The notes under the pieces are model-generated. The model did no database searches, was not told where the DNA came from, and worked only from the letters and a program-made list of their open reading frames with translations. A stretch of 64,000 nt of DNA from Buxus sempervirens (taxonomy: Eukaryota > Streptophyta > Magnoliopsida > Buxales > Buxaceae), in the NCBI GenBank assembly GCA_947561395.2, contig OX387183.1:34522853-34586852 (forward strand). The letters run 5' to 3'. The position numbers and the translations under genes were made by a program. Below are positions 1 to 64,000 of the stretch, in pieces. Position 1 is the stretch's first letter, and each line of letters starts with the position of its first letter.

Positions 1-107
1 GCCTAACCACTTGCAAATTGTTTCATTTCTTTGTCTTTGCTAGTTTTGCCACGATCATCTCAGCATCCTCGTCTTAGAAACACTCATCTTTTGCCTCCCA
101 AAAAAAA

Positions 108-139
<32 letters not shown>

Positions 140-271
140 CTCATCTTCTGAACATGTTTCTTTATCGCCAAACATTCTATGTTATACAATATAGCTAGTT
201 TGATTGCTATCTTATAAAACTGACCCTTTAAATTCTAAATATGTTATTCGACCCTTCGTCAATGCACACAG

Positions 272-2460
272 TCGACAAAGCCTCAAGTTGCTCTATTATC
301 TTGGTGAAAGCCTCGATCAAGAAGATCTGAAAGCGTATTTGCTAACTACGAAATCAGAACCCAACAAAAGTGACAGGTAAGTGATTTTAGTGTATGTTAG
401 TGATTTTAAAGTTTTAGGCATTTTCCTTTTATCCGTATCTGTTTTCTAGGATTATTTTTAACCTCTACATCGCTTGCGTTTGTAGAAATCTGTAGAAATC
501 AAATCTGTAGACAGCTGTACAAATCTGTAGATTTTTGTTTCTATTTTTAGGTAGATTCTGTTTAGGAGATATTAGGTCCTTATTCTCAGGAATTTGGTTC
601 TTTTTATTATTATCCGATTGTATTATAAATATAGGTGAACAGCATGTATCAATTAATTAAGAAATACAGAAGTAACAGAAGAGATCTCTCTGATTTCAGG
701 GTTCTCATCCGTATTGCTAACTAAATGTTCATTGCTATTGCTGTTAGTTTGGATGACTTCGTTTATTTTTTTTCCTTCAATCAATCTATTTTCACTTGTA
801 ATTTTTTCCCATCTTGCCGCATCCCATTTGGTTATTTCAGCAAATTTTTTTTTGTGTAGCAACCGCATTCCAGAAGTAGGTTCCTCACAGAACTTGCTGT
901 CCCTTCAATGACACTGCAAGTTTGACTTTGCAAGCAAGAGCTTGTTTTTGCATCCTTTCCTTCTCGTAGCTGTTTATTGTCACTATCCTACCACCAGTAG
1001 TTGACCTCAGATTTTTTGTAGGTGTCACCAAAAACGTGTTATCTCATCCTAATTCAGATTCAGAGTTTGTACTTAGGGTAATGGGGTCCCAAGAGATCTA
1101 TTACCTCTATGGTATAACAATGTAATCATAACCTTTTTCCATTTTTGTTATCAGACATTAAAATAACCCACTTATTGTAGTAGCAATCTCATCAATGTAA
1201 TAAAGATCTGTTGTGTTATACAATAACAAAGGCTCTTGATGGACCATCAGTAGGTTTTTGAGACAATCATGAAATCTAACTACATAAGGCTTTATGAAAA
1301 GTTTAGCAAATTGATAATCTTATAGACTAGAGCTTAATAATATGCCATCCTGTGATAAAAAATCTGAAAAGAAATTTATTTTTAAATCCTATTGTTCCTA
1401 TAAAAACAATGATTTGAAGCCTAGAAGTTAACTGGGGACACAAATAGATTACATTTATGACCTATTTTGCATGAGATTTGTCATGAGTACCAATGTGAGC
1501 AACACAAGTGATACCAAGCATCCAAATCATAGTAGCTAACCTTGGATTTCTCAAGTGGACACTATAACATCTCTTCCATGACCATATAGAGGAAAATCAC
1601 CAAAACACATATGGTAATAGTTTGTATCTGATTTCGGAATTTGGACCCGTAATGAGTACCAAATTTGTGCATTGCATGTAAACCATAAATTATTATTGTT
1701 GTAGTCCTGCAACCATTAATATCCGTACAGGCATGCAGGTGGTTGTCTTTAGACTCTTTATCATCTAGAAATCTGTATCAATTTTAGTAGTTGTTTAGGC
1801 GATTTTAGAATTTTGTTTTAGGTGGTTGGCTTTTTTCTGGTGTTGAAATGGCCCTGCACTTTAACTTTTATGTGAAACTGAATCTATATAGCACAACATC
1901 GTGAAAGTTAGCTCTGGAGGTTTGGATACATTTTCACATTTTTCCTTTGGAAGTTAACAAATGGAGTTTTATTTTTCTTTCTCTAAGCTAGTATAAAAGG
2001 GTAAAATTGATAGAAAGTTGTATGGTCAAAACTCGTCATAAACAGGTATGGCAAATAGAACTAAACAGTTGCTTTCAGTGAGTTGATCCCCTCAATAGCA
2101 ACATTCAAAATCCTCGTTACAAACCATTGCCAATGACCTAATGTACTGTCTTTATTGACTTGCATAAAACAAATGTTGTATCAAAATGAAGGCTTTTATC
2201 CACTCTGAACACTGAAAGTTGTTAATTGATTTTATTTTTTCCTGGTATTGGTATTTGGGTATCAGGTATTTGGAAAATAGAAGAGATACTGGTTCATCTC
2301 TGCAAATTCAGAAGAAGATACAAGGCAGATCGCAGTACTTCGGGGTCTTGAATTCCCATCAAATCCTGACTTGGATGCCTGGGAGATCGAGCACTTGTTA
2401 ACACTGAATCATGAAACTCTGGTTCTTTCCCTCAGCAACAGAATTGAAGCCTCTGTGTGA
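272..2460 (+). CDS. Exon-like 3' part of an unrecognised gene (partial)
   Basis: Two coding-like stretches on the plus strand. The first (about 272-376) follows an AG and ends at a consensus donor CAG/GTAAGT at 376-378; it reads RQSLKLLYYLGESLDQEDLK and onward, ending KSEPNKSD. The second lies at about 2266-2550, after acceptor-like tracts at 2264-2265 (TATCAG) and 2436-2437 (TTTCCCTCAG). Here two frames look protein-like: one with IAVLRGLEFPSNPDLDAWEI, the other with LKPLCDSVCFQYIAPSLNRT. Only one can be the true final exon, or the gene has a frame break. Codon use and splice signals suggest a host gene or recent pseudogene. I do not recognise the family and assign no function. The start of the gene is left of the window. 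Confidence 0.35.
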
Positions 2461-2697
2461 TTCAGTTTGCTTCCAGTACATTGCCCCAAGCCTTAACCGA
2501 ACATTAACGAGTCTCGGCACCATTGGGGATCTTGGAGCTCATTGCCTGTGTTAGTCGCTGCTTTGTACCCGATGTTTTCATGTGGGAAACATTGGAATTG
2601 TAAAAAGAATAGTTGCTTTGTTTCATGGGGCTAGTATTTTTTATTTCATTTATAGGTTTTAGAGAGTTAATTGGACTTAATGTAGGTTATCTGCCAA

Positions 2698-2703
2698 AAT
2701 AAA
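2698..2703 (+). terminator. Poly(A) signal AATAAA
   Basis: AATAAA about 140-240 bases after the candidate stop codons of the partial gene, in T-rich 3' UTR-like sequence. It is a plausible end of that transcript; AATAAA also occurs by chance in AT-rich plant DNA. Confidence 0.3.
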
Positions 2704-3386
2704 TCCTGTTTATGGTTATACTTTTTACATACATTAATTATGTTTTAGTACAGGGCCAAGCACCTTTTTGGTAAATAAATGTGCCAAGGTCTTTCTTTGA
2801 TGAAAGATCATATACTAATATCCGGTTTTTCATCAATGAAAAATGCTGTAGTCAACTAACGAGCTATGCTATAAATCATGGATGTTATAAGACTTTGTAA
2901 AATTATAATACTCCACTGATTATTGTTAGCTTTATGTGTTTTAAGTTAATGGATGAAATTGGTAGATTCTTGTTTTACTTTTATATACTAGTAAATATGA
3001 ATGTGCGTTCCACGTGGGAATTTTATTTAGATTAAAAGTTAAAAATAATATGCAAACAAACAATTTTTATAATAAAATTTATTGGAAAAAATGATTACTT
3101 TCAATTAACTAATAGTCATCAATATTCTATAATGACAAGTAGTAAATAAATGTAGAAAAATTTGTAGTAAAAAAAGTAGAGTTGTAGAATAGGATACATT
3201 CAAACAAGTATTTTAATTCTACTCTATTTCAGTAGATTATATTAAACTTTAATAATAGTTTATACAGAATAGGGATTAATTATAGTTTTTAGGAGAAAAA
3301 TATATTTAATAAAATATTGTTCATATTGAAGCAAAAATATATTTAATGATTATATTGTAGTAATATTAATTTTTTTATATATAATA

Positions 3387-3424
<38 letters not shown>
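3387..3424. repeat. (TG)n(TA)n microsatellite
   Basis: A run of TG dinucleotides followed directly by about thirteen TA dinucleotides. It is a compound simple repeat, likely variable in length between individuals. Confidence 0.95.
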
Positions 3425-3467
3425 AGTAAACAGGATATTTAAAGATTTATTGTATTGAGGTAATATA

Positions 3468-3612
3468 TGAAGAGATGTATAATATATATGCATCTCTTTG
3501 TATATTTATTGAACATTATTGATAAAGATAATAGTATAAATATATTTATACTGTACACATCTCTTTGTATATTCAATATATTTACATCTCTTCGTATATT
3601 CAATATAGTTAT
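3468..3612. repeat. Short imperfect repeat of ACATCTCTTNGTATATTCA
   Basis: The phrase CATCTCTTTGTATATT / CATCTCTTCGTATATT occurs three times in 140 bases, and a partly inverted version (GAAGAGATGTATAATATA) occurs at 3469. It is a small local duplication in AT-rich DNA. No mobile-element termini are visible. Confidence 0.55.
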
Positions 3613-4649
3613 ACGAAAGAGAATAAAAATATGATTCTGGCCAACTATCCTATTATTCAATTTTTCTTCCTATTTTCAACTGTCCTGCTATATACTAAAA
3701 TATAGTTATTCAAAATATAGATGTTGATATCTTAGTAAAATATGGATATAGATAAATAAAGTTATCTATCATCTAAAAGTAATTTAAATTTAAATTATTT
3801 TAATTTAAAAGAATTTTCAGTTATTTTTAAATATTTAATAATTTGGAAATTAGCTTTTGTTTTAGTTATTGCCGTGGATGGATGAAAATCCTATGGAATT
3901 AGATAAGTCTTAATTATAATGTATAAAAATCTATTGAATTAGACAAGTCTTAATTATATTTACTGACTGTTTGGAAATTTCATTTTGATTTTATTCTATC
4001 CGAATCCTATGGAATTAGATGAGACTTACTTATAATTAGAAAAGTATGCATTCTAATAAGTAAAATGTATTGTAATTGTTTAGAGTCGTATATATTGAGA
4101 AATCGGATCTGATTGATGAAGATCTTTGAATGTATTGTAATTGTTTAGTTTGTAATTTAAGCGAATCCCTAAAACAATTTAAAAATGTATTATCCGAATA
4201 CCTTAATTAGAAAAAATTTAACAAACAAAAGAATGTATTCTACAATTGCAAAAAAATTCCTATTAATTAGAATATATACATTTGTTTGTGTATGTGGTTT
4301 CCTATTTTTAAGTTTCCAATTATACTATATATTCAAATTGTGGAAGTAGATAATATATTTATCGAGATCAAGGAAAAGGGGAATGATAAGAATGGAAAAC
4401 AGTATCTTGTCAACCAAATAGACATGGAAAACTTAAAGATTCACAAAAGAAATAAAGAAATAGGTAATTCGTTAAATTAATCGACAAAGAAAAGAAAAAA
4501 TAAAACACCATACTCATTAAAGTAGCGAAACTAACCAGACTAAATTCAATCTCTATCTCTATCCAATCGCAGATGCAATGAGTTTGTCTATTTCTAAGGG
4601 AGTCCCTATCAAATTTGAGAATCCCATCATCAACAGTTTCATTCGCACT

Positions 4650-4856
4650 ACTTAACGATATGAAAAGGTACCTTAATGATACAGTCTTTAACGATATGAA
4701 AGGGTACCGATATGAAAGGATACATAAAGGTACCTCAACAATACAGTCTTTATGTAAAGTTACTTCAACGATATGAAAGAGTACTGATATGAAAGAGTAC
4801 GTTCGGCACTCGCAGTATTATGAAGGGGTACTTTAACGATATGAAAGGGTACGTTG
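4650..4856. repeat. Tandem cluster of GATATGAAAGGGTACC-like units
   Basis: ACGATATGAAAGGGTAC and close variants recur about seven times within 210 bases, interspersed with a second phrase ATACAGTCTTTA that occurs twice. Units are spaced unevenly (roughly 20-60 bases), so this is a degraded minisatellite, not a clean array. Confidence 0.7.
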
Positions 4857-6277
4857 GCGGTTACCATGGTGGTTTGAAAAGGGAGAAAGGGAAATATAGA
4901 GAAGGTTGGGGATTTTTTAGGAAAGAAAAAATGGACAAACATTAAAGGTCTTCATAATTTTTATAGTAGTAAAGATATGCATGTATATTTTAATCAATTT
5001 TCATTGCAGTTATGATTTAATTTTTCAAACTAAACTTTTTAAGGTGTAGTAAATTACTAGAGAGGTCATATGGGATGGTGAAAATGCTTTGTTATTTGTA
5101 TTTGAAGATTTTTTAGGAAGGATGTAATTTCTTTTCCTTTTTATGAGTTTTGTATTAGTCATACAAATGATTACTTATTACTATTCATTAAAAAATCAAT
5201 CTCTTCTTGAAAAATTGTATATTTTCAAAAATATTGACTGAATAGTCCCTTGCAATTGATAGAGCATTTCCCCTTTAAAAGACTACAAAAGACTAAATTC
5301 TCAAAAAAAAAAAAAAAAAAATGGTGGTGAGTGGGGTGGGAAGATACAAAAAGACTAATTTGTCTCCGGTGCATAGCGGTTGATTTGTGCTTTTATTATA
5401 CAATGTTTCACTTATATCCTACAGTCATTTACTTGTTTCCCTTAGGTTTTAGTTTGATTGTCCCAACACACTTTGATGCTTTACTTGTATCCTTTTGCAC
5501 AAGTTGTGCTTATTTCCTACGACATTTCATTTGTGTCCTTTTGAGTTAATTGATTGTGCTTGTATTATGATGTGTTGTTTGTACATATGATGGTTTTCTT
5601 ATATTTCTTGTGATGTGATCACACTTGTATCTTGAAATGTTATAAAATGTATGCATCCGTTGTTTTAATTTGTATCTTTTAAGATGAAGATTGTGCAAGT
5701 GTCCTTAGATTTTCATTGATAGTTAGCTTGTATCTCGTGATAATATGTAATGTATCCTTGGTTGTATTTGTACCTTATGATGTTTTAGCTTGTGTATACC
5801 ATATGTTCACACGTCGAGCCGAGTCCACACGATGATAAATGTCACTATTGCCTAAAAATTCTTAAAAAAGGAGGTAGACATATGGTGTCACATCACTCTA
5901 TAAGTGTCACATCCCTTTATAAGTGTCACTTTTGAAGCTCTTTTTCCTACAGTTCTCTCGTAGCCGTCTGAAACACGGGGGTTTGATGTGGTCCTTTCAA
6001 ACCTCCTTCCTGAATGCATCACAACTGTATTATTGTTGAAATAGATTATTTTTCAAAGTAAACTGAAGCAATATTATTAAAAGAAGAGGGGAAAAAGAAG
6101 TTGAAAATTTCATCAAAACTCAAATCATTTATCAGTTTAGAGTTGCATCAAAGATAATTTCAAATTGAGCTAAATATTTCAAGTGCAATCTTCTCACGAA
6201 TTTAAGCAAGAAGTATACGTTTCTTCATGCACGTCTGGCATCTTATAGTCCATTGCCAAATAGGTAGGCAGAGGCTT

Positions 6278-6589
6278 CTAATAAATTGCTTTGCTTTTCA
6301 AAATTCCTAAAAATATAGTATCCAAAAATAGAAGAGATTGGCAAAAAAGTTTACCGGAAGCGACATGGGCATATTGCTTCACGGTAAAAACATCAACTTG
6401 GTATACACCATGAAGTGATATATGCGGATTAGAAATTATATTTCCATTAGAAGTGTAATTACCATCTCTTGCAGTCACAATGTCACCAAGCCAAATAAAA
6501 ATACAAGAGTGAGGTTGGCTAAGCTCGAAGCAAGTGAGAAAAAAGACTTGCGAAGTAACAACGACCTCATTTCTTCTGGTGTTCAACAA
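6278..6589 (-). CDS. Hypothetical 103-codon open frame
   Basis: Open frame of 103 codons in otherwise stop-rich DNA. The middle part (IWLGDIVTARDGNYTSNG onward) looks more protein-like than random sequence, and a GGTAAAC donor-like site follows ASGKLF on the minus strand. It could be one exon of a decayed gene. I do not recognise a domain. It lies downstream of the PMD-like relic in the same orientation, so it may be remote debris of that locus, but nothing proves it. Confidence 0.2.
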   Translation of the reverse strand: MLNTRRNEVVVTSQVFFLTCFELSQPHSCIFIWLGDIVTARDGNYTSNGNIISNPHISLHGVYQVDVFTVKQYAHVASGKLFCQSLLFLDTIFLGILKSKAIY

Positions 6590-6807
6590 AAGAGTTAAAG
6601 TTTAGGTAATTTAAAATTAGAGATCATAAAAATGTCTATAGTCATCACCAAATTTTCAATCAAAATAGAAAGGATAGTACTTTGTCACAAAAGGATTACT
6701 CAAAGACGCTAATAAACTTTTGAATCATGAGGGTATATATGTATACTCTTGTGTGAATGGAAATTTTATCAAGAAATTCTATCCTCAAACGAAGCTCCAT
6801 CAAGCGT

Positions 6808-7592
6808 CCATAGATAGTTAACTACTACGACAATATATCTACCAAGTATGTGCATATGGTTAAATTGCTAGGATAATATAACCACCAAAATGTCCGTATA
6901 TGTAGAGGTGGCAATTGTGACCCGAGATCCGCCAACCCGCCCGGTCTTAGGTGGGTTAGGATTGACTATTTCAATAAACGGGTTGGGTTAGGGTCATGAA
7001 TTCTCAACCCGATTATAAACGGGTTGGGTTAGGGTTTGACCCCTCAACCCGATTACAACCCGTTTATTTTTTTGTGTAATAAAAGTTTGAAAAATTATAA
7101 TAACAATACTTGTGGCTATTCAATCTTTTTTCTTTTAATATAAATAATGACAAAGGATAAAGTGAAGAAAGACTTTTTACGTATAAATATTTCAAATTTC
7201 TTAGCTTCTACTAAGATAAATTGACACATTGATGACGGGTAAAGTCTTTTAAAACTTTATTATTACATTTTAGTTTTTTTCTTCATGTTATTTTAGTTTT
7301 ATCTTAATGATTGTTGTGTTATTATGCTTGTTAGGTGTCATTTGATATTAGAATGAATTAAAATTTTTTATTTTTAGTAGTAATTTAAATTATTTAAACG
7401 GGTTGGCGGGTTGAAGCGGGTTAGAGCGGGTTGGGATATTCCAACCCGTTTATTAAATGGGCGGGTTTGGGTTGAGCCTTGGCTTGTTAACCCCATACAT
7501 CAACTCGACCCGAACCCGCCCCAACCCGACCCATTGCCACCTCTGCGTATATGGATAAATTGCTAGGACAATATAAGCACCAATAAGTCTAC
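6808..7592. repeat. ~42-bp direct repeat, three copies, split by a MITE
   Basis: Copies at about 6808-6851, 6852-6895 and 7546-7592 share the frame ATATGG-TAAATTGCTAGGA-AATATAA-CACCAA. The third copy is separated from the second by the hAT-type element, so the tandem array existed before that insertion. Confidence 0.7.
6903..7545. mobile_element. hAT-type MITE with 8-bp target duplication
   Basis: The termini are inverted repeats: TAGAGGTGGCAAT at 6903-6915 and its complement at 7533-7545 (outer base T versus C). They match the known hAT-like terminal consensus CAGGGGTGGCAA. The flanks are perfect 8-bp duplications CGTATATG at 6895-6902 and 7546-7553, the size made by hAT transposases. The 643-bp interior has no transposase; both ends contain many copies of AACCCG / CGGGTT, which make a long stem possible. 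It is non-autonomous and looks structurally whole. Confidence 0.92.
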
Positions 7593-9675
7593 AAGTGGTT
7601 AAAATGTATGCAGGCAGCCCGATTTCAGGTGCAGCCACAAGAATAAAAGGAAATACGTTCCAAAAAAATTCAAATGACTTTATTGATCATAAACATCCAA
7701 AAAAATAAGGCTGCAGAGAAAAATACAAAAGTACAAGAGGAGATGAGAGAGAATAATATTAGAAGAAAACAATGATTGGCTCTAAATTCTAAACTTCTTT
7801 TCCAATGACTCTTTTAACAGAACAAATCATTCCAATTCACAAAGCTCGTCCTCTCAAAGTTCAGGCCTTATTGCTTAATCTCCCTTTCAGTTTTCTCAGT
7901 GTCTTCGAGGTTGAATGTAAAGAATTTTATTTGCTTTGTAAGGTCTTCTTTTGATCTCACTTTGGACTTTGATTCTTTCAAAAACTAAAATCTAGCCTTG
8001 GCTTATGCAATTTTGTATTTTAAGGAACAGAGTTCTAAATTATGAGAATCCAAGTGTTTTTCAAGCTGCTCGATTTGCCCCTTAAATTTATCTTTTGGCT
8101 CCAAGCATGCAACGTTGATAACTCAATGAAGTTTGAATTCATACATCATCGACACTAGGTCCTTTCCTAATATTATATTTGATAGGGAGAAGGTTTTCAG
8201 ATTGCTTGAGTATTTTACGAAACTTTGAAACAAACTCATCAATCTTGTATTGTTTGCTGTCATGCATCTTGGATTTCAATAAAATTTAAAATGTTTATGG
8301 CCGTAGCTACTTGAAATCAAAGATCATGGAGAATATGCCATGACCATTTTTGATACATCTTGCATGGTGGTGGAGACCAAAGCAATATGTACATCAAAGT
8401 CTTCAAGAGGCCACTTTTTGTTTTTGCTACCTTAGCAGAATCAACTACCATTGCTAGCTATGTAATATTCTCTTCCATGACAGCCACACTTGAAGTAGAG
8501 CCAAAATCTTCCTTGGGTGATGTATTTACAATAAAAAAATAAAAAGAAAAAAAAAAATAAAAAGTAAGAAAATGAGAAAAATCAATTAAGTTAGAATATC
8601 ATCAAGAAATTTCTAACAAGGAAACTTTGAAGATTTGGTTTGCTCGATATACACTTAGGATGTTAGGTGATGATTGATCCCCTTTGCTAGAGGGCTTTGA
8701 TGTATCACATTTAATGTTACGGAAGTCATAATAAAGTTGCTAGCATCATCATATTCATCTTTAGAATTTACTAGGCCTATGATAATGGCCCCTCTTGAAA
8801 TAGATGTCACGATAATCACTGTCATGGTGCTCTTCCGCTGGTGAAAATTGAAGGGCGATTGACGTGGACTTGCAACTATAGGAGCATGGCACACGTCTCC
8901 TATATCCAAAAGAGGACTTGCTTCTTTTGCAACAAAGTCACTAGATACAGACGTAAAAGGGACTTACTCCTTTCAAACCAATTCGTACCTCACAAAGACT
9001 ATTAACAACATAAACAAAGTCCTGTGGGATTTAAAAGGAGCACCTATTAATGTCAAAAGAATATCACAAAAACGTTGGCCCAAGTAATGCAATGAATTCC
9101 TCACCCACTATCGCACATAATACCGCATGCATGTAATTATGTGACGTCTAATACTTGGTATTTGAGAATTGGCACCACTATTCCTATAAAGAAGACAATG
9201 CTATGCTAAAGCAAAATCCTTAATGACCCCATCGCTATTTTGGCTTTGAACTAAAGAATGGGAAAGTACCTTTTGATCAAAACCAAATTGGCGACTAAAC
9301 TTGTTTCGGTAATAGGGATCTAGCCTAGACTGTTAATAAATCCTAACAGGAGGCATAGCGGATCTCATGCTAACCTAAAGGTCAAACTTATTATCATATG
9401 CGCTTTCTTGGTCGATAAGAGTGATATCTTCCTCCTTTGGAAAACTTGTAGGACGCGCATAAAATGACGGTCATGTTGAAAAAATGCCTTTCCCTCAAAC
9501 TTGTTTTTCCAATTTGCTATCAATCCAGCACGCCTAACCATCTTAGGTTACCTATAAGGGAGCTGGGTATCAAGGCGACTGATGAAAAGCTAAGAAAAAT
9601 ACTTCATCGATCAACTGTACATCACGTAATGGCTAGAAAAAAAGGGATTGTATTTCGGAATCAGACGGGCAAAGC

Positions 9676-9975
9676 TGCTCTCTCTTTTATGGCATGATAA
9701 ATGTGCCCCAATACAATTGACGTTAAAAAGATAGTTATGCCTTGAGCCATTAAAGAGCCATAAAAGAGGTCTATGATTTCACTACCTTCTGATCAGCGAA
9801 AAGAACAAAATGGCTCAACCACAAAGCAAAGTAGGCAGCTAACTTACCATGCTTTATAACTTTTAGAGGGATCTTTGATTTATCCTCAACTATTGGCTAC
9901 TTGGATGAGCCTTGGATAGGGATCTTGCTTGAATAAGGAGTTGTTTTTTGTTTTTTGGAGACACCACCCTCACCA
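9676..9975. repeat. Copy A of ~295-bp direct duplication
   Basis: Nearly identical to 11501-11793. Copy A holds about 20 extra bases near its right end (after GAGTTGTTTT) and lacks a 7-bp duplication present in copy B. It ends exactly where the CACTA terminus begins. Confidence 0.93.
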
Positions 9976-11500
9976 CACTACAAAAAAGCAAGGTTTTACC
10001 GGCGGTAGGATACCGCCGGTAAACATACTGTTACCGCCGGTAATACTTTACTGGCGGTAAAGACTCATGCCCCAAAAAATGCTGTCGGTAAAGGTTATAG
10101 TGGTGGTAATTTTCTTACCGCCGCTATTTCTAGATCATTACCTGCGGAAAATTACCGCCGGTAAAAAAAATATTAAAAAAAAAACAAAAAATCACATAAA
10201 TGTTATTAGCGGCGGTAATTATTGCCGCTAAAAATAATATTTAAAAAATTAAAAAAATATATTAACGACTTTTAGCAGCGGTAATTCCCGCCGCTAAAAA
10301 CTATTTTAAAAAAATAAAAAAATCTTTGTTGCCGTCGTTCGGCAGCAGAGATATTTAGAGAGAGAGGAAGTGAGAGAGAGAGAGAGAGGGAGAGAGAGAG
10401 AGAGATAGAGAGAAAGAGAAAGAGAAATAGAGATAGAGATAGAGAGAAAGAGAGAGAGTGAGACCTTGGAGGCTATCCCCTTTGAGACAAATAAAATATG
10501 AGGGAAGAAATCTGTAGAGAGAGAAAGACAAACATGTTAGTGAGAGAGTAAAGTTTCAAAAAAGAAAAGTAGATATAGATGATGGGGTAAAAAGAAATGT
10601 ATACCTTTAGTTAGATTTCAAGAAGAAAGACAAGAAGAAAAAGACAAGTTGAAGAAGAAGAGGTTCGGTTCGTATATATAGAGGAGACTTTTACCGGCGG
10701 TAGGTTACCGCCCCTAAAAGTCGAATAATATTTGAAAATTTGCGCTTTAACTTTTAGCGGCTGTAGCTTATCGCCCCTAAAAGTCAAGTCAAAATTCATT
10801 TCATTAGCCACGCGGGAAAATTCTCGCTTTTGCTTTTATCGGCGGTAAGCTACCGCCCCTAAAAGTCGAATTAAATTTCAACTTCGCGCTTTTACTTTTA
10901 GCGGCGGTAGCTTACCACCCCTAAAAGCCATGTCGAAATTCATTTCATTAGGCACGAGGGAAAATTCCCGTTTTTGCTTTTACCGGCGGTAAGCTATCGC
11001 CCCTAAAAGTTGAAAATAGCGCTTTTAATTTTAGCTGTGGTAGCTTACCGCCCCTAAAAGTCAACTCCTCATTCTTTAATTTTTCCCCTTCTATTAATAA
11101 TTGGTTTTTAAAAAAAAAATGACAAAGAGCTTTATTGGCGGTTTTAAAAACTGCCGGTACAAAGTTTCACTTTTTTATCGTTTTCTCCGTCTTTACCGGC
11201 GGTAGTGCTTGTATCGCTGCTAAAAGAGTTATTATCGATGGCGTTTTACCACCGGTAAAAGTCTTTTATTTGGCGGGATGTTCCCGCCATCTTTTTACCG
11301 GCGGTAGTGAACCTACCGCCGGTAAAGACATCTTTAGCAAAGGGAACTACCGCCGGTAAAGGATATTTCGCGTGCAAAAACCTCGTGCCATAGGTTTTTC
11401 GTGCCGAAAAAATGATATATTAACTTTTAGGGGTGGAGAGTGTTTTTACTGCCGGTAAAAGTGCTTTTGGGGGTGGAATTTTCTTACCGCCGGTAAAAGT
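9976..11500. mobile_element. CACTA (En/Spm) element, left end only
   Basis: It starts with CACTACAAAAAAGCAAGG at 9976, the hallmark terminus of CACTA transposons. The interior is packed with direct and inverted copies of TTACCGGCGGTA and TTACCGCCCCTAAAAG, the usual subterminal repeat design that in En/Spm is bound by the element's TNPA protein. No transposase frame is seen and no complementary right terminus (TTTGTAGTG) is present. The right border joins the second copy of the flanking host sequence near 11500. It is therefore a non-autonomous, one-ended derivative. A GA-rich simple repeat sits inside it. Confidence 0.88.
10350..10462. repeat. (GA)n-rich simple repeat inside the CACTA element
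   Basis: About 110 bases of GA dinucleotides broken by occasional T or extra A/G. It is a simple sequence repeat with no coding content. Confidence 0.9.
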
Positions 11501-11793
11501 TGCTCTCTCTTTTATGGAATGATAAATGTGCCCCAATACAATTGACGTTAAAAAGATAGTTATGCCTTGAGGCTTGAGCCATTAAAGAGCCATAAAAGAG
11601 GTCTATGATTTCACTACCTTCTGATCAGCGAAAAGGACAAAATGTCTCAACCACAAAGCTAAGTAGGCAGCTAACTTACCATGCTTTATAACTTTTAGAG
11701 GGATCTTTGATTTATCCTCAACTATTGGCTACTTGGATGAGCCTTGGATAGGGATCTTGCTTGAATAAGGAGTTGTTTTCACCACCCTCACCA
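11501..11793. repeat. Copy B of ~295-bp direct duplication
   Basis: Second copy of 9676-9975. Its left edge abuts the CACTA interior with about ten bases of similarity (AAAG-TGCTCTC) shared by both junctions. On the right it runs on into unique relic sequence (AAAATAGAATACC), so this copy is probably the original chromosomal one. Confidence 0.9.
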
Positions 11794-12182
11794 AAATAGA
11801 ATACCACATTGGCTCTTCGTCAAAATGCTCAATGCAAGTGTAACATCTAACAAAGTCCATGTCAATATATTAGCAAATGTAAGTGTCGATTTTCAAAAGT
11901 TCTCTCACAACTGAAAGGTGCTGATGTAGCCATCCATATTTGATAGCATCTTCTGGTTAAGAGGAACAAACTCCTCATAAAAGGAATAGAAATGGGAAAC
12001 TAGTTATAAGGTTCAAGTCATAACTCGCGATACCAGTTTCTCCTCCGTGTGAAGAATGTTAATTAAATTGAGTGCTCCACAACTCACAAAGAGCTTGCCA
12101 CCCCTTAGGGCTTCTATCATAGGGATATTGGAGGTAGCTACAGTACTACATATTTTTTCACTAAAATAAAGATCGTCAAATT

Positions 12183-12235
12183 TACTCAATATGTGCTCTT
12201 TTTTTTTTTTTTGGTAATGTACTCAATATGTGCTC
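12183..12235 (-). mobile_element. Minimal poly(A) retro-insertion with 16-bp target duplication
   Basis: The 16-mer TACTCAATATGTGCTC is at 12183-12198 and again at 12220-12235. Between them lie 21 bases that read CATTACC plus 14 A on the minus strand. A poly(A)-ended insert flanked by a long direct repeat is the signature of LINE-type target-primed integration, here reduced to almost only the tail. Confidence 0.65.
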
Positions 12236-13753
12236 AGTCCACTCATAAATATACGAATGAAATAATGATTGCTGTTGGAGTTTGAAGACTCTCTAAGGCA
12301 CTTTGTCTCCCCGATGCTTTAGCAAACTAGAGAATGTGTCTTCTATCACTTCGATACTTGCGTCTTCGTCAGCCCAGCATTTTGAATCAAGATAACTTGA
12401 CTGATCTTTAGTGGAAGGACAACATGTACCAACTGTGAGACATGGAAAAATATCATCTAAGATGACTTCTGATATCATCACGCGGGGATCGATGAAAGTA
12501 AGAGTCGCCACCATCCATCTTAAGGTGTGAATGGACACCAAAGGGCACATATGAAATCTGCTACTATAACTTAAAAAAAGTGTCAAGTAGGCATTTTCAA
12601 AGCTCTATTTATGGAGTTTGGCTTCATAAAAATCCGTGAAAATTTGCATGGAAGCAGTATGTAGTGCCATCTTTCCAAAGAAATAGGCCTCACATCAAAC
12701 TCCTTCCAGGTGTAACTTGTGTGCTCTCTTGAACAGGCCTAAAAGACCACAGATTAGCTCTGGACTATGCCAGCGAGCATCTCTAAGTCAATTGAGCACC
12801 CAAGGCACAAAACAGATCAAAATCTCTTGAAACCAATTGGAAATGAAAATATACTTCTCAAAGAAAACTCAGAAGCTGAAATCACTTGAAACGGATTAAA
12901 ACTGAGCAAATGGTGCACCATCAAAGCGGCAAGTTCAGCAATCTAGGCTGAACTGACTTTCAGACTTTGAACAGATGGTATCAAAAATTGGCTACATAAC
13001 TTTGAACGAAAATTTCCAGATATGAAGTGGGCCATCCCATCTATCACATGTCTTTGGAATCACTCAAAAATTCATTCGGAGGATGAAGTTATGAGCATTC
13101 TAAGACAGGCCACAGATGCTGCCCTGTTTTGAAGATTTTTGAATAAAAGGTGGAAACCAGTGCATGTGGATTCGACCAAAACAACTTGAAATCATGAAAA
13201 ATGACTCATGAAATTCAAAAAACTCATTCTAAGGCCAATGATCTCAGATTTTCCATATTGCATGGAAGATCCAGGATCTAGCCTATTCTTGCAAAAACAG
13301 TGAAAAGTGTGTGATAATGTGGAAATCACATATCTAAGAGAAGATTTGAATCCCTTGCTATTGAGAGCATGGATTCTTAAATCTTCTCCATATCCAGATA
13401 ACACAAAATGAATAGCACAAACTCAACATGCATGTTATTCAAAATAGGTTCTAACCTAAAGGTTCCATTCCTTCTTCTTTTTCCCAAGGCTCTCTCTTCA
13501 CATTTTACGGCTAGAGAGAAATCCCAGGTACTTTGGAAGAGGTTTGGGGCTACAAACAATCACCAGGGCCTTACAATACAGAAAGGTAGAAGATGAGAGA
13601 TTGCTAGAATGTAAAGAGGAAGCAATAAACTCAAATGAGCTTTACCTTTAGTAGCTTGAGCAGTTGAGTAGACAATCCAGCAGAGTTTTTCCTCCTTCTT
13701 GCAGAGCTTCCATGCCTCAAATTGTCAGCCATTTGCAAGAGGAGGACCCCTTT

Positions 13754-13761
13754 ATTTATAG
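13754..13761 (-). promoter_or_regulatory. TATA box of LTR T3
   Basis: On the minus strand it reads TATAAATA, followed by a G/C-rich start and CTTGCAAATGGC, paralleling CTATAAATAG at 58161 (T2) and TTATAAATAGG at 18607 (T1). Confidence 0.7.
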
Positions 13762-13965
13762 GCAAAGCCAGGGGTAGAAGAGTCCCAAGGGTAGGCCTAA
13801 AAAGCCTTCTAGATTATTCCAATTCAAGCAAATGCCTTGAATTGTTGTAATACTAGAAGTTTCGGAGGGTGAAATAGGGAGTTCAAGTCCCTGATAGAGA
13901 GGTAATATGTGTAAATAAGGCTCAGAGATCGAGCCATTTCGCAAATCCTCGAAACAGCAAAAACC

Positions 13966-14036
13966 GCATACATAGTGCGGTTTCCACAGAACCGTCACTA
14001 TAAGTGCGGTTTCTATGCAATTTTAACTAAACCGCA
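13966..14036. promoter_or_regulatory. AACCGC/GCGGTT inverted-repeat cluster of T3, part 1
   Basis: AAACCGCA...TGCGGTTT pairs occur repeatedly upstream (minus sense) of the T3 TATA box. The cluster is cut by S1 and resumes at 17116-17310; the target site of S1 lies inside one stem. Confidence 0.75.
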
Positions 14037-15167
14037 TGCGCGCGCGTGGGAAACGCGGCATGGGCAAGTTCGGAGTCGCCACCGCCTGATGGGGTGCAGG
14101 CGGACACCTGGGTGCCTAACCTTGTCTATTAGGGCTTTTGGTCCGCGGCTTTGAGATTCTAAGTAGGGTCTCGGTTGTGGTCCGGGGAAGTCCATAGACA
14201 CCCCGGTCCACCCCGTCGGGTGACGGGTCCCTTAGGTTTATCCTAGTTTGAGTCAGCTTATTTTGGTCTCACCCGATTCCTAATCCGATATGCAGTTTGA
14301 TTAAGTCTGGCGGGACCACCTGAGTGGTGTGGGTCCCTTTAATTGCTTTTATCTTGATTAATTAGGTGATCTGGGTCTGGTTGGGTGGGCCCCGTTGGAA
14401 GGCCCACGGTGTCCTTGGTGGGCTTAGTCAAGCCCGTGTGCCCTTGTGGGCCTCGACCTATCCTCAGAGGCCCTTTGGGCATTGGTTAAGTGTATTGGTT
14501 TTACTTTAGGTTTAGATTTTGAGGGTTAAGTGTTTTCCATGCAAAGGTGGGCCGGATTGGTTTGTGGGCCCTTTAGGTGGGCCCACATGGTGGCCGAGTA
14601 GTTTTATTGGATTTATCTTTTTAATCTGCCAAAGTGAGTTGGACACTGGGCTTGGGGCCCGCAGTCCAAATCTGGGCTTGTAAGCCCAAGTTACCAGAAG
14701 TTAGGGTTTGCACCCTTCCTTGGTTCGGTTGGTGGGCTTTGGCGGGCCCGGTAGGCCCTTGCCCTTGGTTTCGGCCAAACCACGCATTTCATGCATCAAT
14801 TTCACTAATTTGGTTCGGGTGGACCGCCTTAGGTTTGGCCCGCCTGGTTTAATCAGTTAATTTTACTTATCTTGATTAAGTTGCATGCATACCATTCATT
14901 GTGTTTATTGGGCTGGGTGGGCCCCGTTGGAAGGCCCACTGGAAATCAAGTTGGATCGGGGGTCCAAGTCCCATATTGGGTTTCCGGGTCACCCGGAAAC
15001 CCTATTGGCATATTTGGTTCGGTTTGAGAATGTCACCCCACAAGTCAACAAAGATTACAGAATATGCAGAAATCATGAAATACCCAAAATATACGAAAAT
15101 CACATACACTGGGTCCAAGGGGTATTTTCGGAATTTCAAAAAATATAGGCCATTCGGCCTAAAAAGG

Positions 15168-15530
15168 GTATGCGCCGACCTCCGGGCACTAGGCGCGAGG
15201 TCAACGCGAAGTGGGCGGACCGAAAACAGCGAAAAAGCACCCAAAAATGAAGTGGGCGCGAAGTGAGCGCATCCAAAAGGAAGTGGGCGCGAGCTTAGCG
15301 CGAGGTGAGCGCGAGCTCAGTGCACCCAAAAAGAAGTAGGCGCGAGGTGGGTGCGAGGTGAGCGCACCCAAAAAAGGAAGTAGGCGCGAGCTTAGCGCGA
15401 GGTGAGCGCGAGCTCAGCGCACCCAAAAAGAAGTGGGCACGAGGTGAGCGCGAGGTGGGCACGAGGTGAGCGCACCCAAAAAAGTGGGTGCGAGGTGAGC
15501 GCGAGGTAGGCGCGAGCTCAGCGCATACCC
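15168..15530. repeat. GCGCGAG/GTGAGCGC word array in S1
   Basis: About 360 bases made of permuted words GGCGCGAG, GTGAGCGC, GAGCTCAGCGC and CACCCAAAAA. It is CpG-dense in an AT-rich genome. Open frames on either strand here are by-products of the repeats. Its opening words (GCGCCGACCTC and CTAGGCGCGAGGTC) recur in the B-type LTRs at 20173, 40720 and 47840. Confidence 0.9.
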
Positions 15531-16247
15531 CGATTCTCTGTTTTTTATTTCCAGAATCCATGATTGACTGGTTTTAAGGGTTTTTAACCTCTCTAACTGA
15601 TTTCTGGGGATCGTTAGACTCCCAGAAGACACCTGAACCCACTTCAAAATTTATCTAACCTAACTTGTGAGGATCAAATCTCTTTGCAAACCTATGAGCC
15701 CGAAAACAAAACACTAACAGAACATGCATTGACAGAACATGAATAATGAAGAAGGGAACATGGGGGGCTTTATTCGGGATACAAGAGATGAGATCATAGG
15801 GAACATGCTCCCCTTCGAATCAAGCAAGCAATGACAAACAACATGCTAGAGCTGCGTGGGAAGCCTGATTTATATATATATATATATATATTAAACAAAA
15901 GAACAAGGAGAGCTCACCTTGGCTCCAGGCCTTTGTAGAGTATGCAGGAGGGTTCCTTGGAGCTCACGAGCAGCTGCCGGAGCCTCCTTCTCACATCAAC
16001 AGCAAGATCTCCTTCGGGTTTGATGAGGAAGAAGAGGAAGGGAGAGGCCAAGAGTGTCTGGTTTTTTTTTTCTTTGGGGAAGATGGTGGTCAAGACCACC
16101 TTCGAATGCTGAACCCTAACAAAAAAATCCCCAACCCTCGAATGCCGAGAAACAGCAAACCCTAGAATGACCAACCCTAAAAAATGTCCAACCCGAAAAC
16201 AGCCAACGAAAAATTTTTCCAACCCCCTGCAATGAAGACTCGCGCGG

Positions 16248-16323
16248 TTTAAATAGGCGAGAAAAGGGGTATGCGCTCACTAAAAAAAAAAGGATCCGCT
16301 CAGCTTGAGCTGAGCGCATACCC
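16248..16323 (-). promoter_or_regulatory. TATA box and 13-bp inverted repeat of S1
   Basis: Directly upstream (minus sense) of TATTTAAA lies a perfect inverted repeat, GGGTATGCGCTCA at 16267-16279 and TGAGCGCATACCC at 16311-16323. Inside it is a smaller pair GCTCAG/CTGAGC. The words match those of the S1 GCGC array. Confidence 0.75.
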
Positions 16324-17115
16324 GGTTGCCACGTCCGCTCGAGCGACCATATGATGACAAAACAATAAATGCCGCCGCTCGTTTGTTTAAAAAATCCTAA
16401 AATTAGGATATGGTACCTAGGATATTTGGATTTAATATTATTTTATTCAGATATTTTCAAATATTTTCAGATTGGTCCCTGGGATCTTTTGGATGTTTGG
16501 ATATTTACAGATTTGATCCCCGAGATATTTTCCTGCGCAACTCGCCACGTGTGTAGCTCTTTGCCACGTGCGTAGATTGCCGGTTTTGCTGCTCGGGAAT
16601 TTCGTTAGCTCATATTTTCTTCACCCGGGCTCCCATTTGGGCAAACTTAGTTGCATTAGAATCGTATCGGAGCCCTCTATCCCATGACCTAGGGTAGGCC
16701 TCTGGATCGGATTTTAGCAGAAAGTCAACTTTTGGCTCTGCTCAAGTTTGACTGCCCGCAGAACCTTCATCCGGACTCCGATTCCTGCAAACTCAGTTGC
16801 GTTGGAACCGTGTCAAGATTTTATATCCAATGATGTAAAGCAAGGCAAAAGCAAGGCATCTGGATCGGATTTTAGCAGAAAGTCAACTTTTGGCTCTACT
16901 CAAGTTTGACCGCTCGCAAAACCCTCATCCGGACTCCGATTCCTGCAAACTCAGTTGCATCGGAACCGTGTCGGGATTCTCTATCCAATGGTATAAAGCA
17001 AGGTGGCCAAATTTATCTTGATCAAAAGGTCAACTTTTTGTCCCCTCGGGGTTTGACTTTCTGCCAGGGTTTTCATTTTCAGCAATTCCAGGGGTACAAA
17101 AATAAGGTGCTTACA

Positions 17116-17310
17116 TTGCACATACAGGGCGGTTCAATTCAGTTACGCTCGTCATGATTGCTGTCGACGTGGCTCAACGGCCGAAGCTTCTCAAAGCCAC
17201 GTGGCAGCTCACGCAACAAGCATGAATATCAACTATGCTGTGTGTGCGGTTGCAACCGCACATACAGAGCGGTTGAGACCAAAATTACAAAAACCGTATA
17301 CTCAGTGCGG
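17116..17310. promoter_or_regulatory. AACCGC/GCGGTT inverted-repeat cluster of T3, part 2
   Basis: Continues the T3 cluster at the other side of S1. It includes a perfect 18-bp palindrome GTGCGGTTGCAACCGCAC at 17244-17261 and two looser pairs (ACCGCACATACAGAGCGGT and AACCGTATACTCAGTGCGGT). Confidence 0.8.
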
Positions 17311-18297
17311 TTGGCATCTTTTTTGATTGTTTTTGAATGTTTGACATATGTCAAGGCTCAAATAAGACTTTTAAAGTTCTTTTGAAGGTTCTTTTCTATG
17401 GAAGTGCAATTTGGGGTGTCTACACCAACATCTTTGCAGGTACTGATAAAATTTTGAAGTTTGCGTGGTCAAATTCAAGTGGTGAGACCAAATTTATACA
17501 TTTTGAATCAAGATAACATGGTTTAAATTTAGAGGTTTGAGATGACATTCGGTCAAAGGTACAGAGCTCTGATATAGTGGGCCTAAGAAAAGCTTGATGT
17601 CATTGTTGCCCAAGGCTTGTTAAGTGGTGGCATCTCGTTAATCATTATAGGGGTAGCTGTACCCATTTGCCAAAAAAAAAGAAAAAAGGACAAAAAGTAA
17701 AATACAAAAAACAAAAAGAAAAAGGAAAAACAAATAAGCGAACACATCAATAAGCCTAAAGAAAACAGGTTTATTGTAAAATAGGATCAAATTGATGATT
17801 AATTGAAGGCTTTCTGTGGGATGTTAGGCCATCCCACAATGGCTTTCAAGCAAACATTTGACTTATTTTGGTTCAAAGTAAACCCCAATCAATTAGGGAG
17901 AAAGGATATGGTCCTTTCCCTAATTTTGAGCAAGATGCTCATGTTTGTGCGCATTGCGGAAGTTCTCCCAATCCACGAGTTTGAAGGCTTAATCATTCCC
18001 CAAGAGTTTGAGGGTGATAAAAAGGCCTGAGAGGCCTAGCCTATTGTCCATTTGGCCACACCGTACATATAATCATAAAAGATGAATAAGGGAAGAGAAG
18101 TTATTCATGCTAAAATGTGAGTGGGGTGTGTGTGGATCATGAAGTGCTCACGGTAAACATGCTAAGGCAAAATTAAATCATGGCATTGTAGACACCCCAA
18201 AATTGCGCTGAGAAAATAATGAATAATTAGCTAAAACATTAAAAAATAGTTTGTTTTCTTGTAGCCAGTGCAAAATTTCGAATTGCAACATTTTCCT

Positions 18298-18443
18298 TTG
18301 TATCCGACACAAGTCATCGGATACAAGCAAGGGTATTTATATCCGACAGAAGTCGTCGGATACAAGCAGACATAAGTGTATCCGACGAAATATGTCGGAT
18401 ACAAAAATGATCACTTGTATCCTACCTAAGTTGTCGGATATAA
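18298..18443. promoter_or_regulatory. GTATCCGAC/GTCGGATAC inverted-repeat cluster in T1 U3
   Basis: Four imperfect palindromes with 7-9 base spacers, for example TTGTATCCGA...TCGGATACAA. They lie 165 bases or more upstream of the T1 TATA box. The same stem recurs in the T1 leader (22992-23136) and in front of the antisense gene (34230-34385). Confidence 0.85.
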
Positions 18444-18607
18444 GGTTTTTGCTCAAAATTAGGGTTTTCTAAGAGTTTTCACTTTTTACCATCATATCCT
18501 TTGTCTAAGGAGTGGAAATCTCGGAAATAGCCCTAAGGTTAAGTGTGGGGGATTCTAGACAATTCCTTGTGTTTACCATTAGGGCGCCCCTAACCCTAGC
18601 CTTTGCT

Positions 18608-18615
18608 TATAAATA
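18608..18615 (+). promoter_or_regulatory. TATA box of T1 5' LTR
   Basis: TATAAATA followed by GGAGGCC and, about 125 bases on, CAG/GTAAG. The layout is the same as in T2 (58162, 58267). Confidence 0.75.
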
Positions 18616-18843
18616 GGAGGCCACTCCTTAAGCAAATGGCCAAGAACTTTTGCCAAGAATTTTGGAGAAGAGTTGGAGATTGAAGAGCTCCAAGTAAAAA
18701 AGGGAAACCTCTGCCCCATTGCTTCCAGCACCCCCAGGTAAGCCTAAAACCCCTTTTCCTTTATGTTCTTAAATTCTAGAAATAGATCTTTCTTCTACCT
18801 TTCTGTAGAATAATGGCCTATTGATTGTGGATGCAACCCCTTT

Positions 18844-21141
18844 TGTAATGCCCCGGATCCGTGTTGTTCAATAAAGATATAACACGTCTCACGGAGTGTT
18901 AGGTAAGGATCTTAATCATTTGTGATCGCTGGATAATCACCTAACTAAAACATATCAGAGTGCACAATCATACTTTATCTAAGAATTCAATATTAAAAAC
19001 TTAACTAAGATTCAAATGGCACAACCACAATGGTCTTTATTTCACCTCAATCATTCAATTTATTCAAAGTTCAATTCGTAATAACCTACAAGTCTAAGGG
19101 ATGTTATAGTAGTCTTCCTCCCTATAAGTCTCAGTCGGATCTACCCCAATAGTCGCCTCACCTCGAGTATCTGAAAAACAAAACACAAACAGCAGAGTGA
19201 GATACGAATATCTCAGCGAGTAGCATATGCATGCAGAAATAGTTAACCGCAGTTCAAATTATGCATCGATAAACATCCCGTATGATTAAGGAACTAATAC
19301 AATTTCCAAGTTTAAAACCAAAACCAATTAATCATTTCTAATCACATTTCAATTCAATACGGCAACATATCGATTGGTCAATGTCATGACTATTGTTAAG
19401 TTGATAAATTAAACATGCCAAGTAGACACTCCACACCTCCATGTACACAGTTCCGGCCTACTCAGGGTTTTGGAAACTCTGAAATGACGGTCTACTCAGG
19501 GTTTCGTCATCCAATGCCGGCCTACTCCCCGGGTTTTGGCATTAACAACCAGGCCTACTCAGGGTTTCTGACTGCTTTACATTGGTCGTGGCAACACACA
19601 AGGCCATGCAATTTCAATAACCAACAATAACATTACATTACTAAGCTTAAGCATGGATCCAGGACAAGCTAAACCAAAACAGTAAACCAACGTAAAACAA
19701 AACAACACGTTCAATCATCATGTATAACTCAACCAGTTCACCTCATGTCCCTCTGGACCAAAACAGTACCTCAAGTATCTCCAGCAGTTAACCACAACTC
19801 ACAACACATGTTCATTGGTAATAAAACCCTTTACTCACACCAAAAGAATTCTTTGCAATACATTTCAGAAACTTGCAATCAAGTAAAGATCGGATGAAGT
19901 AAATTCGCATTCAAGTACAATATATAATAACAGGAACTAAGTCAGGGACTCCTAGGGTTAGGTACAATGAGATCATCTATCATTAGCCCTTTCGAAATAA
20001 TCTTGGATGCTTCTAAAGATTTCCAGAATTTCCACTTCTATTCTCAAAGAAAATTTTATAGGGAATAATGTTTCTAAAGTCCTAAACAAATCATTATTCA
20101 AGTGCTCGAACCCTCATAATCATCAAAACCAGCTTAATTGGGTCAAAACTCTACATTCGGCAAATTTTAGGGCCATGCGCTGACCTCCTGCGCTAGGCGT
20201 GAGGTCGGCGGATAGGTCGTTGGTCAAAATTTTTAGTATGCGCTTACTTAACTCGAGTGAGCACGAGCTAGGTGTGAACTTCGCGCACGATTCGCGCGAG
20301 ATGAGCAGATGTAATTTAAGTTCGTGCGAGCTGGGCGTGAACTAGGCGCGAGCTCGGCGGATAGGAAAAATAAACCTTGCGTCCACTACCTGCAGTTGGA
20401 GCAAGTTAGCGCCAACTCGGCGGATACAAATCTCGATTTTCGACTCTCTGTTATTTCTAGATCTACACGACTGGCCGGACTTTTTCTCTTTGTAACAATT
20501 TTCCCAGTCTCCTAATATCCCCAGAAGATATTTAAACTACTTTTGAAATTATTCCAACACATTTTTATTTATCATCATTCAGTTCTAAAGGAACTCATGC
20601 TCGGACGAACTTCTTCCAAAAAACACACATGCATCATCCAGATTAAACTCAAGAATAAATACGAAAACCCAGTTTTAAAACGATGCTACTCACCGGTATT
20701 GAGGATCTTCTTCTAGCTTCCAACCCTTTTGATGTACTCCTCTAGAGATCCAGCTTTTCGGTCGACGCCCTAATTACTGGCAGCGACTTTTCCCCAACCT
20801 CCGAACCTTCGAAAATTTTTACATTAGAAATCTATTTATAGACGTCGCAAGGTTTAACCTAATTTATCCCTGGCATTAAATTAACCCTCGGGATTCCCTA
20901 TCTACCCCTCATTAAAGTTGAGGTTACCCGGATTATTTATTTGCTAAGTTCCTATTCACTACAAAATTTTTAAGTTCGCACTTAGTTACTTAATAGCATT
21001 CTACTTATTTTCTTTGCCAACTATTGACCACAAATCTCCAGCTTTAAATAAATTTTTGATTAAACCTACTGATTAATTCATGTGTCTATATATTTATATT
21101 TTATTAATATTTTTTTTTCTACTCAAAACTGGGGTTTTACA
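18844..21141 (-). mobile_element. Solo LTR B1 (TGTAAAACCCC family)
   Basis: 2298 bp. On the plus strand it starts TGTAATGCCCCGG and ends CTGGGGTTTTACA, with perfect 5-bp duplications CCTTT (18839-18843 and 21142-21146). A minus-strand TATA box (20833-20840) gives the sense direction. Landmarks shared with B2-B5 are CTACTCAGGGTTT repeats near 19.45-19.57 kb, a GCGC word array, and the AT-rich ends. No coding region belongs to it, so the superfamily is not shown by sequence; the termini suit a Ty3/gypsy LTR. Confidence 0.92.
20173..20425. repeat. GCGC word array in B1
   Basis: Contains ATGCGCTGACCTC, GCGCTAGGCGTGAGGTC, GAGCTGGGCGTGAAC and GGCGCGAGCTCGGCGGATA. The word set is shared with S1 (15168-15530) despite unrelated LTR termini. 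Confidence 0.8.
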
Positions 21142-21330
21142 CCTTTTCCTACTCAAAGTACCTCGAGACTCCCTCTAGCCGTAAAACGTGAAGAGGGATC
21201 TAGGGGAAACGAGACTAGGAATTGATCCTTAGTTATAGAACCATTTTGAATTGCCTTATTTTAGTTGCTAGACTTTTTAGGCTACTGATTAAAACACTTT
21301 TTGTACCCTATTTTAGTTGTTAGACTTTTT

Positions 21331-22050
21331 AGGCTTAGATGTGGATGTGAATAATGCATGTTGAACATAAAGAATTAAGAGCAAAAATCTGGAAATTCAG
21401 TAGGTATTTTTCTTTGTGTTTTCAAGCATATTTTCCCAAGCTAAAAGCTTTTGTATCATGTTATTAGTTGCTGAGTTTTAGGCTTCGAATTTGGGTATGA
21501 ATAATACACTTTGAGCATGAAAATGAGAACCATGAAACCCAGAATTCAGTAGATGTTTTGAGGGGTTTTCAAGCATGTTTTCCCAGGTTAAATGCTCTTT
21601 GTACAATACATCTAGTTGCTGTATTTTTAGGCTTACATTTGGGCATGAATAAGGCACTTTGAGCATGAAAAAAAAAAGAGCAAAAAATCTGGAAATTCAG
21701 TAGGTATTTTTCTTTGGGTTTTCAAGCATATTTTCCCAAGCTAAAAGCTTTTGTATCATGTTGTTAGTTGCTGAGTTTTAGGCTTTCATTTGGGCATGAA
21801 TAAGGCACTTTGAGCATGAAAAAAAGAGCAAAAAATCTGGAAATTCAGTAGGCATTTTTCTTTGGGTTTTCAAGCATATTTTCCCAAGCTAAAAGCTTTT
21901 GTATCATGTTGTTAGTTGCTGAGTTTTAGGCTTCCATTTGGGCATGAATAAGGCACTTTGAGCATGAAAAGAAGAGCATGAAATCTTGAAATTATGGGGA
22001 TGTTTTTGAGTCTTTCAAGTATGCTTTTCATGTTTAATTGTTGTTTGTAC
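21331..22050. repeat. ~148-bp tandem repeat in T1 leader
   Basis: Four full units start at about 21331, 21480, 21629 and 21779, each with AGGCTT, GCATGAATAAGGCACTTTGA, CAAGCATATTTTCCCAAGC and GTTGCTGAGTTTT. A partial unit follows. The middle copies are most alike, suggesting recent local expansion. Confidence 0.9.
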
Positions 22051-22991
22051 AATGTGATAACATGTTTTGGGTGTCACTTTTGTGTATATAATGGTCATGA
22101 GTATGTTTGGGTGTTTATTATCTTGTGCTTGTGTTTTCAATTCCAATATGATTGTCATATTTGCCTTGGTTTGAAATTGTATGCATGGCTATGAAAAGAG
22201 TGGCAAGGGGCTTGGACGTTGTGAATGCACCTTTAATTTTAAATGCACTTGAGCACTTTAAACTCTTTGCACAGCCTATCCATTACCTATAGGAAGTTGA
22301 ACTCGAATGTGTGTAGCTTGGCGCAACGAGGTTGATACTTCGGAAAGTGAAAGTGAAAACATTTACCTTAGAATTTGAGTCAATGATGTGATGACAATGG
22401 GATCTGTGATTCGATTCCAGGCTTCACTAGACTTGAGTTCTAAGTTGCCAATTAAGACAAAACCCAAAAACTATACGCTTGAAGGTGGAGAAACACATTT
22501 TCAGCTAAAAGTAAACAATTACGTTTGGGGAATTGGGTGTAAATGTGGGAAGGCCGTTTGCATGTTTTACAGGCCAAGGTATAATATGAATACCATATTG
22601 AAGGTAACACAAGGTGGCAAGGTAAAGCCATGTTTTTTATATTATCTTCATGTAAATTAAAAGCCATGGTGTCCATATGGTTGGGATGAAATTTTTCCCA
22701 AAAATGTTTGTAGCCTAAGGTTGGTGTAACCCATAGGAAGAGTCTCTAACTCTGCTTAGAAGTTATCCTACCCAAATTCCATGCAAGAGGCAACCAAGAG
22801 TACAAGATCTATGAATTGGTGTCTAACTGTCAAAGGGGCATGTACCCTCATGAATGTTCATATATTTTGCAAGTATGGTTTCAAAGTCCAATTGGAGACT
22901 ATTTTTGGAGGCAAAGTCAAGGTGAACATTAAGTGGGAATAAAAATAACATGATCTGGTGAAAAAATGAGTCAAAAAAGGCCATTTCGGCA

Positions 22992-23136
22992 TTAACCGAC
23001 AACTCAGGTCGGTTAAACAGAGTTTCCTTCTTATCCGACGTATGTCATCGGTAAAAGGCTTTTATGCTTGTATCCGATTATTTATGTCGGATACAATAAG
23101 GCATAGCCTTAGCCGACATGTCATGTCGGATACAGC
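22992..23136. promoter_or_regulatory. CCGAC/GTCGG inverted-repeat cluster in T1 leader
   Basis: Four pairs, among them TTAACCGAC...GTCGGTTAA and TTGTATCCGA...TCGGATACAA, with spacers of 7-10 bases. Stems largely repeat those in T1 U3. ACCGAC and GCCGAC are also the core of the plant DRE/CRT element. Confidence 0.8.
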
Positions 23137-23438
23137 CAGGAAATGTGCAAATTGATTTTTCATCCCAAATTTTTAGAATAAAATGCCTAAAACATTGTGA
23201 ATAATCTTTAGGCACCCCAAGGAGAGTATGAAAAGATAATTCAAGTGTTCAAAAAAATTTTTTTTTTTAAGGATTTAACCTAATTTTGAAACTCAAATCT
23301 ACCCTTTCCACAAGCTTAAAGAAAATACATAAAAAGGAACCAAGGTGTCATATTTCTTGATACCAACTCACTTCAAACATGTTTCAATCAAACTTTTGAA
23401 CTTGAAAACTTAGAAAATTCAGCAAATAAAAAAAATAA

Positions 23439-24020
23439 AAAACCTTTGGTTGGTCCTTTTCTCCAATCAAATCAAAAATTTGTGGGACATTTGGAAGCCC
23501 TAGAATATTCAAAAAAAAAAAAAGAAAAAAAAACCTTTGTTTGGTCTCGAGAACCAATCAAATCAAAAATTTGTGGGACACTTGGAAGCCCTAGAATATT
23601 CCAAGAAACCTTTGTTTGGTAACGAGTACCAATCAAATCAAAAATTTGTGGGACATTTGGAAGCCCTAGAATATTCCAAAAAAAAAAAAAACCTTTGTTT
23701 TGTCATGAGAACCAATCAAATCAAAAATTTGTGGGACACTTGGAAGCCCTATAATATTCTAAGAAACCTTTGTTTGGTCACGAGTACCAATCAAATCAAA
23801 AATTTGTGGCACATTTGGAAGCCCTAGAGTATTCCAAAAAAAAAAAAAAACCTTTGTTTGGTCACGAGAACCAGTCAAATCAAAAATTTTTGGGACATTT
23901 GGAAGCCCTAGAATATTCCAAAAAAAAAAAAAAAACCTTTGGTTGGTCACCAGTATCAATCAAACCAAAATCTTGTGGGACCTTTGGAAGCCCTAAAATA
24001 TTCCAACAAAAAAAAAAGGA
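23439..24020. repeat. Hairpin minisatellite before T1 gag (7 units, ~75-92 bp)
   Basis: Each unit reads CCTTTGTTTGGTCACGAG..., CAATCAAATCAAAAATTTGT, then a hairpin TTTGGAA - 11-base loop - TTCCAAA, then a variable A run. Units 2 and 4 have CTTGGAA opposite TTCCAAG or TTCTAAG, so the closing pair changes on both sides. Open frames here are repeat by-products. Confidence 0.9.
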
Positions 24021-24174
24021 AAAATATAGAAAAAAAACAAATAAATCCGGACTAGTATTCACCTAACTCACTTATCTACATTTATAGGTGTGACTAGGAT
24101 TAAATGGGGGCTGACATGTTTCTTTGTTTTTCCTTCCCCAGGTATACATACTTGCAATCATTGCTCACGTGACC

Positions 24175-26390
24175 AGATCCAAAGCTCGAGTAATGAATAC
24201 TGAAGAGAATCAAGCTCAAGCCACCGTTCCCATCCAGGACTTTGCTTAGCTGCAAGAGTAAGTGGCCGGACTGGCCAAGATGCTAGGAGATTTACTGGCG
24301 GCTCAGGCCCAACAGGCCCAGGCCCAAAACCAAGCCTCAACTTCCCATCAAGCACCACCACCTTAAGCCTACATTCTACCTCCAACTCAACCCATACCTG
24401 AGCCCACTTCTGAACCAGTCCCTGAACCTATCCTGATAAGGGAAAATACTGTGGAGTATGAAAAAGAGATGGAAAAGGAAAGAACCAGGGAGGAGATGGA
24501 AAGGAAACTCCTACATAAGATCGAGAGGATCCAAGAAGAACTCAAGGAGGTAAAAGGGGGAAACAGTTATGGAGGCACCACCTTCGACGACCTGTGCATA
24601 TACCCGGATGCATGCCTACCGGCAAAGTTCAAGTGCCCGGACTTCGATAAATATGATGGCACGGGCTGCCCAATGAGCCATTTGAAACTATACTGCGGGG
24701 CTTTGTGCCAGTTTGGCCGGGATGACGGCATACTGATCCAATTCTTTTAGAGGAGTTTAACAGAATCGGCTCTGAAGTGGTTTGCCACGGTGGACCATGG
24801 AAGGATCAGAAGATGGAAGGACTTGGCCGATGATTTCCTGGACCAATACAAATTTAACTCAGAGATCGTGCCAGATTGGTATGACATGATGAGGATGAGT
24901 AAGGGTAAAGAGGAATCTGTAAGGCAATATGCCAAGAGGTGGAGAGAGGTTGCCTCCGAAGTCAGGCTGCCTATGTTGAAACCCGAGATGATCTCAACGT
25001 TTGTGGGTATACTGGGGAAGCCCTTCTACAACCATATGGTGGGTCAGATTACCACCAATTTTGCAGCCTTGGTACAGGTGGCTGACTGGATCGAGGAAGG
25101 GGTTAGGTCAGGAAAACTCATTGATTACTCTACTTTGGCCGGACAATCAGATTCCTCCACCTTCCTGGCACAGAAGAAAAGAATTGGGTTCAAGAAGAAC
25201 GGGGCAAGAAAAGAAGGAGAAGTGAACTTGGTGCAAGCTCCCCCTTCTAAGAGGCCACTCAACATTAATGTGTCTGCACCCCAACAGGCCGAGCAGGCCG
25301 AGCAGTCGTATCAGACCCCACTCAATGTCATTTTCTCCTCCTCCGTGCCTGCGAATCAGAGGAGGGCTTTCACTAAGGAAGAGAAGGATGCTTGGATGGC
25401 AGCAAGGAGAAGCAAAGTTTTTACCCCCCTTCCAGTGTTTCTTTCCCAACTGTTACCAACCCTGCTGAAAGGGGAGTATGTGACCCTGAAAGAGCCCAAC
25501 CCAAATGCCTTGAAGGGGAGGAATTTTGATCCGGCAGTCACTTGTGACTTTCACATGGGTGCACCGGGGCACTCTACAGACACTTGCTGGATTCTGAAGC
25601 ACGCGGTTCAGGATCTATTGGATCAGAAAGCCCTGGTCTTTAATACTGCTGCACCTCCCCCGTCAGGAAATGATATTGGGCAGAACCCTCTGCCTTATCA
25701 CAATGGGGCGGGCCCTTCCAACTCCATCACTGCCATATCCTCTACGAGAAGGGCCTTTGACCCATCTCAATTGATAGCTCCCATAGGAACCTCAGTTAAG
25801 GTCCGTTTCTTCCAAGAGAAAGGGGAGGATGAAATTAATGTCATCTCCCAGAAAAATGATCATGCTGCTGAGGATATTAGCTCCTCCTTGAACCGGGTCT
25901 CCTCCCTCATGGCCCAAATAAACATTGCAAGCCCTCCTTTGGTCTTCAATTGTAGTCGACCCACTTATTCTCCATCCTAGCCATCAAAAGCTCCCTTGGT
26001 CATCCAATGTGACCCCACCACAGTATCCGTTACTCCTTCTGTTCCAACAGTTTCCAAGTAGCTTCTACCTTTGGTGGTAAATGTTCCACCTATCTGTAAT
26101 ATTCAAAAACCAACTCCTACATCCTGGTCCAAGCGCCAACCGCTGGTGATCCATGTCCCAAAACTTGCCTATTCTGAGTCAGCTGTACCATGGAACTACA
26201 GCGGGGGAATGATCATGAACCAGAACCAGGAATAGGTGAACCTCATGACGAGGTCAGGGAGATGTGTAGAAGGCAAAGAAAAAGAAACAGAGGTGGAGAA
26301 GGAGAGAAAAGAAACAGAAGAAAACAAAAAAATGAAAGGAAAAACCAAAGTAGGAGAAGACATCACCTAGGATGCAGGAAATGAGGCATC
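24175..26390 (+). mobile_element. T1 gag region
   Basis: The N-terminal part has a Gln/Pro-rich spacer and a charged coiled-coil-like stretch (MEKERTREEMERKLLHKIER). The conserved capsid-like core follows (FKCPDFDKYDGTGCPMSHLK, then WKDLADDFLDQYKFN and VRQYAKRWREVA). Near the end is a zinc-knuckle-like CDFHMGAPGHSTDTC. The closest relative in the window is T2 gag at 61838-64000. The protein would package element RNA in the cytoplasm. The region is broken. Confidence 0.9.
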
Positions 26391-26519
26391 AGACCTCATA
26401 AAAATAATAAAAAAGAGTGAATTCAATCTTGTCGATCAGCTAAACAAAGTCCCCGCCTAGATTTCAATATTGTGCCTTTTGCTAAATTAAGAAAAGCACA
26501 GGGACGCATTATTAAGGGT

Positions 26520-27950
26520 GCTCCAGAGTGCACATGTATCCCAGCCTAAGGATCCGGACCAACTAGGCAAAATGGTTGGTCAAATCTTGTCACACAATGT
26601 GATAAGTTTCTCCAAAGGTGAGATAAGCCTAGGTGGGTGCTACCATGTTGACCCTTTGCACATCACAGTGCTTTGCAAGGGCAGTATGTGGCACGGGTTT
26701 TAATTGACAATGGATCGGCATTAAATGTCTGCCCATTAATCACTTTTGCCAAACTTGGTCTGGATCAGTCAAAGATCAAGCAGAATGGGAGGATTGTGAG
26801 GGCTTTTGATAGCTCTAAGACACACTCCCTAGGGGAGATTGAACTGCCGGTCACAATTGGACCGAATATCTTCAACATCACATTTGAAGTGATGGATATC
26901 CCCGCAGCCTTCAATCTGCTCCTAGGGAGGCCGTTGATACATTCGGCTAGGGCAATACCATCCACACTTTACCAAAAAGTGAATTACATAAGAGGCAAAG
27001 GGTGATAACTGTCCTAGCTGAGAATTTGGTGCCTCTCATTGTGTCACCTGATGTACCCTTTATAAATGTGGAATTAACTGTCGACAAGATTGCGTTCCAC
27101 TAGTTTCAATTTGAAACAGTCAATTTCATACTTGGGGGGTGTGAGAAAAAAGAAGAGAAAAGGACTACTACAGAGAAAATGGTAAGGAAAGTGATGGAAA
27201 AATACCACTTTCACCCCGGGAAAGGCCTGGGAATTAATTTGCAGGGGATGGTGGAGCCAATTAGGGCAAAGAAGCTGGTCCCTAAAGTAGGGTTGGGATT
27301 TAAACCTAGAGGACGGAGAAGGATGAAGCATGAAGAAGGAGAGAAAAGAAGTAAAGGAAAATTCCTTCACTTAAAGGAAAATTTTCCTAAACCCTCATAT
27401 ACAATCCAACTGTCTCCTCCCATGGATCAGTCCAAACCCCCGTACCGAAATGTCAATCCTTTCCAAAAGCCATTAGTTCCGACCCTGCAACCCTATAACC
27501 CATCTCCTACAATTGAAACAGTGGGCGGGCCTGGGCCACAGCCAGAGCAGCAGACGAACTTCTTCGAAGATGTTGGGGCTTTCTTCGCCATGATTGAAGG
27601 TGAAAGGACCGGTGACAATAAGGATCTGCCGTTCATTGATTGGGCAGCAGTGAAGATTCTAGATGAGGTTATATCTGGATTGGGCCCCGTGGCAGAAAAG
27701 GGCAGTACAACTCATCCGGTGATGATGGCATCAGATTCAGGGTTTGAGGAGCAAGCTTTCCCCATTTCCCCGGCTCTTGAAAAATTTATATTAAACAATT
27801 GGGAGGAAACTCCCCTTACTTTTGAAGCAGCGTTTGTTTGGCAAACAGACGCGGCTTCCAAAAAAAAACTCCATCAGTGGAATGCCATTTCCCTAAAGGT
27901 CCTAATGAGCCTTCGTCTTCAGGGAAAGTTTGTTTAGAAGGCTCACAAAA
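26520..27950 (+). mobile_element. T1 protease and G-patch region
   Basis: The retropepsin core is visible as VLIDNGSALNVCPL (D-N/T-G-S-A active-site loop), with the later ...FNLLLGRPLIH flap/C-terminal motif. It is followed at about 27190-27330 by a glycine-rich G-patch-like segment (GKGLGINLQGMVEPI, VGLGFKPRGRR), a domain common after protease in Tat elements. The rest is a low-complexity linker to RT. The region is broken. Confidence 0.82.
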
Positions 27951-28059
27951 AACCTAAAAAGATTTTTCTATTTTTTCTAGAAAATTTGATTTTTTCAAAA
28001 AAGTCCAAACTATTTATGAACCATACAAGCAAACAGAGTTAGATCAAGTTGAATATGAC

Positions 28060-29560
28060 TTCAACCTTGAGCTCGACTTTGACCTCATGGGGATCGAAGA
28101 AGAGACTGAGGTCAAAGAAGAAGACCCTCCAAAGGAAATTGAATATCAATTGGAGCGTCATGAAAGGGGTGTACAACCTAATATTGAGGAGACCATCTCA
28201 ATAAATCTTGGGACCAAAGATGACCCAAAAATAGTGAAAATCGGGGCATGCCTGTCTGATGTGTAGCGTGATGAAATAACACGGTTCTTGGCAGACTATA
28301 AGGATGTGTTAGCTTGGTCGTATCGGGACATGCCGGGGTTGGACACTGACATGGTGGTGCACAAGTTGCCAATTTTGCCAGGGGTCAAGCCAATCAAGCA
28401 GAAGCTGAGAAGATTGAAACCTGAATGGACCTTGAAGGTCAAGGACGAAGTGGTCAAGAAATTCCAAGCAGGATTTTTGGCAGTCTCCACGTACCCCGAG
28501 TGGCTCGCAAACATAGTGTCGGTACCAAAGAAGGATGGGAAAGTCAGAATGTGTGTGGACTATAGAGATCTGAGCAAGGCAAGCCCAAAGGATGATTTTC
28601 CGCTTCCATACATCGACATCTTGGTGAACAATACTGTGTTACATAGCCTGTTCTCATTTATGGATGGCTTCTCTAGGTACAATCAGATCAAGATGGCTAA
28701 GGAAGATTAAGAGAAAACAGCGTTCATCACACCTTGGGGCACTTTCCACTATACTGTCATGCCATTTGGGCTCAAGAATGCCGGGGCAACATACCAGCGG
28801 GCCATGACAGCACTATTTCATGACATGATCCACAAGCAGATGGAGGTCTATGTGGACGATATGATTGCCAAATCATGCAAAGAAGAGGACCACTTGATCA
28901 ATCTAAAGAAGGTGTTTGATCGACTCAGAAAGTATAGTTTACGGCTTAACCTGGCTAAATGCTTCTTTGGGGCTACATCAGGGAAATTGCTGGGATTTAT
29001 AGTGAGCCAAAGAGGAATTGAGATTGACCCGGCTAAAGCCAAGGCCATAATTGAAATGCCATCAATCAGAACGGAGGAGGTTCGTGGTTTTCTTGGAAGA
29101 ATTCAGTACATAAACCGATCCATAGCACAACTCATTGCTATCTGTGAACCAATTTTCAAGCTTCTAAGAAAGGATAATCCGACGGTTTGGAATGAGGATT
29201 GCCAGCAGGCCTTTGATACAATAAAGAAATATTTGCTAAATCCACCTGTGCTAGTGCCACCAACTCCAGGAAGACCATTGATTCTGTACTTGTCAGTATT
29301 GGAAACATCGATGGGATGTGTCTTGGGGCAGCATGATGAGACTGGTAGAAAGGAAAGGGCAATATATTATCTGAGTAAACAATTCACAGAATATAAAGCC
29401 AAGTACTCACCGTTGGAAAAGACTTGTTGTGCTATAGTGTGGGTAACTCAGAGGCTAAGGCATTACTTCCTTAGTCACTCCACATTATTGATATCCCGGA
29501 TGGACCCTCTGAAGTATTTGTTTGAGAAAACCAGCACTAACTGGTAGAACAACAAAGTGG
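28060..29560 (+). mobile_element. T1 reverse transcriptase and first RNase H
   Basis: RT shows the Ty3/gypsy series: VSVPKKDGKVRMCVDYRDLS, the SFMDGFSRYNQIKM block, TPWGTFHYTVMPFGLKNA, and the catalytic YVDDM at about 28849. The first RNase H follows (LYLSVLETSMGCVLGQHDE, AIYYLSKQFTEYKAKYSPLE, and the HYFLSHSTLLISRMDPLKY end). The protein would copy element RNA into DNA. The region is broken. Confidence 0.92.
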
Positions 29561-29587
29561 TAGCTGTTACTATCCGAGTTTGACCTC

Positions 29588-30022
29588 ATGTACATCACTC
29601 AGAAGGCAATTAAGGGTCAAGCCATTGCTGATCACCTAGTTGCACATCCTTTGCCAGAATACCAACTTTTGAAGACTAATTTTCCTGATGAAGCAATTTT
29701 GTTTACTGAAGAGGAGGAAAGTGAAAGCTCTTGGCAGATGTTCTTCGATGGGGCCGCCAACATGAATGGAAATGGAATAGGGGTAGTCTTGGTTAAACCA
29801 GATGGTTCACACATCCCGATCGCAGTAAAGTTGAGATTCCAGTGCACAAATAACATTGCGGAGTATGAAGCGTGCATAATTGGGTTGCAAGCCGCCATAG
29901 ACCATGAAGTGGAGGAACTTGACGTATACGGAGATTCGAGTCTTATCATCTTCCAAACAACTGGTGAATGGAAAATCAAGGATCACAAACTAATCCCCTA
30001 TCACCAGTATTTGGAAGAATAG
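29588..30022 (+). mobile_element. T1 second (archaeal-type) RNase H
   Basis: A second RNase H domain is visible as WQMFFDGAANMNGNGIGVVL, NIAEYEACIIGLQAAIDH and ELDVYGDSSLIIFQ, carrying the D-E-D catalytic pattern. Having two RNase H domains is the diagnostic trait of the Tat lineage. Confidence 0.92.
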
Positions 30023-30053
30023 CACAAAATTTACTCGAATTTCCTTCAACTAT

Positions 30054-31460
30054 ATGCCAAGGGCCAAAAATCAGTTTGTGGATGCTCTAGCAACATTGGC
30101 TTCCATGGTCAGCATGCCAGAAGGGGTAGACATCAAGCCACTGGAAATTGAGGTCAGAGATGAACCGGCTTACTATCTTGTTCTAGAGGGAGCACCAGAA
30201 GAGGAAGCACCATGGTTTCAAGACATCAAAAATTTATTGAACAATCGGAGTCTGCTAGAAAATGTCACTTCTGCTGAGAAAAGGACAATACAGAGGTTGG
30301 CCGGTCAATACCTACTAAGTGGTGGACAGTTGTACAAGAGATCACACAATGGCATTCTACTCAGATGTATTGCCAAGGCTGAGTCAGAAAGGTTGATTGA
30401 GACTGTACATGGAGGAGTTTGTGGACCCCATATGAATGGACACATGCTTGCAAAGAAGATTCTGAGGTTGGGATACTATTGGTCGACAATGGAGCACGAT
30501 TGCTATGTACATGTCAAGAGGTGTCATCAATGTCAAATGTATGCGGATAACAAGCATGCAGCACTAAGTGAATTGCACAACATGACGTCACCATGGCCCT
30601 TCTCCATGTGGGGCATAGATGTCATCGGCATGATTTCCCCCAAGGCATCGAACGGGCACAGATTTATCCTGGTAGCAATCGACTATTTTCCGAAGTGGGT
30701 AGAAACAGCTTCATATGCAAACATCACAAGCAACCATGTTATTAAGTTTTTGAAGCATAATATCATTTGTCGCTATGGACTGCCAAGGGCCATAGTATCA
30801 GATAACGCTTCAAATATTAAGAACAAGGATATGAAGAAGTTGTGTGAGCAATTCCAGATTACCCATCATAAGTCCGCTCCATATAGGCCAAAGATGAATG
30901 AGGCAGTAGAAGCAGCAAACAAAAACATAAAGAAAATCATTCAGAAAATGGTATTGAGTTACAAAGATTGGCACGAAATGCTACCACTTGCTCTACATGC
31001 CTACAGAACCTCAATCCGGACTTCAACTGGGGCATCCCTGTATTCCCTAGTCTATGGGATGGAAGCAGTTCTGCCAGTGGAAGTAGAAATCCCATCACTT
31101 AGAGTGCTCATGGAAGCTGAATTGGAAGAAGCTGAATGGATACAGTCAAGACATGATCAACTCAATTTGATAGAAGATAAGCTTTTGAAGGCGCTTTGTC
31201 ATGGTCAATTGTATCAGAAGAGAATGGCCAGGGCTTACAATAAGAAGGTGAAGCCCAGAACTTTCCAGGAAAGGAATTTGGTTCTAAAGAAAATTCTATC
31301 GTTTTTGGAAGACCCTCGTGGTAAGTTCAAGCCAAATTGGGAAGGGCCTTATGTTGTCAAGAAGGTCCTGTCAGGGGGTGCACTCATCTTAACAAAAATG
31401 GATGGAAAGGATTTTCCTGAGTCAATTAACTTTGATGCAGTAAAAAGGTATTTTCCTTGA
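30054..31460 (+). mobile_element. T1 integrase
   Basis: The N-terminal HHCC zinc finger is visible (HGGVCGPHMNGHM ... CHQCQMY). The catalytic core has GIDVIG, IVSDNAS and NEAVEAANKNIKKI, giving the D,D-35-E set. The C-terminal domain ends GPYVVKKVLSGGALILTKMD and FDAVKRYFP, typical of Tat integrases, with no chromodomain. This frame is long and among the better preserved parts of T1. It would insert element DNA into chromosomes. Confidence 0.92.
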
Positions 31461-32409
31461 ATGAATATTACTAGGAAATGATCCGATTTTTCTTTATTTC
31501 CTTCAAATTTTAATCCCTAGTTTAGCCAAGTCGAGCCGGTTCGTTTCTTTGATAAACCTAAACTGGACTTACAGTCTTATACTGGGGCAAAAAAAAAATG
31601 GGGCAAAAAGAAAAAAAAAGAAAGAGAAATGGCAAACGAAAGCCAAGGAAAAAGAAATAAGCAAAGTTTGGGGAATCAAGGTTATATACATCATGACTGT
31701 AAGTCCAGTTGACCTATTCTCATGGTTGAAAAATTTTGAGCCTTTAACACCCTTTCATTCATAAACTGAGCCTAGCCTTTGTTTCGTCCTATTTCTAAGC
31801 CCTCAGTGATCTTAGTATGTTCATTCAAATTTCAGAGTAAGATTGGTGATGACGGAATGCAAAAGCCGGCTCTAGTGAAAACCGTAATTGGCGCTAGGGG
31901 CAATATTGGCAAGAAAAGAAAAAAAAGAAGAAGAAAAAAAATAAAATAAAAAATCAGAGGTTGAGTTGATCATGTGATCCAAGCTTGAAATTAGCACGAG
32001 TACTGAGACTGAGTAGATTGGGAATAACGGGGTTGAGCATGGAGGAAAAGCCATTTGTGGAGGACTCTAAAGGTCCTAAGATAGACGGATTTGATCTCTC
32101 CCTATTATTTGGATTACCCCTTTTCATTATTCAACTTGATTTCAATTCCTTTAATTGTGTGTGATTAAGTGTTTTGGACAAAAATTCAAAAAATAATAAA
32201 ATACAAAAAAGCAAAAAAAACTATATTTTGGCCAGTGATGAGAAATCAAATACTTTTCATAAAACCTTCGTTTTTTACAAGCATCTGAGAATTCTGAGGC
32301 CAATAGTATAAAAACTTATTTTTGAATAAAATCCTTTGTCTTTCCACTATTGGAGTTTGCTTCAATACAAAGGTATGGAAAAAACTAAAAGTGCAGGAAA
32401 AAAGAAAGG
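31461..32409. other. T1 spacer between pol and the antisense genes
   Basis: Non-coding, with A-rich runs near 31590-31660 and 31910-31950. The two gene sets converge here, so their 3' ends and polyadenylation signals are expected in this interval; none is decisive by eye. Confidence 0.6.
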
Positions 32410-34178
32410 CTAGTCTCTATCCCCTAGCCGCTTCTCAAGCTTCCGAATCCGAGCTGCCTGAGCTGCAATAACTCCAGAAGCCCCCTTTGCATCCGGATCG
32501 CTCAAAAAGGATATGACTTCATCTGAAAGTGACTGCCTGATCCTCATGCCTCTAAGGTTGGCTAAAGCATCTTGGTGCTTCTGCCGTAGCACTCGGACTT
32601 CAAAACAGCGAGCCTGCCTCTGCTCCTCAAGTTGCTTTTCCATAGCAAGACGACGGGATACTTGCTCTTCAAGTTGCCTCTCCAGATCAAGGCTTCGTAT
32701 CCTAAGCTCCTGGGCCTCTTGTACCCATATCTGCTGAAGTCGCTTATGAAATGCTCTTTCGGACTCCAAAATGTCTTCATAAGTAGGGGCCAAAACTGCA
32801 AGAGGATCCTCGGGTACTGGGGCTTGACTCTGAATCTGCTCCTTGATCCAGAAAATGTAGTCCTTCACATGGGACTCTGAGAAGACTGAGCCTCGCATGA
32901 AATGAACATAGGACCATTCCCTCATCAACCAAGCGTTCAACTTCATGGTGGTGGGAGAAAGTGGCCCAAGGTAATCCTCATATCCACTTGGGGTTATAAT
33001 CCCCTGGGTTGCTCTGAACTGCCGAAGAACTTGCAAGGGGAGGTAGAGTACAGCATATCTCAAACTCGCCAGAACCAAAAAGTTGCTATCTCTAAAGCTG
33101 ATCACGGTCTCTGCATTGGGTTGATAAGTACCAGGCCACCTCACCTAATCATCCTGGAGTGTATCCAAGAAAGAGAACCAACCCTGTTTGCCCCCTGGAA
33201 TGTCAGGACACCCCCGGTTGCTCATCAAGACCGGAACCTTCATGCTTAGAAAGAAATGCTGGTTAATCTCTTCAATTTGACTCAGGTAGTCAAGTAACCA
33301 AAGCTGCAGAAGGGGAGAAATATTTCAATGTATTGTAGAAAAAAAATAAAAAAAAGAAGAAAAAAGAAGAAATAAAAAGAAAAGAGAAGGAATTTTACCT
33401 ACAGGATGGGGGCACATGACAGGAAGCGCTTCTTCTTCCTGTGATAGCAGTCGGTCAAGGCCTGGTACATCCCTGCCAAAATCATAGGGACCAATCTCTC
33501 CTGCTCCCTAACTTGACAAACGACTGAGATTAGGGCCAAGTCAACTTCATCATCATCTCGTGGGAAAAGTAGTTGGTTGACCACTATCAGGGTCAAGGCA
33601 TTAAATCTAGCTTCCTTGTTTTCCCCCCTTAAGAGCTTCTCAGTCAAAAAAGACTTGGATAAAGTCAAAAGGGTGTCAGAATCCCCTAAATCCTTCTTTC
33701 CTATGCCCAAAAAGGTGGAAGCCTTTTTCTTGTAGCTAGGCTTAAGAGGTGGGTTCACTACTTTCTCTGCAAACCTCAAGCCCAGGATGGTTTCAACCTC
33801 TTCAATGGTTTGGGTCATCTCCTTGTCTCCAAAATGAAAAAGGTTCAAATCAGGAACCCAATGCCCAATCATGGCCTCAATAATTTTCCACTTGAATGGG
33901 ATGGACGGGATGAGCAAGGTGTGACCTAGGTGAATAGTGTCCCATCTAATCTCTTCATCAAGGGTCATAAAGTTAACCCACCTAGTGTAGAATGAATCTA
34001 CGGGGTTGTACCTAGTGAGATTAGGGGGTTTTGCTCTAAAAGGTTGTTTTGCAGGGGAGGCTACGTGGACAGACAATAATGGGGTAGAGGATGATCCGGA
34101 GGCCATTAGGGATGATCGGAGCTTGCTCAGAATCAATGGGAGGAGGAAAGAGGCGAAAAGGGGGTTTTCTAAACTCAA
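32410..34178 (-). mobile_element. T1 antisense gene a (DUF7745-like plus coiled coil)
   Basis: Antisense to pol. The first block (34178-33399) has MASGSSSTPLLSVHVAS, then WDTIHLGHTLLIPSIPF and WVPDLNLFHFGDKEMTQTIE, which resembles the DUF7745 domain seen in extra genes of plant gypsy elements. A GT-AG intron of about 100 bases with a strong pyrimidine tract separates it from the second block (33304-32410). That block ends in a long coiled coil (LDLERQLEEQVSRRLAMEKQ and onward). Extra antisense genes, some spliced, are a known trait of Tat elements; their function is unknown. This copy is not fully intact. Family assignment is from memory. Confidence 0.75.
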
Positions 34179-34215
34179 AAACTCGTAAAAATGACTTAAA
34201 TCCCGAGGCCAGTTG

Positions 34216-34385
34216 CTTTTATAGCATGTTTTAATATATCCAAAATATCAGGTCGGATACAAAAGGTCCTGTTCTTATCCGATGAAAAATGTCGGATACA
34301 AAAGAGACTGTTTGTATCCGACATGTCATGTCGGATACAAAAAGATTTTAATGTATTCGATCTGATATGTCGGATACAAAGAAAA
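34216..34385 (-). promoter_or_regulatory. Promoter of antisense gene a: TATA box and inverted repeats
   Basis: TATAAAAG on the minus strand (34216-34223) lies about 40 bases upstream of the first ATG of gene a. Directly upstream is a cluster of GTATCCGAC/GTCGGATAC pairs, including the nearly perfect TTTGTATCCGACATG...CATGTCGGATACAAA. The stem is the same as in T1 U3 and leader, so all three places may share a binding factor. Confidence 0.75.
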
Positions 34386-34573
34386 AAGCAGAAAAAAAGA
34401 GAGGAGGAAAAATCCGAATTTTTCACCTGTATACAAGTTTAAATTGCACAAAAATGAGAAGAAAAAGAAGAAAGAGAGAGGGGAACAAGAGAGAATGAAT
34501 AAAAAAGTTTTTTTTATATATATGCAAGTCTCGTTTATACAAGGGTAATGTAAACAATGTAAATCCTAATCTC

Positions 34574-36660
34574 CTACTCCTGTGCAGGATCATCCTCGCG
34601 TCCTCTGCCCCGTGCTCCTCTGCGGCGTCTACCTCGAGATGGACGGCGCCTAAAGACATGTGCTAGAAGGCGCTTGGCCATATAGCGTGGTCTCCGGCCC
34701 ACAAAGGACTGAATCTGATACTCAAGGCAGTAGGCCGAGGTGTAAGGAGGCGGGTCAGGAACAAAATCTGATGAAGAAGCCTCAGGCTCAGCAGGAATAG
34801 GCTCGGCTGGTAGGATAGCCGCCTCGGGCTCGACTAGGTCCTCAGTCATAGCAATCTCGATTCCCCCGGCTCCAGAAGTCTTGGCAGCAATGGAGGGAAG
34901 ATCAGGAACATAAATAGCTGGGTTAATGGAAATAAAGTCAGAAATTGAAGTACCAAAATGAACCAAAGGGGTGAAACTGAAGAAAACTTACCGGGGATGT
35001 CAGGAGCAGGAGCAGGAACCATCATTGGAGAGGAGGTGCCAACAGGATCCGCAGGAGGTACCACCAGGTCAGCGGCCAGGAGGTCCATAGGATCAGGAGC
35101 CATCACAGGAGACGAGGAACTGACAGGATCAGCTACAGTAGCGGGTACAGGAGATGCAACAGGATCAGGAACAGCAGCTGGGACGTCCTCGGGATCAGCA
35201 GCCCGAACTGGAGATGGACCAGAAACAGGAGGGTCTGGCCCAACTGAGACGTCATGATCTGGGACTGGATCCTGCAAAAGTCAAACAGTTCATATCAGAA
35301 CAGCAGGGACACATAAAAATGAAAGAGATGGAGTTGTAAAGAACTAAATACCTGTCTAGCCCTAAGCTTAGCAACCAAAGCCTCCAGCTCTCTGATCCGG
35401 GCATCTCTCTGGGCCACAGTCGCATCATGCTCGGCAATCATATCATCTACTGTGGCCCGCTGACTCTGGAATTGATCCCGCAGAGCATTCAGCTCATCTA
35501 CCTGCCAACAAGAAGGGGATTAGAGTCACAAATACAGAACTGAAGGAAATGAGATAGGAGAAGGTAACTTACAGTGTCATCATGGACTTGGATGTAGATC
35601 CCACCAATCTCTGTCACGCCAGCGCGAGTGGGTCGATCCATCAGGCACCCATTGGATACCCTCCTGATCCACTCGTCATAGTCCCCAGCTACTGTAAGCC
35701 CCTCCGCATCCTAATACTGATCAAACTGATCAATATCGAACCTGGGTAGGAGGGTGTCGGAACCCACAGGAGGAGGAGGAACTGGGATGTGAGGTACGCC
35801 TGTGTGCTGATAGACAGGTGCTCTCCTAGATACATCACCCTACCAAGCCTCCCAAGGAAGCACTGGTAGGGCTGGCGTCGAAGGTTTCGGTCAAAAGCGT
35901 CCTGTACAATCATCTCACGAGTGACCCTGATATCCACATCGTCAAAGCAGGCCAACAAGAGCTGCAAAGAAGAAGAATGATGTCAGATACAAACAAAGTA
36001 CAGAAAAAGAGACAAAAGGGGTGAAGAATTTTACATCAGGTCGACGGGCACGATCCAAGTGAACCCAAGCAGTACGAGGCTGACTCCTGTCTGCATCTTT
36101 GACTAGGGTAGACCACCGTAGGGCAACAGGGAACTCCGCAACACCAGGCACGGGGGACGGGCAGAAGTAAGTCATGTAGGTATACATAAATACCTGGCAA
36201 AAGAGAAATCGGTTAAGGGATAAAGAAGATAAAGTTTTGGTGGATAAGACAAAGCAGATGAATTCAGTACCTGCAGGATCTGCCAGAAGAATCGGCAGCT
36301 AACTTCGTCACCCCTCGGAGTGGCCAAACCTCGAACCACTTGGCATAATTCGGCCAAGATGGTCCCATATATAAGCTGGCCCCATGCTAACTGCTTGGTC
36401 TGGCGGAAATCCCTCAGGGCATCCAAAAATAGAGGACTAACACTGGTTGTGTCCTCCTGGAAAAAATAGCTCCCGAGCATCAACAAGAACACATACCGGA
36501 AGATGGGAGCAAAAGCTGCGTCCTTCCCAGCAATGGTCGCATGTCTCCCATTGAAGTGCCGAGTAAGGCTCTTTCGCAGCTAGCTGATGGAGATACGGCC
36601 GCTTTGCCCGTCCCAAGCGCCGTCAGGCAAGTCCTCGTATCCCAGGAGGAGGCCAATGTC
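34574..36660 (-). mobile_element. T1 antisense gene b (intron-rich, PMD-like)
   Basis: Upstream of gene a on the same strand. The first visible block reads FRYVFLLMLGSYFFQED and LAWGQLIYGTILAELCQVVR, which recalls plant mobile domain proteins. Later blocks have EFPVALRWSTLVKDADRSQP, a short coiled coil (DARIRELEALVAKLRARQ), a Pro/Ala/Asp-rich repeat stretch (34990-35270) and a very basic tail (RRRPSRGRRRRGARGRGRE) that could bind nucleic acid or act as a nuclear signal. At least five short introns of about 65-80 bases with GT-AG ends separate the blocks (near 36.23, 36.00, 35.54, 35.31 and 34.96 kb). Start and promoter are not seen. The gene is not fully intact. Confidence 0.62.
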
Positions 36661-37967
36661 TTTATTATGGGCTTGTTATTTCAAAAAGATGGTCCATTAT
36701 AAAAACCTCGATTTACGTGCCCACATATATGCCGGTTTAAAATATGCTTCTTGGACAATTTTATGGTGCAAAAATGGGGTGCTGACATTACCAATCAATT
36801 TGGGCTTGGAATCTACAAAAATATAAGCATGCATGTGGAGTGTGTACTAAGCAAGGTGGCATCGACTTCATATGACCAAAACAGTAACTAAAATGAAACA
36901 AAGTCCTAGTAAAAGAGCTCACCAAAACAGCAACTAAAATGGTACTCATGCAATCCTAAGGTGGTAGCACATATGCCTTAAATTGGAGTTAGATTATGAG
37001 GAATCTTATGCATGCTAAACAATCTGACCCTATCATGCATGGATAACAAATAGAGATAAAAAAGAACAAGATTCCACAAACCTTGCAACATGCTCATGCT
37101 CACACAAAACCCTTTACCTATCTTAGAAGAAAAACCATAAAAGAAAGGGATAAAGGGGGTTATTCAAAGGGGTACATGAGATAAGATTAAAGGGGAACAT
37201 CCTCCCCTATCAAATGAAAGAACAATAACAGCTATATAGGGTCAAAACAGTGATTTGTGAGTGCTTAAAAGCCAACTAAAAGATCACCCATCTCCTCCCT
37301 ATGGTTCAACCGAAATACCCACCTCAACTTGGAAGGATTACACCCTTGTAGTGGTGTGGAAAGAGTGAAGAAAATGGAGAAGAAATGGTAGCAACCGTCC
37401 CCCAACAGCAAACACATAATGCACATAAACTTTTATGTGCTCCAAATCACATTAGATTTGCAAAAATGGGCTGGTCACTGGGCTTGGGGCCCGTGGTCCA
37501 GATTCGGGGCTTGAAAGCCCAAGTTATGTGAAGTTAGGGTTTTAAACCCTTACTTTCCGGGTTAATGGGCTTGGCGGGCCCGGTAGGCCCTTGCCCTAGG
37601 TTTTGGCCAAACCATGCTACTTAACCATCATGCCACCAAAACAGGTTTGCGGGTGGGCCATGTCGGGTTTGGCCCACTCGGTTCGGTTAATTGCTTAAGT
37701 TGCTTGATTGCATGCACAAAGGTTTATTGGGCTTGGTGAGCCCCGTTGGAAGGCCTACAAATGTTCTTGGTTGGACCGGTGGTCCAGGTTCCATGTTGGG
37801 TTTCCGGGTGACCCGGAAACCCTATTGATTCACTTGGTTCGATTGTAAAATCATAAGAAAACCGGTCCAAAAATCATGCAAGATACATAAGAAAGGAAAT
37901 GGCATTTATGCATAGCACTTGGGGGACTAGTTTGAGAGTGTAAATATATGGGAACCTGCGGGGACAG
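36661..37967 (-). mobile_element. Fragments of S-type LTRs (minus orientation)
   Basis: 36766-36786 reads, on the minus strand, TGTCAGCACCCCATTTTTGC, an S-type LTR start. 36787-37425 resembles the middle of S LTRs (GGGGAACATCCTCCCC at 37191). From about 37445 the sequence matches the 5' portion in plus coordinates (GGGCTTGGGGCCC, ACCCGGAAACCCTA), and probably belongs to the S4 LTR that resumes at 50012. Internal borders are approximate. Confidence 0.6.
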
Positions 37968-38547
37968 TGTCAGCACCTCATTTTTGCACCCCCGGAAGTG
38001 CCGAAAATGCAAACCCTAGCTGAAAAGTCAAACCCTGAGGGAACAAAAAGTTGACTTTTTGGTCAAGTAAAAATTGGCCACCTTGCTTTATCTCAATGGA
38101 TAGAGAATCCCGACATGGTTCCAACGCAAATGAGTTTGCTGGAATCGGAGTCCGGATGAAGGATCTATGAGCCGGTCAAACTTGAGGGGGAGCCGAAAGT
38201 TGACTTTCTGATAAACCCCAAATCAGCTTCTTAGTCCTATCCCAATGGATAAAGGACTTCGATACGGTTCTAATGCAATTGAGTTTGCCCAAACTGGAGT
38301 CCGGATGAAGAAAATATAAGCAGTTGAAGTTCCCGAGCAGCAAAGCCGGAAACTGCACACGTGGCAAAAGAACTGCACATGTGGCAGCAAACGCAGCAAA
38401 ATATCTCGGGGGGCAATCTTTAAAAATCAAAAACTTGCTAAATATCTCAGGGACTAGACCAAAATTCGCAGGGGGCGATCTGCAGATATCCAAAAGTGTC
38501 AAATCGGTCGAATCAGTCAAGTCGGGCAAATCCGTAATTTTTTCGAT

Positions 38548-38814
38548 TTGTGTCCGATCAAATATGTCGGATACACATGCTTTTATTCATATCCGACATA
38601 TAATGCTGGATACAAGAGATTTGCCCGCGAGATTCGCGTGGATTCGTTGACAGATACACACAGAAAATAAAATTTTGGAAATGATTGTGTTTGTATCCGA
38701 TATAATATGCCAGATACAAAGGAAGTGCAGTGTATCCGATATAATATGCCGGATACAAAGGAAGTGTAGTGTATCCGACATTAAATTCCGGATGCAAAAA
38801 TGTTTCTATAAAAA
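38548..38814 (+). promoter_or_regulatory. S3 promoter: GTATCCGA inverted repeats and TATA box
   Basis: Five pairs of the type TTTGTATCCGATA...TGCCAGATACAAA or GTGTATCCGA...CCGGATACA end at 38795, and TATAAAAA follows at 38807-38814. Spacing from array to TATA is about 12 bases. The stem word is the T1 word, in a different LTR family. Confidence 0.8.
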
Positions 38815-40496
38815 GGCAACAGCAGCCCCATTTCGGGGGTTGGCTCTTCTTGGCTTGCTTCCACCTCTTTCCCCCCATTGTTCTAGGCACGAAAGCCCTT
38901 CCTCTTGTAAAACCCCGGATTTTCCTAAAATAAAGTAAATTAAATAAGCCTAAATATTGAGAAGATAGGTATTAATCCAAGTACATTATATGGTTAAGAT
39001 TGATGTGAAGAATAAAGAGGAGAATTTTTGGAAAAAGATTCAAAGGTTTAAGTATGAAATTCCAAGGAAAGGGTATTTTAGTCATTTCCAAATTAGCCAA
39101 ATTAAGATATTGAGTAAGTAAATAATTATTAGACTTGAAATATTTAACTAGACTTAATTTGGGTTAGGTTTGGATTTAAATAGCAAATTATTGCTTAAAA
39201 ATAGGAAAAAGGGTATATTGGTGATTATGATTGATAAGAGGTAGCTTTAGAGTGTTTTAGTAATATTTTAAAATAAGAAATTTAATTAGCACGAAAATAA
39301 ATTAAAATTTATCCTTCTCTTGTATAAGATACTTAAAAGAGGAATTAGAAGGAGGGTTAAGATGGGGAGGTTTCTAATTAAGAGTGAGAAGTCTATTTAG
39401 AAGGTTTCCTAAACCTAGTAGGATTTCTAATTAAGAGAGCTTATAAAAGGGGAGGTCTAGGAAAGGTTTAGGGTTTTTAGCAAGTCCAAAAATAAGGAGG
39501 AAAGAGGGGAAAATTCGTGCATGGGTTTGGGAGAAAAATAAAGGAAATAAGAGAGGAGAGAAAAGAGAGGGAAGAAAGGAAAAATGGAGGTGCTGCAGAG
39601 GTCCGACTAGCTGACTTTGAGTGACGATCCCCGGAGATACAGTCGTTGGATCGTCATGAAATTTGGAGGTTAAGTTCTATACATGAGATATTTTAATCGG
39701 AATGGTGGAGATTGGATTTGAATGAGTCTAAGGTGGTGCAAATTAACCCAGAAGTTGGTGGAAAACCAGATTTTGGAAGAAAAAGGAGTTGCAGAGATGG
39801 CCGACTAGTCAACGTCGAACGGTGAGATAGCAAGATCCAACTGTTGGAATGAGCTGAAATTTTAGGGTTTTGTTCTACGCATGGAGGACTTCAAACTGAA
39901 TGGTGGAGATCTAAATTTGAGAAGTTTAGAGGGGTCCGGTCGAGCTCCAAAAATGGGCACCGAAGATGTTCTGAAAAATCTGGGTTCATAAAAAAGGCAA
40001 GTAGCAAACACTTGAAACTGGAGGAACTGCATATTTTCTTGTGTGTTTGATGATTGATCATATTGGTTCTTAAGTTGGATTTCATTGGAAAAGTTAGATG
40101 TTTATAATGTTTTGATTTGGTGATTTGAATATCTTTTTTAAGAATCAAGAAAAATGTTATTCATGGGTGGGTTGAATTAGAAAGAAACCCTAGTTAAATT
40201 TTAATTACCAAGATGTGAGTAGCATCGTTTTAAAACTAAGTTTTTGTATTGATTTGTGAGATTAGTCTGAATGCTTGTGGTCTCTGGTTTTTTCTGTGTT
40301 TTCGGGAAGAAGACAGTTCGAGTGTGGGTTTTTCTCTAAGATTGAATGAGATAAATAAGAATGTGTTGGAATAATTTCAAAAGCAGTTTAAATGTGTTTT
40401 GGGAATATTAGGAGACTAAAGAAATTGTTACAGTGCGAAAAAGTTCGGTCAGAGTTGTAGATCTAGAAATAACAGAGAGTCGAAAACACAGTTTAC

Positions 40497-40757
40497 CATC
40501 CGCCCAGTTGGCGTTGACTGGCGCCGACTTCAGGCAGTGGGCGCAAGGTCTACTTTTCCTATCTGCCGAGCTTGCGCCTAGTTCGCGCCTAGCTCTCGTG
40601 AACCTATTTTATATCCGCGCATTTCACGCGAAGCGTGCGCTAAGCTCACGCTCATCTCGCGCTCACCCGATATGAAGTGAGCGCATACTGTTTTTTTTAA
40701 CAAGTGACCGATCCGCAGACCTCGCGCCTAGCGCTAGAGGTCAGCGCAAGCCCGATC
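40497..40757. repeat. GCGC word array in B2
   Basis: Includes CTTGCGCCTAGTTCGCGCC, GTGAGCGCATAC and GACCTCGCGCCTAGCGCTAG. The last is the reverse complement of words in B1, B4 and S1. It lies about 1 kb downstream of the B2 TATA box. Confidence 0.8.
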
Positions 40758-41324
40758 TTTTGCCGAAAGGTGAGATTTGATAAAAACAAGTTACAGTGGA
40801 CACTTTGAGGGTTTAAGCACTTACCTATTGACTAGATTAGGATATTAGAAACATTTTATCTGTCCAAAACATTTGGGAGAATCTTAAATCAATTTATTGC
40901 TAATTTTATGAATTCCGAAGTGATTTTACTGTTTGAGATATTGGCTTAGTTCCCTGTATGTTTATATGTGTAATCGATTAAGAAATTGTTTAATTGGGTT
41001 TTTGGGAGTTGGATTAATTGCTGGAAATTATATGAGTTGCTGTTTTGGTTGGAACGACTTGTGATGAGTTGCTGTTCTGGTTGGAACGATTTGTGATGAG
41101 TTGCTGTTTTGGTTGGAACGACTTGTGATGAGTGTATTGGGATACACAGGATGGTAATTGGTGTGGGTTTATTGTTTTGAAAATACTAAGTTATATGAAA
41201 TTGTTAATTTGGTTTTGGTTTAGCTTGTCCTGGATCCAGAGTCTAAGCTTAGTAATGTGATGTATATGCTTTATTGGTGTAATGGCATGGCCATGGAGTG
41301 TTGCCACGACCGGTGTAGAGCAGC

Positions 41325-41450
41325 CAGAAACCCTGAGTAGGCCTGGTTGTCGATACCGATACCCGGAGTAGGCCGGCATTGGATGACGATACCCTGAGTA
41401 GGCCGTCATTTCAGAGTGTCCGATACCCTGAGTAGGCCGGAACTGTGTAC
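41325..41450. repeat. CCCTGAGTAGGCC repeat block in B2
   Basis: Four copies of CC(C/T)(G/T)GAGTAGGCC spaced 30-40 bases apart. The same block in opposite orientation occurs in B1 (19.45-19.57 kb) and B4 (45.46-45.57 kb). Short open frames repeated across copies come from this block. Confidence 0.85.
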
Positions 41451-42730
41451 ATGGAGGTGTGGATGTCGCTCTGGCATGATTGATTAACCAATCTAAGCAA
41501 CTACATGACATTGACCATTCGATGTTTTATTGGTATTGTTATTGAAATATGATTTGATAATATTAATGGGATTGGATTTAAACTTAGGAATTATCCTTGT
41601 TGATGTTGTTGGTTTAATCGTACACCTCATGACTTATTTTATAAACATAGACTGATTTCATGCATGGACCTTGCTACTTGTTGAGATTTATTCTCACTCC
41701 GGTTTCTCCCATTTTTTCAGGTATTCTTGGAGAGGACGACAACATTGGGCTAGTATGTAAAGGGGTAGTCAATTTAGTTGTAGATTAGTTTCTTGAGATT
41801 AAAAACATTGTAATGGCTTATAGTTTATTTGCTATTGGATATTATTTCAAGTTTCCGCTTTAACTCTGATTATAAAGTTAGAAAAAGTTTTAAATTATTC
41901 CATATTTTAGTTGCTTTTGTTGCTTAACATAACACCTCGGGTTTTGGGAATTGGACCCGGAACCGGGGTGTTACACCTCTTCCCCCATCTTGCTCCCCAA
42001 ACCCAACCAATTCCTTGCTTGACCTATTTACCCCTCCTTACTCTCTTCTCTTCCTCACTCAAGAACAAGGAGAATGAGAAGAAGCTATTGTTGGTGGGAG
42101 GAGGTGCTGCTCCAGCTGCTCCCTTCACTTTGAGGAGCCTCCACACATCTCATTCCAGGGTTTTAACCCTAAGGTATTGTCTCCTACTAACTCTCCTTTC
42201 ACATATATGAAGATGGAAGTGTTTCAAGGATGTCTAGTGAGTTTGCCTTCACCTTTAGTTTAAATTTGTTCTAGTGTTACTTTGCATGAATTGTTCACTT
42301 TTTTCCAGTACATAAAGACCTCCAAAGGTAAGAAGTCAACGTTTGATTTCATGGGACCATGAAAGTTGAGTCTTTACATGTTTCTAAGACACATAAGTTG
42401 CTGTTATGAGGTTGATTTGATGATTTGTGGGGGAGCATGTTCCCCTAGCATGAAGATCCAATGTATCCCATCGTAATCCCCCTTCTCCACCCTTCTTTAG
42501 GTATTTCTAAGGTTATGGCATGTGAAGGATTTGTTTTTTTTGTGATGTATGATAGATTTCTTTAGTTGCATGTGCATGATCATGTATGTTAGGTTACTTC
42601 CTTGTGTGCATGCATGCTATGCTCCTTGTTGGATGGACCGGCTATGGTTTTTGGGGGGCATGTGCATATGACCCCATCTTTTGTTTTCATGTGAGTTATC
42701 ATGGTTTTGCTTCATCTTTGCCGCTGTTTT

Positions 42731-44407
42731 TGTAAAACCCCGAATTTTCAGTAAATAAATAAATAATAATTATTTATGAATATCTTGAATGTCAATATAT
42801 TTGTCAAAATAACTTAGAGAATAAACTTGGAAATTTCAGAAGAAATTGAATGGGTAGATGTGAAAATATTAAGAGAAGGGTATTTCGGTCAATTCACATT
42901 AGTTATCGGTAAATAATTAAATACGTTAATTAAAATTTGTTATTAGACTTGAGAAATAATAATAGATTTAAATTGGGGTTTAGATTGTTTATTAACCATG
43001 ATATTTAAAGCTTAGTAATTGGAATAATGGCGTATTGGTAGTTATACTTGATTTGAAACCTGAAGTCAAGGAGAGGAGAATTTTGTTGAAGGATATTAAT
43101 TATAATTATAGATGATCACACTGATAGAGGAGATCCGGAGTTTGACGCAGATCTGACCGTTGGATCGTGAGATATCAAGGAAAGAGTGGATTAACGGTCC
43201 TTATTAAGTCTAATGGATGGGTAAGTATGGAACCTGATCGTAGGGAGATGCGTGGGATCAGGGAAGAATAAAATAGGGTTCAATATTTTTAGTTGCATTC
43301 TTAGGGCGTCTTGGGCGTTGAAGTTTGGAGGTTGGGAAGAGAAGAAGAACGAGAGAGAGAAAGGGAGACCGAGAAGAAGGAGGAAGAGGGCATATCTCTG
43401 GTTTCTCATCGTTCCTGGGACGTCTCTTGCCTGCGAAGAGGAGAGGAAGTCTCTGGTTTGAAGAAGAAAGGATTTGAGCGGACGGAGGTAGGTGGCACTC
43501 CGTTTTAACGATTATTTTGTGTTTATAAGATTATTCGATTCGATTGCATGATCTTCTATGTTGTAAATATGTGTATATTGGTTGATATTAATTTATATGA
43601 ATTTTAGAAGCGATTATAACACAAAAATTTGATGTTTAGAAACTCGGTTCGTCGTTTTGGTTAGAGCGCCGAGCTCGCCTGCGCTTGGCAATCCTCAGCG
43701 ATCCTCGGCACTAGTGTAAAATTTAAGACCGCCGAATATCGCTTGAAGACGGACCGCGGGCGACCTATTTTGTACTACCGCTGACCTTTGACCGCCTAGG
43801 CGATCCTAGGCGCTCTAGCAAAAAAATGCAATTTTGACAGTTTTTCATTCCCTTTTCTTCTTCAACCCTTTCCCAGACAACCCAAGCCTCTCGCATAGCA
43901 CCCTTATTACATGAAAGATATCCAAAAGTGATTACTCGATTATTTTACCGATCATGAAACCACTCTTAATTTCCCTATCTATATAAATTGTTTTCTACAT
44001 GCATAGTGTTACCTACTGAGATAGTTGTATCTCACCCCTACTTCATATTCTACTTTTCAGGTTATCTTGGAGAGGACGCCACGGGTTAGACAGATAGTGG
44101 GTTGAAGTCTAGAAATTCCATATGAAAAGAGTAGGGTGATTTTATATAGCTGTATTTATTTTATTGGAATCGTAATAGATGATTTTGTAGGATATTAAGA
44201 GTTAGTTAAATTTGTAGTTGCCTTTCATTTGATTAGTTAATGTAATCGGATGACTCAGCTTCTAATAAATGATTTAAGCTTCCTAGTACTCTGATAAATC
44301 TTAGTTCTTTATTTCCTTATATTTGAACTGATTGTAATGTACCACAAGTTAATGCCTTGATCCGAGTCAAAATGAGAAAAAAAATGACCCGGATTCGGGG
44401 CGTTACA
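42731..44407 (+). mobile_element. Solo LTR B3 (TGTAAAACCCC family)
   Basis: 1677 bp, from TGTAAAACCCCGAATTTTC to CGGGGCGTTACA, flanked by perfect 5-bp duplications GTTTT (42726-42730 and 44408-44412). It shares GATCCGGAGTTTGACGCAGA with B5 (near 52.34 kb). A CCG-rich word block lies at 43668-43806. It is younger than S3. Confidence 0.92.
43668..43806. repeat. CCG/GCG word block in B3
   Basis: Contains GAGCGCCGAGCTCGCCTGCG, GACCGCCGAATATCGC, GACCGCCTAGGCGATCCTAG and similar. The matching block in B5 is at 52838-52970. The place in the LTR corresponds to the GCGC arrays of B1, B2 and B4, but the words differ. Confidence 0.75.
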
Positions 44408-45762
44408 GTTTTGACTATAGGAAATCAGCCCACTTGGTTGTGGATTTGCCCTACGTGCATGTGCATAGTCCTCTCTGTAAGGAATGAATCTAAATGCTAG
44501 ATGCACTAAACCCTTTGGTTTAGCTTCATGTGCATAAAGAAAATCTGTTTTGGGTTCTTGAGCACCATAAACACACACGGCTATATCTCGCCATGGAGCA
44601 AGTTTAGTTTACTTTTCACTTCATTTGCGTATGGCCTAGCTGCAATCTTTTGTATGCATGAAGCCCCCCCCATTGTTCATCAACCTCTAGAACCTATATG
44701 TCATGGTTTTATGGTCACATGAGTGCCCCTTCAAGCTTGCTGTTTTGATGGAACCAAGAGACCAAAACAGGGATACATTGGTTTCTATTTGGCTGCTGTA
44801 GATGGCTCAAAAGGGGGAGGGGACAACCTTCCATTCCAGCCTTCCCCCCTTGTAACGCCCCGGATCCGTGTTGTTCAATAAAGATATAACACGTCTCACG
44901 GAGTGTTAGGTAAGGATCTTAATCATTTGTGATCGCTGGATAATCACCTAACTAAAACATATCAGAGTGCACAAACACACTTTATCTAAGAATTCAATAT
45001 TCAAATCTTAACTAGGATTCAAATGGTACAACCTCAATAGACTTTATTACACCTCAATCATTCAATTTATTCAAAGTTCAATTCAAAATAACCTACAAGT
45101 CTAAGGAATGTAATAGTAGTTTTCCTCCCTATAAGTCTCAGTCGGATCTACCCCAATAGTCGCCTTACCTCGAGTATCTGAAAAACAAAACAAAAACAAC
45201 AGAGTGAGATACGAATATCTCAGCGAGTAGCATATGCATGCAGAAATAGTTAACTGCAGTTCAAATTATGTATCGATAAACATCCTATACGATTAAGCAA
45301 CTAATACAATTTCCGAGTTTAAACCCAAAACCAATTAATCATTTCTAATCACATTTCAATTCAATACGGCAACACATCGATTGGTTAATGTCATGACTAT
45401 TGTTAAGTTGATAAATTAAACATGCCAAGTAGACACTCCACACCTCCATGTACACAGTTCCGGCCTACTCAGGGTTTCGGAAACTCTGAAATGACGGCCT
45501 ACTCAGGGTTTCATCATCCAATGTCGGCCTACTCCCCGGGTTTCGGCATTGACAACCAGGCCTACTCAGGGTTTCTGGTGCTCTACACTGGTTGTGGCAA
45601 CACACAAGGCTAGGCAATTTCAACAACCAACAATAACATTACATTACTAAGCTTAAGCATGGATCCAGGATAAGCTAAACCAAAACAGTAAACCAACGTA
45701 AAACACAACTCTAACTTCAAAGCAAAACAACACGTTCAACATCATGTGTAACTCACAAAATT

Positions 45763-47394
45763 TGGTGACTGTCGTACACAACCAAAAATAAACCACTACT
45801 TAAAAATATGCATATAGCAAGGTGAGTAGGGATCGTTCCACCGAGAGTTTCTATCTCTTTTTATGCTTTAGAAAACAAAATTAAGAGGGGGTTTTGTCAC
45901 AATGAGATCAGAAAATAACAGATTACTAAAAAGACTTTAATAAATCAATCAAGAAAACAAACCTTGGTCTAAGTTAACATCAACCATTGGAATATCAAAG
46001 CTGATCATAGATGCTAGAATATATCAATTCACACATTGAACATTCACCCTTGGAAATACTTTCCAAACTCTTTCAATTATAGTTAATCAGAAAACAAGCG
46101 ATCTAATTAACCCTAACTACTAAACAACCTCACACAAGCGGTAAAGATTTAATCCAGCAGCAGCTTTAGGGACTAGAAAGATTGATGAATCTAAACAATA
46201 CAATCACAAGCGGCTGTATTTAATCTAGTAGAAAATTCTTCCTAAAGTCTAACAATTCCTGACGCAGCAAATTATTAAACCTCAGTTGCTTCACAGATTA
46301 GAGGGATCAAACAATTACGGATTTGATATCTAGCCTAGCAATAGATTGCAACGAATAATGAACTAGTAGGCCTCCTAGCAATTAGACGGGACAATCATGA
46401 GAATAAACATAGAAGAATATTCAATGCTCAAGTATAAACTGAACAATTAAAACATTAAGATCTCACAGCTTTATTAATTCCGAGGTTTCAGCCTCCTTTG
46501 ACCAAGAATAAAAGTTTAGCCACACATGGCCATGGATCACAAACTCAGAAGATAAATAGAAGAAGAAAGAAAGAAGAAGAAGAGAAAGAGGACTTCCAGA
46601 ACTCAGAAAAGCTCCCTAGCCAAAAACCTGCTCTCTTCACGTTTGAACTCCTCCTTTATAGAAATCACATAAACTTGCCCAAAAATCCCTTGAAGAGAAA
46701 ATAGGAACTTTCCTTCCAAGACTCCTAAGGAAGAGAGAACTTCCTTTCCTTGTATATCCACGACTTAGACGTCCAAAAACGACCTAATCTTCTTAATTAG
46801 AAACCCCTTAAAGTCCTCCTAAAAACTAGAAGAAGATCCCCAAGAAAAAGGAAACAAATCCTCAAAGTTCGGAATTTTATAACAGGTTTTAATACTTGAT
46901 CGTTCGAACATTCATCGAATGCGGGTCGAACGTTCAGGTCAAAAAGTTGTTTCCTCTTCTCTTGTTCGAACGTTCATCGAACGGCCAGCGAACGCTGCTC
47001 ACAATTTCTCTATTTTTCACCAACGTTCGAACGTCAATCGAACGTGCAGCGAACGCTGCTCTCGGGTTTCTCTGCAGAACACCAACGTTCGAACGATAGG
47101 CAAACTTTCAGCGAACGCTGCTCTCGTGTTTCTCTGCAGAACACCAACGTTCGAACGACAGGCGAACGGCCAGCGAACGTTGATCATATCTTCTACAATT
47201 TGACTCCGATTGTTACGCCATTTGAACCGTGACTTCTATAATCACCAAGAGTATCTAATTAGCTTCATTTTGCCCACATGCTGCCAATTGTAACCTAAAT
47301 CAAAATATGAGCATAATCAGTATATTTAGGCACAAAATAAATTCAAAAGGTTAAACATTAGTAGAGAAAAATATAACAAATTAAGTTCTTATCA
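45763..47394 (-). mobile_element. LTR G1, a third LTR family, inside B4
   Basis: Comparison with B1 shows 45756-47394 to be an insertion. On the minus strand it starts TGATAAGAACTTAA and ends CGACAGTCACCA. The next bases AATTTTG resemble the start of the leader seen after this LTR type in plant gypsy elements. No target duplication is visible. Its interior holds a CGAACGTTCG-rich tandem block. Confidence 0.6.
46895..47185. repeat. GTTCGAACG / AGCGAACGCTGCTC tandem block in G1
   Basis: About four units of roughly 60-65 bases, each with the palindrome-containing CGTTCGAACG, a second GAACG half and CAGCGAACGCTGCTC. Half-sites CGTTCG and CGAACG alternate. It is CpG-rich within an AT-rich LTR. 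Confidence 0.85.
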
Positions 47395-47837
47395 ACCAGT
47401 TCACCACACGTCCCTCTGGACCAAAACCAGTACCTCATGTATCTCCAGCAATTTCTCACAATTCACAACACATGTTCATTTGTAATAAAACCCTTTACTC
47501 ACACCAAAAGAATTCTTTACAATACATTTCAGAAACTTGCAACCAGTTAAAAAAACAGATGAAATAAATTCGCATTCAAGTATAGTATGTAATAACAGGA
47601 ACCTAAATCAGGTACTCCTAGGATTAGGTACAGTGAGATCATCTATCATTAACCCTGTCGAAATAATCTTGGACGCTTCTAAAATTTTCCAGAAATTCCA
47701 CTTATTATTCTCAAAGAAAATTTAATAGGGAATAATGTTTCTAAAGTCCTAAACAAATCATTAGTCAAGTGCTCGAACCCTCAGAATCATCAAAACCAGT
47801 TTAATTGGGTCAAAACTCTACATTCGGCAAATTTTAG

Positions 47838-48037
47838 GACCATGCGCTGACCTCCTGCGCTAGGTGCGAGGTTGGCGGATAGGTCGTGGGTTAAAAAAAA
47901 TAGTATGCGCATACTTAATATTGAGTGGGCGCTAGATGAGCGTGAACTTCGCGCGAGCTAGGCGCAAGCTTGGCGGATAGGAAATAAAACCTTGCTACCT
48001 CCAGTTGGCGCCAGTTAGCGCCAACTCGGCGGATACT
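47838..48037. repeat. GCGC word array in B4
   Basis: ATGCGCTGACCTCCTGCGC, GGTGCGAGGTTGGCGGATAG and GCGAGCTAGGCGCAAGC. It is close to the B1 array and related to S1. Confidence 0.8.
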
Positions 48038-48907
48038 AATTTGGAATTTTGACTCTCTGTTATTTCCAGATCTACACGACTGGCCGAACTTTTTCTCTCT
48101 GTAACAATTTCTTTAGTCTCCTAATATCCCTAGAAGACATTTAAAACACTTTTGAAATTATTCTAACCACATGTTTATTTATCTCATTCAATCTTAGAGA
48201 GAAAACCCACACTCGGACTGTCTTCTTTCCAAAAACACAAAAAACACAACATATGCATTCAGACTAATCTCACGATTCAATACGAAAACCCAGTTTTAAA
48301 ATGATGCTACTCACCTCTTGCACGCTTATATCCCAGCAACAATAATTCTTGAACCACGGCCGATCACCAATAGTCGTCCGCGTGCTTGCTAACACCACCC
48401 AGATGATCCTTTGGTCGCAAGAGGAAAAACCCTCTGAATCCTTGATCACGAACACAACAACCCAGTCGGATCTCTCACAGTTCCCTTCTCTTCCCAACGA
48501 AAACCTAGATTGCCAACTGGTAGCCGCAATCGCCAATCGCCTTCAGTTACGAGAACGAGAGTATACGAGTATTCCAAAAAGAACTAAAACCTAATTTCCC
48601 TTAAGTATTTATACCATCCATATGTAGATTGCCGCTCGACAACCTTTGAAATTCCTTGATTCCGTGTGTGCTCGCCCACCGAAATCCCTACATACACCCT
48701 CAGCTACTTAAGTTAATATGTACACATAATTAATTTAAATAAAATAATTTTTAGCTCCCTCCTTGCTGTAGGAACCACCAAAAGAGGCTCAAGTGGGGTG
48801 CACCTCCTTTCCTATACTTGTGTGGGCCTTCCCAGGGGCCCACAAAGCCTTAGCACCCTCCTAGAAGCCCAAGAACCTAAGCCCATTGGCAAAATCCAAA
48901 AATGCCA

Positions 48908-49016
48908 TTTTTTGAGCTGATCTGACAACTTAGGCCGGATCAGAATGTTGTTGTATGTAGCCGACAACTTAGGTCGGCTACAAGTGCTTCTATGTGTAGC
49001 TGACATCTCAGGTTGG
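48908..49016. promoter_or_regulatory. GTAGCCGAC/GTCGGCTAC inverted-repeat cluster in S3 3' part
   Basis: Three pairs with the same 8-base spacer type: TGATCTGAC...GCCGGATCA, GTAGCCGAC...GTCGGCTAC and GTGTAGCTGAC...GTTGGCTACAC. The spacer AACTTAGG is close to AACTCAGG in the T1 leader pair at 22993 and in S2 at 55557. Confidence 0.8.
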
Positions 49017-50011
49017 CTACACCATTGAATATTTCATTTTTGCTTTTTCTTGCTGCCATGTTATTCTTTGTGATCTTATAGCCAAACCATGGAACCTAGA
49101 CCGATCCGGTCAAATTTGATTTCAAGTGGGCCTTCCAACAGGGCCCACTAAGCCCGACAAACTTGCTTTTGCTAAACAAGGATAATCTCACTAAATGAGT
49201 GGGCCACACCATTAGAGGCCCACCAAAGCCCACTTGGGAAGCATGTTGCTTAGATTTAGGCATGGTTTGGCCGAGACCACGGGTAGGGCCTCTCGGGCCC
49301 ACTAAGCCCATTGAACCAAACAAGATTAGGGTTTTCAAACCCTAACTTAGGAAGTCTTGGGCTTTCAAGCCCAAGCCCAGGTAAAGGGCCCCAAGCCCAA
49401 AGCCTGGCCCATTTTGGCAAAGATTAATCAAATATAACTCAAGTCACTTGGCAACCATCTGTGTGGCCCGCTCGTGGGCCCACAAAGTAATCCCGGCCCA
49501 CTTGGCATGAAAATCATTTAACCTTAAACCTGAATTTCAAATAAATCAATTCATTTAACCAAAGCCCAAAGGGCCTCTCAGGTGTAGACTGAGGCCCACC
49601 AAGGGAACATGTGGGCCGCACTTGGCCCACCAAGGGGTCTGTGGGCCTTCCAACGGGGCCCACCTAATTAGACTCACTTCACTGAATAATAAAAGGATAA
49701 AAACAAGTAAAGGGACCCACACCACTTTGGCGGTCCCGCTAGACTTAATCGAAGTGAATGCTGGATTAGGAATTGGGTGACTAAGATACCGAGTTGACTC
49801 AGAACCACGAAAACCTATGGGACCCGTCATCCGATGGGGTGGACTGGGGTGTTTACGGACTTCCCCAGACCGCAACCGAGAATTTGCTTAAGAATCTCAA
49901 GCCGCAGACCAAGCCTTAATAGACAAATATAGGCACCCAGGTGTCCGCCTGCACCCCATCAGGCTGTGGCGATTCCAAATTCCCATTTTTACCCGTGAGA
50001 CCATGCGCATA

Positions 50012-52223
50012 GACAGCAGCCGCTTGGAGGAGATTAGCATGCTTCCATGGGGCCGGAAATAGTGGACAGTGGGGTGGGGAAGCATGGCAACGGGATCCCT
50101 TATTCATGATGCACAAAGTAAGACATGACGTGCAACTCAACTTCATTAATACAAGGAAAAGGGATGTTGCTGCTGCTGTCAGCAGTAGCTCTAAAGACCT
50201 TGCATGCTTACTAGTTTATCATAAAAAAACTTCTTGGGATGTTAAGAACAGCAACTACAAATGGGAGGGAATGGATCCTACTCACATATACAAAAAAATA
50301 TCAAGTAAACACATGCAAAGGAGGGATATGTTAGGGTCTACAGCTGTAGCCTTTTGGTTTGGTGAGAACAGCAGATAGGCCGGGTGGTGGGGAATCATGT
50401 TTATCACGCTTGGAGATAGCATACAAGGGGATGGGGGTGCTGCTGCTGCCTCCAGTAGCAGCTCATGGGGGCCATAACAGTGGGCTATGGGTATGGGGGA
50501 CATGCTTAAGGATCAAAACAGCAAACATATTATACAAACATGCATGGAAAACAGGTAAACAAAGCCTGCTGCACAGAAGGGGAGCAGCAACTATTATTGG
50601 AGGGTTGATCACACTAAATAGTGCTAAGTGACAAGGGAGAATGGGGTGGCTGCTGTTGTCTCCAATAGCAGCCCAAATGGGTCATACCGAGGAGGCCTTA
50701 TGGGGGAAAGAGAGCATGCATACCCAGATTGGTGTATTGGGTTGGGGGGGGGGGGGGGGGGGGGGGAGGTGCAGATGCACCTTGGTAGGTTACATAAATA
50801 CTCATGAAAATAAACAAAACATGCTGCAATCATAAGGGGATAGCAACATAAAGAGGGGGTCGTAGCATGCAAATGGGGGTATGTGCACACATACATATAT
50901 GCAAAATAGTTGACAGAGTGAGCAGGTCATGCATACACCAAGTAAAAGAGAAAGAAAAATAAACAAAGGGACTGCTGTGGTGGATGGACAGCCACTGTGA
51001 TGAGGGCTTTTAGGTGCTAGGAATGGTGCTGAACAGAGGGCATGGGTAGGGGATTGTTGTTGCTTCTAACAGCAGTCCATGAAGGCCACACCATGGAGAG
51101 CTGTAGGGGTGAGGGTTACATTTGTACATAGTACTTGGGGGATAAGCTATGCAACAAATGGACAAACCCCCTGGAATGACTGCTGTCCTTGGAGTTTTAG
51201 ACTTACTAAAATCAGCAAACATGAAAAGGGAAGGGTTCATGCGTATATGCACAAAACAGCAAGGAATGAGGGGTTAGGGGAGCATGACAGTGGACAAATA
51301 GGCAGCATATTAACACACCAAAGGAGAACATTCATGCATAGCTCAAGTATATAGGCACATATGCAAAGCTTGGTCACAAGGACTGACTGTTGTGATGGCA
51401 AACAACAACTTGCATGCAGAAGAACTTGACCACACATAGAAGAATAACAAGGGAGAAATGCTCACACGATCCTAGCATGCATGATACTACAGCAAGAGGG
51501 CCTTATGCATAAACAAAACAGTAACCATATGCATGTAAAAGCAACACAGAAACAGCCTACAATGCATCACCTATAACTTCTAGCCTGATAATATCCCCTT
51601 ATTTTACTCACTCATCCTAAAAGAATAAATCATCTAAAGAAGGGAGGAGAAGGGGGTTCATATGGGGATACATTGGATCTTCATGCTAGGGGGAACATAC
51701 TCCCCCACAAATCATCAAAACAAACCCCATTACAATGACTTGTGATTCCTCAAAGTATGGAAAACAAACCCTCATGCTTCCACGAAACCAAACATGGACC
51801 TCTTGCCTTTGGAGAATTTCGTGAAGTGTAGATGGAAAACAAATGCATGCAAGGTTAGTACTGCAGGTAGATTTGAACCAGGGGGAGCCTTGGCTCTCTA
51901 AACATCACAAAATGCATCCATTCTTATATATATGGTATAAGACATGAAGGGGATAAATACCTGGTGGTTTTTGTATTCTTTAGCGGGGTGGAGACACTTC
52001 CTTTTGCCTGGACAGCAACTGAAACCTCCTCCTTTGCAGCACCAACAGCAACCTCACTTCTTTGGCTTGGGGTTTTAAACCCTTATAGAATGTGTGTGTG
52101 AAGCCTCCTTGGAGCTTGGACAGCTGCTGGAGCTTCCTTCTTCACCACCAACAGCAAGTCTTCTTCCTTTTGATGAGATGAGGAAGAAGGGGAAGAAAGA
52201 AAAGGAGAGTTACAAGGCCTTAA
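50012..52223 (-). mobile_element. Continuation of S-type LTR S4 (minus orientation)
   Basis: Host sequence of S3 and B5. A GATACATTGGATCTTCATGC stretch near 51.67 kb is the inverse of S3 near 42.46 kb. Between 50.07 and 51.45 kb there are degenerate repeats around TGCTGCTGCTGCCTCCAGTA and similar, spaced unevenly. A minus-strand TATATAAG lies near 51.92 kb and a donor-like CAG/GTATTT near 51.96 kb. Its U3 start lies beyond B5/T2. Confidence 0.6.
50744..50766 (+). repeat. Homopolymer of 23 G
   Basis: Twenty-three consecutive G. Such runs are rare in plant nuclear DNA; length may be inexact because sequencing across poly(G) is unreliable. Confidence 0.9.
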
Positions 52224-54127
52224 TGTAAAACCCCGAATTTTCTTTAAATAATATAATTAATTAATAAATAATATCCTAGAGAATTATAATTGATGGAAAT
52301 ATTTTATTAATGTATGAGATGATATAATTAGGGGAGATCCAGAGTTGGACGCAGATCCGACCGTCCGATCATGAGATATCAAGGTATGATTAACACTTAA
52401 ATTTTAAGAGCTATGATTGGGTGTGTGTATGGAGTCTTTTGTATGTGAGATACATGGGATCAAGGAGTATATATAATAGTTTATTAACCTAAACACATAC
52501 GATTGTATTTCGCTCGTATAATTCAGCCGCAAGCGACAAACCAAACTTGAACGACTGAGCGACTGAGGAAGAAGGAGGAAGAAAGGACTTCGTTTTGTGT
52601 TCTTCATCGTCCAGAGTATTGCTGGGTGATAGAGTTCGTTGTTTAGAGAAGAGAAGGAGAAACCATCATAGAAAGAGGTAGGTGATACGGTTTTGTTCTA
52701 TTGATTTGTATTTACGTTCGTTTAATCGCAAAAGCATGTTTTTATGAGATATATTGATGTATTTAGTTTGATAATCATGTTAGAATGATATTGGACGAGA
52801 AAAGTCACGTTTTTAAAGTGTTTCTGTTCGTTTTTGGGGGATCGCCGACCTCGACTGTGCTCGGCACTAGTTATAAATTTTAGACCGCCGAAGACCGCTG
52901 GAAGACTTATCGTCGGTGACCTGTTTTGCACTACCGCCAACCACAGACCACCGAGGCAATCCTAGGCGCTCTATGCAAAATTTGCAGATTTTCGTAATTT
53001 CGAACCTGATTCAATTCCAAACTATTTTTAGACAATTTTAATGATTAATTAAGATGTTTTAAGACCAAAATAAATTATCTAATTCCCTGTTTTACAGAAA
53101 AATAAATTAGGAAGATATTTAGGACATTAGTTGCCAAACTTTGAAAGTAATCGAGAAATCTAGTTTTTGGAAAACCTAACTATTACTTAATTACTAGAAC
53201 ATCTTTAAACTACACTATAATTCAGATAATTACAGAAGGAGAATTCAGATCATAAATTCAGAACTCAGTTAACCCAAGTATTGAAGTAAATGTCAAATTT
53301 AACCTTTATATTCCGCTAGGCACCAACCCTTATAGAAATATTATATTTTAGGGAATTCTGGAGTCTAGTGGGCATAGCTGGTTATGGATCCATAGTTGTT
53401 GTTAGATAGCTAAGGGATATGTCATTTGGGTTGAGTTTCTCCCTTGTGCGACGCGCTTCCTTTGCAAGTTAGTTTGACTGGGAAGGTCCTATGTCTGGAA
53501 GGACACCCCGGTAAGCCGCTGGTGATTCCCTGTACATGTGGATAAGCAACTATCTCCATGTATTGATTCTGGTGCTGCATGCTGGTGGTACATGCCAACT
53601 CTGATGGGTACGTGTGCAATAAGTCAGTGACTACGGCTCTTGTCTAAGCTGCGCTGCATAGGACTTGAGTATCATTAGTAGCATTGCTCCTAAGCCGCAC
53701 GGTGGTATAACGATTGGTCGAGAATCATCTCAAAAGGTTTATCTATCTTTGTGAGTCCTACAATGACACTGAAATCACAAACACTTGTTATTATTATTGT
53801 ATACATGCTGGAGGAATGTGATTGAGCTATTGGCCGGATGTGACTATTTAGTGCATCCTAGCAAAGTATGAATTATGTTATTGATTGTTATATTGGATTC
53901 TTATAATAGAACTTGCTAAAATTCATCTTTAGAACTGTTTATCATACTGTTTTGTATTCATGATTGATACGAATGATTATACGACCCTGATTAGTTGATG
54001 TTGCTTAACCGTGCATGAACTATTATTTTACTTATATTAACTGTTTAATCATGCATGTGTTACCTACTGGGATATTCGTATCTCATCCTACTTTTATTTC
54101 ATTTTTCAGCTGATAGGCGAGAGGAGG
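52224..54127 (+). mobile_element. LTR B5 (TGTAAAACCCC family), cut by T2
   Basis: Starts TGTAAAACCCCGAATTTTC. It matches B3 near GATCC-GAGTT-GACGCAGATC and carries a CCG word block at 52838-52970. It stops at 54127, where T2 begins, in a part corresponding to the GGAGAGGACG region near the end of B3. The other part should lie right of the window. It is older than T2. Confidence 0.75.
52838..52970. repeat. CCG/GCG word block in B5
   Basis: GATCGCCGACCTCGAC, GACCGCCGAAGACCGCTG and GGCAATCCTAGGCGCT, paralleling B3 at 43668-43806. Confidence 0.75.
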
Positions 54128-54224
54128 TGTAGACACCCCAAATTGCATTACAAAATGAGAAAATAATAAAAACATGTAATTAGAGCTTAAAACAGGTCAA
54201 AAATGCATAAAAATTGAATAAACA

Positions 54225-54345
54225 GGCTTTGCCCGTATTCTATTCACGGGCCGGTCGTGCTCGAAATCAATCTACGGTCAGGTGCGCCCGTGGAAACTAT
54301 ACGGTCACCGTTGGACCGTAGTGCATTTACGGTCACTAAAGACAC
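54225..54345. promoter_or_regulatory. GCCCGT/ACGGGC and ACGGTC cluster in T2 U3
   Basis: A perfect pair GCCCGT...ACGGGC with an 8-base spacer at 54231-54250, followed by TACGGTC, ACGGTCACCG, GGACCGTA and ACGGTCAC. Allowing for S2, it lies about 190 bases upstream of the T2 TATA box. The stem word recurs in the T2 leader (60558-60695). Confidence 0.75.
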
Positions 54346-55554
54346 GTGCGAGTTTTGTCCTTCTCTCGATTTCCGAGCTTTATCTTTAGTCCAATATATC
54401 TTTAAATGAGCGAATTAAGTATTTTATTCGCTGAAGCCACCTTGGTTGGCTATGGATGGGCATTATCTCTGTATTTCACTCTATCTTAAAGACCAGGCTG
54501 TGCGCACCCCGATTTCGGTCGCACGACGAGGCACACGCAAAACGATGCGTGCCTCGGGATTTGTTTGGAGTCGCCACTGCCTGATGGGGTGCAGGCAGAC
54601 ACCTGGGTGCCTAAGTTCTTCTGCTAAGGGTTTTGGTCTGCGGCTTTTGAGATTCTAAGTAGAGGCTCGGTTGCGGTCTGGGGAAGTCCGTAGACACCCC
54701 AGTCCACCCCGTCAAATGACGGGTCCCATAAGTTTCCTTGGTTTGAGTCAACTTTGGTCTCTCACTCACCTGATTCCTATTCTAGCATGTGATTTGATTA
54801 AGTCTGGCGGGACCGCCAAAGTGGTGTGGGTCCCTTTACTTGATTTTATCTTCTTAATTAAAGTGATGTGGGTCTGACTGGGCGGGCCCCGTTGGAAGGC
54901 CCGCGGATTCCTTGGTGGGCTTGGTTGAGCCCACGTGTCCCTTGTGGGCCTCGGTCTAGCCTAAGAGGCCCTTTGGGCTTTGGTTCAAGTGAATTGATTT
55001 TATTTAAATTCCAAGTTTGGTTAAATTTGATTTTTCATGCAAAAGATGAGTCTGGGTTGCTTTGTGGGCCCGTGAGTGGGCCACACAGTGGGTTGCCAAG
55101 TGATTTCAGATTATCTTGATTAGCCTTTGCAAAAATGGGCCAAGCATTGGGCTTGGGGCCCTTTACCTGGGCTTGGGCTTGAAAGCCCAAGACTTCTTGA
55201 GTTAGGGTTTTGGCATCCTAACCTTGGTTGGGTTCATGGGCTTAGTGGGCCCGATAGGCCCTGCCCGTGGTCTCGGCCAAACCACGTCCTACTTTAAGCA
55301 TGCATGGCCCAATTAGGGCTTGGGTGGGCCTCAAGTGGTATGGCCCACCCAAATATTTTATTTATCTTAGTTAAGCAAAATAAATTGGTTGGGCTTGGTG
55401 GGCCCCGTTGGAAGGCCCACAAGTGAATCCAATTAGACCAGAGTGGTCCAAGTTCCATTTTGGGTGACCCAGAAACCCTACTGGTTCACTCGGTTTGATT
55501 AAAAGATCCTAAAAATAACATAAAACAAAGAATATACAAAAAATGACATTTCCA

Positions 55555-55710
55555 CAGTGTAGTCGACCTGAGTTGTCGGCTACACACAGAAGCCCATGTA
55601 GTCGGCCTGGGGTGTCGGCTACACACAGAAATGCATGTAGCCGACCACCAAGGTTGGCTACAAACAAAAATCTACTGATCCGACTTGAGTTGTCGGATCA
55701 GTCTAAAAGT
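55555..55710. promoter_or_regulatory. GTAGCCGAC/GTCGGCTAC inverted-repeat cluster in S2
   Basis: Four pairs: GTAGTCGAC...GTCGGCTAC, GTAGTCGGCC...GTCGGCTAC, GTAGCCGAC...GTTGGCTAC and GATCCGAC...GTCGGATC. It occupies the same relative LTR place as 48908-49016 in S3 and uses the same stems. Confidence 0.85.
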
Positions 55711-56939
55711 GGTCTTTTTTGGGATTTTTTCCAAGTGGGCTAGCTTTTGGGGCTTCCCAACTCCCTGGCAGCAAGCAAGTGAAGCAAATAAAGTTCATCT
55801 AAGCAACAAACAAGATGCATGCCTTAGATCCTAGTGAGTATGTGCATGTGCACGTGCATGACCATACTTTATATGAACAAAGTTGTAGCCAAGGAAGATG
55901 GGGATCCTTGCAGGGGGCTAATGCACATGAACATGCTTGGTGTGTGTTTGTGAGGAAAAGTGAAAAAAAGGGGGGTAGGTCACCATTCCAGCAGCAACTA
56001 AAAGAGGTCACAATGGGTGGTATGGGAAAAAAACATGCTTCCAAGATACATGTTAATAAAGAACCTAAATCTGAACAAGTAACCATGATGCAAAATGACA
56101 TACTTAAACACACATGAAACCAAGATGCAAAGCCAAACAAGAGAAGGGATGAGAGGGGGAGTTAATGGGGTACAAAGGAATAGAAAATGAAGGGAACAAA
56201 CTCCCCATTCGAATGGGATAAATCAGTAGCAAAATAGGACTCTAAAAACCATTAAGAACATATGCAAGGTGATCCTCTTCCTCCCTTGAGGCCGACCATG
56301 TGTCTTCCCCTTACCATGGGATTTTTCTTGTGCAAAATGGAGAAGAAAAAGTAGAGGAGAAAGACATTAACATGCTAGGAGAAGAAGAAAATAACATGCT
56401 AAAAATGGATGACACTCCAACTTGCGGGTTCTCCTTCTCCCTTCTAAGTTAGAATACTTTCCTCTTACCATAGGAAGTATTTCTCATGGAAGAAATGGAA
56501 AGAAAGAAGAAGGAGATGAGGTAGAGGAACAAAATATAGCAAAATAGTGAAACATGCTCACAATCTATTCCTTTTCATATATGTTAAACAAAAAGTATCA
56601 AGGAAGCTTACCTTGGGTTGAATAACTCCCTTGGACAAGTGTGGAAGCCTCTTGACGGCTTGGACAGCACCTTGGAGGCTTCTTCTTGGGCTCCAACAGC
56701 ACTTCCTTGCTTCCTCCTTGGTTGCAAGTGGAAGGAGAAGAGATGGGGAAGGGTTTGAAGGTGTGTATTGGAGAGGAAAGGTTGAAGGAGGTGGTGTGAG
56801 CTTGGGAGATGGAGAGGGGCTTGTGGGAGAGATGAAGAGAACTTGGGAGAGAGGTTGGAGAAGAAGAAATGGGTGAGCCAAAAAATGAGCTCCTCCATAC
56901 GTATGGGGCTCCATGGGGCTTTTATTATGTTGATTATGA

Positions 56940-57350
56940 TGGGTGAATGCATATGATGCATGCATGGGGAAAAAGTGTTTGGAGGAGAGAGAGAGAGAGA
57001 AGGATGCATGAGGTGGTGCATGCATGGATGATGCATAGGGGATGCACATGGGGAACACTAATCATGAGGGAGAGAGAGAGAGGTGCATGCATGATGCATG
57101 CATGGGTGATCATGGGGGGAAGAGAGAGAGAGAGAGAGGTGTATGCATGATGCATGCATGGATACTCATGAGGGAGAGAGAGAGAGAGAGAGAGAGGTGC
57201 TTGCATGCATGATGCATGGGGATGCACATGGGGAACAAGAATTTATGAAGGAGAGAGAGAGAGGGAAACGATGTGGTGGGGAATTAAGCATGTGGGGGAT
57301 GAGTTATGGAGGAGAGAGAGGGAGAGAAAGATGTGGTGGGGAATTAAGCA
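56940..57350. repeat. (GA)n plus CATGCATG minisatellite in S2 U3
   Basis: About six units combine a GAGAGA run with one or more GCATGCATG / ATGCATGCAT palindromes. It lies directly upstream (minus sense) of the probable S2 TATA box. CATGCATG is the plant RY element bound by B3-domain factors. The LSLSL-rich open frames on the minus strand are by-products. Confidence 0.9.
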
Positions 57351-58161
57351 TGTGGGGGTGATTTTCTTGGTAATTGTAGATTAGTCCCTGAGCTATTTTA
57401 ACATCAACTTGCTATTCACATATTTGCCCCTAGATAATTACAGATATGTCATCAGATATTTTTGACTGTCCTGATTATTTACGGATTTGCCCCTAGACAC
57501 CTTTTTCTGCTGTTTTCTCTGCTGTTTTTGCCACGTGGGCAGTTTTTAGGGTTTATTGTTTTGCTCATAACTTATTATCCGGAACTCCGATTCGAGCAAA
57601 CTCAGTTGCATTGGAATCGTGTCAAGATGACCTGTCCACTAGGACAAGCTTAAGCAGCTGTTCTGGGGTTTAGCAGAAAGTCAATTTCTGCTCCCCCTCA
57701 AGTTTGACCGGTTCATGTCTTCTTCATCCGGACCCCGATTTGGGCAAACTCAATTGCGTTAGAACCGTATCGGAGCCCTCTATCCCATGACCTAGGGGTA
57801 AGCCTCTGGATCGGATTTTAGCATAAAGTCAACTTTTGGCTCTGCTCAAGTTTGACCGCCTGCAGAACTTTCATCCGGACTCCGATTCCTGCAAACTCAG
57901 TTGCGCTGGAATCGTGTCGAGATTCTCTATCCAATGATATAAAGCAAGGTGGCCAAATATCACTTAATCAAAAAGTCAACTTTTTGTCCCCTCGGGGTTT
58001 GACTTTCTGCCAGGGTTTTGAGCTGTTTTGCTGTCTTTTAGCACATTTTTTTGTTTTCTTATTTTCTTTTCTTTTCTTGTTTTTTCTTTTTTGGTTTGAT
58101 CAAAATTTGGGTGCTTACACAGGCCATATCCTTCTGGACCAGCCTTGCCCCTAGGTGTGTC

Positions 58162-58169
58162 TATAAATA
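58162..58169 (+). promoter_or_regulatory. TATA box of T2 5' LTR
   Basis: TATAAATA, followed about 100 bases later by ATCCAG/GTAAGTCC. The layout is the same as in T1 and T3. Confidence 0.8.
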
Positions 58170-59339
58170 GAGGGCCTTTCCTCTGGCAAAAGGCCACGAA
58201 ATTTTGAAGAATCAAAAGCTCCAAGAGAAGGAAAGGAATCCCTGCTGCTCTGCCTGCTCAATCCAGGTAAGTCCCCTATCTCTTTTTATTTTTTGTCTTC
58301 AATTCTAGAAGTAATAGGATCATCTCTATTGCAGTAGAATAAGGCCATATCTATTTTTGTATTCCTAAACTTGTCTCTAAGTACCTCAAGAGTCTCTCTA
58401 GCCGTAAAACGTGAAGAGAGAACTAGGGGAAAGGGGAACAGGTGGATCCCTAGAATAGAACCCCATATCTGTTTTTTCTTTTTTTCATAGAATAAGGCCT
58501 GTGATTGTGTTTGTATACCCAAACCTATCTCTAAGTACCTCAAGAGTCTCTCTAGCCATAAAACGTGAAGAGAGAACTAGGGGAAAAGAGAACAGGTGGA
58601 TCCGTAGGGTAGACCCCCATGTGCTCTAATTTGTGAGATGTGGCTATTTTGAATATCCTGATCATGTTTTAATGCTTTTTATGATATATCTGAATGAATC
58701 TATGAATCCATGATGATTATAGCATGAGATCCCCACTTTTTGCCAAAATTTGGATTTTTGCCACTTTTGCACCTACAGCACTGTTTTCGTGATTTTTTTG
58801 TGGTTTTAGGCTAAGATCCTGGATTTATCATGATCAATATGATAGATCTGGATATAGAAGCCTGAAAGTAAATTCTAGGGTTTGATGATGTGGTTTTTAA
58901 ATCGTTTTTCCTTTTTGAGAGAAGACCCTACGGTCTAATTTCTCCCATTTTGGTGTTTTTCATCAACGTGGGTATTTTTGGTTTTGATTTTCAGATTTAA
59001 CGTGAAATTTGGGCTTTATCTATGTCCTGGACTGTTCAAGTTCAATTTTGAAATATTTTATAAAAATCATATTTTTCTGGATCAATCAGACTATTCATAT
59101 GAAAAAACCATATATTTTTGCCTTTTTTGTGATTTTGTGTGATTTTTATAGCAAGTTTTTTCCTTTATTTTAAACATGAACAATACCTGGCAACCACCTT
59201 GAGTGGATGAATAGGGGTGCCTAACACCTTCCCCTGTCCATTCACACCTAAATTGAATGGTGGCGACTCTTTGTTTTATTTAATCCCGTGTGATGATTAA
59301 GGAAATCATTTAAATTGATTTTTTCCCATGTCTCACAAC

Positions 59340-59357
59340 TGGCGACTCTGCTGGGGA
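59340..59357 (+). promoter_or_regulatory. Primer-binding site of T2
   Basis: TGGCGACTCTGCTGGGGA, two bases after the LTR end. This is the PBS described for Tat/Ogre-type elements, usually assigned to tRNA-Arg. It starts minus-strand DNA synthesis. Confidence 0.85.
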
Positions 59358-60557
59358 CTTGAGGATTTCAGCCTTTTGGTGTTTTAGTTCATGTTTTTGA
59401 TTTGCTTGCTATTTTGTGTTCTTAAGCATGTTGGGTATGTTTTAAATCTGAATTATTGCTTAAGAATTCATGGGGGTAGAAACATGTTTAATTTTGATTT
59501 ATAGGATTGTTTCTACAAACATGCGTAGGGGAGGTCCGTTTTGCTGAACCATGCTTATTTCTTGCTATATTTTTATAATAGCATGTTTTAATTTTCAGCA
59601 TGATCTCCATGATGATTTTGGGTGTATAACATGATCATATGTTTGCATGATAGATGATTTTTTTTATGAGCATGTTTTGGGTGCTATAGGATTGCTTTAT
59701 TTACTCGTTTATTTTAAATATGATTTCCTATTATGCTTTGGTTTGTTTATGCATGGCTACGAAAAGAGTGGCAAGGGTTTGGGACGTTGTGAATGCACCC
59801 TATTTTTACAATGCACTATGCACCTTTAATTTTTTTTACACGGCCTACCCTTAACCTATAGGAAGTTGAACCCGAATGTGTGTAGCTTGGCGCAACGAGG
59901 TCGATACTTCGGAAAGCGAAAGTGAAAACATTCACCTTAGAACTTTGAGCTAATGATGTGATGATAATGTGGATCTGGGATTCTGGTCATCACTAGGCTT
60001 GAGTGCTAAGTTGCCATTAAGCCAAAACCCAAAACCCCTACGCTTGAAGGTGGAGTTACACGTTTTTGGCTAAAGTATACAATTACGTGGGAATATGGGT
60101 TTGTATGATTGAGGGAAGGCCGTATGCATGGCTTACAAACCAGGGCATAATGCGGATGCCATATTGAAGGTAAACAAGGTAACAAGGTAATCCTATTGCT
60201 TTGCATTATTATCATGTCATAGGGGTGTCATGGTGCCCATTGGTTGGGGACAAAATTGGTCACAAATATGTTTGTTCTTAAGCATGGTGTAGCCCATAGG
60301 AAGAGTCTCTAACTTTGTTTAGAATCAATCCTACCCTATGTACACACAAGAGGCAACAAAAGGGTACCGAATTCTTGAGTATGGTGTCAATTTGGAAGGT
60401 ACATGTGCCTTCCTAAACATGTGTTTTAGCAAAAAGGTAAAAGTCCACTTTGGGACAGTTTAGAAGCCTGGCACTGGGTGAACCGTATGTTTGGATGAGC
60501 AATTAAAGTGATCAAACCATGTAAAAACTGAAAAAATATAACAGGGTTCCGTAAAAC

Positions 60558-60695
60558 CGCATTTAGTACACGGGCTGGGCTTGCCCGTATTAGTTATACG
60601 GGCTAGGCTCGCCCGTGTTTTCCATACGGTCACGGCTTGCTCGTAATTTGAATACGGGCAGGGCTGGACCGTACTGTGTATACGGTTTTCTCGGG
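60558..60695. promoter_or_regulatory. ACGGGC/GCCCGT inverted-repeat cluster in T2 leader
   Basis: ACGGGC...GCCCGT, ATACGGGC...GCCCGTGT, TACGGTC...CGTA and TACGGGC...GGACCGTA in a row, spacers 6-9 bases. It uses the same words as T2 U3 and sits at the same leader position as the T1 cluster at 22992. Confidence 0.85.
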
Positions 60696-60848
60696 ATATT
60701 CAACTTTAATCAGTTTTTCCCACTAAAATCTTCCTTTAAACTTTAAATAATGATAAAGAGAAACAAGTTTGAATAAAATGCTTCAAAAAAAAATAAAATA
60801 AAAATAAAAAAAATAATAAAAAAAAATGTGTAAGAGAAAGGTTCTTTG

Positions 60849-61620
60849 GGCTTTTGAAAGCCTTTGAATTTCAAACTTTTCAAAACTCCTGGGCCTCTGA
60901 AAGCCTTTGAATTTCAGACTTTTTTCTCAAAAATCCTCGGGCCTCTGAAAGCTTTTGAATTTCAGATTTTTCAAAAAAATCCTGGGCCTCTGAAAGCCTT
61001 TAAATTTCAGATCTTTGGGCCTCTGAAAGCCTTTGAATTTCAGAACTCTTGGGCCTCTGAAAGCCTTTGAATTTCAGACCTTTTTCTTTTGGGCCTCTGA
61101 AAGCCTTTGAATTTTAGAACTTTTGGGCCTCTGAAAGCCTTTGAATTTCAGACCTTTTTCTTTTGGGCCTCTGAAAGCCTTTGAATTTCAAAACTTTTGG
61201 GCCTCTGAAAGCCTTTGAATTTCAGAACTTTTGGGCCTCTGAATGCCTTTGAATTTCAGACCTTTTTCTTTTGGGCCTCTGAAAGCCTTTGAATTTCAGA
61301 TCTTTGGGCCTCTGAAAGCCTTTGAATTTCAGACTTCTTTTCTCAAAATATCCATGGGCCTTTGAAAGCCTTTGAATTTCAGACTTTCATCAAAAATCCT
61401 TGGGCCTCTGAAAGCCTTTGAATTTCAGACCTTTTCCAAAAATATCCTGGGCCTCTGAAAGCCTTTGAATTTCAGAGTTTCATCAAAAATCCTTGGGCCT
61501 CTGAAGCCTTTGAATTTCAGACTTTTTCCAAAAATATCCCTGGGCTTCTGAAACCCTTTGAATTTCAGACCTTTTTCAAAAACCCCCCGGGCCTTTGAAA
61601 GCCTTTGAATTTCAGATCTT
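60849..61620. repeat. Hairpin minisatellite before T2 gag (19 units, ~33-50 bp)
   Basis: Each unit is GGGCC then the hairpin TCTGAAA - 9-base loop - TTTCAGA, then a variable T/A-rich tail. About nineteen copies. Directly after the last one, at 61630-61665, lies a single copy of the T1-type hairpin (GTTGGAA...TTCCAAC). Confidence 0.93.
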
Positions 61621-61838
61621 TCTCTCTTTTGTGGGACCTGTTGGAAGCCCTAGAATATTCCAACAATTCAATTCAAAAAAAACAAAAAAAAAAAGAAAAA
61701 AGAAAAAAGAAAAAAGAATTAAGAAGCAAATAAAGAAAAAATCCAAACTCGTGTTCACCCAGCTTGCACATAGGCATTCCTAGGCATGTGAATGAGATTA
61801 ATTGGGCACTGATATCTTTTCCTTTATCTTGTATCCAG

Positions 61839-64000
61839 GTACTAATACACTTGCAATCATAGCTCCTGTAACCAGATCAAGAGCTCGAGCCATGAATCCC
61901 ATTGAAGATGAAGTTGATGCTCCTCATCCAGATGTTGTTCTACTCCTAGAACAAGTGGCAGGATTAGCCCGAATGCTAGAGAACATACTGTCAGTACAGG
62001 CCCAACAAGTGCAGGCCCAACAAATGCAGGCCCAGAACCAGGCATCCACATCCAACCCTGCACCTCCACCCCAAGTCAACATTCCACCTCCAGTGCAACC
62101 AACTCCTGAACCCGTCTATGAACCCACCCCTGAACCTATACTGACCAGGGATGAGACAGCTGAGTCAAACAAGGCTAAGGAAAAGGAAAGGATAAGGGAA
62201 GAGGTTGAAAGAAAGTTCATGCATAAGCTAGAAATGATCCAAGATGAACTAAGGGAAGTCAAAGGGGTAAACAACTTTGGAGGCACCAATTTTGAAGACC
62301 TGTGCCTATACCCCAATGTTAACCTGCCGGCTAAGTTTAAGTGCCCAGACTTGGACAAGTATGATGGCACTGGTTGCCCCATGAGCCACCTAAAGTTATA
62401 TTGCGGTGCCCTATGCCAGTTCGGGCAGGATGAGGGTATCTTGATCCAACTTTTCCAAAGAAGTCTGACTGGAACCGCATTAAGATGGTTCGCCACTTTG
62501 GACCATGGAAAGATCAAAAGATGGAAGGACCTAGCCGATGCCTTCCTGGCTCAATACCGGTTCAATTCAGAAATCGTGCCAGATAGGTACGACGTCATGG
62601 GAATGAGCAAAGGAAGGGAAGAGACTGTAAGGCAATATGCAAGAGATGGAGGGAGACTGCCTCCCAGGTCAGGCCACCCATGCTAGAACAAGAAATGATT
62701 TCTACTTTCATCAACACTTTGGGTCAACCATTCTACAGCCACCTGGTGGGTCAGACCACCACTAATTTTACTGCCTTGGTTCAAGTGGCTGACCGAATAG
62801 AAGACGGGATCAGGTCAGGTAAGATAATTGACCACTCTGCCATGGTTAGTCAACAAGACCCTAATCTGAAGAAAGGAAGCGGGATAAAAAAGAATGGGAA
62901 CAAGAAGGAGGATGAGGTAAATATGGTACAGCCACCATCTGGCCCTAATAAGCCCATACAAATCAACATACCAGCTCATTTTCCTATTCCACCTGCTCCA
63001 TCTACCCCGGCCCCCATGAGGGTTAATGTTCCAGCAGCACCTTCAGACCAAAAAAGGGTTTTTACTAAGGAAGAAAAGGATGCCTATTTTGCGGCAAGGA
63101 GAAATAGGGTTTTCACCCCTATTCCCATGACTCCTTCTCAGTTGCTGCTCACTTTATTGAAAGCAGGGTATGTCACCTTAAGAGAACCTAATCCGAATGC
63201 ATCCAAGGGGAGAAATTTTGACCCTTCCACCACTTGTGATTACCATATGGGTGCACCTGGGCACCCTACTGACAAGTGTTGGCCTTTGAAACATGCCATT
63301 CAGGATTTACTAGACCAAAATACCCTGTCTTTCAATACAGGGGCTCCCAATCCTCCAAGAACCGATATTGGACAAAACCCACTGCCCCAGCATCACGGGG
63401 CAGGCCCATCTAATGTCATAGGAGTCATCTCTTCTGACAAAATAACCTTTGACCCATCTCAATTAATTGCTCCCATAGGGACAACGGTCAAAGTATATTT
63501 GGACAGGAGAAATGAGGACAAAGAAGTAAATGTGATTTCAAAGGGGAATGATAGTGCTGCAAAGAACATTAGCTCATCTTTGGACCGGGTCTCATCCCTC
63601 ATGGCCCAGATGAACATCGCCAAGCCACCTTTGGTCATTAATTACAATCCATCCACTTTTACTCCACCCATTCAAGCTAAACCACCATTGGTCATAAACT
63701 GTGACCCCCTTAGTGCATTAGTCACTTCTACAACCCCTCAATCAAAGCAACTTCCACCTCTGGTTATTAATGTTCCATTTACCCAGACTTCCGCATCCAA
63801 GTCCAAACTTCCTCCATTAGTGGTAAATGTCCCCAAGCCTTCCTACTCTGAATCGGCTGTACCATGGAACTATAATGAAGCTTTTACCACTACATGCCTT
63901 GCAGCTGAAGGCAAGGAAGAAGTAAACCTCATGATGAGGTCAGGAAAAGGTATAGGGGTGGAAGAAAAACAAAAAGAGACAGAGAAAGAAAAGAAAGAAG
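61839..64000 (+). mobile_element. T2 gag region (runs off the window)
   Basis: N-terminal VTRSRARAMNPIEDEVD, then a Gln/Ala- and Pro-rich segment, a charged coiled-coil-like stretch, the capsid-like core (FKCPDLDKYDGTGCPMSHLK, WKDLADAFLAQYRFN), and a zinc-knuckle-like CDYHMGAPGHPTDKC near 63230. It is very close to T1 gag at 24175-26390. The window ends before protease. It is broken in at least one place. Confidence 0.9.

Follow-up and report, generated by a model that had tools for sequence, protein, structure and literature searches.

Family-flanked CCG-N11-CGG arrays at LTR and antisense-gene promoters of Buxus retrotransposons: possible binding sites of a dimeric regulator

The window, by which we mean the whole 64,000-nt stretch analysed (Buxus sempervirens, GCA_947561395.2, contig OX387183.1, positions 34,522,853-34,586,852 forward), contains sequences of three LTR retrotransposon families, T1, T2 and T3, together with S1 to S4 (Table 1). 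A Pfam scan of 20 ORF pieces gave matches above cut-off to gag, G-patch, RT, RNase H, integrase, PMD (plant mobile domain) and DUF7745. The RVT_3 domain of T1 pol is a second RNase H, and the resulting order, RT-RNase H-additional RNase H-integrase, assessed for T1, is the one that defines Tat elements (PMC6317226); on this domain order T1 is a Ty3/gypsy element of Tat/Ogre type. T2 is a relative of T1. The extra ORF with a plant mobile domain that is characteristic of Ogre occurs in T1 (antisense) and in T2 (DUF7745, at locus L069, outside the window), and since the 'Ogre' label rests on PMD presence it is provisional. Antisense gene a of T1 matches DUF7745 (E 2e-17) and PMD (E 4e-10) in its first ORF, and its second ORF has no family above cut-off. 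The class A antisense gene, as defined below by its promoter, is under purifying selection, with dN/dS of 0.15 and dN<dS in 378/378 pairs.

Table 1. Arrays, promoters and coding regions in the window, by element (strand '.' = unassigned).
Feature	Position	Strand	Remarks
T1 LTR array	18298-18443	+	4 dyads (3 exact CCG-N11-CGG), ATCCGA, 39-bp period
T1 LTR TATA box	18608-18614	+	
Second T1 array, before gag	22992-23133	.	4 exact dyads, 39-bp steps
T1 gag ORF	24751-25980	+	Retrotrans_gag
T1 ORF, G-patch domain	27104-27937	+	
T1 pol, three ORFs	28711-31460	+	RVT_1 + RNase H; RVT_3; Integrase_H2C2 + rve
T1 antisense gene a	32410-34247	-	ORFs 33399-34247 (DUF7745/PMD) and 32410-33144
Gene a TATA box	34218-34224	-	
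Gene a promoter array	34237-34380	-	2 exact dyads; ATCCGA class with 39-bp period
Second antisense ORF region, upstream of gene a	34574-36579	-	weak PMD, E 0.003, below cut-off
T2 LTR array	54225-54345	+	GCCCGT/GACCGT, 27-28-bp steps, 3 exact dyads
T2 LTR TATA box	58162-58168	+	
Second T2 array, before gag	60557-60690	.	4 exact dyads, 28-bp multiples
T2 gag ORF	61802-62686	+	
T3 LTR TATA	13755-13760	-	
T3 LTR array, proximal part	13960-14034	-	AACCG[C/T]
T3 LTR array, distal part	17116-17318	-	separated from proximal part by S1
S1 dyad TATGCGCTCA	16267-16323	-	13-bp arms, 31-bp gap
S2 insertion	54499-58119	.	between T2 array and T2 TATA; boundaries by eye
S2 array	55559-55700	.	4 dyads, 39-bp steps, one exact, A[G/T][C/T]CG[A/G]
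S3 array	38548-38797	+	class ATCCGA; TATA at 38807
S4 array	48918-49021	.	3 dyads, 39-bp steps: one exact, two decayed (third by eye)

A first-pass annotation had reported clusters of CpG-rich inverted repeats upstream of TATA boxes, and this holds for T1, T2, T3, S3 and gene a. Dyads with 9-bp arms number 117 in the window against 62.5 ± 7.2 in 20 dinucleotide shuffles, and those bearing CpG number 42 against 5.6 ± 2.2 (maximum 10). The sixth cluster it had named, S1, is a single dyad without CCG-N11-CGG, and was rejected as a member of the array system on account of its geometry. The other five consist of everted CCG-N11-CGG pairs, and it is this exact distance between cores that is constant, rather than the 6-9 base spacers originally described. 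The pattern occurs 28 times in the window, 24 of them inside ten array stretches, compared with 2.5 ± 1.4 (maximum 8) in 200 dinucleotide shuffles and a hand-averaged mean of 4.4 for the remaining spacers from 0 to 30; with symmetric flanks the hand-averaged comparison is 17 to 0.5. In 70 pooled class A-C promoters there are 185 such pairs, where 50 mononucleotide shuffles give 1.7 (maximum 6), and other spacings make minor counts, the highest being 7 at N12 in T3 LTRs. The period of the arrays is 39 or 27/28 bp in two of the three half-site classes.

Four arrays had been omitted from the first-pass annotation: those in S2 and S4, and one before gag in each of T1 and T2. The leader array of T1 (half-sites AACCGA, ATCCGA, TACCGA and AGCCGA) has its first CCG 193 bp past a block with 80% identity to T2, and that of T2, with mostly class B half-sites, 190 bp past the same shared block. 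The target duplication of S2 is CAGGC, and no antisense gene was linked to S2, S3 or S4.

The bases flanking CCG are family-specific, and define three classes: A, ATCCGA (T1); B, mostly GCCCGT/GACCGT, within G[C/A]CCGT (T2); and C, AACCG[C/T] (T3). The first-pass view of element-specific stems is thus right for T1, T2 and T3, which differ from one another, and wrong for T1, S3 and gene a, which share class ATCCGA. Across the genome, dyads of like half-sites number 12,565, 15,046 and 6,862 for the three classes (574, 3,818 and 1,152 in reversed-pattern controls), and mixed dyads, sought for A-B, occur 81/87 times, near the control level of 61/85. Diversity is lower in half-site columns than in the remaining ones in 6/6 sets, with a permutation rank below 0.05 in three sets and no significant difference in the other three. 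The CCG cores taken alone are not less diverse than their surroundings in class A (0.191 vs 0.183; 0.129 vs 0.094) or in class C antisense promoters; in class A and class C antisense promoters the signal is carried by the flanks.

In all three families the LTR and the promoter of the antisense PMD/DUF7745 gene carry the same half-site class. Class A is found at 27/31 antisense promoters (50/61 left half-sites) and at 8/8 LTR loci (20/20 exact dyads), the LTR count being a product of selection, since the array was part of the T1 query, but not of those for T2 and T3. Class B accounts for 10/10 LTR and 7/7 antisense loci, and class C for 10/10 and 4/4, no TATA[AT]A being present downstream of the array in class C antisense promoters. 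A single T2 element has matching stems in its 5' LTR and leader (both in the window), its antisense promoter (L069) and its 3' LTR (L090, with 4 exact dyads, the last of which lies 195 bp before TATA), and two adjoining class C pairs also match (L110/L111 and L112/L113). Among neighbouring LTR-gene pairs, 21/25 agree in class (T1-A 6, T2-B 12, T3-C 3), a level reached by 1/100,000 permutations when pairs sharing an element are left uncorrected; of the four pairs that disagree, two are spaced as would be typical of a 5' LTR. Among 20 DUF7745 loci, the 11 with an array likewise have a stem class that tracks protein identity, one of them (L077) being the class C reference, and the nine loci without an array all belong to a distant clade. 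Of five T1-type loci inspected, four fit, and the fifth is without an exact dyad. Between classes the PMD parts compared are fairly similar (60-74% identity), and no segment that would set specificity was located. An AlphaFold model of the antisense protein made without an alignment was useless (pLDDT 36.6), and sequence comparison found no relative of solved structure.

We think it probable, from these sequence patterns, that the arrays are binding sites for a family-specific dimeric regulator, which would most likely be encoded by the element and act in the manner of VANC. A symmetric dimer would contact two everted NN-CCG-N half-sites with an 11-bp gap between cores; core and gap would be common to the three families, and the flanking bases would form the code of each. 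The antisense PMD/DUF7745 gene, with an array in its own promoter, is the best candidate. Its product would bind at three places, namely the promoter in U3, the array in the leader and the promoter of its own gene, and we infer that it would switch on sense and antisense transcription, or keep it open, for its own family only, in preference to repressing it. That the PMD protein of Ogre/Tat elements is this self-encoded dimeric reader of family-flanked CCG-N11-CGG in LTR, leader and own promoter, and that protein and arrays co-diverge as private switches, we put forward tentatively, at somewhat less than even chances; gene b, gag or integrase would fit equally, because all element proteins are inherited together with the arrays. 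The earlier suggestion of arrayed dimeric sites agrees with the rigid N11 spacing, the homotypic half-sites and the regular period in two classes, and its idea of diversification in step with a trans-factor is supported by a check that it had not put forward, the agreement of LTR and antisense stems and their tracking of protein clade.

The same annotation had also proposed cruciform or hairpin signals, and selection on base pairing, in DNA, in RNA or as a source of double-stranded small-RNA precursors, might indeed produce the strong single-strand folding of 6/8 arrays (z -4.1 to -8.8 relative to shuffles). Folding of the T2 LTR (z -1.7) and T3 (z -2.0) arrays is hardly better than that of shuffles, however, and a loop does not need a gap of fixed length. 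The covarying arms that had been foreseen, and whose absence had been named in advance as counter-evidence, did not appear, there being no consistent compensating change within families. Pairing exceeds expectation at the second inner position (class A 0.63 vs 0.49, class B 0.71 vs 0.61) and at position -3 of class C (0.40 vs 0.27), but falls short of it at position -1 of class B (0.27 vs 0.41) and at the first and fourth inner positions of class C (0.31 vs 0.48; 0.00 vs 0.35), the mean difference over 30 class-position cells, calculated by hand, being about -0.03. Because the arms lack consistent covariation we favour protein half-sites, and consider selected base pairing very improbable. Tandem duplication, with promoter-to-promoter copying within the element during reverse transcription, would give stems that are copied and not read; it would suit the tandem units of 39 or 28 bp, the corresponding positions of the T1 and T2 arrays before gag and the period kept between LTR and antisense promoters in classes A and B. 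Yet half-site flanks agree between LTR and antisense arrays (identity 0.73-0.96) where spacers (0.35-0.42) and outer bases differ, which makes recent copying unlikely, and flank diversity is below spacer diversity in 6/6 sets; we regard this explanation as improbable.

Host transcription factors are a more serious contender, albeit still an unlikely one: each family might have recruited a different CCG-core paralogue, with the same factor at LTR and antisense promoters. The DREB/CBF core, CCGAC, is contained in class A, and the fixed gap is compatible with any dimer. A search of Sirevirus motifs against a cis-element database, in the passages cited, recovered mainly sites of stress-related factors (Bousios et al. 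2010, PMC2829016). Against this, three families in one host have three flank codes on a single geometry, mixed A-B dyads are only near control level and the code tracks the clade of an element protein.

The Sirevirus RM boxes are similar in several respects: as presented in the cited parts of PMC2829016, they are palindromic with a CGG/CCG core in all listed motifs but one, element-specific, and present in many LTR copies upstream of TATA, with further copies upstream of the internal ENV gene. Our arrays share the palindromic CGG-CCG core, the position upstream of TATA and the extra copies before an internal gene. RM boxes are termed Sirevirus-specific, relative to a set that the abstract describes as Ty1/copia, whereas the domains of T1 are those of Ty3/gypsy, Tat-type, and lie outside Sireviruses; the motifs of Table 3 in that paper are compact where ours are everted CCG..CGG with an 11-bp gap, and our internal copies lie at the antisense PMD promoter and before gag, with a stem class concordant across sites and with the clade of the gene. 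VANDAL transposons, in the cited sections, carry short motifs in tandem arrays in non-coding regions, differing between related families, and their element-encoded VANC proteins diversify together with these targets, binding by VANC21 having been demonstrated by ChIP-seq and EMSA (Hosaka et al. 2017, PMC5735166; Sasaki et al. 2023, PMC10398659). The comparison with VANC, already drawn by the first-pass annotation, seems apt as an analogy of mechanism, motifs here also varying among related families in step with a protein (three families, as a correlation only). T1 nonetheless differs from VANC-encoding VANDAL DNA transposons in being an LTR retrotransposon; the candidate protein is PMD/DUF7745, and a common core is shared by the predicted sites, which are symmetric dyads. 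According to Neumann et al. (2019, PMC6317226), 57% of Ogre elements have a PMD, and antisense ORFs of Retand have been proposed as DNA-binding regulators (Vicient 2025, PMC11963269, whose reference list includes a Grande accessory gene with its own promoter); the PMD or antisense ORF is present here also, but the cited passages of these descriptions contain no matched cis array in LTR and antisense promoter. The host PMD proteins MAIN and MAIL1 have effects on transcription and on the silencing of transposons, and a 'DOWN' promoter motif accompanies part of their targets, direct recognition being one hypothesis in the sections cited (Nicolau et al. 2020, PMC7156037); they are host genes, whereas the candidate here is probably element-encoded.

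In the cited parts of this literature, what antisense PMD and TRP28 ORFs do in Tat elements is left open, and no protein is presented that has been tested as a reader of plant LTR palindromes. A fixed dyad with a family flank code at both LTR and antisense promoters merges these two questions into one binding experiment. If the proposed regulator is real, the retrotransposon PMD would gain a biochemical role, and large LTR retrotransposons would bear private transcription switches, a VANC-like regulatory code that diversifies as VANDAL anti-silencing systems do; the host PMD genes MAIN and MAIL1 could then have a similar DNA-reading function.

CpG-rich inverted-repeat clusters upstream of TATA boxes, with stems that differ between elements and a symmetry thought to be selected, were described in the first-pass annotation, and their enrichment over dinucleotide shuffles was borne out: CpG-bearing dyads with 9-bp arms number 42 against 5.6 ± 2.2 in shuffles, an excess of more than sevenfold, and all 9-bp-arm dyads occur at about twice the shuffled frequency. 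The window, 64 kb from a genome of 676 Mb, is rich in LTR-retrotransposon fragments. Reading its dyads side by side gives a common geometry, an everted pair of CCG, 11 bases and CGG. CCG/CGG pairs number 28 at spacer 11, compared with an average of 4.4 at the other spacers from 0 to 30, and pairs with symmetric flanks number 17 compared with 0.5 (both averaged by hand); CCG-N11-CGG occurs 2.5 ± 1.4 times in 200 dinucleotide shuffles of the window (maximum 8). Ten array stretches hold 24 of the 28 and four lie outside. The arrays named earlier for the LTR-retrotransposon families T1, T2 and T3, for S3 and for gene a (the antisense DUF7745/PMD gene of T1) have this form; the dyad of insertion S1 has a different geometry, which rules it out as a member. 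Further arrays and neighbouring features are collected in the table. The dyad interrupted by S1 is intact in nine of the ten uninterrupted T3 copies read (L100–L109), and the T2 3' LTR (L090) is the uninterrupted counterpart of the S2 insertion site. The second T1 LTR copy starts too far downstream to include array and TATA, and a search of the window at E 0.01 for further copies of this T1 promoter stretch yielded only the arrays.

Features in and beside the dyad arrays (window positions unless a locus is named)
Feature	Position	Strand	Remarks
CCG-N11-CGG array beyond the first-pass list	22992-23133		
CCG-N11-CGG array beyond the first-pass list	48918-49021		
CCG-N11-CGG array beyond the first-pass list	55559-55700		
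CCG-N11-CGG array beyond the first-pass list	60557-60690		
T3 array	13966-17310		one CCG-N11-CGG dyad interrupted by S1
S2 insertion	54499-58119		separates T2 LTR array from TATA; 5-bp target duplication CAGGC
Second T1 LTR copy	44844-48315		starts ~540 bp downstream of first copy's array start
T2 antisense gene	outside window, L069		
Second antisense ORF, T1	34574-36579	minus	upstream of gene a; PMD similarity weak (E 0.003, under the cut-off)
Second antisense ORF, T2 counterpart	L069 1995-3947	minus	PMD E 0.016, below cut-off
Tandem repeats, T1	23429-24017		between leader array and gag
Tandem repeats, T2	60845-61622		between leader array and gag
Short element	9671-11779		284-bp near-identical ends (95.8%); TACCG-N1-CGGTA palindrome series inside
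TACCG-N1-CGGTA array	9995-11500		other geometry; unbiased 5-mer dyad scan of window
GTTCG-N20-CGAAC dyads	46902-47190		other geometry; unbiased 5-mer dyad scan of window; five, 61-62-bp steps, in 1.7-kb stretch interrupting second T1-like LTR copy
TCTGA-N13-TCAGA array	60896-61548		other geometry; unbiased 5-mer dyad scan of window

T1 encodes gag, G-patch, RT-RNase H, a second RNase H and integrase on its sense strand, and an ORF with DUF7745/PMD on the opposite strand. Its pol order agrees with the description of the Tat clade by Neumann et al. (PMC6317226), who give PMD for 57% of Ogre elements, and we label T1 as Ogre provisionally. T2 is a relative of T1, with 80% identity over 675 bp of leader and 78–79% within the alignable stretches of the antisense gene; T3 is placed solely by the class C antisense genes that adjoin it.

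Each family has one half-site code, and the code recurs at its antisense promoter. Gene a's promoter array and the T1 LTR have one half-site in common. T2 has a different LTR stem and carries that stem at its antisense promoter too: the promoter (L069) holds gcCCGtagtaactttaCGGgc, and the T2 LTRs and leader hold gcCCG..CGGgc and gaCCG..CGGtc. Counted at exact CCG-N11-CGG dyads, LTR and antisense half-sites agree in each class: ATCCGA in class A (T1), mostly GCCCGT and GACCGT in class B (T2), and AACCGC and AACCGT in class C, the stem of T3. We read 8 T1, 10 T2 and 10 T3 LTR copies, besides L111 and L113; the T1 LTR query included the array, and those for T2 and T3 were without it. T1-type antisense loci were the 30 best of 139 matches (L009–L038). 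DUF7745 took the place of PF10536, a genome search with which gave 117 matches (L039–L068 among them), and 20 DUF7745 loci (L070–L089) were hand-picked for diversity from 118. Arrays lie upstream in 11 of these 20, one of class A, six of class B and four of class C. The other nine are without arrays and have at most 43% identity to the class references, one having a single CCG-N11-CGG without symmetric flanks; they (L070–L072, L074–L076, L078, L081 and L082) belong to a distant clade of DUF7745, their open frames being 446–498 aa long. Protein identity by itself sorts every tested antisense gene into its stem class, the T1-type being represented by every sixth of the 30 loci (five in all) and the class letters of L070–L089 having been assigned after the stems were seen and then set against protein identity. 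The period of the dyads, at LTRs and antisense promoters alike, is mostly 39 bases in class A and 27–28 in class B; class C has no regular period.

The same correspondence is seen among neighbours. Two T3 LTRs lie 2.7 and 13.6 kb from an antisense gene, and both members of each pair have AACCG half-sites. Among the matches listed (40 scored LTR copies per query and at least 138–150 antisense loci, so that linkage is a lower bound), class agrees in 21 of the 25 pairs that are oppositely oriented, as expected, and no more than 25 kb apart, a number reached by 1 of 100,000 permutations, pairs that share an element being non-independent. Nineteen of the 21 are 1.3–7.5 kb apart (3' LTR side) or 12.4–16.0 kb apart (5' LTR side), and two ~20–22 kb. 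Neighbouring or nested elements would explain the four mismatches (T1–C one, T2–A two, T3–A one), two of which are spaced as a 5' LTR typically would be; the three same-orientation neighbours are all mismatched combinations. Genome-wide, like-like dyads with 4–14 bases between 6-mers number 12,565 (A), 15,046 (B) and 6,862 (C), against 574, 3,818 and 1,152 for reversed-pattern controls, and the mixed combination searched, A–B, gave 81 on one strand and 87 on the other, against controls of 61 and 85. Counts by eye over the first 50 forward places in each listing put the 9-bp gap at 47 for class B, 43 for class C and 23 for class A, the class A places coming from one chromosome end, with other repeats among them, and their remainder having other spacings.

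Two readings of the symmetry were weighed, binding half-sites and the hairpins or cruciforms also suggested in the first-pass annotation. When LTR arrays are compared with antisense arrays of their class, agreement is 0.73–0.96 in flanks and 0.35–0.42 in spacers (1.0 in cores, by selection); since flanks agree and spacers do not, one set is unlikely to have been copied from the other recently. Compensating arm changes, expected of paired stems, failed to appear consistently within classes (mean difference about −0.03 over 30 cells). Pairing fell below expectation at position −1 of class B (0.27 vs 0.41) and the first inner position of class C (0.31 vs 0.48), and rose above it at the second inner position of classes A (0.63 vs 0.49) and B (0.71 vs 0.61) and at −3 of class C (0.40 vs 0.27). 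Such a picture is what independent half-sites give; with base pairing the excess should be consistent. Six of eight arrays fold strongly as single strands, and folding is weak in the T2 LTR and T3 arrays. Covariation and folding thus leave the hairpin reading unsupported. In all six sets of promoter alignments diversity is lower in half-site columns than elsewhere, with permutation ranks of 0.011 (A antisense), 0.006 (B antisense), 0.050 (C LTR), 0.075 (A LTR), 0.17 (B LTR) and 0.19 (C antisense), and flank diversity is below spacer diversity in all six, class A being taken without L086. In class A, and in the antisense promoters of class C, the CpG cores are no less diverse than what surrounds them, a pattern that methylated CpG would leave as it decays.

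The antisense gene of class A is kept: across 28 of 30 copies (two with translated identity of 0.75 or less were dropped) mean dS is 0.365 and mean dN 0.055, and dN is below dS in 378 of 378 pairs. A PDB sequence search found no solved structure related to the protein, and a single-sequence AlphaFold model of the PMD exon was too poor (pLDDT 36.6) for a fold search.

Among known systems the closest cis feature is the RM boxes of Sireviruses, described as Sirevirus-specific within a Ty1/copia comparison by Bousios et al. (PMC2829016), and the closest system is VANDAL/VANC. A later study reportedly treats maize Sirevirus LTR palindromes. The literature searched, from which subscription journals were mostly absent, yielded no account of Tat elements whose LTR and antisense-promoter arrays match.

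The simplest account would be a dimeric protein reading NN-CCG-N twice, everted and 11 bp apart. LTR arrays lie 170–211 bp before a TATA in 23 of 28 copies, and of the 34 antisense promoters of classes A and B that have an exact dyad, 31 have the array 16–55 bp before one; TATA[AT]A was not found after the array in the four class C antisense promoters, and T1 and T2 have a further array before gag. Since the sites of a family share a single code, and this code tracks the clade of the element's own protein, the reader is more likely to be element-encoded than a host factor. Other element proteins would show equal co-variation with the code; the array in front of its own gene makes the antisense PMD protein the leading candidate, and this putative reader may activate, repress or prevent silencing.
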